Source of the DNA: Latrodectus hesperus
Lineage: Eukaryota > Arthropoda > Arachnida > Araneae > Theridiidae
Length of the DNA: 64,000 bases
NCBI GenBank assembly: GCA_037975125.1
Contig: CM075862.1
Coordinates: forward strand, 42,260,924-42,324,923
Direction: 5' to 3'
The position numbers and the translations under genes were made by a program. Shown here piece after piece: positions 1 to 64,000 of this stretch. The notes under the pieces were generated by a model that was not told the DNA's origin, did not search any database, and saw only the letters and a program-made list of their open reading frames with translations. The stretch's first letter is position 1. Each line of letters starts with the position of its first letter.

Positions 1-3000
1 TCTCGCTCAGTAGACAGTATTCAGTAACATCATACTTATTTTGTATGTCATTTGGTATTGAACTTGAGGTCTATCAATCTGTAATTCACTATCTAATAAT
101 TATGCCATGGTATGTTTTTATCAATGAAAATATGTGTCTGATTTAACTGAAATAGATTTTAATATTTTATTCATTTTTGGTCTCATATTAAGTAAAATTG
201 TGTTTGTAGGATTATCGGAAATGATATTCGTGATTTCCATCACAAAAATGAAATGTTCACTAAACAAAAATGCTGTGATCATCACGGAGATCAAGTGATT
301 TACATACTTTTTCCACATTGAATGTAAAATATTTTTTACTCTGACTTTTTTACTAAACATTTTATGAGTTTTCAAAACTCAAAAATTCTTAAATTAACAT
401 AATATGAATTATCCTTCATTTATTTTCATAATGGGATCATAATCTTGACCTTGGTAAAACGTGTAAATCAACTTTTAATATCTTTCATTCAGGAAAAATT
501 AAGTATTTGGTAAAAACAAATAGTTTAAAGCAGCAATAAAGTTGATCTAATTTTTTGGAAACAATCTAAAAAATCATCAAGTACTGTTTTAAATTAGGAA
601 AAAATTGACTCATGCTAATAACAAAATTATTAAAAAATTTAACAAATCTTTTAAAAATTTTGCAAAATGATTTTGATTTTAGATAAAAGTCATGATAATT
701 CGTTATAAATATTATAAGAATTTTAGAAACACTTCATTAAACTTTTTTCTATAAAAATGCTGAATTGTGAGATTAGATTGATTTTGACAGTTGGATTTGT
801 TTTTATAATGCAAATATTATTATCATAACTGTAGATTTCCTGTTTCGTTTTAAGTAAAACATTTCATAAAAATAATTCTATAAAATTTGTAATCCAAAAC
901 AAATCCTTCTATTCATTATTTTATGACTTGCAAATAATTTCGCTAAGTGCATTTTAAGCTCTTACTTTTTTTTTATCTATCCATGATAAATTATCTCTAA
1001 GTTTTGATTTAAAGGGAAACTTCCTGCAAGATAATATAATAGCAGTCTCGGTACGAGAAATGATAAAATTGTTTTCCTGTTGATCATACACTGTCTCATA
1101 GAAAACGCTTAGTAAAATGCTTTTAAAATAATTCAGTAAATTATATGTTAAGAAATATTAAAAATGGAATTAAATATTAAAAATAAAAATGAAATGAATG
1201 AATAATGTGAAATAAAAAAGCAATCAAATTTAAACAAACTTTATTTCACGAATGGCAGCAAAAATGTATAAACATAAATTAATTTTATGAACTTTACAGA
1301 GCAAAATACTTGAGTATTTTGTATTTTTTCATTTTTATTTTAATGAGATTAATAAGAACTAAAAATCTTTTAAATCATTTTGAATATTTAATGTTAGTTT
1401 AATACGCTTATTATACTTTTCAGCTCTCTAGTCCCATAAGACGACAAAAAGTGTACATAAAAATTAATTTTACGATTTACAATGCAAAAATACTTAAATG
1501 GTTTTGTAATTTTTCACTTTTATTATAATGAAACTATCAAGAATTGAAAATCTTGAGGAAAATTAATTTTAGTTTTAAATGTTTAGTATAGTTTTTAACG
1601 CTTTTATATGAATAGTATAGTTTATAAATAACGACAAAATTGTACATAAAATTGAATTTTAGGAATTTTACAGAGCAAAATACTTGTAAGATATTATATT
1701 TTTTCACTTTTATAATGATGAATTTTAATAATTAATAGTCTGTTAAAATATTACGAATACATAATTTTAGCTTTGTGTTTCGTGCAATGTTTTGCTCACC
1801 AGTCACAAAAGGACGAAAATAATTAATGTAAAAATAAATTATGTGAACAATTGAATTTTATGTGAACTTTACAGCATAAAATATACGAATGATTTCGTAT
1901 TTTTTTCACTTTTATTATGATGATTTTTAAGAATCATAAATATTAAAATGTTACGGATACTTAATTTAAGCTTAATATGCTTAGTATCATATTTTTGTGC
2001 TCACTTTAGCTTTTTACATCGGTGACTCAACTATAATGAGCTTTAAGTTCTATGCACACACACACACAAATTTTATTTTATGAAAATATGAAGAAACATT
2101 CTTTGAAATCGAAGCAAAATCATGTAGGAATTCTCTCTGTGTGTGAGAGAGATTCCCTCGAAATGTCTTGGCGTCCTATTGGTCGATCGTTGTCCCCTTA
2201 ATGCCCACCGCTGATCTGGATCAATTCCATGCATCTGCAAGTTTTTCATTTTGACGAGTCATGGTGAAAGGTGTAAAATGCAGTTTCAGGTGGAGGCACA
2301 AAAGTTTAAGTTTGACTTTGTCTTAATCCTGAAAGCATTTACCTGAGCAAGAGTGTAACATTCGTCATGAGGATAATTTTTGTTGTAGATTCTTATTAAG
2401 TGTGGTGTGTAAATTTATAAAAGATCACCAATGGATTACACATGACAAACGCTTATTAACATAGAACATAACAACAAAACACGAACAAACACTAACATGA
2501 GCATAACGTAACTTATTGTTTACCCTCTCCTCTTTTTCATTATTCCTCTTTCGTATCTAGCTCGTAACGACAAAGAGCGACCAAAAATAAAGGTTTTTAT
2601 TAGAGATTCATCTTTAATTCTGACACAGAGTGAATGGTTCTTCGTAATTTAAAAAAGAATCATGCAGAAGAGCCCCAGACCATAGCGGTATTTCAAACAT
2701 TGCTACATTAAATTATAAAACATTGCGATTAAGGCATATTTGATCTGCTATGTACACCATTAGCGAATACGAATGGTGGGTCGGGATTCGATAATAGATT
2801 TGATAATACTCACTACCTACTCGATAATAAGATATTTTAAAAAATTCAAAAGGATGAATAAATAAAAAATAGTTATCACTCACTTCCACTAACAAAGAGG
2901 TCCTCCTGAAATCTCACTTTTTTAGAGTAGAAAGAAAATTAACCATGGTAACGACAACAGCCTTTTGGAGAATTCCCAGAACATCTTCTTTCCAGGGGTT

Positions 3001-4921
3001 CTGTGAGATCTGCTAGCAGGAAACAGAAACTGACTTCCATTTTTGTTACGTCAAGGATTTCAGCTGAACTTCTGAGGATCTGAAGAACTCTAATAAGTGT
3101 CTTTTCCCAATGTCGGTTTCGGTTCACAATGGTAATTTTCAAATTTTAGAATTTTTTTAGGAAGGGATTTTTTTAATGGCTTGCCACAAGCAAGCTTGAG
3201 CTATGAACATTACCTTGCTGAGTGCTACCATCTCCGTTCCTAGCCCTCCACCCAAAAAGAGCATACGTTTATCTCCCTTCACCCCATGGCGTCATAAAAA
3301 ATCATAGGACTTTCTTTTACTAGACTCAAGAAATGGTTTGCATGGCCATAGCAAAAGTATAACAGGAAATAAATCGAAATAGGTAAGCTATTCTGTGGAA
3401 AGAATCATCGAAGCATAATTTGTTTCCTTATTTATGCTCATTATTGAGAACCAATTGAAGATCTTCAATAAACTGCATTGGATTTTCATAGATTTTTTGT
3501 TTATTTTTATATAACCCATTCTTGACAAATTCTTGCAGTTCATTGTCAAAATAGGACAAAATATTTTTAGATAGATTACAATTGCTGAATATTCCAGCCA
3601 ATTTGGAATAACTGAATTATTTTCAAATCAGAAAACAAATTTATTCTACAAAAATATTTTAATATGCTATCAATAGACATTAAATGAATATCTTCTGTTC
3701 TTTGGTGTTGGGCTGATTTACATCAAACTCAAACCTTTATAACATTATCTTAGTTTATAGGTGTGTGATTTAGGTTAAAGAGTATAACTGTAAAAGTGGG
3801 AAATTATCTTATTCCAGCTGATAAGTCCATATATATGACTGATTACTCTAAACATAAATACAATAAATATTAAAAACGGAACAATACAAATAAGTATTGA
3901 GAAGGTTTTATCAGTCTTTCGAACATTTCCTTTCTTCATGCACAATTTACAATGGGAAGTGTCCTTAGTCAATCATGTATAAACACATGCATAGTTTGCA
4001 AATTACTTTTAAAGGAATTTTGAAGGAATTAAAGAGTAGCTGTATTTAATACTAACAAATATTATTGAATATTTCGATTCTTAATATGATCGATGAATTA
4101 TGAAAGTCATTTAGATAAGAAAAGATAAAACCTTTTTCATAGAAAATATTGATTTAAATTTTCAAATACTAATATTTGTGTCATGAAATTCGTCCTTCTG
4201 TAAATATAAATCATATTATATATAGTTAATTTAAATATCTTTTTTTGCTCTGCAAATGTAATTAATATAAATATATTATTATTCAACATAAATAATCATT
4301 TAATCTCTATTTAATCTATGTGATAAATCCTTTACTGAAATTATATATTTTTATTTTTAAATCTATATTTAAAAGAATACTTAATAAATTATTAAAAATA
4401 AGTATAAAATAATCTCTATATGCCATTTTGTGCAGAAAATATGTAAGATTAGATTTAAAAAAATCAGTTGTCCAACCCCTTTACATAAACATTCAGTTCT
4501 GCAAGTCTGCCTTTGCAAATTCGAAGAACTGATAAAATATACATATATAAACTTTAAATAGAAAAGATTATTTATTTTTTAAATATGACTCCATCATGTG
4601 AACTACTTGAATGTAAAATTTGGATTGAAGTTTCACGGAGCACTCAAAAAACGGAAAATCCATGATTAATATAATATTGTGCACAGCGTGGTCCTGTGTT
4701 CATGGGCATTACTGTATCTCTGACTTCAATTCAATCAAATGTCTCTCTTAGCCATAGAGGTATCAGCAATTCTATAGAAATGAGACTTATTCTGCATGGA
4801 TCAATAACAACTTGTCTTATAAAAGACTGCTATCTTCAGAGCCAAAGTCAAGCTCTAGCAATTCTCAATACTTCATTCCAGCAAAGAATATCGGACCGAT
4901 TATTTTGCTATTACGTCTTCA
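1..4921. other. Gene-poor AT-rich stretch, no gene supported
   Basis: I see no convincing gene here. The open frames are short and have no recognisable domain. Two patches are less AT-rich than their surroundings (about 2130-2360 and 3160-3300), but neither gives a readable protein or repeat family. A short (CA)n run lies near 2055-2069. Confidence 0.6.
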
Positions 4922-4929
4922 CTATAGGA

Positions 4930-5405
4930 CAGGGTTGGTCAGCCTGCGGCTCTTTGAAGGATTGATTGTGGCTCTCGATAAATGCACCCGAGTTCCCTTT
5001 TCATTTTTGTGTTATTATATTATAAAATATTATTATCTTTCCATGTGTGTTTCCAAATGACTTTTAAATTACTGACAACAAATATGAAAGACTACGTGCA
5101 ACCTTGTAACAAATTTCATTTCCGTCGAAGTTAAGAATAGTATGACTCATCGAAAACAGCGCCAGTGATCATAAACAGTGGCGTAATCAACCGATTTCAA
5201 ATTTGTAAACTATCATTGCAACGGATAATTAATATTGTGCGTCTGGAGGTAGCAATTTAAATTAATATAAATATAATGTAAAAGAGTTTTAATACCTTTT
5301 TTGCGTATTTAACGCATTCAAACGTATTTAATTGTGACTCCCGAAACTTTTAAAATTTTGAAAAATGACTTGCACTGTGAGTATGAAGCAACTGTGCCGC
5401 CACTG
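4930..5405. mobile_element. hAT-type MITE (non-autonomous), with 8-bp target duplication
   Basis: The element starts with CAGGGTTGG and ends with CCGCCACTG, giving CAG...CTG ends as in hAT elements. It is flanked on both sides by the same 8-bp word CTATAGGA (4922-4929 and 5406-5413), the target duplication length of hAT transposases. GGCTCTC-like and GACTCCC-like stretches sit just inside the two ends, as in many hAT MITEs. The terminal repeats are short and imperfect. At 476 bp with no transposase frame it must have been moved by a transposase encoded elsewhere. Confidence 0.75.
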
Positions 5406-5413
5406 CTATAGGA

Positions 5414-6342
5414 GGTTCTTTTCCTCCCAAACTCTGAACGTCATGTTTGTCGAACAATGACATTACTTCGGTCTTTCTCTCGAAATTTACTTCTGATAAA
5501 TAATTCTAATATTAATGATTCCTATTGGTTATTATTTATTTCCTGTTATTAAGCATTCACCTGAAATATCAACAGATATGCTATTACAATATGGAAGAAC
5601 TGTATTTATATCTATACATTTAAAATCAGAAACATAAAATAGTTTCTATGATGTTTTTCGATTCACTTTGTATTTTCGTGTTAAAAAGTTTACTTCATAT
5701 ACAAGTGTAAAATAAAAGAAATTACTCTTTTTATATACAGGTACTTAAGTTGTCATTTCTAATTCGTGTCAAATATATTTTATACGAAGATATAAAATTC
5801 TCGAGGAGAAACTGAAGCAACATACTTATAATTCCAATCATCAAAGTGCACATGTAACACAACAAAGGCATTTATAAAATTCTTTGGTGTAACCAAATTC
5901 TTTAACAAAAAGTATTCTCATGGATTGAAAACAATGCATATGTGCCGCAAGAGATTGTAAACTTCAGTGAGTCTGCACATTTAAATTTAACAAATATTAC
6001 TGACAGAATATTACAAATATAATATTATAACAAATATTTTTGGATGATTTAAAGTTAAAAGTGAGTATGCCAATTTAAAATTCAAGAACATGCAAATATT
6101 AATTGCAAATTTTTTTCTTGGCATATCAGAGTATTAACAAATTAAGAATTTTGGAATTCAGTTTCTAAATTTTTTCCAAATTCATTAATATAAAATTAAG
6201 AATTTTGAAAACTGAAATGTATATTAATTTAATTCAGATAGACAAATGAATATGGTCTCTAAAACTCTTGCATTCCACCCGTGTATTATAATTGTGAATA
6301 TAGAATAAAATAGTTTATATATATAAATATTTGTTACATTAG
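5414..6342. other. AT-rich spacer, nothing recognised
   Basis: No gene, RNA or clear repeat was seen. The stretch is simple AT-rich sequence with short open frames only. Confidence 0.5.
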
Positions 6343-6595
6343 CACAGATATCATATAACCCAGGTTGCCAAATTTTGAGTTTGTTTATCTTTTGGCGGAT
6401 TTTCCTCTTTATTTGGCAACCTAATTTTTATTAAGTCATACAGATCTAGACTTATGAGAAATTTGAAGAAAATTGTGTTTTGGCAACCCTAGTAATTACG
6501 TCATCGCGAGACATCACAATACGTCATGGTATAATGGCGTTTCTTCTCCGAAAAAAAATTCAGAATTTGGCATTCTGGATTATACGGCATCTGTA
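6343..6595. mobile_element. MITE of the GCCGTATAATCC family, full-length copy
   Basis: The right end reads, inverted, as CAGATGCCGTATAATCCAGA, and the left end is a decayed version (CACAGATATCATATAACCC). It has the same length (about 250 bp) and the same interior as the copy at 19522-19772, including GGCAACCCTAGTA and two TACGTCA words (6497-6503 and 6520-6526). It encodes no protein. Confidence 0.7.
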
Positions 6596-9289
6596 CCGTT
6601 AATTTTATATTTGAATAACTATTAATCAAAACCATACAAAATAGCAAACATAAAATTGAAGATAACAAATAATGATTATTTGATCGGCTTTATTTGTTAC
6701 CTAAATAAAACGGTTTCCACTAACATAGAACATTTTATACTAAATACACACATGGTTGTTATTTAGATAAACCATTTGTGTTTCTTACAACACACACATC
6801 GGCGTTCAGTTCTAATAGTTACTTTTCTGTTTTGGCTTCACAAAATAGTAAAAAGCTGGGGCTGACCTACTACTGAACAGAAGAGTAACGCCAGAGATAC
6901 GGGATTCTATCACACCTGAAGAAAGTGCTCCAATGAGCATGAAATGAAACTTCTCTGAAAGTCAAACATATAATATTAAAAATTAGGAAAAATACTCATT
7001 CCAAAAACAGTTTCACATATGGGTTTTAATACTGCTGATTTGATTATACTTAAATTTTGATGTATTATTGATAGAGAAAAAAAGGGTTAAAAACTATCGT
7101 ATGAAGTATTCTGTTACTATATTCTTTTTTAAAAATTATTTTTCTTAGGTTTTTCATTTTAATGAAATAACTTCTATGTTGTTGTTAAAAAACTAATCAA
7201 TTTAAAATACCTTTATGATTAATTTATTTGAAAATAAATTTAGACACAATTTTCTTTCGTTGTAATTTCCATTAAATATTCACTAAGTCAAATGAAACGA
7301 TTTGGTATTATCTGCGCAAAACTTTTTTGTAAACAGGATTTTATACAAGTTTGATTTCGGTTTGATGACTACACTAAAAAATTCATACAGTTTGACATTT
7401 TAAAGAAATAGATGAACATTAAAATATATTTTCTTTTGAATAAATCTTGGAATGTAATGGGATTTATGCAGAATATACAAGAAGTTTAAGAGAATTTATT
7501 ATCTGTAGTAATTCATAGCACAAATTTTATATAACAATCAGTATTTTAATGTAATATTTTATTTTCTTATAAATCGAAAATAAATTGCAAGAAATATCAA
7601 TACCTTCTGGTGATATAAATGTGTTTTGTAATGTAAAATTTCTTAAAATTTTATAGTCTTTTTTATCCGATTCAAGTAATTATATATTCAATTAATAAAG
7701 AATTCAATTTAATTTCTCTCTTTAACTGTTATAATCAAAGACACAGTAAAATATCGTAAATATACAACTAAAATTGCTAGAAATGGAATATTTTTTACTT
7801 TAATTTCTTTTACAATTATTCATAATGATCTGTCTGTTAGGATATTAAAGTATCACTGTCTCTCTGTTTTTACCCTCTCTACATAATAGATCCCCCTGAC
7901 TAGAGTAAATGCGCGCCCTCTTGTGACCAAACGGTGCATATTCTGGTCAGACGTCTTTCTGCCTTGCTTGAGAATAGATGTGTTGACTCTCTTGTGTATC
8001 ATTGGAAATGTTCTTTGTTATTATTTATTGTAATTACTATATGTTGTAATTGTCTGTTGTCATTAAACATGTCCGTTTGTGTTCCACTGCCTTCTCTCTA
8101 CTTAATTTTATACATAAAACTGTCTTTATTAAAAAATGTTCAACAGAATTATTATTATTTTTTAAAATTTTTGTCTTTATTTACCTCATTTTTTGTCGGT
8201 CGACTTTTTCCCTCTTATAATATCATTTAATCTATATTGAATGACAATTTCGCATGTTAATCCAGAGAAAAAAATTAAATATTACATTTTATGTCTTGTA
8301 ATGCAAATGAAGTAAAATCTGTAAAATATTTTATTAATCTTATTGTTTAATTAATTTTAATAATTATAAAATTCCTAGCAACTTAATCCTTTCAACTTTC
8401 TATCGTTTTCTATTTAATATTCAAAAATATTACTCAATATTCATTAACATGGCTTTTTTGCCATTTGTTGAGAAAAGGGCTTAAAAGCTATAATAATTCA
8501 AAATAATTCTTTAAAAAAATATAATAATATGAATTATATTTAAATATATAGTTCAATTTTCTTTCTTTCTTCAGAACTGATAATCTTTCAATTTTTTATA
8601 TATTAGGAATGTTATTAAAACACTTTATTTAACACAGGTAACTGTAAAAACGGCTAGATTTCACTAATAATAAACTGTTAAGAATAAAATTGATAATGAT
8701 AACTGATTATTCTCAGTAGATATGTAAACTAGTGTCCAAACTACGCTCGAAAAATCCAAACAGAATCCAAAACATATTGGTACTATATGATAATATTTAC
8801 TGTCTTAGAAATTCATTTAAATGCAAATTTTTTTTCAAGTGAAAGTTAAAGAAAAGATAAGCAGCTCAACTAGCTAGGAATTTTTTTATTTAATTAAATT
8901 TTTTTCTGTTCAAATAAATTTTTTAAATTCTTAATTAAATGATCACTAAAATAATAATGTTGGAGTCTAATAACAATGTTGAAGTTCAATTATGTTTTTT
9001 TTATAATAAATATATAATTTATTTATTAAATAAATTCAAAATATAATCTCTTAAATAAAATACATTTTTTGTAATTAATTTAATAATATAAACATTCAGG
9101 TAATGATTATAAGTCAAAACAAACATTATATTCAATGGAAAGCATTAAACCAAGCAAATAATTTTTTCCGAATTTGATCTTCTTAAAAAGGTCCCGTTTT
9201 TAATATAATCAAAATATTACACACTTTATTATGTAAGGATTGGTGTGAAACAAATATGATTAAAATAAAAAGATCTTTCTGCACAAGTC
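6596..9289. other. Gene-poor AT-rich spacer
   Basis: No gene was found. The segment 7890-8100 is less AT-rich, is open for 98 codons on the plus strand and ends in T-rich sequence. It might be decayed retroelement sequence, but no domain or repeat end supports that. Confidence 0.45.
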
Positions 9290-9370
9290 GACGAGGATGG
9301 GATTCGAACCCACGCGGGCAGAGCCCAATGGATTAGCAGTCCATCGCCTTAACCACTCGGCCACCTCGTC
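9290..9370 (-). tRNA. tRNA-Ser (anticodon GCT)
   Basis: Read on the minus strand, the 81 bases fold as a class II tRNA. There is a 7-bp acceptor stem (GACGAGG with CCTCGTC), a D arm with GTGGCCGAGTGG (A box), an anticodon loop CTGCTAA giving GCT, a long variable arm GGGCTCTGCCC typical of serine tRNAs, and a T arm with GGTTCGAATCC (B box). No intron is present and CCA is not encoded. A TTTTT run about 17 nt downstream can serve as the RNA polymerase III terminator. The sequence is identical to the gene at 41802-41882. Confidence 0.96.
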
Positions 9371-12300
9371 ATGTTTGAGCATATATTTCTTATAATAATT
9401 TTAAAATTAATTGTTCCGTAAGCTTTTATTCTGGTGTGTATTTACTTTTTTAAACAATCTTTCCAAACGTACATTCTGACAATTAAAAGATATATCTGAC
9501 TTCAAAGTTATAATAATTCCTTACCTTTACTTGATTATGTAAAATGTTAAAATTTGAACTCCATGAACAAAATCACTGTTTTTGAAGCTTTTTAATAATA
9601 TTCAAGCATATTATATAATAAAGATATGTTCATAAGATATGCAAGCGAATTCTTCTAAGTCGTTAGTAAATGACTTCTATTGCATAAACATTATACGCAT
9701 GCCTTTAATAAATCTAATTAATTATTTTTGATTGATAATTTATATTGTCGTTGCAATTTCATATTCACAATGAAATCAGAAATGTAGAAGTACTACATTT
9801 GATGAGGAACATGTAAGTAAAGCAAGAAAATGAATCAAATTATTCAATCCTGTTTAATGTAAATTGAATTTTAAGAAGATTGCTTAAGGAAAAATATTTT
9901 TAAATGCTTTCTTTATTTCATACACTGTCAGTTAAATAAGTACAATTGAAAAATTTTAAATATATAAAAATATTGTTTATTTTTTAATTTGTGCAATCAT
10001 AAAATTTCAAAAATAGTTTTAAATGTTGGAAAATTTACGCATAGTATGATAACAATATTGATGTATGTGAGAGTTGTAAAAATATTCGTCGTGAGCAAAG
10101 CATAGCAGTCTTTAATTATATCTTCAAGCCAAACCAAAAGCGAATTTATTTTAATTCTACTTTCTAATCCTACTTAATAGATGATTTGACAATTAATAGC
10201 ATAATAGGTGTAAGAAACTGCTTGGATATCCTCCTCACATTTATAAATATTTTCAATTTTACCTCTATTAACTTGCACGTTCTCATTGGCACCGAATTAA
10301 AAGTATATAAACTTTCTGGGAAATTTTTCATGGATTATTTAGTTAAATAATGGGCTATTTTCACATGCTACAAGGGAGTAAACCAAGAAAACTCCTCAGA
10401 TTCTATTCTGATAGATATGCACGTAGAATATTTATATATATGCCTCACTAATCTCCCATTATTTAATAATAGCTTTGATCAAACCAAAGACCCTTCTTCC
10501 TAAAAGAGTTCTGACCTTTAATGCAACATTTTTTTATCGTAATTATTGCGTTTGGATTGCAATATTTATATTATATTATTGCTTATTATTATTTGGTTAT
10601 TATTGCGTTTTTATCGAAATTAATGCGTTTGTTAATGGTTCGGAATCCACTTAAAACTGCAGGTGTGAGTCTGATTAGCCATCGTCTGCAAAAAAGTGAC
10701 TTTTGAGCGACAAACAAACCAAATCCAGCTATACCTGAACTAGAACTTCGATAACTTAGGCTATGATGAGCCCCTTATGGGGATATTACTCGATCTAAAA
10801 AACAAGATTATACAGAGACTATCATATTGTAATGTTATTTGAGAAAAATTAATTGGCAGAAAAATATAAAGGATGCACATAAATAAAGAAACCTTAAAAA
10901 TTGTAGTTTTCAAAAAAATTACTGAAAAACTAAGCAATCAGAAACGCTATTACAGAAAATTTTCTTTTAAATAAGGAATTTTTCCTGAGATCTAGGCAGA
11001 CTCTTTCCAGATCGATAAAAATTTGAAAAATCTCTAGTGAATACGACAGATCTATTTATAATTGAAGATCAGTTTAGAAAATAAAACAAAATTTTACAAA
11101 TTTACCACTTTTTCGAATGTTTATATTCATTTTCTTAATCTAATCATTATTTTTAATTGTTTATTATTTACACACAGTTGTTTGTATTATAATTATATAT
11201 TTTTCAGTATATTACGGAGAAAAATATGATTATGAAAATTAGGGACCACTGGTGTTCTAAAGTATTGCTTTTTAATACAAAGACATTTCTTAATTGTTTT
11301 CTCCTTTTGGGTTTTCCAACGTCAAATTTGATGTCGGAATTTTAAGAGGGATGTAGTAGATGTGCTATCGTTACCACGAAAGAGAGTATTTGTAATTTGA
11401 CAGTTAGGCTAAAACAGAACTGCATCAGTCAAATCCTTAAAAGCTTGAGCCATTGAAAAATGTTTTGTTTATCTTAATAAACTTAAATACAAAAGTTTGC
11501 TAAAATGAGGAGAAAATTGCATTTTAAAAGATAACCAATGCATAGGTTTTAAACGAAAAGTTTTGCCAAAATTGCGTGGCCTCTATTTCGGTTTTTATGA
11601 TTTTGGAAAACACGGATTTTTTACCTGACCCATCACAAGAACCATCGACACGTAAATGGCGACTTTGACATATAAAATATATCTTGATCAGAATGCTTTT
11701 CCATTCGGGAGGCGTGAAGAGGAAGGTGCCAGTTCAGGTGTCGACCTCGTCATTAGATCTTGGTTTAAAAAAAAAGGAGATTCTTTGTTTAGCTGTATCT
11801 TAATTAGAAGAATAAGTAGTTTGAAACATACCAGAAGCAAGTCAACAATTTGAACATAGCAATTCGAAGGAAATCTGATAGGAAAAAATTGATAAAAGAA
11901 TTTGGAAAAAATATCATAGTACAAGAGACAAGTACTGCCATGTTCTGAGATCAAATACAAGAATATCATAGTACTGCCACTTTCTAAGAGATGCGGTTTC
12001 ATGGTAAACAGCAATTAACATGGAGAAAAAAAAACAGGTTCAAATAATTAAAATGTAAATATAATTATTTATAGTATTAATATTTGGTTAATGCACTCAA
12101 CTTGTATTCATTGTTAATTATCTTATCTTTCGAAATATTGTATTGCATTAATTGAACTTAAATTATTCCATTTTTACCTAAAAAGCCAAAATCCAAATTA
12201 ATTGTTTTTTAAATGAAAAGTAAATAAGTTTTCTATCGATAGATGGCAGCAGTAGAAACATAAGTGAGTATAATGAGTTTCTGCGTATGTTAAGGAGAAA

Positions 12301-12788
12301 TTTCCATGCCTTTAGTGTATCTGAGTATTGAGTGCAAAAATGGATCATTAAGCAACAAAATACTTAGCCAAATATTAAACAATAATGCTTAAAATAGCTC
12401 AGTGGTTATAGTCCAATATTTTTTTTTATCATTTAAAAAAATTATATGAGTTAGTTTATAATATATATTACCCACTAAGTTTAGTATAGTTCAGATTTTG
12501 TTTGTTCAATATTTATAATTACAAAAAAGGAATAAAATGAATTTAAATAACAATAATTAAGATATTAAAACTCCTCTTTTATAAATATTAATTTAAACGA
12601 AGAATTAGTTAATATTTCCCTAAACTGCTCTGAGATCACAATTTATCAGGGCCAAAAGGGGGCAGAAATATAAGCTTAGTTTAATAATTGATGAAACCAG
12701 AACTTGCCTTTATGTAATCTTAAGTATTTTTTTTTGGGGGGGGGTATAATGTTGTTTTGTTGTTGTTATTGCACCAGCAAACTTCCCT
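9371..12788. other. Gene-poor AT-rich spacer
   Basis: No gene was supported. The first 60 bases share words with the sequence beside the second tRNA-Ser (for example ATTGTTCCGTAAGC). A less AT-rich patch at 10640-10800 is unclassified. The open frames near 11650-12010 on both strands have no recognisable domain. Confidence 0.5.
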
Positions 12789-12831
12789 GTACCTAGCCCA
12801 GATCATAGTACCTTTGATCTGGGCTAGGTAC
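12789..12831. repeat. Perfect 17-bp inverted repeat (hairpin)
   Basis: GTACCTAGCCCAGATCA is followed by a 9-nt loop and its exact reverse complement TGATCTGGGCTAGGTAC. Two further partial copies of CTAGCCCAG/CTGGGC follow within 40 bp. It adjoins the SINE that begins at about 12865 and may be a rearranged part of it. Confidence 0.75.
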
Positions 12832-12864
12832 TAGTACTGGTAGTACCTAGCCCAGTGCCTAATA

Positions 12865-13115
12865 CTGGGCTTTACCAGTTAGATAGAAGCAGCTAGGTGG
12901 GTGTCATCATAATGTAGAAGCAGGGACCAAGCAGAAGAGCCCCAAAAACTGGGCCTTCCACCCTAAGAGGTATCATTTCGCATTTAGGACATTACGACCA
13001 TATAATATTAAATATACCCCAGTCGCCATTAGTGACCAAGATAGATCTTTGGTTGGGTTGGGATTCGAACTCGCTGTTTTCCAATTGTAGGCCTAATTAT
13101 TTAAGAACAATTTTA
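12865..13115 (-). mobile_element. tRNA-derived SINE, family 2
   Basis: About 240 bp resembles 61770-61995: both have GAAGCAG..ACCAAGCAGAAG, then CTGGGCCT-like sequence, then GAGGTATCATTTC and a GGACATTA-like block. The right end carries GGGATTCGAACTC, which on the minus strand is a pol III B box (GAGTTCGAATCCC). The SINE head therefore lies at the high-coordinate end. Confidence 0.6.
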
Positions 13116-13973
13116 GATGACAAAGGTGGCCACTGTTTCCACTGATTTCATACACCTGTAAACCTGCAAAATACTTGCAAGTTTAATCATTCCTTCTTCA
13201 TGTCAGTTCACGTACAATTAATATTTTTCTCTATTTGCCATCCTTCATGGTATTGCAATTGTGCCAGCAACGCTTATGATTTTCCGTGAAACTCCTTTGT
13301 CTTTACAGGTTCAATGCAAATGCTTTGGATGAAAATTTAAACTGAATTAGTTATCAGGAAGTCTTGAATGCAATGACTTTATAGCATACATTCACGCGTT
13401 AAGAAGATAACAATACTAATAATTTATTTTAACTTTAATAAGTATGTTGAGGTCTTAAAATAATTTTTTGACGAGTGTGTGAGTCATATGATTTCTAAAA
13501 CCCCTAAAGAATGCTATTCTTATAATAATTGTGTGTCATCTAAATTTAATTGGCAAAAAAAATTACTTGAAGTGTAAATAATTATAAAGGATAATTTATA
13601 TCATCAATAGATATAAGATAATAGATCAATAGACAGATTCATGTATCAGTATATAGTAAAATAAGTATGTTTAATGATCGCTAGATTTAATTCAATTGGG
13701 TTTTAATTATTTACAGAATTACAAATGTTTAATTGGTTAAAATATTTTTGATAGAAAAAATATCACAATGATGCTGTTATTTAAAAAGTAGACTTGAATG
13801 AAAGAAATCCAATCCATAGTTACAAAAAGTATTATCAAGTCATACTATAAATACCAGTTAACATCAATACACTCTTTAAAAGGTGTTTTTGTGTTTTAAC
13901 TATCAAAACTTTTATATATTATTCCAAATTTTTTAAGCTGGAACAGATGTAACAATCATTAAGTTTAAACTCT

Positions 13974-14830
13974 TACGAGGGTTACTCTGAAATTTTTGAG
14001 ATACGAGAAGACGAAAATTTACAAAATAAAAATAACGGTTTAATTTTAAAGTACAAAGTATTTTAACACAGAAGATGATTTTTTACTGACTTACTTCAAA
14101 TTGTTTAGCGTGGAATGAATTTTAAACAGAAGAGAAAATGGAGTTGACGCGCGAACATTTTCGTGCTATGATTTTCTACGATTTAAAAGCAGGAGTAAAT
14201 CAAGAAGAATGCGTTCAACGGTTGCAATTAGCATTTGATGATGAATCTCCAGCTTGTGCTACTGTATTCAGATGGTTTAGAGAATTTAGGAGAGGTCACA
14301 ATTTTCTTCAGGATGAAGAACACACAGGAAGGCCGCCGTCGGCAGAAATCCCGGATAATGTGTCTGCCATACGAAAAATGTTAATGGATGATAATCGCTG
14401 TATCTATCAAATGATACAGAAGGAACTTAACATTGGATCCGCAGCCCTACACAAAATCATTCATGAAGAATTACATATGAAAAAAGTAGTTTGCCGTTGG
14501 TTCCCCACAATCTAACTGAGCATCAAAAAGAGAAGCGTGTCAGAATCAGTAAAGAAACTCTTAATATGCTGAATGATGGTGGCCACCGCATCATTTCCAA
14601 AATTGTAACAGGTGATGAAACGTACATACCGTTTTTTGACGTTCCAACACGTCAAGAAAGCAAAGTATGGGTCTTTGAAGATGATCCCACGCGGTGAAAA
14701 AACGACGCGAATTAAAAGAAGTGATGTATGCCGTTTTCTTCTGAAGTACGGGATTGGTCAATGCCATCAAGTTGGAAGGACAGAAAACAGTAACAGCAAA
14801 CTGGTATACCACTAAATGTCTGGTTTCAAT
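13974..14830 (+). mobile_element. Truncated mariner element (5' part)
   Basis: The left end shows a mariner-like terminal repeat (ACGAGGGTTACTCTGAAATT) about 160 bp before the transposase frame. The right half is missing: transposase homology stops near 14818 and (TA)n begins shortly after. No right terminal repeat is visible. Confidence 0.8.
14138..14818 (+). pseudogene. Mariner transposase remnant, frameshifted and truncated
   Basis: This encodes the N-terminal half of a mariner (DD34D-type) transposase. The start MELTREHFRAMIFYDLKAG begins the paired helix-turn-helix DNA-binding domain, followed by the linker HTGRPPSAEIPDN. The first catalytic aspartate is seen in VTGDETYIPFFD (about 14605-14640). 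Several lesions kill it. One base is lost near 14500 in the WVPHN region, which splits the frame. A second disruption lies at about 14697 after EDDPT. An in-frame TGA replaces a codon before STGLVNAIKLEG. The frame ends just after TANWYTTKCL, so the second and third catalytic aspartates are absent. It cannot be active. Similar mariners often appear in annotations as SETMAR-like proteins. Confidence 0.9.
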
Positions 14831-14968
14831 GTTTTTCATGTTTCACCTTATTTATACTGGCAAATCTTTCTTTAGCTGCTTTTGCGCTGGCTAGATTTCC
14901 TGTAATATTTATGTATTATGATTCATATTTTATTATATTGCATTTTCAGTATTGTATTCATTACTTTA

Positions 14969-15285
<317 letters not shown>

Positions 15286-15539
15286 TACAGATCACGACTC
15301 TCTAATATGGTTTTAAATTGATTCATGCAAATATAATTTAAATCTTACCTAAAAGTATTATCATATCTAACTAATAAACATATTCATTTTTTTAATAAGG
15401 ATTAATACTTGTACAGCAATACGAAAAATATAAATCTTAAATAGAAAAATAGCATCAAATGAAGTGCCTGGTACAGTATTGTGTACGTGTGTTGAGCAAA
15501 TTTTTCCAAAATGAACATTAACAATGAGAAAATAAACCA

Positions 15540-15780
15540 AAAATGGAATTTTGAAATATTTATTTAGCCGAAAAATTTAGCCCAAAAAGATGAGAGATAA
15601 AAAAGTAAATAAAAGAAAAAATTTTTCCATCTTGCCAGTAAATTTAAGTATTTTCCGAAAATTTTTTAAGATTCCATTCCTATTCATTCACCTGGGCCGC
15701 TCCGTCCATTCTGATGTCTTTCTGCAGATTCCAACATCTGATGCTTTCCGAAACTGAATCCGAGAGATGTTTGTCTTCCT
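15540..15780 (-). other. Copy A: predicted terminal 3'UTR exon with poly(A) signal
   Basis: A block conserved with copies B and C lies 1.1 kb downstream of the stop codon. On the minus strand an ACAG acceptor (AG at 15782-15781) opens the block. Its core matches copy C (GATTCAGTTTCGGAAAGC, then GGACGGAGCGGCCCAG). It ends with AATAAA at 15564-15559 after CGGCTAA. In copy C the core is open and begins MSQIQFRKASDVGTCQKV, but here one base is missing after GGAATCTG, which breaks that frame. I therefore read it as an untranslated last exon. It could instead be a decayed coding exon. Confidence 0.55.
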
Positions 15781-15936
15781 CTGTGTAATTCTGCATCTAT
15801 TGGTCTTTAAATGTGTCTTATGAACTGATTGTGAACTGAATTAATTAGTAACTGCTATTTATTATGAGAACTAAACGAAATTTTTACCATTTTTTTTTTC
15901 AATTTTTTTATTAATTTTTATTTATTTATTTTTTAA

Positions 15937-16476
15937 GCAAAGTGTCCTAGTGAGTTTAGAATTACTTAATGATTTAAAATTTTGTTTGAGAGATAAGAAG
16001 GCCAGAAAAAAATAACTTAGAAAAAATAGGGTTTGGAAAATTTGAGAAATAAAGCTAAAATATTTATGAAACTGCCCTTAATAATCATGTAAAATAAATA
16101 CCTGGAGTAAAATAGGTAAATTTATACCTATAAAATCTCGTTTTTTAAAGAATCTATGAGTAAAAAGCTAAATTATTGTTAAAATTTGGTTGCTAATCAG
16201 GTAATAAGCTACCTGAACAAGAAAAATAGGTACAAATGTACATAAGAATTAGTAAAATTTGGGTTAAAATTTAGAAGTTCTTAAATGAAATGTAATTTTG
16301 AATTGTTTCAGGTAAATAAAACTACCTGTTTTAACTACTAAAACATGATTAGTAAAATGAAATAATTCTATTTCAATTTAGAATAAATATTTTTATACCA
16401 TTAAAAAAGAAATATTTTATATTAATTTAGAAAATCCTGAAATATTTTTAGAGAATTTTGATGAAGGACACTTTGC
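15937..16476 (-). repeat. Copy A: inverted-repeat-bounded cassette with five small palindromes
   Basis: The outer arms GCAAAGTGTCCT (15937-15948) and AGGACACTTTGC (16465-16476) are perfect 12-bp complements. Inside lie five palindromes. Number 1 (16086-16104) is imperfect, with CATGTA in place of CAGGTA. Number 2 is TAGGTAAATTTATACCTA (16113-16130). Number 3 is CAGGTAATAAGCTACCTG (16198-16215). Number 4 (16227-16244) is imperfect, with TACATA on the right. Number 5 is CAGGTAAATAAAACTACCTG (16309-16328). Centres 1 to 3 and 3 to 5 are each about 112 bp apart. The cassette sits in the predicted second intron of copy A. Confidence 0.8.
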
Positions 16477-16689
16477 ATTTTGTAATTTTTTTTCGAAGGA
16501 TGATGCTTTAGTTTTGTTTGTAGTGAAATCAATTTCTATATCATAAAATGTTAAAATGAATTGCAATCCAAAAATCTTCTTTTTGTAATGGTATCTTTTT
16601 TGGTAATATTTCTTCCAAAATGAGATTCTTTTTTTTTTAAATTTAGGCTCTATGTGGATTTTTGCTGTTATTATATCTTTCTTTTAATT

Positions 16690-16760
16690 TCTCTGGATTC
16701 AGTTTCCACTCCATCAAGCTTCGTTCTTTTTCTTTATTTTTACCATTCCATTCATTTTGC
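16690..16760 (-). other. Copy A: short conserved block near the start of intron 2
   Basis: About 70 bp on the minus strand (core GAAGCTTGATGGAGTGGAAA, then CTGAATCCAGAG) is strongly conserved with copies B (30910-30990) and C (51600-51680) inside otherwise diverged intron sequence. It is open here (S-L-M-E-W-K-L-N-P-E-K-L-K-E-R), but copy B has an in-frame TAG. It may be a splicing signal or a former exon. Its function is unknown. Confidence 0.5.
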
Positions 16761-16875
16761 TTAATCTTTTCCTTTTATATTTTTTACTTTTATCTAAAGG
16801 AAACGAAAGGACACATTTAAATTTAGCAAGAAGTAACAAATAATTATCCAATTTATTAAAAGACGTTTTACTTAC

Positions 16876-18941
16876 TTATTTTGAGGTTTTACCCCCTTTC
16901 TGCTTATGCTTAGATGTTACATATCTGAATCTCTTCCAGAATTTTCTCAAGAAACCTTGCTTCTCTTCAGATGTTACTTTTCTTTCAATATTTACCTTTG
17001 TTTCTTCACCTGCGTCTTCACTGTTGTTATCCATATCTTTAACAAAAATGTTTCCTTCCGTCTTATTTTCACATTGTTCTTGTCTTATTTGTTTGTTGAT
17101 GGTACTTACCTTATCCTCGGAAAATTTACCTTCGCTACTGTTTGAGCTCTCATAATTGTTTGTCCTTGATTTTGCCATTTCCATTTGTTCCTTCAGTACA
17201 ATCGACCAATCCCGAATCTCCCATGGTTCATTTGTTTCAGCTTCAGGATTTTTTGTAAACTCTGTTTTTAAATGATGTTGATTGCTATTATCTTTTTTTA
17301 AAGAATGTTCCATGAAATATTTTTCTTTCTCTATTTTTGATGTTGTAACTTGTTTTCCGTATTGATTGTTGTTATCATCTGTCTGTTTTTTATGGGTATC
17401 GTGAGTACAGTCGAGTCCTTCTGCTTTTTCATACCTGTTTGAACTATCCGAAATTTTCCTCATTAAGTTTTCCATTTCTAATTGTTCTTTGATAACAAAC
17501 GACCAATCTCGAAGGTCCCACGGTTCATTTGATACAGTTTCGCGATTTTCAAATTTGTTTTCAAGTTCAGTTTCCAAATGTTGGTCAAAATTATCATAAT
17601 CTTCAGAAGAATAACTTATAAAATCTGTTTCTTCTTCTTTTCCTGGTGTTGAGGTTTGTTTTCCATGAGGAATGTCGTTAACGTCAGTTTTGCCACTTTT
17701 TGCATCGTAAAGAAATTCTGTATTTTTTGTTGTATTGATTTTTGGATGAACTTTATTGCTGAGCATTTTAGAATCTTCTGAGATAGATCTTTTTTATTAA
17801 ATATTCCTTTTTCCTCATATTTCGCAGTCTTTCATATTTATGTTGTTCTTCTATGACGATTGACCATTCTCGCAGCACCCATGGTTGGTTCGACTCTGTT
17901 CCATTTTCGGCTTCATTGTCAAATGAGTTCGTGATATCTTTTTGATGTTTTTCATCCATTATAATGTTTCTTTCTGTTTTGTTGTCAAAATTATCCGTTA
18001 TATTACTTTGTTTCCCTTGCTCATTAGGAGAATTATTTTCTGCTGTTTCAACGACATTGATGTTACTTACTTCCAGCATACCATTTGGTGTGTCAGTGGA
18101 ATATGCTGTTTTTTCTAGATCTTTCTTTTCCAAATTGTGACCATTTAACAAATGGTTTACAGCTGTAAGGATGTCGTGATTTTTCTCAGGTAGTGCGATG
18201 TCCTTATGAGTTCTTAATGAAGGTATTTCACATTCCTGAGCCTTAAGTGAGTTCTCTGCAAAGTCATTTGTTGTTAATTCTCTAGAAGAAAAATATTCTA
18301 CAGATATGCTTTCTTCAGATATATTTGCATTTTTCTCTATTTCAAATAGAGATGTCAAAATATTTATGTCTCTATCAGAATGTCCTAAAGTCTTTGAGGA
18401 AACATTAACAATGCACTCGTTCTGATCGTCATATTCATAATGTAAATTTCCAATGTTTTGTATAGCTGTTGTTAAATTCGATTCAATGCATCTTTCATCA
18501 GAAACCTTTGCTTCTCTCAGTCCTTTATTTCCTTCTGTTTTTTCTGACATTAATGTTTGTCCAACCGTTAGAGAATCTTCAGTACTAATTTTCACTACAT
18601 GGTAAGTAGTGCTTTGATCTGGAGATTTATCACCTATCAACTCTTGACCGATGGTGTTTATATCAGGCACTTCTTCTTCCATATAATACGAAGTTTCATC
18701 TGTTATTTCAGCTTTTTCTGTTGGAATATATTGAGTTGAATTTTCTGACTGTTGTATGATGTTAAATGTTTCGTTTGATTTGTAGTTATTTTGAGGAGAC
18801 TTTGTTGATTCAAAAGCATTTATTTCGTGTTCATTTGATGTTTTATGCTTTCCATCGTTTGGACTCCTATCATTAGACAATGAGTCAATTGTTTCTTGTT
18901 CACATTCACTGTTATCCTTTCCATTCTTTCGCGCTTTCATG
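16876..18941 (-). CDS. Copy A of W-repeat family: large exon 2, frameshifted
   Basis: This is an unrecognised Asn/Glu/Lys-rich, low-complexity protein that looks largely disordered. The acceptor AG (18943-18942) opens the exon. The base C at 18941 completes an ATC codon with the AT left by exon 1, then MKARKNGKDNSECEQETIDS follows, matching copy B. Three W modules are present: QPWVLREWSIVIEEQ, EPWDLRDWSFVIKEQ and EPWEIRDWSIVLKEQ. The last two are 99 residues apart. The tail is FLRKFWKRFRYVTSKHKQKGGKTSK-like, basic and Lys-rich. The frame breaks at the A6 run at 17790-17795: as written, translation stops at 17768 (about 402 residues, one W module). With one A fewer the frame would run to 16876, about 699 residues including exon 1. 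An assembly error, a polymorphism or early pseudogene decay are all possible. The gene is a neighbour of, and co-oriented with, copies B and C. Confidence 0.75.
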
Positions 18942-19521
18942 CTAAAATAAAAAAATATATTTTTAGACGAATAGAAAATAGAAGTTTATTGTAATTTCAT
19001 TCACCACAAAAACATTCGCATCATTTTTTCTATTACAGCAATTCTTCCTATAACATGGTATAGTAAGTCCATGTTATCGGATTCTCGTAAAACGCGATCG
19101 TATAACCTCGTATAACGCGTTATGTACAAATGATTCACGTTTAACTTTTCACGTTAAAGGGTTTTTAAATTGAATATTAATGAAAAATGACCAAAATGTG
19201 TGCGTTTTATTAAAATTAAATAAAAAAAAATTGTAGAAATATAACTAAAAAACAGTTAATTTCAAATAAATCAAATAATTCTAAGAACAATTTCTCTCAT
19301 TGCATGTTTATTCGCTATAGGAACTATCTGAAATACAGTTCCACCTCTACATATTTTTTAACAGAATGTTCAAAAGTCAATAATACAATTTATAATTTTA
19401 TAGGAATACAATCAACACAATGTGCAAACGTACGCGAAATTTATTGTGAACTATACAAATTATTATAAATCATTCGCATAGATTATGTTAACACACATTA
19501 CGCTGATAATTAAAAAGAAGA

Positions 19522-19772
19522 CACAGGTGCCGTATAATGCATGATTTCAAATTCTGAGATTGGCGATTTTTTGGTGAATTTTCTTATGTATCTCTCACCT
19601 TCGTTTTTATTACGTCATACATATGGAGACCTATAAGAACTATGCAGAAAATTCTATTTTGGTAACCCTAGTATTTACGTCATCGTGCACGTCACGATAC
19701 GTCATCTTGGCAACATTTCTTCATCGCCAAAAAAATTCAGAATTTGGAATCATGGATTATACGGCATCTGTG
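19522..19772. mobile_element. MITE of the GCCGTATAATCC family, full-length, in intron 1 of copy A
   Basis: Terminal inverted repeats of about 35 bp are visible: the left end starts CACAGGTGCCGTATAATGCA and the right end, inverted, starts CACAGATGCCGTATAATCCA. The interior has three TACGTCA words (19611, 19677, 19699) and one CACGTCA (19688). It has no coding capacity. Related copies lie at 6343-6595, 53046-53112 (left end only) and 59998-60160. Confidence 0.85.
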
Positions 19773-20127
19773 CCAAAAAGAAATCCCTAAACATATGCAT
19801 TTCACAACAGTAAGACAGTTGGAACAAAACCAACTATTAGACTTCATGTTACAAAGTAAGAGCAACTATTCAGTAAAACACTGCGTCGTTATCGTTAAAC
19901 CATCAAGATCAGTTGATAAAGCACCAACATACTTTCCTTGTACCAATCCTAGAATTAACTACTACCAAATAGATAGAAACAACTGAGTGAAAATCTTCTA
20001 TATTAGAATCAAAGACAGCTAAGTCCGCAATACTTGATTTGTCATCCATAGAAACTTGGAGGACATTGCGACCAAGACATTTAATGTTCTGCAGCTGCAA
20101 TCCGTAAACTCGTGGGAACTTCATTTA

Positions 20128-20203
20128 TGCCGGAATTTGAATTGACTTTCTAGAAAAACTTCTATTGAGAACGACGCCTTAACCAATTACGCCACCGTGG
20201 CTT
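20128..20203 (-). mobile_element. tRNA-like SINE head or decayed tRNA
   Basis: On the minus strand GCCACGGTGGCGTAATTGG followed by TTAAGGCGTCGTTCTC looks like an acceptor/D-arm with an A box (TGGCGTAATTGG). About 40 bases on, ATTCAAATTCCGGC resembles a B box and acceptor end. The anticodon arm is not clean, so I treat it as a SINE fragment or pseudogene in intron 1 of copy A. Confidence 0.45.
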
Positions 20204-22018
20204 TTATCTCAAGATCAGTAAAATCCAATCTACCACGTGAAAAAGCATGTTAGAAACTTTTTAGTGCTACAAAAAAAGAGAATATTTGGAAACAAAATTA
20301 TATTAGTCCATTACAGGAGTTTGAAACTTTTTGTATGAATTGCTGGTTGCCATTTTAAACATTATTTTATTGCTCGATACCATAAGATGATTTCATCTGT
20401 AATATATAGCAGGCCCTATAATCTAAATACTAATGCTATTTAAAAACTTAAAGATAACTATTTAAAAAGAATAAACAAGAGAAGAATTAAGAAAATGTGT
20501 TTCTAGGTTGTTTTAAAATTTTCAATTGATCTAATAATTGAAATTTGAAAAATTAGGAATTCTATATTTAATAGAAATGAAAAATAAGATGATAATTGTA
20601 CATAAATTCAATTTCCGTTCATGAGCTAGCAAGCTTGATAAAAAAATTTCAACATTTGGTCAGAAATTTTATTGATCTTATTGTCATAATAACTAACATG
20701 ACAAATATAAGGAGTCATATACATAGTAAGGTAATTTTCCATTTTAGGATGCCTTTAAACCACCACCAAAGGAAAAAAAATCATCAACGAGTTAAAAAAA
20801 ATTCGCCTTGCTTAACGTTTTTTTATAGCTTTATAGGAAACCGTTGACTTTAGTTACAATTCGAGCCTCGCTTGCATGGCTATGTACTCTGTAACCTTAA
20901 TATGGTAGTTTTTATTTCGAGACACAGCACGTGTTTCAAATTTCGTTGGTTTTTCATTACTGATAAGCATTTCTACTTCTTAATTTTTCTTTAAATATAT
21001 TTCCCCGGTTGGGAGTTGCCCATTAAGAAGTCTGCAATATATTTATTTCAAACTAGATGATTTTTTTTGAATAAAAAATTTAATATTTCAGTGTCTATTT
21101 TTTGGTCGGTGATTTAACGAAAAACCTTTGTTGATGGTTACTCGAAACGATACGCTACCTGTAAATATGATAGAATATTTTAATAAACTAAGACAACAGT
21201 TAAAATTGATCCTTTCTATAGTAGTATTTTAAAATAAATTCTGCAATAGAAAGAATCGATCATAACTATGGCTTTAATTTATCAAAAAATTCTTACAAGA
21301 AATCACAGAGGATAGAAGGATAAGCAATTAAGAATTAGTGAAAATCATGATGGTAATATTTAATCGATTGCTTGTTTTTTTATTTGCAAAAATATAATTT
21401 TTTGTTATAAATTGAAATTTTCCTAAGATTTATCAATAAGAAATTATAGGAAAATAATTTGTGAAGATATTTAGAAAATTTTAATTACACATTTAATTAA
21501 AGTAATAATTAAAAATAAGTGTAAGCAATAATATAATGACTATTATGAATAAAAAATGATCGCCATTTTAAATAATTTTATCTAAAGTTTCAGTATAATT
21601 TTCGAAAGATAAATTTCAAATTCATCTCCGATAGTAAATAAGCATTTTAATATTATTTAATGATGTATTATTTGAGTTATTAAACATTATTAAGCTAAAT
21701 TTGAATAACCATTTGGATACGGTTCACTAATAATTCATTTAATTATTTGTGTGATATTTCAACAATATTAAATTATAAATTATTTTCAAAGTCAAACAAT
21801 TTCATAAATCTGTGTCGTAATATATATACTTCATTTCTAATTTATTTAGAAATATTTGAATTATTCATAGTAAATAATTAAAATTTTATAAATAGGAGGC
21901 TGTTTGCTTCACTCTATAAAATTTATTTTAGAAAATTGTTTGACTTTAAAAGAAAAAATTTGTAAAAAAATACTATATGTAGACGAATTTGGGAATATTT
22001 AAAGTAATAATTACTTAC

Positions 22019-22053
22019 ATCTTATGTCGCATGAATTTCAGTAATCGAGACAT
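22019..22053 (-). CDS. Copy A of W-repeat family: exon 1 (short coding exon)
   Basis: ATG at 22053 opens MSRLLKFMRHK plus two bases (AT), then a consensus donor GTAAGT (from 22018). The same 35-nt coding exon occurs upstream of copies B and C with only a few changes, which is the main support for it. The intron to exon 2 is 3,077 bp, longer than in B (561) or C (712), partly because of a MITE and a tRNA-like insertion. TTCCAG directly precedes AATG in all three copies. This could be a 5'UTR or an acceptor site, in which case a further untranslated exon lies upstream. Confidence 0.7.
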
Positions 22054-22099
22054 TCTGGAAATTATATAAATGTTATAAAATTATACTATTATAGATTAG

Positions 22100-22260
22100 T
22101 TTGCGATATAATTGGTTTTACTCAGGGCTATTGCTGTGTAATATCACTATGGAAGATTATTTTACTTGTGGAGGGCAGAAATTGTCAACCTGTTGTCACT
22201 AAATTTGTGCAGAAAGGGGACGAAGTTGATTGTTTCACATTTGTGTTTAATGAAAGTCCA
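22100..22260 (-). promoter_or_regulatory. Copy A: conserved 5' flanking block
   Basis: About 150 bp upstream of exon 1 is conserved with B (33520-33660) and C (53745-53880). On the plus strand it reads GGAAGATTATTTTACTT, then CAACCTGTTGTCACTAAATT, then GCAGAAAGGGGACGA. It may be the core promoter and 5'UTR. No clear TATA box was identified. Confidence 0.55.
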
Positions 22261-22299
22261 TTGTTGCTTTTCCGTGATTGTTGGAAGGTTTTAATTTCT

Positions 22300-25200
22300 G
22301 ATATTTGCACTCATAAAAAAGTATGTTATTGTATTTATATTTGTATTATTCTATATTGTTGTCAATGACTGAAATTTAAAACAGAATAGATGTTATTGAA
22401 AATATATTATTATAATAATGATAAGTGAATTCAATAACCACCAGTCTCTCTGAGACGTGGGTTTGGACCTCATCGCTGACACGACTCTTCGCTTCTGATA
22501 GGACGCTGAATTGTGTTTTTGCCGAAAATTTACTAAGCTTCATTTTAGAAATCAATCATTTATTATCTTCTGTTATTGCACAGAATACAAAAATAAATTT
22601 ACTGGAATATTTTGTAAATGAAAACGGACAGTAACATTCTCAACAGTTTCGCTTTTTTTTCTTTCTCTCTCTCTTTTTTTTTCTTTTTTTTAATCTAGCA
22701 GCACAGTCCGCCCGTTTTTTTTTTTTTTACTTCTTTCTTAAAAAAATTCTTTTCACTGCCAGTCTAGGCCAACTCGCGTTCATCAGAATTTTAACATATA
22801 TAAGACTGTACTGGAGGTAAAAACAGAAATTCCCCAATAAGGCTACATTATATCTTCACAATGCTGGTAAATACATAATACCAGCTATAAGCAGCTTTTA
22901 TGACACTTGGAATAGAGGGGGAAATAGACTGTTTTGTTTATTAACGCCAATAGATTGAACTTTGGCCAGAAAAATTTTGATTTTTACTCTGCAGTTTCTA
23001 ATTGCTGTAAAATTTAATTTATTTAAGTTCAGAGTCTGATAACACAAAGTTTAGCTAAATTATTGAACCAGATTCATTACGATGTTTTAAATACAGTCAT
23101 TTATTTTCTGACAAATGATATGCTGGCATAAAACTAGAATTTTTCTGTTAAAATCCAAGACTTGCAGTTAGAAGCAGATAGAATCGGGTTTTGAATTGCT
23201 TCTTTTTATAATAAGGAAAATGAAAACATTATTATTATTATAATCGTACATTATTTATTTGCTTTTACTTTTCTGTATTTTACAGACGTGTTTTAAGCAT
23301 ATCATACAGGGGGATTTAGAATTTTCTTCTAGGAGGAGCTTTACAAAACCTTTACATAAAAATTAACTTCATGAGGTTAATTTAGAAACACTTATAGAAT
23401 AGATATGATGAAGTTGATGTCATTGACATACAATCATTTTTATAAGTTTTGTAATGTAGATAACTCTATACGACTAATACAAAAATGAATTAACATTAGT
23501 ATTATAATATGCGTTTATTTATTGTTTTCATGGTGGATTTTGCTAGAATCATGCATTATAAATTGTCTGAATAAACTTAATTTTGAAAATATTTACTCAC
23601 ATAATGATCTTATGTGGTTTCTTAGAAGAACTTGAGCTCTTAGATTTCCACTGTGTATGCACCGGTTCTTAAAATATATGAATCTAAATGAATGGCAAAG
23701 GTAACCATTGAATCAAATAAACTTGTTCTTAACAAAAGAAACAAATGAATTCTCGCATTGAAAGTAAATTTCACATTGAAATAGAATCTTCAACATCAAA
23801 TGAAGATGACGCAGAAGTGAAGGAGGTTGTAGTTCTGTAATTGATTTTATTCCAGTTCACAAAAAATATGGAATGTCGGATGCAGTTTTTTAGCTGTAAA
23901 GGATGATCACATAAAGCCTGTAGCAATGAAGAGCCGTATCATTAATGTTTTATTTTGGTTCTTATGATAAATATGTTCTCAGATTATACATGCACAGACG
24001 AAATAATACTGAGAAATATATTCAAATAATTAGTTTCATTATGCTCATAAAATAAATCTAATATTAGTGAAAAAGGGTAGTTTCCACCAGGAATTTTTTA
24101 GATCACCCATTTTATGAAAGATAATATAATAGATCCTTTTTTTAAGATTTACTTACTGTTGACATAGATGACCAAAAAAATAGTATTTCCAAAATTTTAA
24201 ATAGTAATTTCTATCATATATTTATTATGAAAGAAAAAATAAAACGCACATAAAATTGTACTTTATGCCAAAATAGAAAGAATCCATTCCAAATATATCA
24301 TTTCAAACAACAATTAAAAATTAAACATTTTAGGCCACCCATAAAAGCTAACATGTCATGACAAAACATGAAAATCATGAAATTTTGATGCAGAAAGTCC
24401 AGAAAGAGTACTTCTTTTAAAAAATAACAATAGGACAAAATTTTTTAGTCGAGATTAAAAATCAAATGAAAAATATTCTGCTAAATATCAAAGAAAGGCG
24501 AATTGTGATAATAAGTACAAAATAAATTGCTCTGAAAATACGACATAAATATAATCATTTGTATAAATTTACATCACATCGTATTTGCTAAACACTCGTT
24601 GGTGATTTGTGTCATCACGAATTTTGTTGGAAATTTTCAAATACTAAATTAAACAATAACAATATGGAAATATAAATTTCAAGGAATTTCATGGACACAC
24701 GTTTTTGTTGTCCATTTGAATTATTTCCAAGCTGTAGAAATCCGTTTTTATTTCAATATTCCCAAATCGGAGATACAGTATAATATTTTTATTGAAGCTA
24801 ATGCAATAAATTTCGCTTGCTCAAACCGTAATTTACAAAAAAGTTTCATTTCCTCTAAAAATATTGGATAAAAAGTTTGCGAAATTTAAGTTTCTAAAAG
24901 AAATGTTACTCGTGGATTTGAACAAACAATTAGAATTCACAATGAAATTTTTGCAACCATTTCAAGAAAAGACGGCCAGTTTATTATTTTAGATTATTTA
25001 AATGTAACCAAATATTAATCTAAAATTAAACAAGATGTATAATAACCTTCGCTTTAAGCAAATGGCGAAAACAATAGCTTTTCCTCAAGTGCAGTTGCAA
25101 TACAAATCTTTCTCCGAGATCCAATATATATAGTGCATTTGTGATATACGAAATTTGATTTTGTTCTCTTTCTTGTTTCGTCTATATTTGATCTGCAGCT

Positions 25201-26348
25201 GTTGGATTTATTCAACATATTAAAGAGCTACTTAATATGAACATTTGTTATTAATGCTTCTTTATTGATTATTTATTGTTTTAAATAAAATGTGGGTCAT
25301 TCACAAACATTGCTAAATTATAATCTTGTGACTAGTTAATTATTTTTATATTGTTGTATGTATTATAGTCGTACTAGTTTAGATAGTTGTTATTATAATT
25401 TATCAAATATATAATGTAATTATGTTCAAAAAATTTCATTAGTTTTGAAAACTAAAGTATGTAACTGAACCCCAGAATTTCAAACTTCAATAATAATTCG
25501 AATATAGTTTTAATAATAATTCGATCTTTCTCGACCATATGTAAAAATAGGTTTCTCAAAGAATTTGATGATGAATATTCGGCAGATATTGAAGTCACTG
25601 ACAATAAGAATGGCCACCATCAATTCTAGTATAAGATTTGAGAATATGGCTGAAACACAGTCGCACATCTCCGCAATTATGTGAATAATAAAACGTTTTC
25701 TGCTTTAAAAAGAAGCATTGAAATATGATGCATTTACCTTTAAATTTTTATGTAAGCAAATTTAATTTGAAGGTATCTTACAGTTTATACTGGATTCCAA
25801 AAATATTTAACTAAAATATAATTTATTATATGTAATTGAATCGTCACTATTATTTATTTGATTTAAATTGCGTGCCGTGATCAGCATATCTAATGATGGT
25901 GTAATCTAACATCCCTTAAAAATAATTTGCCTCATTGTTTTTAAGAATAAATCTGTAAAGGAGGTTGTTATTCAAAGTTATCATTAGTAATAGTAGAGTA
26001 ATTTATTGGAAAATGTCAACATTTTACCAGTTGCTAATTTACAATAATTGAATAAATCTCACATTATATTAACATCATCAATATTTTTTTAAATATATGA
26101 TCGATGAACTTTTTATATAGTAAACTAATATACGTTGACACTTTCATTTAATTTATTATAAAATACTCAATAGAAGTCAGACGAGAATTAGGCCTGCGTT
26201 TTCTTCATGCTCAACCAAAATCAGAATATTTTAATGAAGAATTGGTAATATCAGACTAGTCTACATGTTATGGACTTCGCTGATATGATTGATATCATTT
26301 CATTTATAAGTGATTAATTGTAATTTAATGAATATTCTGAAAAAAATA
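22300..26348. other. Gene-poor AT-rich spacer between copies A and B
   Basis: No gene was supported. A T/CT-rich run lies at 22650-22740. A short tRNA-like patch near 22437-22500 (GTGGGTTTGGACCTCA) is too weak to call. Confidence 0.5.
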
Positions 26349-26730
26349 AAGAAAAGAAATAACTGTTACTTAAAAATCCTCGATTAATACCATTCAATTA
26401 CCAAAAATATAGGGTATTAAATATTAGAGCTGTTCAGATTTAATCACCTGTGTTCAGCATCAGTTACAGTCTGATTCATCTAACATAGGTGCCGAAGGAA
26501 TACCTATGTTAGATGAATCAGACTGTAACCTATATTATAAAGAAAAGAAATAACTGTTGCTTAAAAATTCTAGATTAATACCATTCGGTTACCAAAAACA
26601 TAGGTGATTAAATATTAGAGCTGTCAGATTTAATCACCTATGTTCAGCATCAGTTACAGTCTGATTCATCTAACGTAGGTGCCAAAGGAATACCTATGTT
26701 AGATGAATCAGACTGTAACCTATGACCTTA
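26349..26730. repeat. Tandem duplication carrying two long hairpins
   Basis: A unit of about 190 bp is repeated twice (26349-26537 and 26538-26730). Each unit ends in a hairpin: at 26463-26529, GTTACAGTCTGATTCATCTA plus ACATAGGT, an 11-nt loop, then the exact complement, giving a 28-bp stem. The second hairpin (26653-26719) differs at one stem position that would form a G-U pair and at one loop base. Just before it, a second stem of about 14 bp (ATAGGTGATTAAAT with ATTTAATCACCTAT) forms in unit 2 and imperfectly in unit 1. It may be a foldback mobile element or a small-RNA precursor. Confidence 0.85.
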
Positions 26731-29040
26731 AAAATGCTCCATTCATTAATATAAAAAGGTCTTTATCTATAAAAGTGTTTTTGCTGCAAAGCAGCTGGTG
26801 AGTTTTATCACAAATTCAACAAAAGTCACCCATTGAAGATCACAGCTCAAAGGTTTGGCAGAAGGTCTTAACCACCAAGCAACCCATTCACTGTCTGCGC
26901 TTTCATTATAAATCAGAACTCTTACAATTACTGTTGATTAAAATTTCCTTTTTTTATAATCAGCTTATCTGTCTCACAATGATGGCACAGCTTGTTCGTT
27001 TTGGGCCTTATGCTAGAAAACCTAACCAATGAAGCCTGTCTCACAATGCATGTAGTATAAGCATTTCCGCACTTTCAATTGTTCCGAATTTTATTTTGCA
27101 TTTTGAAACAATCAGTTTCCTTACTTAGAATCCATAACGGAACTTATAATAATTCTATCACACATATTTTGTAATAAATAATTATCTTAAATTTATTTTA
27201 TACCTTAATAAAGATTTGTAAAACTCTCAAACAGAAGAAGGATTTATATTTATTAAATTAACTTTTAAAGAGAACAATTTATGTATTTACAATGTAGAAA
27301 GAATTTACTGTTAAAATAATTAGTTTATGAGAATGATTTATACTTTCCTTTTGTCTTTTTCATTCAATAAAAATATGTATTCATGTCTTCATTTTCGACG
27401 GACTGTATGTGTGTGAATCCGTCAAAAATAAGGATATAAATGTCTATTTTATTGAATAAAAATACACACACACATTTAAATCTACACGATAATTTAATAT
27501 TCACAATAAAATAAATAAAAACTCATGACACTGAAGTACAATTAAAGTGAGTCTCAGTGTCAAAAACAGAAAGCTGGACAAATAAATATTTCTAACTTCA
27601 TATAGTTGTAAGCTTAGAGGAGATATCCAGAGAAAATTATTTGTAACTGTATATTTATACTCTATGCAGATGTAAATAAATTTATTTTGACAATTATAAG
27701 TTTTATAATAAAAGTTTATTTTTGAAAATTATTAATATTTAAAAATTTGTTAAAATTTAAAATATGGGTGAAACTTTATAGAATAGGAAAGTAAAAATTA
27801 ATTAAGTTTATTTGAAACCTTATAACAGAAATATAATAGAATCAAAACTTTTAACGAAAAAGCTTTTTAAATATAGAAATACGAAACGATTTATGATTGA
27901 TAATATATATAAATTAAAATTATATGTCTAGAAAAAGGAAAGAAATCAATGCAATTATTTTCCTGCAACTTAACAACTGAACAATAATTATTATTTAAAA
28001 ACCACAGTATATTCCTCTTTTAAAATTTGACATCACTTAAATTCTGTAAGAACATAAATCCATTATAAGAATGATATAAGCCACATTTTTTGTACTTATA
28101 TTACATATTTTGAGAATAAATATGGAAAATACAGGAAATGAAATGGAAAAATAAATGCATTTTAATGAAATTATTATGTTTATCCAGAAATATGATTAGT
28201 ACCATTTGCTTAAATTTTATAACCATTAAAAACAATTATTTGCTAAAATTTTGACATGCCTTACATTTGGAATTACAAATATATAAACAAAAGACAAAAA
28301 GCAATATTCGCTCTAGAAATGATATACGCCTTATAAATTCTTACCTCTTTCACACTTAACTGTTTAATTTATTTAGATTTTACTTTTATTAATGCTTCAA
28401 CTAATCTTAAGATGGGTCCATGGATTTGATGGATCTTTCTGTTGATCCAGTAGAATAAGAAAACAAACGATAATCTTATGTTATATCTTATGCTTGCCTC
28501 TGGCGTGAACACCCCGAACAGTTACTGACCATTTAGTTTTTAACAGTATTGTGGTCTGTACTTTTAGCAGACTATGGCGAAACTCGAACATTATCTGTTT
28601 CAAACCAATTTTTAACGTCATTGGCCATGCGAATTGATGCTCCATATTGCAGTGTAAGATCTGTAAGCTTACAATGTCTTACATTGAAAGATATAAGCCT
28701 TAAGACTTATAACACATTGAAACCTGGTGATAGCATTCTTATAAAATATCATTTAGCAATCTTAACTCATTCATTAGAAACACAATATTACTAAGCACAA
28801 GCGGTTGATTTTGTGATTTAAATACCGACTGTGAAATGCAAGATAAAAATTTTTTCACTTATTTATTTCGTAAAATTACATTTTGAATATTTCATAATTC
28901 ATAAGGATTGTAAAAATGTGCACGAATTAAATAATTATGTTATTCATTATTTTTCTGCAGAGAGCTACTATTTGGGAACGCATAAGAAATTAAGTTTTTC
29001 ACATTTGATTCTTTTATGCATATTTTAACCACATTTTATG
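26731..29040. other. AT-rich spacer downstream of copy B
   Basis: No gene was supported. A region at 26985-27060 loosely resembles the decayed tRNA-Ser flank seen near 42 kb and 46 kb. The 81-codon open frame at 28549-28794 on the plus strand has no recognisable domain. Confidence 0.45.
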
Positions 29041-29044
29041 ATCT

Positions 29045-29465
29045 TTGCTACTACAAAGATAAATAAATTGAAAAGTAAAAAATGATTGAATTGATGAAAT
29101 TTAGATTTATGCTAAAATTAATATGCGTATCAATATGCATAATTAATGCATTTTATAAACTATCATTGTGTTCAGGGGAATAATCGGAAAAACTCTTATG
29201 TAGAAAAATGCAAAATCAAGAGCACATTGTGTTTTATTGCTTGTGTATTGAATCACATTTTCCAAAAATGAATATAGCAATAATAAACAAAACTGGAATT
29301 TTGAAATATTTATTAAGCCGAAAAATATAGCCGAAAATAGTAAGAAAGATATAAAAAATAAAAATAAAATAAAAAAATTGCCTTCATCTTGCCAGTAAAT
29401 TTAAAGAATATTTGCCAAAAAATCATTTCTTCGTTCATTTTCCTTCACCTGGGCCGCTCCGTGGG
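29045..29465 (-). repeat. Copy B: partial duplicate of the 3' terminal exon and flank
   Basis: This segment repeats 29565-29940, starting at TTTAGATTTATGCT and including AAAACTCTTATGTAGAAAAAT, the poly(A) block (AATAAA at 29314-29309) and part of exon 3. Homology stops abruptly after CACCTGGGCCGCTCCGT at 29462. It is a local duplication of about 0.5 kb that gives copy B a second potential cleavage site. Confidence 0.75.
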
Positions 29466-29769
29466 ATTATTAATTTACGCTAATCTACACATTTAATTTG
29501 TGGTAATCTAGCAAGTGAGCTTACTTGTAACGTCTAATTGTTAGCTATCGAGATGGTTTTCCTTTTTTTAAATTGATTTGTTCGAATGAAATTTAGATTT
29601 ATGCTGAAATTTTATATGTATCAGGTACATATTTAATGCATTTTATAAGCGATCATTGTATTCATAAATAAATCGAAAAACTCTTATGTAGAAAAATTCA
29701 AAATCATTCATTGGTGTTGAATTGAATCACATATTCCAAAATGAATATGGAAAAAATTAACTAAACTGG

Positions 29770-30017
29770 AATTTCGAAATATTTATTAAGCCGAAAAATA
29801 TAGCCGAAAATAGTAAGAAAGATATAAAAAAGAAAAAATATAAATAAAATAAAAAATTGCCTTCATCTTGCCAGTAAATTTAAAGAATATTTGCCAAAAA
29901 ATCATTTCTTCGTTCATTTTCCATCACCTGGGCCGCTCCGTCCATTCCGACAACTTTCTGACAGGCTCCAACATCTGATGCATTCCGAAACTGAATCCAA
30001 GAGAACGTTCTCTTCTA
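29770..30017 (-). other. Copy B: predicted terminal 3'UTR exon with poly(A) signal
   Basis: It begins after an ACAG acceptor (AG ends at 30018). The conserved core is GATTCAGTTTCGGAATGC, then GTTGGAGCCTGTCAGAAAG, then GGACGGAGCGGCCCAG, and it ends at AATAAA (29787-29782). The frame that is open in copy C meets a TAG as its first codon after the acceptor here, which favours an untranslated exon. Intron 2 would be 1,101 bp, almost the same as in A (1,095). Confidence 0.55.
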
Positions 30018-30133
30018 CTGTCTGATATTTCTTTCATCTTCAATCTTGCTGCTCTATCCCTTTTATTTATAGTTTAAGATTGATCATACTTTTTATATTT
30101 TAATTACTATTTTATTTATTTATTTTTTTGATA

Positions 30134-30685
30134 GCAAGGTGTCTTTGAGAATTTAAAAATGTCTATTGAAGCATAATTTTGTGAGAATGAGATATACATC
30201 ATGAATTAATAATTTGGGAAATTAGAAAAATTTTGAAAATTAAAGTAAACATTTTAATGAATTTTTAAGTTATATAAACTAACTTTTTTGTAAACCAGGT
30301 AATAAATACCTGTGGAGAAGTAGGTAAGGATATACCTATGTATCTGCTTTATATGAAAATAAAAATTTTAAAGATATAATCTATTGATAAAAATATGAAT
30401 ATTATTCAGGTAATTAGCTACATGTTGTGTGTGTGCTGAAAAAATAGGTAAGAATATACCTAAATACTATTTAAAACTGAGTAAAAATTTAGATTAATTG
30501 AAAATTTTAAACTTATTTCCAGGTATATAAAACTACCTGCTCTCAAACAGCGTATTTCATAAAATTTAAAAATTTTCTATTTAGAATGAATATTACTAAT
30601 AGCAGTTATAAGAAAAATTTTGATGTAACTTTAAAGAAAGAGGATGAAATTCAGTTTAAGAAAATTTTGAGAGAAAACACCTTGC
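30134..30685 (-). repeat. Copy B: inverted-repeat-bounded cassette with five small palindromes
   Basis: The outer arms are GCAAGGTGT (30134-30142) and ACACCTTGC (30677-30685), with further near-pairing inward. The palindromes are CAGGTAATAAATACCTG (30296-30312), TAGGTAAGGATATACCTA (30321-30338), an imperfect CAGGTAATTAGCTACATG (30407-30424), TAGGTAAGAATATACCTA (30445-30462) and CAGGTATATAAAACTACCTG (30520-30539). The order and spacing match copies A and C. Confidence 0.8.
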
Positions 30686-30909
30686 ATTTTATATGATTTT
30701 TGTGAAGATTGCTGTTTCTTTAATTTTTCTTTATTTCGGAGCTAGCTTCTGATTATATACGTTGTTAATATTGTAATTTGTAATTATAAATTCTTCCCTT
30801 CTTGCTTATAATTGTTTCGTAAATTTGCTATTTATTTCCTCATTCTAAGCTTAAGTTTATATTTTAATTTTGACATGGTATGAAATGCTTATTGTTCTCT
30901 TAAAATTTT

Positions 30910-30990
30910 TTTTGCGTTCTCTGGATTCAGTTCCCACTATATCAAGCTTCGTCCATTTTCATTCTTTTACCATTCCTTTCCTTCTACTTT
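30910..30990 (-). other. Copy B: short conserved block near the start of intron 2
   Basis: This corresponds to 16690-16760 and 51600-51680. On the minus strand the core is GACGAAGCTTGATATAGTGG, then GAACTGAATCCAGAG. The frame open in copy A is interrupted by TAG, so a coding role is unlikely in this copy. Confidence 0.5.
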
Positions 30991-31121
30991 AGCTTCCCTT
31001 TTATATTTTTACTATTTACCTATGTATAAACACAAAGGAAATGCGTTAACGATTTAGAGAAAAAAACTTTGATAAATGAATATAGGATTTATAATAAATA
31101 ATAATAAATTTTACTTACATA

Positions 31122-32868
31122 TTATTGGGTTTCACCCCCTTTCTGCATGGTTCTTGGTTTTAAACGCCTGAATCCTTTCCAGAATCTTCTCAAGAAAGTT
31201 TGTTTCTTTCCAGATGTAACATTTTTTTCAGTATTCACTTCAATTTCAACATTCATGTCATCATTGATGTTATCCTTGTCTTCAACAAAATGTCTTACTT
31301 CTGTTTTTCTTTCCCTATAAGAGTTCTCTTCACATTGTTCTTGTCTATAAGAGTTCTTGTCACATCGTTGTTGTCTGTGTTTATTAGAGATACTTACTTT
31401 TTTGTTGGGAGACTTACCTTCATGGGCATATTTCTCTGATATTAAGTTTAAAACAGGTGTTTTTTCGTTACTGTTCAGTCTTTCACTAACGTTCATCCTT
31501 AGTTTTGCCATTTCGATTTGCTCTTTGATTACAGCTGACCAGTCACGAAGCTCAAACAATTTGTTTTCTTCACAATTCCCATAATTTTTTTCAACGTCTA
31601 TATTCAAACGATGTTCAACTGCTTTATGTTTCTGTAAAGTATGGTCCATGTAAAATGTCTCATTTTCTACTCTGGATGTTGTATTTTGTTTTTCATATTC
31701 AGTGCTGTTATCATTAACCTTCTTATCATTTGTATTATGATTACCTTCTAGTCCTTTTCCTAATTTTTCATAACTTTCATTGTTATCAGAAATGTTTGTC
31801 ATTAAATTTTCCATTTCATTTTGTTCTTTGAGAACGATTGACCAGTCACGAACGGTCCATGCTTCGTATGATACAAATTCGTGATTTTCATTGTTGCTTG
31901 TTTTCAAATGTTGTTCAACATTATCGTTTTCTTTTGAAGCATAATTTGTGGCATATATTTCTTTTTCTTTTTCGGGTGTTGTACTCTCCTTTTCCCATTC
32001 GTCGTTGTCTACCATTTTATTTTTTGTATCATAAGTAATTTCTATATCCTTCTCTGATATTTGTATTTTGGTGTCTTCTTTATTGTTCAATGTATCTTTT
32101 GAGTGAGGTCTTTTTATTGGATTCGAAAATTCTTCAAATTTTTTCTTCTCCGTTATACTTAGTGTTTCAAACTCATTTTGTTCTTTTATCACGATGGACC
32201 AATCACGCAACAACCATGGTGGATTGAACTCTGTTTCGTTTTCTTTCACTTTATTAAAATCGTTCATACTTCCTTTAAGACAGTCATCGTAGGTGTTAAT
32301 TTTATCAATTGTATTGTCAAAGCTATCACTTAAATTATTCTGTACCCAGTGCTCATCTAAATTATTATTTTGAGCCATGTTGATGTTATTCCCTTCTGGA
32401 ACATTATTAGAAATATCTGTGTAATCCGATAGTTTCGCTTGATTTTTATCTTCAAATGTATAATTATTTGATGTATATACTTCTTCTAAGCAGATGTCAT
32501 TATTTGCTTTCGGCTGTTTGTTATCTTTGTAAACTCTTGATGCAAGAATATCACATTCTTGATCATTAGGAAAACTTTTTCGATCGACTCGATTGTCATT
32601 GGACATTTCTTCTTCAAAATCATTTAAAGTTTCTTTTGATGATTCAGCTTTCTCCGTATGATTAGTTGGATTTATATTTTCTGAATCTTGAATGACGTAA
32701 GATGATTCACAGTTATTTTGAAAGGAAATTTTTGAGTCAATTTCTGCCTTATTTGATGTTGCAAAATTTGCCTGTTTTCGATCGTGTTGACTCCTATCAC
32801 AAGACAATGAGTCAACTGCTTCATCTTTAGTTTCATTATTTTTCTTAGAATTCTTTCTTGCTTTCATG
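31122..32868 (-). CDS. Copy B of W-repeat family: large exon 2, intact
   Basis: This is the best-preserved copy. The acceptor AG precedes C at 32868, which completes an ATC codon with exon 1. Then come MKARKNSKKNNETKDEAVDS and an open frame to TAA at 31122, giving 593 residues with exon 1. I know no family with these features. Three modules are present at about residues 230, 349 and 450: PPWLLRDWSIVIKEQ, EAWTVRDWSIVLKEQ and KLFELRDWSAVIKEQ. The third has F in place of the first W. Each is preceded by about 100 residues with a DNxxEYEK-like acidic/polar linker. Near residues 507-530 a 10-residue unit with C-[DE]-[KE]-N-S-Y-R is duplicated in tandem. The C-terminus is basic and aromatic (FLRRFWKGFRR, then QKGGETQ). 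There is no signal peptide or membrane segment, so a cytoplasmic or nuclear location is only a guess. A donor GTAAGT starts 3 nt after the stop. Confidence 0.82.
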
Positions 32869-33429
32869 CTGAAATAGAATACAAAATTCAAAGAAATTTT
32901 TTAGTAAGAAAAGAGAAATCATAATCATTCTAATAAATGTTTATGATTTCTCTGAATTCCCTTCTTGAAAAAAATTTTTTGCATTGATTTTGCAACTAAC
33001 ACTTAGCTTCAACCATTGTCTAAAATAAAAACTACAAAATTTCATGGAAATTGACATCAAATAACATCAGTAATTATAATGTTTAAAATTGTACTTTTAA
33101 AATTTTTTCTAATAATACTTTATCACATTTTAATAAAATTATTAATATATTTAAATATTATTTGAATGTTTTAATATTATCATAATTATATAAATTATAG
33201 TTATTTTAATACTTGTTCATGATGTAAATGAAAACTGCGTTTAATATTTCATTATTAATATTTAATTACTTCTCATATAACTTTTTTCAAATTCAAGTAT
33301 TCTGATATATTACTTTAGATGTATATATAACAAATACTTGAATTCTAAAGTATTTTAAAATATAATTTCACTCTAACAAGATTTCAGTTATTTAAGATGA
33401 ATATTAAAAACATTGTGAATAATACTTAC

Positions 33430-33464
33430 ATTTTATGTCGCAAGAATTTTAGTACACGAGACAT
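33430..33464 (-). CDS. Copy B of W-repeat family: exon 1 (short coding exon)
   Basis: ATG at 33464 opens MSRVLKFLRHK plus AT, with donor GTAAGT from 33429. The intron to exon 2 is 561 bp (32869-33429) with an AG acceptor. The phase is 2, so the junction codon ATC (I) leads into MKARKN. The predicted N-terminus is strongly basic and could form an amphipathic helix. The exon is conserved in position and sequence in all three copies. Confidence 0.75.
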
Positions 33465-33514
33465 TCTGGAAGTTATAAATGTAATAAAAATGTACTATTG
33501 CAGATTGGATTGAA

Positions 33515-33660
33515 ATGTACTATGCTTTACTCAGGGCTATATATTTTCAGTGTATTATCACTATGGAAGATTATTTTACTTGGAGGGTAGAAATGGCCAA
33601 CCTATTGTCAATATATTTGTGCAGAAAGGGGACGAGGTTGATTGTTTCATATCTATGGTC
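33515..33660 (-). promoter_or_regulatory. Copy B: conserved 5' flanking block
   Basis: This shares GGAAGATTATTTTACTTGGA, CCAACCTATTGTCAA and GTGCAGAAAGGGGACGAGGT (plus-strand reading) with copies A and C, at 50-200 bp upstream of exon 1. It probably holds the promoter and transcript start. Confidence 0.55.
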
Positions 33661-33729
33661 CCTTGCATTTCATTGTTATTCTTCAGTAATTGTTGCAAGA
33701 CTTGATTTCGTTTTGTTACATAAGTAAAT

Positions 33730-36250
33730 GGAGTTCATTGCATTTCATAAATCATTGTTACAAATAATTTGAATTGTGGGAAAGATAACAATTTATATAT
33801 TGAACATAAAATATTCTTAAATTTAGTATCACTGCTATTTTGATAGCGAATTTTAAAAAATAATAAGCAATTAAATGAATGAATAACGATTTGAAAAATG
33901 TTTCAATTAAAAAAAATCAGACCATATAATTGTTTGAAGAAAATTCAGTTTTTAAAGTTAATTTACTAATTTAAATTAAATAAGAAAAACAATCGATTCT
34001 CATTCATAAAACATTTTTAAAAATTTTAGAGATTAAATTTTGAATATGCAACTGAGAGGCCTTAACTTTTTGCATACCGTCCACTTAGTTTAGTTATTTT
34101 TTATAGATTCTTATCTAAAGGATTTTATATAGAAACTATCACTTCAATGATGAAAGTTCCTTCTTTAGTCTATACTTTAATTAAAAAAATGTTTACTTTA
34201 TACCTTTATTAGTGATTCTAATAATCAATTAGTGGAAAGATGGTCAGAACAAGGTAGATAAATAGACTCATTATCTCACCAGAATGAGAGTAGAATTTAG
34301 CTTATATATGTCAGAAAACTCATAGAAGTAGACACTTGCAGACATCAGGTCATTAAGTGTAGAATTCTTGGTGGAATCAAACCAATAGTAGATTGTCTTA
34401 CGTATCATCACCAATGTTTTGAATAGTTTAACTAGAAAAGTGTTTCTAACTGCTGGAAGTTTTACTTTAATCAAGTACAGTTTCTGATAATACCACTTAC
34501 AGCTATTTAAATTATTGAGCCGGATTTTGACCATGTTGGAAATATTTTAAGGCTTACATTTTGTCAAGTGGCGATGTGGTATATAAGGGGAATATTGTCA
34601 GCCGAACAGAACCAAATAGGATCCAATTTTGGCTTGAGATATTTTTAACGCCAAAAAAAGCGTCAAATTCTGGCTATCAAGCTCCGTTCGAAACAAAATG
34701 TAAACTTAAGTATTAGTTACTAGAAATTTTAAAATTTATTGCCAAATGTTTAGCCAAATTTTATTCTAAACAAAGTGGTACTCAATTCTACACCGAACAA
34801 GCTTTAATGTTACATAACTATAAATTTTATTAAACTTGTAAGACTATGTACAAAAAATTAAAAATTCAGTAAATAGTATTTTTGCATTACAATATAACAG
34901 TGTAACTGTTGTACTGAAGTAAATATACAGTATTAAATAAAATGTAATGTGCATTATATATCAGGAATTAAAATATTTTGAACAGGAAATTTTTTATAAA
35001 CTTAAAAATTTAGATTTAGAAAGTGAAATATCATAATGCAATCTAGTAAATCTAGTAAACAGGTTCTAATAAGGATAAAAATGAGCTTTAGAAATAATGA
35101 AAATTCAAATTAAAAATTGTGTTCAAGAAAATTATTTAAAAGATTTTTTAGTAGTAAAAAAACAAAATGTTTCACTAAAAACACGATATACATTGGATAC
35201 CGTGCTCATTGAATACATCTATATTTTAATCATCAGTGGTACAAAAGATCTTGGTAATTTGTGTGTTTACATTTCTTATAAATTATTCATAAAAAGTATG
35301 AAATTTGTGTTATCCATTCGAAATCATTTCTCATCAGTACGCATGAGTTAACATCAGGAGATCCAAAATCTCAGAACTAACATAATAATTTTGCCTGAAC
35401 ATTAAATATAGTTCCAGCGTTTCATCAAAATTCAAAGACGCCTTTTTATTTTCGAAAATAATATTTATATTTAAGTAAATGACATTACTAAAATTTCAAA
35501 CACATTACTGCATCAAAATTTGCAAAAATTTGCCTTCAAAAATTATTGTTTCGTAAAGCATCATCCTCTAGGCAAACAAATAATAATAAATAAAATAAAA
35601 TGAAATAAATCTTTTTTTTAGGATATTTGAATGATTTTAACCACACATGTTAACCTTAAACTAAGCAGATATGTAAACTCCTTTCCCACAGTGTTAGATG
35701 TTTTTCAAAATAAGCTTCAGTCATATATAGCTCGAATGTCAACAGTCTAATTTTTTGGCTTTTATTTCCATATTTTGTTGATTTTCTTAGCATCCATAAC
35801 CCTTGCCAATTTTCAAACAACAACTTGAAATAAACATAGGTTATTAATGCTTCTTTACACTTTAATCACTAATTACTTCTCATAGTATATAAATATTAAT
35901 AAAGATTATTGAATTTCTTTTTTGTGATTAATTATTTTTATGTTAATATATAAAATTATAGCGTAGTCTTACAAAAAGTGTCATTATGATCCTAAGAAAA
36001 GATAAGGTTAATTTCTTCGCAATAACTTTTCGATAATGTAAAGAACTTTTGTAGTTCACTAGAGATAAAAAATGCATCCTTGCCTTATTCAAACGGGAAC
36101 AAGTGAGTGATTATTTATTTGTCTTCTCAGGGAATTTTCTGGCATTTATTCCAGCTCAATTTCCTAATTTTAGAGGATTGTGGGAAGCTAGTGTCAAGAG
36201 CTTTAGAACATGAACTTACTTTTTAGGAGTTATTTACTATAACTGCTGAG
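33730..36250. other. Gene-poor AT-rich spacer
   Basis: No gene, RNA gene or recognised repeat was found. The open frames of 65-87 codons have no domain. Confidence 0.5.
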
Positions 36251-36257
36251 ATTGAGG

Positions 36258-36384
<127 letters not shown>

Positions 36385-37258
36385 TAAGTGTTTTCTATGA
36401 AGTTTTCGTCTCTTCACCAAATATTATTGCTGTGATTATGTATTTGTTTTTGATCCGTGTATTTCTGTAATTCCATTTATGTGTGTGTTGTGTGCGAATA
36501 AAAATTATCAAAAATGCGAACTTTGTAAGCTTTATTGCTTCACTTTTGTTGAAAGGGGAACAAACAATTAGCTTATAGGGAAAATATACACTATAATTGC
36601 AAAGATATTAATATCAGAAATCTTTCTCAGCAGAACAGAATTTATAGAAGTGATAGATTTCCCTTCTATAACTAACACTCAATATTGCATGTTTTTATTA
36701 CTCATTTTACTGAAATGAATTTCAACCAATTGACAAAACAGTTAAAATCAACAAATATTCCAATTATTTAATTCAAGTATTAATTCCGAGTTTCAAGGGT
36801 TTTCATGTGCATGTAAACAACTAAATATAAAGTACAACAAATATTCAACCAGAGTGGATCCTATATTAACTTTCTTATGAGAGTTCAAAATATCATTGCT
36901 TGTCTTTGAAATGATTTGAACAAGAAACTCATTTCAATTTTATGAAATAACCAATGATATTCAATTATAAATTTTTTTAAAATTAATAAAAACATGCAAT
37001 TTAATTTGAAAGCATGCTAACTGATTCATATTAAGTAAATATGATTTTGATTTTTCGTTAGACTTACATCTTTAAAATGGAAACTGGTATTAATAACTTA
37101 CTTTATATAATTAAAATATATACAACAATGTAATTTTGCTTAATTCATACTGAATTGTATGCTAATATCAATTGTAGATTAGTATTACTCTTAGATTTAA
37201 ATTCTCTATGCATTCCTCGCCATAATTATTGAGTGCATACAAGTTTTAGCTGTATATA

Positions 37259-37978
37259 CAGGGTGATCTTTTTTAAAGTGACAGTGTTTGGAGCGCCCTG
37301 TAGCGCGATCTAATATTTCGTGAAAAAAAATTTTAGTTTCAAAAATCGCCACTAGGTAATTTTGTGACGCTTTACAATGTATAAAATGTGAGAAAAGAGA
37401 AATACTGACACATAGAATCGTAAAATTAAATTATTAATGTTTATTACATTAACTTCCCCGGTAAGGAATTAGACCACATTCCATGTGAGCTCCGTTCTCA
37501 GAAATAACACCCTGCATTCTGCGTACAGCGTTCCCCATAGCCGAACGTAACATGTCACGAGGAATATTCCGCACTGTCTTTGTTATGTTGTCCTTTAGAA
37601 GAGACAAATTTGATACTCCACCAACATAAACGCATGTTCCGGTAACGTGAGAGGCATGGCCACTGGAGCTCGTTTACTTCAGCTGAGATTATTTGCCGGA
37701 GCTGTCTACTACTTGCTTTTATAGCCCCTATTACTGGCACTGTCATCTAACAATATTTGCATTTTGCTTTGATACTTGCGTTTTATGCTAATTCTCGTTA
37801 TTGTAAACTATAGCAGCGCCACAAAATGCCCTAGCGGTGACTTTTGAACTAAAACATTTTTTACGGAATTTTTTTCCCATGTCTTGATTAGTCTAAATAA
37901 CAAGTTTGGTGTCATTTCGGCTATTAGATCGCGCTACAGGACGCTCCAAACACAGTCACTTTAAAAAAGATCACCCTG
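37259..37978. mobile_element. Non-autonomous Tc/mariner-like element with long terminal inverted repeats
   Basis: The left end is CAGGGTGATCTTTTTTAAAG and the right end is its near-perfect complement (CTTTAAAAAAGATCACCCTG). TA lies outside both ends, as expected for this superfamily. The repeats extend imperfectly inward for roughly 150 bp (CGCGATCTAATA; GCCACTAGG-like). The 720-bp element retains only the 3' tail of a transposase gene on the minus strand. The terminal CAGGGTG is shared with the larger element at 47334-48905, but the rest differs. Confidence 0.85.
37455..37650 (-). pseudogene. Transposase C-terminal remnant
   Basis: On the minus strand a frame ending at TAA (about 37455) reads GVSNLSLLKDNI, then TKTVRNIPRDMLRSAMGNAV, then RRMQGVISENGAHMECG. 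This is the typical C-terminal helix region and final CxxxxGxHxE-like tail of Tc-like transposases. The part carrying the catalytic residues has been deleted, so this is a fossil inside a non-autonomous element. Confidence 0.7.
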
Positions 37979-38999
37979 TACATTGGACATGTGTAAATCA
38001 TTGTAGTTTCATAAAAGTTTACTACAAAATTGGCTAATGCACATTGATAAGGAATTGTCAATGAATCCTGCATTGATAAATAACTAGGATACATGGAAAC
38101 TGATTTAATCTACACTGTGTCAAAATTCCAACAATTGTTGATGACAGGGTCTCATCGTAGCTCGTGAAAGATGAGACTTTTAAGGTAAAAAATCACCGTT
38201 ATGATTCTTACGACTATTTAGCTATGGGAGATACATTTTGTGATTCATTATTCTGCTTACACATGGCTCGATGTGTGCCTTAGAAATTTCTGGGTTGTCT
38301 CCCTTGCCACACGAGAGTAGGCCCATTGTCTGTAAAAGATCTTCTATAAAGGACAATTTATATTTAAAATACCATAGAATAACCATAAGCAGATAGTCTG
38401 TTCTCTGAGCTGTATTAAATTATGTTTGAACGACGCTTATAGGTACGACAGTATCCAACTAAAATCTGTTAATATAGTTGAGGCATTCGAGCCTGTAATC
38501 ATCAAAGTAAGAGAAATATTCAGTATTAAAAACTATTAAAATTTCATGTTCTTCTTAACCTTATTATTTTGATTTAAAAATTTTTAAGTCTGAAATATAT
38601 AACTGTATACAAACTCAGAAAACAAGAAAAAATAATTATATTTAAGGAGGTAAATAATCATATTTAATTAACACAGTATTTCTAGTTTGATATGTGTACT
38701 GCGACAATGCTATCTTCTAAAGAGCGATTACACGCTGAGACATATGGTTGCCACGTTAATCTTTGAGTCAACAGTTTGAAGGTTCAATTCCTACTTCAGA
38801 TTTCGATGCTTGTAGTGGTTTGGAATCCATTATAGATTACAGATTCGGTCTTATTAGCGCTAAAGTGCAAACAAATATTGACTGCTTAGTTATAAACAAA
38901 AGAAACCGAAAATTTATAGCATTGATAAATTTGGCTCTGTCTATTTTTCCTTATCGAAGAATCTGTTGACGTTACTATTACTAAACTTAACTCCATGGC

Positions 39000-39258
39000 A
39001 AGACAGCCCATGTGGGCCAAGGCCTACAGTGCCCATAACTGTTTTCATGACTGAGGGCCATGGGGTGCGAAGCATATGTCCCAGTTAGGTGGTCAGCCTA
39101 ACGTAAGACCCCCAGTGTTTAGTTCCCAAGCATGCTTGGTACTCAGTTAATCGACCCACTGAAGGGATGAAAAGCTGAGTCAACCTTGCCCAGCCCGAGG
39201 ATCGAACCTCGGACCTGTGTCATGGGAGCGTGTAACGCTGCCGCTAAGTGAAGTTACA
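39000..39258 (-). mobile_element. tRNA-derived SINE, family 1
   Basis: On the minus strand the head CACTTAGCGGCAGCGTTAC followed by GGTCCGAGGTTCGATCC carries A- and B-box-like sequences of a tRNA. The body (GTGCGAAGCATATGTCCCAG, then TTAGGTGGTCAGCCTAACGT on the plus strand) matches the copy at 60463-60728 over about 260 bp. Confidence 0.8.
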
Positions 39259-39599
39259 ATTGGTAATACTAAAATAGAGTGCTGTTAAAAGCTAACATTT
39301 TTCTAGAAAATATTTTAACTATAGTGATATTTAAATCCTTTATACATGATTATGGTTAAATGCACTGATCTGCAAAATGTAAGCAACAGGTTTTTTTTCC
39401 TATAACTTTAAGATAAATCATCTCATAGACATGAAATTCAGATATGATTTTGTACTCAAGCAATTACAAAAGCATAGTTTCACAAAATGAATTCAGTGCT
39501 TAAATTAAGAACTCAAACAACAAAAGGCTTTATTGAAATTATAGTATCGTTACACATGGCTGTCCATCCAAGAAATGGAACAACAAAAAGTTGTTTAGT

Positions 39600-40640
39600 A
39601 TAGAGTATACACTCGCTTCCAGCAATGGTTGCCACACACCTTCTTTCAATTACACAAGACAAAATTAAAATTGAACTTCAAATTGACATCACGAGGTTGT
39701 TTTATAAATCTTGAGGTAAGAGCGTCCATTCCTCAACCAGCAACTGTTTCAGTTGGGTGTTTCCGGGAGGATGCAATAATGCAGCTAGGCGTCCCATGTT
39801 TTATGGGAATTAAATCAAGGAAGTATTCTGCTTAATCCATTCGAGGGATATCTTTCATTTTCAGTGATTGCACAATAGCAGGCCCTTCATTGTCATCCAT
39901 TAAAATATCTACTTTGATAGTACTTCGGAACATACTCACATGGGGAAGGATCACTTCCCCAAAATAGCGATTTATGGTTACAGAATCACTGTCGAAAAGG
40001 TCCCCGAGTCCACCCATTCAGCATAACGCCTACCCAGACCACACTGCAGAACCACCGTAATGGCCTCTCTTTTATGTTACTCGGAAGAAATTGTGTTCCA
40101 ACCTCTCTTCAAATCAACTGTCGTTGAGAATCACTTCAGGCACAGAAATGACTGTCATCCGTAAAGAGGACACGAGTCCATTGATGAGATGCTCAGTTTT
40201 AAAGCTTATTCTCCCCCGCTCTAAGAAGGGGTACGGACAAGCAACTTTGAAAAGGATGATGTTTTTAAAACGGCAGGAAAACAGGCCACCTATTTGAAAA
40301 AAAAAGTCTGGACACCAAACCGTGATACTTGTCTCTTTAGTGTTGTACACAGTAGCTGATCATTGGCGCTTGATGCCTGGTTTCGAGATTTTTGTCACCT
40401 GCAGGACCGCAAATCAGCTATACACTTCTGTTGTTTTCTTTGGGTGGCCACCGCCAGCTTTTCTAATAGATTTACCTATGGTTCGGATAGCTTTCCAAGC
40501 ACGTGATACGACACTTTTGTTGATTCCAATATCATCAACTACACTTGGTCGCACTACACCCTTACTGCTGCTTTTCAATCATTCTTCAAATTTTTAAGTT
40601 TTCTTATCGTTTCTTTTAGAAGTATTCATGATTGAATTCA
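39600..40640 (-). pseudogene. Degenerate Tc1-type transposase
   Basis: On the minus strand, pieces in several frames follow the order of a Tc1 transposase. First is a helix-turn-helix part (VVDDIGINKSVVSRAWKAI, about 40550-40480), then a GRPKK-like GGGHPKKT. A region corresponding to the first catalytic stretch is badly decayed. Near 39990-39835 come SVTINRYFGEVILPHVSMF and ILMDDNEGP, the family's second-aspartate motif, then KDIPRMD. Several stops and frameshifts make it non-functional. The terminal repeats were not located with confidence; GTTACTCACTAGGGCGC near 40880-40897 may be one end. Confidence 0.7.
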
Positions 40641-41035
40641 CTTGCACTTGCAGCGAAAGTTTTTAATTGCATCGCCATCCTTCTTTTTATCGCAGTCCTC
40701 TGCTACGTTTGCCAACCGCAAGTGTTTTCCGCATGCGTGCGCCTCCTGTGACATTTATTCTTAACATTAACATACAGATGACTCTTCTACTAAATGCGGC
40801 TCCTTGTATGGTGTTGAAATTTTTTTCTAAAATGCCAGTGCTATCTACTTAAAACTTACGCAGTTGTTGTTTATGTTTTGCGCCCTAGTGAGTAACCCTG
40901 GAATGAGTTAATGTAGGAAATAAATTAATGAAATGTTGTATGTTTCAAATGTATAATATTTTCCTAATCCACAAAAAAGATAGCATTTATATGAAAATTC
41001 TAGTATAATCACTGCTTATATCCAAGGAAATGAGG

Positions 41036-41338
41036 TCATACTGTAAAGAGAGCACTTATGAAATCACTTGAATTAACTCCTGAAGGCGGAGTGCCATTGT
41101 AATGCATTTTAATATGTACCACGTAAATAGCCTTTTCGGCGGACTTCTGATAGGCAGTGAGTGGTATTAAGTTGTCGGAAATGAAGAAACCATGAAAAAT
41201 CCCAAGCACCCACCTCCCCCGGGGTACACGCAGAAAAGCAAAATCAATCTGCCGAATTTCAGTAATGACTGGGATCGAATGCAAGACCCTACGTTTCCAA
41301 GAATGCTCTCCAACGATGAGGCCACGGTGAGCTGAATG
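41036..41338 (-). mobile_element. tRNA-derived SINE, family 3
   Basis: A patch of about 300 bp is less AT-rich than its flanks. Its right end on the plus strand, GGGATCGAATGCAAGACC followed 30-50 bases later by GATGAGGCCACGGTGAGC, reads on the minus strand as a tRNA-like A box then a B box. It also contains CCCACCTCCCCCGGGGTAC. It is the only copy in the window, so the family assignment rests on structure alone. Confidence 0.5.
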
Positions 41339-41801
41339 GGAATAGTTCCTGTTTTAAACCAATTGATTGATAAATTTCATTAATAAATGCGTTATCTAAA
41401 AAATATCACATTGACATTGATATAATAAGGAAAATTAGTCAGCAAGCATTTAAATAATCGTACACTACATAAAAAATAATAACGCATAAAGAATATCATA
41501 CGAATAATTTACACACGTAAAATACGAGTATAACCCCTTATTTTGGAAAAATACTAAATTTTTTGTTTTAGTGATATTCATTAACTTAATTTCTGAAATG
41601 TAAATAAGTATTGTGAATTTAATAAAATGGTGACAATTCGTTATTTTGGAAAAAATGACGGCATTTATAATTTATAGGGGTGTTCACTTATGAAATTTTG
41701 TTCAAAATGATAATAGGAAGCATGGAATAAATTATTTTTTTAATACAAATCCCGACTGAAAACGTAAAAATATTTTTAATATTGTAGAAAAAAAACACGC
41801 C

Positions 41802-41882
41802 GACGAGGATGGGATTCGAACCCACGCGGGCAGAGCCCAATGGATTAGCAGTCCATCGCCTTAACCACTCGGCCACCTCGTC
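41802..41882 (-). tRNA. tRNA-Ser (anticodon GCT), second copy
   Basis: The sequence is identical over 81 bases to the gene at 9290-9370, with the same arms, GCT anticodon and intact A and B boxes. On the minus strand TTTTTTTT follows about 7 nt after the 3' end and should terminate polymerase III. Its 5' flank (41883-42115) is followed by a diverged duplicate that includes the tip of another tRNA copy. Confidence 0.96.
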
Positions 41883-42115
41883 ATGTTAACAACTCTTATT
41901 ACAAGCTATATAAATTATTGTCCCGTAAAAATTTTATTGCTGCTACTTTATGGATTTGCTTAGCTGTTTCCCAAGATACTGCGTTAGCATTTCTGCACAT
42001 TTACGACAGTCCAAATTTTCTCATAAAACTTGGTTGTAAAATATTTTATTCATAATATCATTCAATTGATTATATTAACCAATGAATATAACATAAGGGT
42101 TCATTTGTTATACTA

Positions 42116-42300
42116 CTAGGCCACCTTGTCAAGCTTGCAGAGTTGATAACAAGTTTTATACGTTATTGTTCCATAAAGTTTTTATTGCTTTTTCTTAATT
42201 GACTCGCTTAGAATCTTTTTCGCAAGATATGCTGTCTAAACATTTCTGCGCATTTCAGAATACCTTAATTTTGTCCTATAAGACTAGGTTTGGAAATTAT
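42116..42300 (-). pseudogene. tRNA-Ser 5' tip relic with duplicated 5' flank
   Basis: TAGGCCACCTTGTC (42117-42130) matches the first bases of the tRNA-Ser on the minus strand. The sequence beyond it (ATTGTTCCATAAAGTTTTTA, then CATTTCTGCGCATTTCAG) parallels the 5' flank of the intact tRNA (ATTGTCCCGTAAAAATTTTA, then CATTTCTGCACATTTACG). The rest of this second tRNA copy is gone. Confidence 0.65.
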
Positions 42301-45300
42301 TTTATGCTCTGTCAAGATTAAAACAAATGAAACTATATTTAATATAAAGTATTGTAAAGCTGCAAAAATTATTTACATTGAAACAGAAAAAAAAGTGTTT
42401 ATTTTTCGTTTGGAACGCATATTCTATATTTATATTTCAAAGGATATTTTTATACACCAAAAATTTAAGTCAAGTATGCTGCCTTATTTTAGTAAAAATC
42501 ATATAAGTGATAGTTTCTGAAACACACACACACAAACAAACAAACAAAAATGCGTTTTCAATTTATTTTCAGTGATGTTTTGAAGTTAATAAAATTAAAA
42601 TAAGAGACTAAAAATCGAAATAAGACAAAATATTCTACATAATTTTGTATTTGATTGATATTTGATTCAGCAATAAAGCCTTATTTAATAACTCTTGGCG
42701 AAATCCGAGCTAGCCGATAACAGGTTTTCTTTCCAAAACTACAGATAAGAGCTAAAACCACGAAGATAGATTTCTAAAACAACCAAACTGGTGTTTATCG
42801 ATTGATGAATGAAAGATAAAATATCATTTTATATTAGTCAATACTGTCAATATTACAATGAGAAAAATAATGCATTGCAATATCGGCTAAGCTATCTGAA
42901 TCAACACAACTTGATTTCCATTGTGAAATAAAAACTAGAAAAAGCTGAATGAAATGACGTCATATGTATGAAATAATATTGAAATTAACATAAAGTTTCT
43001 TTAAAAAGATCTGATAGATTGTGTAAAAAATTACACTTACTCAATTTCTTAGCAAAAAATAATAAATAATAAAGATATTCACAAAAATCTCTATTATTAA
43101 AATACAGAATTGAGATTTTTGTGTATTTTTCTACTTTTCCGCAATCTAATAATTCAGTAAAAATTGTTAAAAATTGAATTTAATTTTAAAGTGATTTGTT
43201 TATTAAAGTGAAGAATAGATATTAAAATACGGAATTTTGTGTTCGGTTATTTAATTTAAAGATTTTATGATAATATATTAATAAAAGTTTTAGAAACAAT
43301 TGTAAGAAATGTGTACATTCTACATTATGTTACAGAAGAGTTCAGTAATATCAAGGAAATAAAGATTTTAAACAGGGTTTTTTTTCAACTCTGGACAAAA
43401 GGAATTGCTAGCAATTAAAATTAACTAAAAATTTATAATACCAATCAAATATTAAAATTTCCAAAAACGTTTTCCCAATTTTTTTCTGAAATGGTTATGA
43501 CATAAGAAATATTCTATGTTCGATTTTACATTTCATTATAGGACGATTCATTTTTAAAATTATTACCAATATTATTTTCAATATATTGTCATTAGATTTT
43601 TATGTGTATGTGTTTAACAAATTCATAATTATATATAATTAAAACAAAGCTAAGCCCGTAAGATTCACACAGTTAAAATTGTAAAAGAGCTTAAACTGTA
43701 TGAAGCTTTGATATTATTATCTTGAAAACATGTTTTTGTTCAAGGAAAGAATTTTAAAATCTTAAGAGCGAAATAATATAAACTATCTCTCAGGATTAAA
43801 TAACAAGATACTCTTTAAGGTATATTGTTATTTAATTCGTAGATTAAAAAAGAATGCAATTGCAGTAAGATCGAGATAAAATTCTGAAGTTAGTATGAAG
43901 ATTCAACGGAAAATGCTCCCGAAATCTTCGATTTCGAGGTATTTCATTAATATATAGAACAATAAACATAAATTACAATGGGATATGCTAGTGCGGAACC
44001 TCAGAATGCGATTTAATGTTAATTATTGTTTAATATTTATAAATATTGGGTCTTATATCTTATATAATTTGAAAAAAATACTTCGAACTATTTTTAAAAA
44101 AACACAAATATATTGAATCTAGCTATTAATTATTTTAAAAATAAATGAAATCTTTGTCATTCAGTGTGAGGAAATAGAATGAAAGACTTATGCCTAACAA
44201 ATATGATATTTATGTTTATACAGATCAATACGAAAATTAATGTTTAATTTTGCATGATTTAATATATATAAAATATAGCAAATGATACACTAAAATGTTG
44301 GCCGTTATATGGTAGATTTGGGCTATATCTGGGTTGTGTGGCTATAACTGTAATTTAATTTCAGCGCATATAGTTTAATAGTTCCATATGTTTAAGTTTC
44401 ACCATATCATTATTGTTAAATGCAATTAATAATAAAATTAATAATTTAAACTATTAACAAATTTACTTTGTATTATATAATAAAAATATATTATTATAAA
44501 ATTAACAATTAATAATAATAATAATAAAAAGTTCATTAACACTGATGTGAAGATTCATGCTTTCTTTATTACCAAGGGACAAAGACACTTATACAATGCA
44601 AACTTAATAGAAATTTCAGAAAGGGGTATTTGTTACAGTGTAGTGCCTTAGGCGTATTCATAAGTACTAGTTAATGTGAATATGCATAATATATATTTGA
44701 AAAGTTAAAATATTATCTTTATCAATTAGTATCTTTATCAATATTATCAATTAGGCGAACCATAAAAATATTTTGCATTAAAAATTAAATTTTAGCAACT
44801 ATTTTTAGTTTTTGTATGGAACTAAAAATAATTAAGCATAAAGGAGTCAATTGCTCATTAACATTCAAAATTTTTTTCTAAAAATTAGTTTATTGTACTT
44901 TTAAATTTATATTGTCCCTTATTTATCTAATTTAATAATTGAAAATATAACTATCATTATCAAATGAAGACATGATCGAGCATTCCCCACCAACAAGTTC
45001 TCTCTCTTTTCACTTATGTACGAATCTTTTGAAGAGATTTTTTTCGGAAAGGTTACAGTTAGTAATTGTGGTTACAATTAGTAACAACGTGTAAATGGTT
45101 ACAATTAGTAACAACGTTTTCCCAAATATTAATTTAAACAATAACAGAACATTCATCCCATTCTGTTGATTGCATCCATTTACGGATCCTGACTAAGGTA
45201 AAGGTATTTGCGCCTGGCCTTCACACTTGAAAGAATCCCCAGATCAAATAGATTATATTACTTTGTGCCAATCAAATTGGTTGCCGAATCGAAAAAAAAG

Positions 45301-45680
45301 TTAGTTGTTAATAAGCAGAGAGCCCCAAAAAGGTTTTGCTCCGAGCTCTAATTAGTTTAAATCAAGCCCGTCAACATTATTTTTTAATCTTTTGGGTCAA
45401 TGAATTTTATTTGATAGTTGAAATACATCAACCATTTCACTTACAACACACTAATTAATATTCAATAAGATTCCTTTTGCAATATATTTGTTTATCATTA
45501 TACATTTGTATACAATGTATACATTTTTATACAGTACACATTTTTTTATCACAAGCGTAGATTAAATCAATATATTCTAACCATAGAAAATGCTATTAAA
45601 CTCGCTTCTAGATTATAAATTTATGATATTGCTTACATTAATATTATCACCATCTTGAGAAATGATATTGCTTTGAAAAT
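42300..45680. other. Gene-poor AT-rich spacer
   Basis: No gene was supported. A short CA/CAAA run lies at 42521-42548. A less AT-rich patch at 45180-45370 (containing GAGAGCCCCAAAAAGG) may be an old repeat, but it could not be classified. Confidence 0.5.
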
Positions 45681-45682
45681 TA

Positions 45683-46034
<352 letters not shown>

Positions 46035-46319
46035 TTAATTGTGATCTTGTTTACACACATACTAAATTAAAAATAAACAGCGGTTACTTATAAATTCCAC
46101 ACACACAATTCCAGATTAATGTCAAAAACCACTAAGAAACTCTGAATAATTATCACTAATTTTTGGAATATTGATTGATAAAATGCTGTTTTAAACGGTT
46201 TAAAAGGTGTGCTATGTAGAAAAGAATGTTTTCCTGTAAGGAAATCTCTAATGCAAAACACTTAATAGTAAATTAGCTTTGATACAAATAAATTAAAGAA
46301 GCCTTCTTTGATGAAATCA

Positions 46320-46530
46320 CTTGAGCAGAATCCTATGGGGTAAACGTCCTTCACCTTAACCGTTCAGTCACCTCCCCACACTTTATGTAAACAATTATTG
46401 TACTACAAATTTGATAACTTGGAATCAATGTTCAATAAAAGGTATGTGTGTGTTAACTTATTTTTTAATATATTTGCTAAGCTTTCCCCCAAAATATGAA
46501 GTATAAGCATTTCTGTAGTTTTACTCTTTA
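46320..46530 (-). pseudogene. Decayed tRNA-Ser copy with related 5' flank
   Basis: GAGCAGAATCCTATGGGGTAA followed by CTTCACCTTAACCGTTCAGTCACCTCC parallels the tRNA-Ser sequence (plus-strand reading), with many changes in the anticodon and T arms. The following bases (TTTGCTAAGCTTTCCCCCAA, then AGCATTTCTG) parallel the flank of the intact tRNA near 41955-42000. It is therefore an old segmental copy rather than a SINE. Confidence 0.5.
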
Positions 46531-47168
46531 AAACAAATTATTTTTGATTCTGTAACTATAAAATTTCATGTTTTAACAAAATGACGTAACTTGTAATTAA
46601 TATTCTGTCATGTTGTTAATAATTATTTCAATTTTGTGGAATAACTTAGGATTTAATTCTAATATTTGCGAAGAAAATAAATGCATATATAAATATTAAA
46701 TTCATTTAGAGAAAAGAGAACAGCTGAAATGCATATAATAAAACAAAAAGATACTTAATTTTTTATTACAGGATTAATACTTGCAAATATATTTATCACT
46801 TAATGAGAAAAAAAGAGGTATTGTTTGAAAATTTCTTTTTTTATTTTTTTTACACAAAAATATTTTATTTTCAATTAATTCATGCAAATTTGCTTTTGAA
46901 TTCGATATTCATTATGCATGTGAATTAAACCAATAAACTTTTTAGAACTTTAATATATATTGTGCACATTAGTTCTTCATGTGTACAGTATATATTCATG
47001 TGTTAGTTCTTCATGTGTTTTAAATTTATTAATTTTAAATTTAAATTCTCTGAATTTATTCTTTGTAAATTTGATGATTTAAGCAAAATAATTTATATCT
47101 ATCTACATCTACATATATGCGTATTTATAACAAAAAATAGAATAGAAATATTCTATTTTTGCATCCTC

Positions 47169-47272
<104 letters not shown>

Positions 47273-47274
47273 TT

Positions 47275-47340
47275 ATCACTATTTTATATATATAGTGATA
47301 AACACCCTGCATATAAATATATATATATATATGCAGGGTG
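47275..47340. repeat. Two adjacent hairpins at the transposon's left boundary
   Basis: GTTTATCACTAT and ATAGTGATAAAC pair around a short AT loop (47271-47303). Directly after it ACACCCTGCATATA (47302-47315) pairs with TATATGCAGGGTGT (47328-47341), whose right arm is the transposon's own end. An inverted copy of the terminal 9-10 bp thus sits just outside the element. Confidence 0.75.
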
Positions 47341-48905
47341 TTTAAAATTAAACGCACAGTACTCAGAGGCTCATAGCTCCAGTTCTACTGAACGGATCCG
47401 AATGAAATTTAAAATTTACGTTATGTGGAACATGCGCTCGAGGATTTTGCAATAAAAAAGGTTAAAATTCTCGCCAATAGATGGCGCTGTACTACGAAAA
47501 CCATATGCCAATGTATAGCGACTGTATTCTGTATCTAAAAGAGAGATGCATGGTTGAAAGGAATCATTCGTCCGCAGTGAACATGCCGCTGAACAAGAAG
47601 GAACGCGCATTCATCGTAAAACTGTTTTATCAGAATGAGAGCAATGCTTCGGCAGCTCTCCGTGCTTATCGGCGGATGAAAAACTTAAGAGAAGGCCCCA
47701 TGTCCAGCAGTGCCGTTAAGTGCATGATTCGGAAATTTGAAGAAACCGGTTCCCTAGATGTTGTTCCAGGAAGAGGACGACGTGCAACATGGCCGGCAAC
47801 TGTAGATGAAGTTGCAATTGCAACAGCTGCTGCAACTGCAAGTTCTTCCAATGTGTCTGTAAGTGGCCGCTCAATAGCACGAACAGTGAATATTCCATGG
47901 GCAACTGTGCGTATGATTTTACGCAAAATTTTGAAGCTCTACCCGTACAAGATGCATTTCGTGCAACAGTTGAAACCTCACGACTACTCTGCACGTATGG
48001 ATTTTGCCTTGTCTTTTCTGGCGAGGATGCAAGTCAATGACAATTGGCCGTCGCATATCTTATGGACAGACGAGACTCATTTTCATTTAGATGGTGCTGT
48101 GAACACGCAGAACTGACGCATTTGGGGTTCCACCAATCCTCATGCCATGCAACAACAGCCGCTACATTCCCCATACGTCACCGCAGGGTGTGGCTTCACG
48201 GCGAACTTCATTTTGGGCCCGTACTTCTTCGAGGAAGTTAGAGGGAACGGGTTTGTTCGGTGTACCGTCACCAGTGACCGCTACGCTAGACTCATGGAAG
48301 AACATGTTGTCCCAGGGTTAAGGCAACGAGGCTGTTTGGCCACCACAGTCTTCATGCAAGATGGAGCAACTGCTCATACGGCACGACGTGCGAAGACTGT
48401 GATTCAAGCTCACTTCTCTGATGAACGCGTCATCTCGCAGACTTTCCCCATTGCCTGGCCAGCAAAGTCACCAGATCTAAGCCCTTGCGACTTCTGGCTG
48501 TGGGGTTTTCTCAAAGATCGCGTCTATCAAGGAAGTGTAACTAATGAAGCAGAGTTGAAAGCGTCCATCGTACGCCACGTCTCATTAATTCATCCCGATA
48601 TGTTGCGTGCGGTCGTTGAACATGCGATCGTACGCTTTCAGCATATTGTTGACCGACAAGGTAGGCACGTAGAGCATACGGGTGTGTAATTCAATAGACC
48701 TTCCTTTATTCTTTGAATTTTTAGTGTTATCTTTCTTCTTACGTCATTGCAGCGCCATCTATTGGCGAAAACTTTAACCTTTATTATTGCAAAAACCTCG
48801 AGTGCATGTTCTACATAACGTATATTTTAAATTTCATTCGGATCCGTTCAGTAGAACCGGAGCTATGAGCCTCTAAGTATTGTGCGTTTAATTTTAACCA
48901 CCCTG
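47334..48905 (+). mobile_element. Tc/mariner-superfamily transposon, nearly intact, 1.57 kb
   Basis: Terminal inverted repeats of about 157 bp (47334-47490 and 48750-48905) are roughly 90% identical by eye. They start CAGGGTG, then TTAAAATTAAACGCAC, and end inward at GCCAATAGATGGCGCTG. The element lies between two TA microsatellites, consistent with TA target choice. One transposase gene fills the interior. The similarity of the arms and the almost open gene suggest recent activity. Confidence 0.9.
47583..48689 (+). pseudogene. Tc/mariner-like transposase (DUF4817-type N-terminus) with one premature stop
   Basis: The likely start is the ATG at 47583 (MPLNKKERAFIVKLFYQNES). The frame is also open upstream to 47481, but that part overlaps the terminal repeat. 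Domain order: an N-terminal helix-turn-helix of the DUF4817 kind (to about residue 45), a second DNA-binding part with the GRGRR linker, then a DDE/D catalytic domain. The catalytic domain has WTDETHFHLDG (first Asp), VFMQDGATAHTARRAK (second Asp) and AWPAKSPDLSPCDFWLWGF (third Asp). I count about 42 residues between the second and third acidic residues, more than the 34 of mariner. A single TGA at 48114-48116, between VNTQN and RIWGS, interrupts an otherwise continuous frame. The position is where related proteins have a non-stop residue, so it looks like one point mutation. Readthrough or a sequencing error are alternatives. Confidence 0.88.
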
Positions 48906-49038
<133 letters not shown>

Positions 49039-49089
49039 CAACACTCAGGTATGTATATTAAAAGGAAAATAATGAAGCACACCAATCGT

Positions 49090-50360
49090 ACGGCCGCTAA
49101 AAACTACTTTGTGAGTTAAAGATGGAGATAAAATATTTCAATAGTATGTATCAAAAAGTATATATTTTAATAATATTTTCTAAAACCTTTTTAAAAAAAT
49201 GTTGTCCATTAACAAATATTAAAAAAAAATTTCCATTGAACAAGTCATAAAATCTCTAAAAGATATATCTTTTCTCATGTTCACCTATGATTGATATATA
49301 TAAATACTAAAAAAACATTTAAATTCCAGATTTTTTTTCTTAATTTCTATTTTTATTTGGGTATCTACTATTTTTTTCATTTAAAAATATGAGGTCAGTG
49401 TTTTTCGCTTGTAGAGGAGATGTCATTTCTAAATAATATATTTAGATCATTTCTGCATTTGTTTACTACTGTAATATGAAATAAACAGAAGTATTTTAAT
49501 GAGGAATGTTGAAATTTTAAGACGAACAAAAATTTATTTTGAACAAACATAATAAGCATTAAACATTCATTATTTATGTGTTTTTTCTGGAAAATTATTT
49601 GATCTGGTATGTAAATGAGATAATTAATTATATTTAGGTTAGATATATGCTGCAAGATACATATATATATAAAATAAAATCAAAATAAGAACTTTCTGAG
49701 AAAACAATTTAGTTATAAAAAGAATTTCTTCTGTTTTTCTGATTATAATTTTATTGATTAAATCATTTAGAAAAGGATCAATTCAGATTACTGATTAATT
49801 TTTAATAAAATTTTTATGATTGCAAAACATAAATGCTATTGAATAATGAAAGGGTTAAGCTTTCAAAACCGTTTAGCAGCTACTTAAAAGTTCAAAGTCA
49901 ACTTGAAATATATACGCTGAGTTTTGAGAGTTTTCTATAAAATGGTGCACCATTTTAATATATATTTTTATTAGGAATATGTCCAAGCAGTGTCTATTCA
50001 TTAGGTAAGCATGCAATATATAAGAGAAATAATTTCTTGATTTCTTCACATTTATGAAATAGACAAACCGATTCAGCTCTATGTGTTAATAAAATTTTAC
50101 AATTCTGGTTTGTAGGATGTTAGCTTTTCTTAGGATGCAAGATTATTTCCATTTTATTTTGAAATCAATCTGTTCAAACGAAATTTATATCTAAGTGCAA
50201 ATTTTTGTTATATCTACCAATGACGTATTTTAAGACCAATAAAAATATTTATAAGATATCGTAACAAAACTTATTTAGAAAATGTGATCTAATTAAGTGT
50301 ATTTATCAAATTTATTGTATGTGTATTGAATCAATAATTTCAAATAAGTATTAAAAGTGC
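49090..50360. other. AT-rich spacer downstream of copy C
   Basis: No gene was supported. The last 200 bases resemble the sequence downstream of the copy B 3' end (TTCAAACGAAATTTATATCT; GTGTATTGAATCA), so the duplicated unit extends a little past the poly(A) site. Confidence 0.5.
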
Positions 50361-50374
50361 GAAAATAAAACAAA

Positions 50375-50629
50375 ATGGAATTTTGAAATATTTATTAAGC
50401 CGAAAAATATAGCCAAAAAAAAACATAAGTTATATAAAAAAGAAAAATAAATAAAATTAAAAAAATTTGGATCCGTCTTGCCAATCAATTTAAGTTTTTT
50501 TGCCGAAAGTTTTTTAATATTCCATTCCTTTTCTTTCACCTGGGCCGCTCCGTCCATTCGGATGACTTTCTGACAGGTTCCAACATCAGATGCTTTCCGA
50601 AACTGAATCTGAGACATCTTCTTTTTCTT
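50375..50629 (-). other. Copy C: predicted terminal exon, with open 88-codon frame and poly(A) signal
   Basis: The acceptor CTACAG ends at 50630 and AATAAA lies at 50396-50391. In this copy the conserved core is open from the ATG at 50617: MSQIQFRKASDVGTCQKVIR, then MDGAAQVKEKEWNIKKL, running on into a hydrophobic AT-rich tail that is probably not real coding. A consensus-like GCCCAG-GTGAAA could also act as a donor. Because A (frameshift) and B (TAG) cannot encode the same peptide, I favour an untranslated last exon. A short peptide made only in this copy cannot be excluded. Confidence 0.5.
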
Positions 50630-50805
50630 CTGTAGTTTCTGACTCTTAAGTTCAATCTTTTTTTGACTACTTTCTTAGTTCAATCTCCTGTTGGACAGCC
50701 TTTTTGTTAAATTGTTTTTACTCATATCTATTGTGGACAGTTAAAAATTTACCTGTTTTTTTTTAACATGAATAATGTTTTTTTTATATTTTACTGTTTT
50801 TTTAG

Positions 50806-51397
50806 GTAGGGTGTTTTTGTGAATTTAAAAGCACATAATATTTGTTGAATGATAATTTTGCGTAAAAATAAATTAAAAATCAAAAATTTAGAGTAGAGAA
50901 TTTTGAGGATTAAAACATAATTTGTAAAGAATTTAAAAATTTCTAACTGACTTTAGTGACCAGGTATTTACTACCTGGGATACTACCTGGGAAAATAGGT
51001 AAATATATACCTAAAATATCTACTGTTATAATTGAATTTTGAAAAGTTAAATGAATGTTATAAAAATATGATGGCTGTTCAGGTAATAAGCTACCTGTAA
51101 AGGAAAAATAGGTACAAAAGTACCTAGAAATAAATGAAAAACTGAGTAAAAATTTAGACGTTCTGAAATTGAATTTAATTTTTTAACTGATATCAGGTAT
51201 ATAAAACTACCTGCAAAATCTACTAAAATAAAATGAATAATAAATACTTATATTTAAATTTTAAATAACTGATACTTGAAATATTGAAAAGGTAAATTTT
51301 GACATTAATTTGAAAAAAAAAAGAAAAAAAAACAGAATATTAATTTTATTTTAAGAAAATTTTAAATAAGAAAATTTTAATTAAGAAAACACCCTAC
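50806..51397 (-). repeat. Copy C: inverted-repeat-bounded cassette with five small palindromes
   Basis: The outer arms GTAGGGTGTTTT (50806-50817) and AAAACACCCTAC (51386-51397) are perfect 12-bp complements, differing from A and B on both sides at matching positions. The palindromes are CAGGTATTTACTACCTG (50961-50977, with an extra TACCTG at 50984-50989), TAGGTAAATATATACCTA (50996-51013), CAGGTAATAAGCTACCTG (51080-51097), TAGGTACAAAAGTACCTA (51109-51126) and CAGGTATATAAAACTACCTG (51194-51213). All five stems are intact here. Confidence 0.82.
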
Positions 51398-51599
51398 ATT
51401 TTTCTGCATTTTTATTTTATGTTTTTGATGGAGCTAATCTGTGTGCATATAAGATGTTAAAATTCTGATTTGCAACTGAAAAAACCAAAGCTTCTTGTGA
51501 ATGATTGCTTCTTCTTAGTTAATTCACTGCTAGTTAACATTTGTTTTTAATTTTGAGGCTACGGATGTTTATTGCTCTTATCAAATCTTTCTTTTAAAT

Positions 51600-51680
51600 T
51601 GTCTAGATTCAGTTTCCATTTCATCAAGCTTCATTCTTTTTCTTCCTTTGCCATTCCATTCCTTCTGCCTTTTCTTTCCT
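51600..51680 (-). other. Copy C: short conserved block near the start of intron 2
   Basis: This is the counterpart of 16690-16760 and 30910-30990. On the minus strand the core is GAAGCTTGATGAAATGGAAA, then CTGAATCTAGAC. Read in the copy A frame it is open after the first codon (S-L-M-K-W-K-L-N-L-D-N-L-K-E-R). A coding role is not established. Confidence 0.5.
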
Positions 51681-51812
51681 TTTTAATTTTACTACTTACC
51701 TATATCCAGAGTAAAATACATTTATACAGTCTTTAGAGATCAATTTGCTTAAAATTAATGAATTTATTCAAAATACTTACCTATTTTACTTATTATAATT
51801 ACTTACCTATTT

Positions 51813-52941
51813 TTATGTTTTACCCCCTTTATGCTTGCTTTTTGACTTAAAGATTGTGAATCTTTTCCAGAATTTTCTCAAGATAGTTTGTTTTTTAGCA
51901 GATGTTATAGTTTTTTCCACACTAGTGCCTTCGCCCACATTTTCACTGATGTTATCCACGCCTTCATCAAAAAGTCTTTCTTCCTGTAAACTCTCTTGAC
52001 TTTGATCTAATCCTAACTGTTCATTTGTGGTAGTCTTGAAAAACTCACCTTCAACGCCATATATTTCTGATAGTAGGTATGAAACATGAGACTTTTCGTT
52101 GGTTTTCGAGATTTCATGCTTGTTCATCCGCAATTTTTCAAATTCGACTTGCTCTTTTATTACAACCGACCAGTCACGAATCTCCCATGGTTTGTTTGAG
52201 TCAGTTTCATTATTTTCATAATTATTTTTAACGTCTATTTTCAGTTGATTTTCAGCATCTTCATCTTTATCTAAGTGATTTTCGGCCAAAATGTTTTCAG
52301 TTTCTAGTTTTGGTATTGTAATTTCCTTTTCATATTCTGTGCTGTTATCACGAATTTTCTTGTCGTTTGTATCTTGCGAGCAATCGAAGCATTTTTCTGA
52401 TGTTTGGACTTTGATGTCTATTTTATTGCTGAACATTTTAGGATCTTTTGAAGGAGGTTTTATCGAGTCTTTAACTTTTTCCAAATTCTTTTTGGCCAAC
52501 ATTCGCATTTCTTCAAATTTATTTTGTTCTTCTATTACGATGGACCAGTCACGTAATGTCCATGTTGGGCTCGGCTCTGTTTCATTTTCCAGTGAGTTTA
52601 TAGCTTTTTCTTGGCATATATCAGAAATTATATTAATTTTTTTAGTTTCATTTTTGAAATTGTCCTTGGAATTGCTATGTTTTTCTTGCTGATCCGATAA
52701 CTGATAATTTGCTGTTTCTGCCACTTTGATGTTATCAGTTTCTTGCTTTTTATTGTTTGGTTTGTCTGTTATATCTTTATTTTTTATTTGATCTTTATGT
52801 TCAAAAGAATTATCATTTGATGTATATTCTATTTTTGAAAGTATGTCAGGATTTTTTGCAAGTGGATCTAAGTCTTTATCAGTTGGTAATGAAAGAATAT
52901 CGGACGGCTGATCTTTAGGTGAGTTTTTCCGTGATCTAATG
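51813..52941 (-). CDS. Copy C of W-repeat family: large exon 2, intact, two modules
   Basis: The acceptor AG (52943-52942) leads into C-ATT-AGA-TCA. With exon 1 the junction reads ...RNK-I-IRSRKNSPKDQ and the frame is open to TAA at 51813, about 387 residues in all. An ATG/GTG-limited reading would wrongly start at 52724; the frame is continuous upstream to the acceptor. Two modules are present, near residues 139 and 264: PTWTLRDWSIVIEEQ and KPWEIRDWSVVIKEQ. One module is missing relative to A and B, by comparison the middle one. The linker between them keeps the DTNDKK..DNSTEYEK pattern seen in B. The basic tail is ILRKFWKRF, then KSKHKGGKT. The donor GTAAGT starts 6 nt after the stop. The function is unknown, with the same caveats as copy B. 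Confidence 0.82.
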
Positions 52942-53045
52942 CTAAAACAAGATAGAAAATCAGAGAAAACTTAGTGATAATCAAATCGACATTAAGTCCC
53001 TTAAGAACAAGAGCACTCATATTTCGTTTGCTAATAATAATTTGG

Positions 53046-53112
53046 CACAGATGCCGTATAATCCAGGATGCCAAATTCTGAGTTTGGTGACTTTTTAGGG
53101 GATTTTCTAATG
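53046..53112. mobile_element. MITE of the GCCGTATAATCC family, left-end fragment in intron 1 of copy C
   Basis: CACAGATGCCGTATAATCCA followed by GGATGCCAAATTCTGAG and GGGGATTTTC matches the left 65 bp of the copies at 6343 and 19522. The remainder is absent. Confidence 0.7.
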
Positions 53113-53653
53113 TAACAATGATTTGCGGAAATACAAACTATATCATTTTGTCATAGTTTAAATTTTCAATACAATTTACAAAGAATTATTTAAAAATAAA
53201 TCTCCAATAATAATTTACAATTATAATAATCTCAATACATTGAAATATTATTTGAGTATTTTAATACTGTTAAATTAAATTTAAAATATGATTATATCAA
53301 TACAATGATTCAATATTTTGGAAAAAATTTTGATTAATGTTTTAGAGAGAGAATCAAATTTAAATAATTTGACATTCTAGATTAGTGCATCAAATATTTT
53401 TATTTTAAGTTATAATCAAAAATCTTTTTTCATTGTGAAAATATCTCAATTATTCACAATAAATACTTAAAGCACCAGGAATATGCAGCTATTTGTTTCG
53501 ATTTTAAATTTTTCTTACTTTCTTTCTAAAAAAGAACTTTTTTTTAATTATTTCGATTTCTAAACTTTTTTCTTTACTTTTAATTGTGAAAGATTATGCA
53601 AAAAAGAGCTATGCCTTATTTCGTCATACATATTTAAATCAAAGACTACTTAC

Positions 53654-53688
53654 ATCTTATTTCGCACAAACTTCAATACTCGGGACAT
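53654..53688 (-). CDS. Copy C of W-repeat family: exon 1 (short coding exon)
   Basis: ATG at 53688 opens MSRVLKFVRNK plus AT, then donor GTAAGT from 53653. The intron to exon 2 is 712 bp and holds a MITE fragment. It has the same length and phase as the exons of A and B, and CTTTCCAG precedes AATG. Confidence 0.75.
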
Positions 53689-53744
53689 TCTGGAAAGTAT
53701 GGATGTTATAGAAAATATACTATTAAAGATTGGTTTGAGATATA

Positions 53745-53880
53745 ACCGGTTTTATTCAGGGCTATCGCTGTATGATATCGCTATGGAAGATTATTTTACT
53801 TGGAGGATAAAAATTTTCAACCTATTGTCACTAAATTTGAGCAGAAAGGGGACGAGGTAGATTGTTTCACATCTAGGTCC
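53745..53880 (-). promoter_or_regulatory. Copy C: conserved 5' flanking block
   Basis: This is homologous to 22100-22260 and 33515-33660. The plus-strand words are GGAAGATTATTTTACTTGGA, TCAACCTATTGTCACTAAAT and GCAGAAAGGGGACGAGGT. Confidence 0.55.
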
Positions 53881-53939
53881 ATATATTTCATTGTTGCTTA
53901 AGAGCAATTGTTGTAAGATTTAGCATCTGATTATTGAAC

Positions 53940-56870
53940 CCAAAAAGATGTTTATTGTATTTAATCAATCATTGTTTCCAATACATTAACAGTTGTGAAA
54001 TATTATATAATAAAAATAAAATATCACAATAATACTACCATGCGAATTCAGTACAAAAATTATTACAAATTAAATATATAAAATGGATAAAGCATATACT
54101 TTTTTAGCAAATTTTTATATTAATTTAAATATCAATATATACAATTGAAAAAAACTAATCTAATACAGATTTCTTGAGACTGAATCATTTGTAAATGTAA
54201 ATGAAGCAAACTACGCTAAATTTTATTTGATCAATTTGGTTTTATTTTCGCAGTTGTATTATGTACGTTTTTCTGTTGGATCCACCTAATTATCAAAAGC
54301 GATAAAGTTGAGAGATAGGAATCAAGTTCATCGCTAATAGTGATATCTAGATTCTAATAAACATTATTTTTATAAGTTATAATTATTGCTAAGAAAATGA
54401 TATAACCTATTTTAAAAATGTGTATTTAATTAATATATTCATTTTTGTATGATGTCTCGAACCCGTCTTCTTCAGAATAATTCAATAAAACAAAATACTT
54501 TCACTTCTGACGACACATTTATTCCATATTAACATACACAAACCTTAATCATTAACACAAACATTAATTTTAGACATTTTTAACATTATACAAAGATCTA
54601 TATAGGTTTCAACAACCAAGAAACGTTACTTCCGCTACCTTGACAGTCAAAAACAGCAAACCATTTCTCGCGCTCCGACACAACTCATCCATTAAGTCCG
54701 AATGTCTCTCCCCTTTTCGCAGACAACTAAAAGCAAAAGTTCTTGTTTCCGTTAACTATTTGATTTTCACAATTTGTGTGACAGAAGTATTTCACTTTGG
54801 AATTTCCCCATGTTCTACTCTTTTTCTTCCATGCTACACATAACTATCATTAATTTCGAAAAAGCATGTTTGGTGATTTGATTCGTTTTGCTTTTTTTTA
54901 AATTAAAAGAATTGATTTGCTGCATTTGATAATATCTTATATACAATCTCATTCATATTATATAAATTTGATTTCGCTGATACACTTACAGCTTCTGACT
55001 TCACTAACAATAAATACTAACTACACAAAAGACTATACTTTTTTGTTCAACGCATTATTTAGACCGTGATCATAAGAAATTAATGATTTTTGGAAGAAAT
55101 TGTAAGTATATGAATTTTTGAAACTGGATTGGCATAAAATTCAATTTACATGAACATTATACTACTACAGTCTGCTCTCTGGCATAGTTTTAACGTTTTT
55201 CGAAGCCTAATATTTAAATTTTTAAATTTCTTTTAAAAACAGAAGTTGACGGTTGGATCTTAATTACTCTTGTTTCATTAGTTTTTTTTTAATGATAGAA
55301 AAGAATATACAGAAAAAAATAGAAATATACAGAAGCCAACATTTTCCTCAATTTTATTCTGCAAATAAAATAATGCAGCAAAATTAAAAGAAACATGTGA
55401 AATTCCATCGGTCAGGGAAAAGAATGTTCCTAAGCAACAATTATATACTTCAACATTAGAAAATTTTCTAACGAATAGATAATTATTACTTTGAAAGAAA
55501 TAAAAAGGACAATTAACGTAATCGTAAACAGAATACGATTGTTTTGTCTGACATGAAATAAATTAAGGATAGTAGAACTTGAAGTTGCCTAATTTTTCAT
55601 CTGCTTTTCAATTAATGAAAATAAAAAGCACTGCCACTCGTGGCTCATGATTAATTAAAGCTTTTGTGCTTTATTATTGACTGGCCCTGCAACTGGCGCA
55701 GATGAATTTTCTTGCGTCTGTTTATAGTTGTGAAATGAAATCAAAGGCACCATATTAAATTTTGCTTATGTATTCTGCTACGATCCTATTCAATAATTAA
55801 TTTCTCGTGTACGTTTATATTCACCTCTAAATAAAGTGAAACTGGTAACATAAATAATTACTCACTAGTACAAGCAACAATTCAATTTCCTTAATTGAAT
55901 AGGTGTTTGTACCAACTGTTTACAGCTGTTGCGCATGTGCTAAAATCACAAAACCCTTAGATGTATTTTTTTATTTATTTATTTATTATTATTATTTTGC
56001 AAAGGTAAAAACAAGTATGTAAAAAGTGAAAAACAATACGTAGTAAAATCAGATTATGTCCCAATTTTCATGACATACTAATCTAATTATTTTTTTGAGG
56101 TATAACATTATTTTTTTAACGAAAAATTCAATAAATCATGCAAATCAGTGGCTATAAATGATTTGTAATAATGCTTAGATATTTTGCTTATTTTATGAGC
56201 ATAATAATAAAAAAAACAATTAAATATTATATTATAATTGGAATATGTTATGCGTATGACATAAAATATGTATTAAACATATGATTTTAAGTAAAAAGCA
56301 ATAAAAATTACATTAAAAATTTACAATTATTATTCGATAGAAACATAAACTTAATTAGTTGTCAGGAAGTCTTGAATGCAGTGATTCTATAGCATCTATT
56401 CACACCCCCGTTAACAAGGAAACTATACTAATAACTTATTTATCTTAACTATCAATAAGAATGTTAAAACAAATTCATTAGTTTAACCTTTTAATATCAT
56501 TTGAGATATACAAATTAATTGCACGCGCGCGTGTGTGTGTGTATAACAATAGTAGATTCTTCATAGAAATACATTTTATGGAAATATTATTATGAAAATT
56601 ATAAATAATTTTTGAAAAAGAGAAATAAAATTTAAATTAATTGAAAATCTTTAAGTTTCATATTTCTGGATAATTATTGCAGGTATTGTAATTATATTAG
56701 ATTATCCATGGTTATCTGGGATGAATGAATAATGAATTGCTAGTTGTTACTAATGACACTTGGACAAGCCAAGCTCGCTATGCCTTGGCTATGCGAATTT
56801 AAGTTAAGTCAGTAGGGTGAGTCTTTCGTTTAATCAGAGTACCACGAAAGTGAAAATGCAATTTTGTTCT
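53940..56870. other. AT-rich spacer with a possible solo LTR
   Basis: No gene was found. The segment 54450-54838 is less AT-rich. On the minus strand it would start TGTGTAGCATGG and end GGTTCGAGACA, which might be a solo LTR, but I see no target duplication. A GC/GT dinucleotide run lies at 56523-56543. Confidence 0.35.
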
Positions 56871-56874
56871 TCAA

Positions 56875-57122
56875 ATCTTCCTACAGATGGCACCACCAGA
56901 GGATGCACTCCCCCAATTTTGTCATTGATATGAAGATAGTGGAAATTTTCTCAAGACCTTTGCACCCATTGTTATTGCTCAACGACCGACCGCAGGAATT
57001 TCGATTCCACAGATTTAACGAGTACGATCGTATGTACTCGGTGGGTCTTTGGCGACATTAGGAATCAAACCCAGTCCTTCCGAATGAATGCCGATGCCCT
57101 AACCACTAGGTTACTACGGCCC
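56875..57122 (-). mobile_element. tRNA-derived SINE, family 4
   Basis: About 250 bp is less AT-rich than the flanks. The right end GGAATCAAACCCAG followed by GATGCCCTAACCACTAGGTTACTACGG is, on the minus strand, an A box (CCTAGTGGTTAGGGC) followed by a B-box-like GGTTTGATTCC. The body includes CCACCAGAGGATGCACTCCC. Confidence 0.65.
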
Positions 57123-57129
57123 TGAATTA

Positions 57130-58780
57130 AAATTACAATTACATTTATAAAATAATTTAATATCTTTTGCTAGAAACCTATTGCTCTCAATTTTCTATAA
57201 TTATATTTCCTTGAGGCAAATTATAATTATGTATTGAATATTGCTTCAGAAAATTGTCAAGGAAATCTCTTTATGTGGTTATTAATATGTCCGTGTCTTT
57301 GAGTCAAATATTTTATGTGTAAGCAATTTGTGTTGAAGTAAACATTTGAATTGTTTGTCAAATGGTTCTATTGCTATTTAGATAATTGGGAATTCTAGTG
57401 ATGTGTAGGTGCCACTAAAACCTATGAGAAAATCCAAGTTTCAAAATGATTATTCGGACACCGACGATAGTTTTTCTAAAAAAATAATAATTGATTATTT
57501 TTTCATCAAGATAATCTAGAGGTTAAATATACAATCACTGTTGCGAATATTTTTGCTTGACGGAAAGAAAATTAAAATTTTTTAGTTAATTACAAAATGC
57601 AGATATATTTCCTATATTATTCCCATATGATATATATTCTATGTTCATCATCGTATTCTATTATAATTTTATCATACATTTATAGTTTCTCTATTCATTT
57701 AAGAAGAATTTAACTAACAAGATGTTTAGTTTTTGTAACTACCTCAGTGATTACGTTATATAAGATATTTATTTATGAATAAATTAATCTATTTAATCAA
57801 AGCTTTTAAATTTTTAAATACTTATCTTCCAAAAAATTGATTTTAAAAATAAATTATCGACTAAAATACCAAACATAAAGCCTCCTCCTTCCTCATATGA
57901 ACATGCAATTAATTTTAGTTTTTCCGAATTATATTGAAAAAAATTATAATTTTCCTCCACATTCGCCATCTTTCAAAACCAAATTTACATTTTTGTTCAA
58001 GTTTTCGTAGTTTTTAATTAGTTTTTAAAATAATAATTAGCTTTTAATTAGTAAATTTTGTAGTTTTGTTGGTAGAATTTTGTTGTTAATTAAAATATTA
58101 TTATTTTATGTTAAAATCCTTAATTAAACTTGATTGTAATATTCTTACTAAAATTAAAATATCTTCCCGATTTAGATACTCTTTAAGAAAGATCTGTAGC
58201 TTTTATTCTTCAGATTGCTCATTTCAATATTTACTAAATATTCAAGTTGCTTAGTACTGGGATCTACCTGAGTGATAATGTTATATAAAATATTAATTTC
58301 TGAATAATTAAAAATTCTTTAAAAAAATCACACATTAATTTTACTTTGTAAATATTTATAATCCTAAAAAGAGATTCTAAAATTAAATTTTTGAATAAAA
58401 CTCCAAAAATAAACCTTTCACCTTTCCCATATGACCATTCAAATAGTATTGGCAATTACGCGAATTATATTTAGCTTATAACTTTTCCTCAAACTTAGCA
58501 ACCAGTAGATAACCAGCCTACATAAAATGCCAAAGTTTTACAGTTAAATTTAAAATATTATTATATTCTATTAAATGTCGTATTAAAACTCCTTCCACCT
58601 GTTATTGTTAACATCTCACTAAAAATAAAATATTTCCACTCCTTAGATATTCTGGAACAAAAATCTATAGATTTAAAAGCTCAAACTCAAAATATTAATT
58701 TGATGCTAGTTTTCGATCGACAACAACGTAATATAAAATATTTATATCTGAAAAAGTTAAATCTGTTTAATCTTGCAGAT
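57130..58780. other. AT-rich spacer
   Basis: No gene or recognised element. Two loosely similar stretches (57730-57900 and 58265-58440) suggest an old local duplication. Confidence 0.4.
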
Positions 58781-58784
58781 CAGA

Positions 58785-58958
58785 TATGGCTGGTCAACTC
58801 TAGGGGTATCATTACACATGGAGGATATTGCGATCACGAGATATTTAACGTGCTATCAGATGGGATTAGAGGATCTTCGATTGGGTCTGCGTTCGAACTC
58901 ATTACCTTCTGATAACGAGAATGATAAGTCTAACCAATGAGGTCACCGCAGCCTCAGG
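58785..58958 (-). mobile_element. SINE fragment, family 2
   Basis: GGGGTATCATTACACATGGA, then GATCTTCGATTGGGTCTGCG, TTCGAACTCATTACCTTCTG and ATAACGAG match the 3' part of 61770-61995 and partly 12865-13115. TGCGTTCGAACTC is a B-box-like sequence on the minus strand. Confidence 0.6.
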
Positions 58959-59205
58959 TTGAATTTGTTTTCGTGTGTAAAAAGTGAAAATAGAGCAACA
59001 AGCAATCCAAATCAATTGCAGAAAAATAATTTGCTGTAGTGCCTTTATTATATTGTGTTTACACAGCAAATATGTACAATTTAGATAAGCCAATCAAAAC
59101 AATCTTACATCTTTGTTACAGTTGATTTAAAATTATTTGTCCATATTTCTATGAATAGATAAATATCAATTAGTATTCTTCGAACATTACTTCGAAAAAA
59201 AGGCC

Positions 59206-59501
59206 TGTTGTAAAAGATCCATATTAACTATACCGACAATAGATGGCGTTACTGGCCAATACAAAATATTGTACATCCAATAGAATTAGAAGAGAGAGTA
59301 GGGGACTGTGAGGAATGGAAGCCGAACCATCCGGTTCGTAAATAAATTTGTTTATAGTTTGTACTGTACAGGTACTATGTAACCTTATTATTAATTATTA
59401 AATATTTTCTTTGTAACTATTTTTTTTAATCATGTGTAATGTCGTAATAAATATAATGTTTCTTTGCCTAATTCTAACTCCATTTTCTTACGTCCCCTAC
59501 A
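59206..59501 (+). mobile_element. Possible solo LTR
   Basis: A 296-bp stretch starts TGTTGTAAAAG and ends CCCCTACA, and contains AATAAA signals and a T-rich 3' part, as in an LTR. No 5-bp target duplication is seen (AGGCC versus CTGTC) and no partner LTR is in the window. Confidence 0.3.
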
Positions 59502-59997
59502 CTGTCGAAATATTATAAAAAATTACAGCGTTTTTTACTGTTATGTGTTTACATTCCTTGAGCGCAAAATAAATAATTGTTTTATGTAATTGATGAGTAA
59601 ATTTTGAATTAAACCATTGCTTTCTTACAAAATGTTTGATTTTCGTTAATAACTTAAAGTAAGAAATTTATTGAATTCAAAAATGAGATTTAAGTAATAG
59701 ATTATAACTTTCCTGTAACTGTATCTATTATTTTTACGTTTTTGTATTACTTTTTGCGAAACAACAGTAACAGAAAATTTGAGTAGTTAGTACTAACAAA
59801 AGTTGTATTCAAACTTTCCAGAAGAGAAGCTTCAGTTGTGTTACTTTCGGTAGGAAGAAGCAACAATGCCACAAATCAGATCATGATTATCCAACGTGCA
59901 TGAAATGTCTACTTGACCTTTTGTCTTTTACTTGTGGGGACTGTTAAAGAGAAAACCATTGGAAACAAATTCACGTACAATTGAAGAACTAGGCATA

Positions 59998-60160
59998 CAG
60001 ATGCCGTATAATCCAGGATTCCAAATTCCAAAATTTTTTGGCTATGAAAAAATGTAGTCAAGATGACGTATTGTGACGTGCGCGAAGACGTAAATAATAG
60101 GGTTGCCAAATAAGAATTTTCTGCATTATTTTTATAATCCTCCATATGCTCACGTATATG
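59998..60160. mobile_element. MITE of the GCCGTATAATCC family, truncated
   Basis: CAGATGCCGTATAATCCAGG followed by ATTCCAAATTC is the inverted right end of the copy at 19522-19772. The match continues through TGACGTA, GTGACGTGC, GACGTAAATA and AGGGTTGCCAAAT to CTCCATATG. The far end is lost. Confidence 0.75.
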
Positions 60161-60462
60161 GTGAAGTAGGCAGAAGGCACTTCTCAGCACCTATATGAAA
60201 GGGAGTAATCATATTTAATACATTACCTTTTATTTTATACGTTGATTTTATGGGCCGGTTTTACGTGTCACGCTCTGTAATACTAATTTAGACTTTCAAT
60301 CAAAAATTTCACTTGTGAAAGTCTCTTTTATAAAACATTTTATTAGGCAAATTTTATGCTCGTTTTCACCTTTTATTAATTTTATGCACTTTATCGAAAC
60401 ATCATTAATATTAAGTAAATTTTAAAAATATTTTATGTTTCAAAAGTATTAACTTATTAAAC

Positions 60463-60728
60463 TAAACTCCGTGGCATGACAACCCGTGTGGCCCAAGGCT
60501 TACTGAGTCCATAACTATATTTTTGACCAAGGGTCCTGAGGTGCGAAGCATATGTCTCAGTTAGGTGGTCAGCCTAACGTGCGACCCCAGTGCTTAGTTC
60601 CCAAGCAAGCTCAATAGTTCAGTTTATGTACCCACTGAAGGGATGAAAGGTTGAGACAATCTTGCCCAACCTGAGAATCGAACCTCGCACCTGTGCCTTG
60701 GGAGCGTCAAACTAAGCCATTGGACTTC
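60463..60728 (-). mobile_element. tRNA-derived SINE, family 1, second copy
   Basis: This matches 39000-39258 along its length (GTGCGAAGCATATGTCTCAG, TTAGGTGGTCAGCCTAACGT, CCCACTGAAGGGATGAAA). The B box region reads GAGAATCGAACCTCG on the plus strand. Substitutions and small gaps show it is old. Confidence 0.8.
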
Positions 60729-60729
60729 G

Positions 60730-61765
60730 TTAACTTATTAAGGACTTTATAAAAATAATGGATTAGTTATAAATGATTTAACTTAATAATGGATTAGTTA
60801 TATAACCGTTATTGATACTTTCAGGAAAATATTGTTCCTGTATTGGTACATTTTCAATTTGCAAAATTATAAAGATTTATTGATATTGAACTTCACGAAA
60901 ATGTATATATTATTTATCGCATCACATACATATGCAGAAAACGATTATTTTATCATCGCATAAGACAAAAACTTCCTTTTCAAATGAGATATAACTATAA
61001 GTCATCCTGAATTTAATTTCTCTGAATTTCAATCAATATATCATATGGATTGATTATTCTAATCCCCAAAACAAAATAAGTTATTTCATATGAAACATCC
61101 ATTGACAATGATTCTTATTTTGATTATTTATTAATACCTTTCAATAGAATACATACCTTGGTAAACTTTACAACGTTTGGCTAATTATCTTTACATTGAT
61201 AAATAATATTATACAAAAATATTAATACAGCTAATATAAAGATCTATAATTCATAAGGTGTATAATTTCGAAAGATTTTAAAAGTTTTTTTAAAACTAAA
61301 GCAGATAATCTTGGATTTCTATATATAGATTTAATGGATATTCAATCCTTCCTAGAGTGTATAGAGAAATGGCAATTATTCCAAATAATGAACTTTAGAA
61401 TAATGAACTTTAGAGCTTTTCGAAATAATATTTATAAATAATAATTTGCTTATCTCTATAGTTCTACCATTCAGATGTTATTTAACTGTATTTTGGTGTA
61501 ATAAATATTAGCTTTTTAGCATTTTATTTCATGGTTAATATTACGATAAATGAAAAAGCTCCCTAAAATAAACTTCTCAAAAACGTAAAGCTGTACGTGT
61601 AGCAAAGTAGAAGGATTAGTGTTTAGTAGTTTAGTCCAATCATTTATGATTTTGACACCTTTACCTGATGTTATTTTACTCATCTCCCTGAGTACTGATC
61701 CATGCCTAAGACTAATATGCAGATTCACTTCAAAGAGGAATTAAGAGTGTTGAAGACAGACTAAA
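60730..61765. other. AT-rich spacer
   Basis: No gene, RNA or repeat family was recognised. Confidence 0.5.
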
Positions 61766-61769
61766 CCCT

Positions 61770-61995
61770 CAACAAGGGTATTCATAATTTAGAAGCAGAA
61801 ACCAAGCAGAAGACACCAGACTTGGCCTGCTACTCCCAGAGGTATCATTTCATATTGATGCCATTAGGACAATGGTATCAATATGGCACAACATATTTAT
61901 AGTATCTAAGCACGACGTATCTTGAGTTGGGTCTAGATTCGAAATCACTACCTTCCGATAACGAGACTTAAGGCCCTAGACTACCGTGACCTGAT
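61770..61995 (-). mobile_element. tRNA-derived SINE, family 2
   Basis: GAAGCAGAAACCAAGCAGAA, CCCAGAGGTATCATTTCATA and GCCATTAGGACAATGG are shared with 12865-13115. GATTCGAAATCACTACCTTC followed by CGATAACGAG is shared with 58785-58958. On the minus strand the tRNA-like head lies at the right end (CACGGTAGTCTAGGGCC). Confidence 0.65.
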
Positions 61996-62523
61996 TTCTG
62001 GTGTAGTTGTTTGAATCTACTTTGCATTGTAATCTCCGGTCCATTTGGCTATTTTAGCAAAAGTAACCAATGTACGGCAAACAAGTCAATCCTTAAAAAG
62101 TATGGTCAAAACTGTAATTGAGTTAATGCAATAAAATTAAAATCATTCATTCGTCAACTAAAACATGATAAAATGTTTAAAAATTGTTTCATTGTAGCGC
62201 CTTTGAATTCTTTGTTTTCTCAATTTATTATTCATAAATATGCATATTTTCTTGAGTTTCATTATGTATTCATATTTTGCACAGTAAAATAAAGCAATAC
62301 ATAACTGTTATTTAATAGAATGTCGTAGAGAAGGGCATATCGTAGAAATTAGAAAAAAGTTATACTGAAAATTTTGGAATGAACTTTGCAAATAAGTATA
62401 GTGAAATATAATTTGAGATATGAATATTCAAAAATGCAATCGAGAGAGAGAGTAAGTATATCCACAGGAATAAAATTTTATGGAACCCTGAATTTTAAAA
62501 TTGAAATAAATTATTGCCAGCGT

Positions 62524-62605
62524 GACGAGATGGATGAGTCTTTAGTGCAGTGGACTGTTAATCCATTGGACTCAGCCCTTGTAGTTTACAGTCCCATGTG
62601 GTCGG
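62524..62605 (+). pseudogene. tRNA-Ser relic with anticodon position GTT
   Basis: The 82 bases align end to end with the intact tRNA-Ser: GACGAGATGGATGAGTCTTT, then TGGACTGTTAATCCATTGGA, then CCCATGTGGTCGGC. The anticodon stem TGGACT..ATCCA is intact, but the anticodon position reads GTT instead of GCT. The A box, B box (AGTTTACAGTCCC) and acceptor pairing are damaged, so it is probably not transcribed or not functional. Confidence 0.75.
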
Positions 62606-62814
62606 CTCGTAAATTTTTTCCACTTTCTTTAAAAATTTGCAATGTTTTTTTTCTTATCAAAACCTTTGCATTTAATGGTGCTACGAAGAAAAGTTCTTTT
62701 AAATGTAATATTACATGGAAAATGTTTAGTTAATTTAATATTTTTTTACTTAATAAAATGATTTATTTTATCGCTTTTAAGCAATCCATTTCAACAATGT
62801 GTTATATTCTGTGC

Positions 62815-62955
62815 ATCAACATCATTATATATTCATATGATATATATCATATACTACTATATATATATATATAGTGATATATATATCAGTGTATATATAT
62901 ATATATAGTATATATATATATAGTATACTATATCATATATATACTATATATTGAA
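62815..62955. repeat. Interrupted (TA)n tract with internal dyads
   Basis: TA-rich sequence is broken by GATATATATC, CAGTG and TAGTATACTA, which form several overlapping short palindromes. Confidence 0.8.
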
Positions 62956-62959
62956 TACT

Positions 62960-64000
62960 TTGGTCTTATGTCTACAGAAATTAAATAGTGCTTTTAGTGT
63001 CTTATAAAAGCACTAATAAACCATTTTGGTTACATCTAAATATATAATTGAAACTCATTTAAACATTCCTTTTTATTAACAATTCATATAAAATGTTGCT
63101 GAAATGGTGAGTTAAAGACAAAGTAATTTAGTGTATTTACTTCACATAGTCTTTGGCTTTAAAAATTTTAAATGTAGCAATCTTATTATTAATTCATATA
63201 AAAATTGGAATATAAATAATTGTTTTATTATAGTTTCAGTTTTCCATGTTTATATTTATATTTATTAATGAACACTTCAAAAATCAGTTCAGAATTTGAA
63301 TTCAATAAAGTTGAGGAAATGTGTGCATTTATTGTTAGTGAACCTTCAAGAACATTCTTTTAGAAAGAAAGGGGCACATAAAGTCATAGTTAATAGTATT
63401 GTAATGTATCTATTATATTTTCTGTTACAACAACATATATTAAAAAAAGATGTTTAACCAAGTTATTTCTCGGATCTATTTTAAACAAATATTTTTGTTA
63501 AATTTCAATGTGAAATTTATAGTTTTTAATGTCTTCATTAGTTACAGTTTAATTCATTTTCATCTGTACTGAAAGAAATCTATATCGAAAAAAATTATAC
63601 TCAATTTTAAGTTTTAGAATCTAGAATATTTTTAAGAGTGGTATAATACGAGAATTAAGAGAGCGCGTGTTTTTTTTTTTTATAAAAACAGTTACATATT
63701 CAGTGGCGTGACAGGAGGCTTCAGAAAGAAAAAAAAAAGAACTCATAAAACGTGGTGTCACAAATAATGTTTAGTTAGAGAAAAATCTCAATGTTCTCGA
63801 ATATATTGTGATTTCAAAAATAAGAATGAAAAATGAAAACCGAATAAGAATGAAAACGCCAATAATAAAAAAAAGAAAAATATACTTTATTTGACATCGC
63901 ATTAAAGGTAGAACAGGATAGGGAAATGTTTTAACCAAGCATATATAAATTTTCTACTTCGGTGATAAAGATGAAAAAGAGTGTAAACGTTCATCACTTA
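62960..64000. other. AT-rich spacer to the window end
   Basis: Nothing was recognised. Short A/T homopolymer runs occur near 63669-63682 and 63729-63740. Confidence 0.5.

Follow-up and report, generated by a model that had tools for sequence, protein, structure and literature searches.

Insect introns of the docking/selector type and conserved intronic complementary boxes carry long-range paired boxes next to splice sites. The locus described here resembles these in having two distant boxes in what is predicted to be one intron, with compensatory change between them and one box near a putative splice-site region. It differs in carrying two nested stems around five near-identical putative hairpins, in its predicted position in a 3′-UTR intron and in being without known alternative exons. 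The Xist A-repeats and the fly roX stem-loops are multi-hairpin scaffold RNAs. Like these, the array would combine near-identical short hairpins with diverged AT-rich linkers, an arrangement suited to several copies of one protein. Unlike them, it has a different sequence, is closed by a covarying stem and lies in the 3′ region of a protein-coding gene. The half-site, CAGGTA or TAGGTA, also resembles DNA sites of the ZEB/Zfh1 or Zelda type, but here each half-site faces an inverted partner, the dyads follow a constant C,T,C,T,C order, and RNA-like stems that covary surround them.

A search of the whole window (the 64-kb stretch of DNA analysed) against Rfam 15 returned only two tRNA-Ser genes above the gathering threshold, and the array matches no family. 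Permissive searching with a cut-off of E ≤ 5 gave five matches in copy A, none of them anywhere near gathering. The best of these (E 0.26) is to a microRNA family at 16116-16241, with 22.1 bits against a gathering threshold of 85. Copies B and C gave none at E ≤ 1.

Palindrome array in three gene copies

Three neighbouring gene copies (A, B and C) each carry five palindromes of CAGGTA or TAGGTA type in the order C,T,C,T,C (Table 1). The initial annotation had reported the same ordered series in every copy; the order is indeed kept in 3/3, and 12 of the 15 palindromes are exact, the other three departing from the series by a single mismatch. The loops measure 7, 5 and 5 nt at the first palindrome (A, B, C), 6 nt in all copies at the second, third and fourth, and 8 nt in all copies at the fifth, within the 5–8 nt first proposed. 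The C-to-C spacing, put at about 112 bp, measures 111-119 bp and is truly regular; T-to-T spacing is 113-124 bp. Palindrome 3 is identical over 18 bp between copies A and C and palindrome 5 over 20 bp between B and C, and the outer pair type (C-G or T-A) is kept at its position in 15/15, all as described before.

Table 1 Positions of the array, stems and host-gene features in the window
Feature	Copy	Position	Strand	Remarks
Palindrome array	A	16086..16328	-	#1 16086-16104 (CATGTA..TACCTG, one mismatch), #2 16113-16130, #3 16198-16215, #4 16227-16244 (TAGGTA..TACATA, one mismatch), #5 16309-16328
Palindrome array	B	30296..30539	-	#1 30296-30312, #2 30321-30338, #3 30407-30424 (CAGGTA..TACATG, one mismatch), #4 30445-30462, #5 30520-30539
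Palindrome array	C	50961..51213	-	#1 50961-50977, #2 50996-51013, #3 51080-51097, #4 51109-51126, #5 51194-51213; all five exact
Stem P2	A	15937..15948 with 16465..16476	-	
Stem P2	B	30134..30145 with 30674..30685	-	one G-U read on the minus strand
Stem P2	C	50806..50817 with 51386..51397	-	
Stem P1	A	3′ arm 15750..15767, 5′ arm 16690..16706	-	17 pairs, one bulged base
Stem P1	B	3′ arm 29987..30004, 5′ arm 30918..30934	-	one G-U on the minus strand; three more pairs possible (to 30007 / 30915)
Stem P1	C	3′ arm 50599..50616, 5′ arm 51600..51616	-	two double changes relative to A and B
Main coding exon	A	16876..18941	-	two ORFs in different frames
Main coding exon	B	31122-32868	-	placed by acceptor-like AG and stop codon
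Main coding exon	C	51813-52941	-	placed by acceptor-like AG and stop codon
Short first coding exon	A	22019..22053	-	MSRLLKFMRHK, GTAAGT donor
First coding exon homologue	B	start at 33464		
First coding exon homologue	C	start at 53688		
Conserved 3′ block, presumptive terminal 3′-UTR exon	A	15537..15784	-	AATAAA at 15564-15559
Conserved 3′ block homologue	B	~29759-30018	-	
Conserved 3′ block homologue	C	~50368-50630	-	

Exact matches to the palindromes occur in the window only as array members. None appeared in any of 20 order-1 and 20 order-2 Markov sequences. Allowing a single mismatch brings the window total to 18, made up of the 15 array members and of 26486, 26676 and 50738, against 0-2 in each Markov sequence. 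The half-site itself occurs 64 times, 28 times in the three P2 interiors and 36 times outside. In the interiors 27 of the 28 belong to palindromes, so that the half-sites stand there nearly always as dyads. The 28th, at 50984 in copy C, is a local duplication. A motif-blind scan of the P2 interiors for inverted repeats of 6 bp, with at least two G+C and a loop of 5-8 nt, returned the array palindromes alone, some of them also in a shifted register. Such repeats number 7-10 per kb in the interiors and 1.0 per kb in the window.

The palindrome arms are far better conserved than the sequence around them. Identical columns make up 36/40, 46/48 and 57/62 of the arms in the three copies, the last value being that of copy C, where the remainder has 205/506. 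The conservation is one of letters: between copies 0 of 30 pairs show a double change and 3 of 30 have one broken cell. Each of the three mismatches replaces G by T at the third base of a half-site, a coincidence with a chance of about 0.003 under a uniform model. This looks less like relaxed pairing than like a recognition site in which one letter may vary. Since the palindromes are kept letter for letter and without covariation, sequence-specific recognition is indicated at least as much as base pairing.

The initial annotation also read the array as 2.5 tandem units, which is not supported as a history. The spacers of unit 1 and unit 2 share no homology beyond the palindromes in any copy (permutation p 0.08-0.64, six tests). 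From copy to copy, however, most comparisons give an alignment of the two long spacers.

Long-range stems around the array

Two stems that the initial annotation did not name enclose the array. P2 (12 bp, arms 516-568 nt apart) closes it, and the outer ends of its arms in copies A and C are the positions, 15937 and 51397, by which the feature had been delimited. P1 (17 bp, arms 913-983 nt apart) lies outside. In copy A some 17 nt separate its 3′ arm from the edge of the presumptive terminal exon, which is conserved, and its 5′ arm is at the edge of a conserved intronic block, W.

P2 is Watson-Crick in 35/36 cells with four double changes, and pairs in 36/36 on the minus strand when one G-U is counted. 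In P1 all 51 of 51 cells are standard pairs on the minus strand, with two double changes. These covariation counts come from three sequences, in an alignment anchored on P1, P2 and the palindromes themselves. On that basis the compensatory double changes appear to exceed chance. Among 200 column shuffles the best 12-bp stem filled 27-33 of 36 cells and none reached at least 34, whereas two stems fill 35 cells in the real alignment; four double changes in a stem of 30/36 cells or more arose in 1/200. Sliding the partners by 1-3 columns lowers the paired cells of P1 plus palindromes from 98% to 18-38%. Shuffling the 3′ letters of that same structure reached the observed covariation in 54/500 trials. 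The concerted letter changes in P1 and P2 suggest that evolution has maintained a folded RNA. The term structured element used in the initial annotation is thus borne out by the long-range stems and not by covariation in the palindromes.

By stem score P2 and P1 are the two best in copy A, rank 5 and 4 in copy B and 1 and 5 in copy C, and they are the top two among 36 loosely matched triples. A strict, unanchored triple search recovered P1 only, and a free MAFFT alignment misplaces one P2 arm of copy C. Apart from P1 and P2, the enumeration contained only two stems with a double change, 16037/16645 and the local 16032/16046; both are AT-rich and belong to the plus strand.

Folding of the P2-bounded piece places P2 in the minimum-energy structure in all copies and on both strands, with 12/12 pairs except on the plus strand of copy B (8/12). 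When the longer P1-bounded domain folds freely, the minimum-energy structure lacks P2 in 6/6 (three copies, two strands), and forcing the stem carries a penalty of 0.9 to 20.9 kcal/mol. The probabilities of the hairpins in unconstrained folding range from 0 to 0.99, the value of 0.0 for palindrome 1 of copy A not being valid. Fold z-scores are modest, from -1.5 to -3.9, with -2.3, -3.9 and -3.2 on the plus strand and -1.9, -1.5 and -2.6 on the minus strand (A, B, C). Both non-Watson-Crick cells among the 29 P1 and P2 pairs are A.C on the plus strand, and therefore G.U on the sense (minus) strand of the gene. The better plus-strand z-scores count against this argument for the strand.

Host gene and predicted intron

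Each main coding exon ends close to a GTAAGT donor, which follows the stop codon after 0, 3 and 6 nt in copies A, B and C. The array, with P2 around it, would lie in a predicted 3′-UTR intron opening at this donor. Downstream, a block whose distal end carries a minus-strand AATAAA, conserved together with its flanks, probably represents the terminal exon; indels between copies that are not in threes led us to reject a coding role for it. Conservation falls about 17 nt beyond the P1 3′ arm, with 4-10 of 10 identical columns before and 0-3 after, as at an exon edge. The P1 3′ arm contains a conserved ATTCAG. A good polypyrimidine tract marking a 3′ splice site was not found near the P1 3′ arm or the conservation edge: pyrimidine content is 0.56, 0.62 and 0.44 before ATTCAG, and 0.38, 0.25 and 0.31 before the AG at the edge (A, B, C).

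The host gene family has no relatives in the libraries searched. No protein relative was found at E ≤ 10 among 7995 candidates scored, and Pfam gave no match for four host-gene ORFs (six ORFs scanned). The copy B ORF, the one tried against the PDB, has no match there at E ≤ 1 and no relative among viral contigs. The window also contains a mariner-type element and its ORFs.

Candidate explanations

We tentatively favour, with confidence a little short of even, a reading in which the tandemly triplicated gene is transcribed from the minus strand into an RNA with a large structured domain. The array would form the core of that domain, which would affect splicing or 3′-end formation. The domain would sit in the 3′-UTR intron, with P2 closing a loop that holds five short hairpins of near-invariant sequence. 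P1 would link the conserved block in the intron with the beginning of the conserved terminal exon and would thereby either hide the 3′ splice site or bring it near, and together P1 and P2 may loop out the intron. The likely mechanism would be that an RNA-binding protein specific for CAGGUA/UAGGUA stems binds the hairpins in several copies and so tunes splicing or 3′-end formation of the host mRNA. That nested long-range stems, five fixed alternating C/T hairpins, a 3′-UTR intron and one protein coordinating tandem paralogues make up an undescribed class of animal cis-acting RNA is rather unlikely.

A serious rival, with a real if minority chance of being right, is a DNA-level element. The palindromes would then be a cluster of dyad sites, with facing [CT]A(G/t)GTA half-sites bound by a zinc-finger-type transcription factor, and the intron an enhancer or silencer, with P1 and P2 perhaps a separate RNA feature. 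Conservation of the letters and not just of the pairing, the lack of covariation in the palindromes and the shared G to T position of the mismatches all argue for it. Yet the half-sites, although nearly all in dyads, are spaced 5 to 8 nt apart depending on position, which is unusual for a rigid dimer. Their outer letters match as a pair throughout, and the array lies inside covarying stems that a DNA enhancer would not need. An RNA of the plus strand, either antisense or an independent non-coding transcript, that overlaps the gene at its 3′ end and has P1 for a terminal stem is improbable. The z-scores are more negative on that strand in 3/3 copies and a conserved CTTTCTG(A)CAG there could be a splice acceptor, but the two non-Watson-Crick cells become G.U on the minus strand only and the conserved AATAAA with its flanks lies on the minus strand.

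It is quite improbable that the locus is the remnant of a transposable element, inserted before the triplication and now decaying, with P2 as terminal inverted repeats and the palindromes as sub-terminal ones. The P2 arms are indeed perfect or nearly perfect inverted repeats with the same boundary in three copies, and the window does contain an element of mariner type. Neutral decay, however, would not be expected to yield four paired double changes in 12 positions. The palindromes are also more conserved than their surroundings. No target-site duplication was seen by eye beside P2, and BLASTN of each domain against the window found the other two copies and otherwise only short pieces of the copy B domain (53 bp at 56602, 23 bp at 20512). 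A mutational bias is the least probable of the readings. Template switching during replication corrects imperfect inverted repeats, which gives apparent compensation without selection, and it is an established process for short quasi-palindromes; the arms of P2 and P1 are far apart for its usual course, and it would not account for palindromes that keep the same letters although the paralogues have diverged.

If the sense-strand RNA reading is true, the locus encodes a structured RNA not yet filed, with hairpins fixed to the letter while most of the intervening sequence drifted. With letters so fixed, the partner could then be pulled out directly with hairpins of 17-20 nt. With its two nested stems the locus would likewise lend itself to testing whether RNA structure controls a terminal intron over long range.

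Smaller proposals for the same region were set aside. Inspection by eye raised the idea of a hammerhead-like P1 region, dropped because core bases are missing. The resemblance of CAGGTA to CAG|GTA suggested decoy 5′ splice sites or U1 mimicry, which we rejected because the minus-strand sequences after the palindrome CAG (GTAGTT, GTAGCT, GTATAA and similar) depart from the donor consensus beyond +3. Pairing of the donor with palindrome 2 was rejected as a shared mechanism, the donors of copies A and B not having the copy C form; in copy C itself, palindrome 2 can pair at 14/15 positions with a donor-like site that follows the stop codon.

Palindromes in a presumptive 3'-UTR intron

The AT-rich window (21-37% G+C per 2 kb) carries three tandem minus-strand paralogues (copies A, B and C), identified by BLASTN between the copies. 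In each, a short first coding exon precedes a long exon with PWxxRDWSIVIKEQ-like repeats; the searches that returned results found no relatives of the protein. The stop codon lies 0-6 nt ahead of a GTAAGT donor, followed by 1.1-1.2 kb of mostly diverged sequence and then a conserved block with AATAAA. This arrangement places the palindrome array in a presumptive 3'-UTR intron with predicted splice sites. The conserved region at the other end of the gene, spanning the first coding exon and upstream sequence, is possibly promoter and 5' UTR.

A pattern scan of the 64-kb window finds 12 exact [CT]AGGTA(N3-12)TACCT[AG] matches, every one inside the three array stretches. The same pattern is absent from 20 order-1 Markov sequences, as is an exact palindrome with an N4-9 loop from 20 order-2 Markov sequences. 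Permitting one mismatch adds the first and fourth palindromes of copy A (A#1, A#4) and the third of copy B (B#3), so that each copy has five; the window total becomes 18 places, versus 0-2 per Markov sequence. The mismatches of A#1, A#4 and B#3 are the identical change, G to T at the third base of one half-site. With these members included, the palindrome order, outer-pair types and loop lengths of the initial annotation hold, as do its 18-bp and 20-bp identities between copies.

The palindromes are regularly spaced, with a C-to-C period of 111-119 bp and a T-to-T period of 113-124 bp. The proposed "2.5 tandem units" are borne out in this spacing but not in unit homology: within each copy, the spacers between successive palindromes (g12 against g34, g23 against g45) show none (p 0.08-0.64, six tests). 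The "2.5 units" are therefore either a motif placed at regular intervals or the trace of an ancient duplication in which nothing but the motif survives. Aligned between copies, g45 reaches z 5.0-6.3, g23 1.3-5.1 and the short g12 and g34 0-1.5.

Between the arms of P2, a 12-bp long-range stem that closes the array, palindrome stem columns are identical across the three copies in 52 of 54 cases (the two arms of #2-#5 and the right one of #1), loop columns of #2-#5 in 17 of 26 and the remaining ungapped columns in 207 of 429. Because the palindromes had been picked for being common to the copies, the test was repeated without the motif, one copy at a time, on every 6-bp inverted repeat with a loop of 5-8 and at least two G+C, a filter that excludes AT-only repeats. 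Only CAGGTA/TAGGTA repeats are recovered (three, four and five palindromes in A, B and C, some also in shifted register). Their arm columns are identical in 36/40 versus 226/476 elsewhere (A), 46/48 versus 216/480 (B) and 57/62 versus 205/506 (C). This agreement shows that palindrome conservation is real, and it is a conservation of letters. Covariation, the annotation's suggested check, is absent, with double changes between copies in none of 30 palindrome pairs.

Long-range stems P1 and P2

A strict search, which required a stem to occupy identical columns in each of the three copies in a free MAFFT alignment, returns one triple, P1, which has 12 + 5 pairs with one bulge and lies outside P2. 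A looser, misalignment-tolerant search returns 36 triples with P2 and P1 as the top two; among the best 30 of the 36, the others score lower, most of them being AT-rich or fragments of these stems. P2 sits at the outer coordinates that the initial annotation gave for the array (15937 and 51397 in copies A and C). It is Watson-Crick in 35 of 36 cells with double changes in four pairs, and the exception reads G-U on the minus strand. On that strand, P1 is paired in 51/51 cells, with a single change on one side only, giving G-U, and double changes at two pairs (C-G to U-A, G-C to C-G). Free MAFFT misaligns one copy C arm of P2, where the flanking CATTTT equals the A and B letters.

Across 200 local column shuffles, 12-bp stems reach at best 27-33 of 36 cells, versus two stems at 35 in the real alignment, and one shuffle equals the four double changes of P2 in a stem of 30 or more cells. 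The covariation of P1 and P2 comes from three sequences in an alignment anchored at P1, P2 and the palindromes. An initial 30 shuffles gave no stem of at least 34 cells and none with at least three double changes. In a weak 3'-letter shuffle control (invariant palindrome pairs and P1, without P2), 54 of 500 reach the observed covariation.

Possible structured RNA or cluster of DNA sites

We tentatively read the array and stems as a structured RNA of the minus strand, at somewhat less than even confidence. P1 would link the intronic block W to the start of the conserved terminal exon, P2 would close an inner loop, and the five hairpins would offer a fixed sequence to a putative binding protein. 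Pairing of P1 and P2 could bring the splice sites effectively closer or mask the acceptor. The main rival, which we consider somewhat less likely, is a cluster of dyad sites acting at the DNA level. The array domains have no Rfam match at threshold.

Minimum-energy folds of the P2-bounded pieces contain all 12 P2 pairs in five of six cases and 8/12 in the plus strand of B. P2 is absent from the minimum-energy fold of the longer P1-bounded domain (6/6), where forcing it to form carries an energy penalty for A, B and C of 0.9, 8.0 and 11.9 kcal/mol (minus strand) or 13.7, 20.9 and 6.0 kcal/mol (plus strand), the one non-Watson-Crick pair of B being left free. By these models P2 is not selected by thermodynamics alone. 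The 12-bp part of P1 has a mean predicted pairing probability of 0.79-1.0. Arguments on strand are opposed: the two G-U cells point to the minus strand, whereas fold z-scores (-1.45 to -3.89, 30 shuffles each) are more negative for the plus strand in 3/3 copies.

The 3' arm of P1 lies ~17 nt inside the conservation edge, where identical columns fall from 4-10/10 to 0-3/10. Pyrimidine content at the two candidate acceptors is 0.44-0.62 for the conserved AG within P1 and 0.25-0.38 for the AG of the edge, neither having a good polypyrimidine tract.

Surrounding features

Indels beside the TCACCTGGGCCGCTCCGTCCATTC stretch are not in threes, so this stretch is probably non-coding. The window also encodes mariner-type transposase ORFs, with DUF4817 above the Pfam cut-off and DDE_3 below it, which makes an arthropod origin probable.

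Coordinates and sequences of stems, array-like matches and neighbouring features
Feature	Position	Observation
P2 arms, copy A		GCAAAGTGTCCT/AGGACACTTTGC, array enclosed
P2 arms, copy B		GCAAGGTGTCTT/AAAACACCTTGC, array enclosed
P2 arms, copy C		GTAGGGTGTTTT/AAAACACCCTAC, array enclosed
One-mismatch palindromes beyond the 15 array members	26486, 26676, 50738	one-mismatch window scan
Direct repeat, 100 nt	26434-26533, 26624-26723	97% identical; largely palindromic by eye; contains TAGGTGCC..ATACCTA
53-bp piece outside gene copies	56602-56654	81% identical to 30461-30510, after copy B palindrome #4
Block W, second conserved intronic block	16678-16760, 30906-30980, 51588-51660	GAAGCTTGAT..GGAAACTGAATC, minus strand; P1 arm forms only its inner edge
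GC-rich 24-bp TCACCTGGGCCGCTCCGTCCATTC	15688-15711, 29924-29947, 50536-50559	identical in three copies; presumptive terminal exon, AT-rich region
Tandem duplicate of part of conserved 3' block, copy B	29265-29462, 29738-29941	step 473-479 bp; pieces 89-93% identical; one copy ends just past CACCTGGGCCGCTCCGT
First coding exon and upstream	22006-22337, 33418-33814, 53630-54024	73-80%, among best-conserved paralogue parts
Main exon, copy A	17768-17793	two overlapping ORFs in different frames; single open frame in copy B
Donor-like sites, copy C	51773-51813	two neighbouring TAGGTAAGTA sites after stop codon
Complement of palindrome #2, copy C	51773-51787	14/15 positions
Mariner-like element	47328-48911	ORFs with DUF4817 and sub-cut-off DDE_3; 162-nt inverted ends, 93% complementary
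Second mariner-like ORF	14126-14515	identified by eye alone
tRNA-Ser(GCT) genes	9287-9371, 41799-41883	32.5 kb apart; surrounding 93-nt stretches 98% identical
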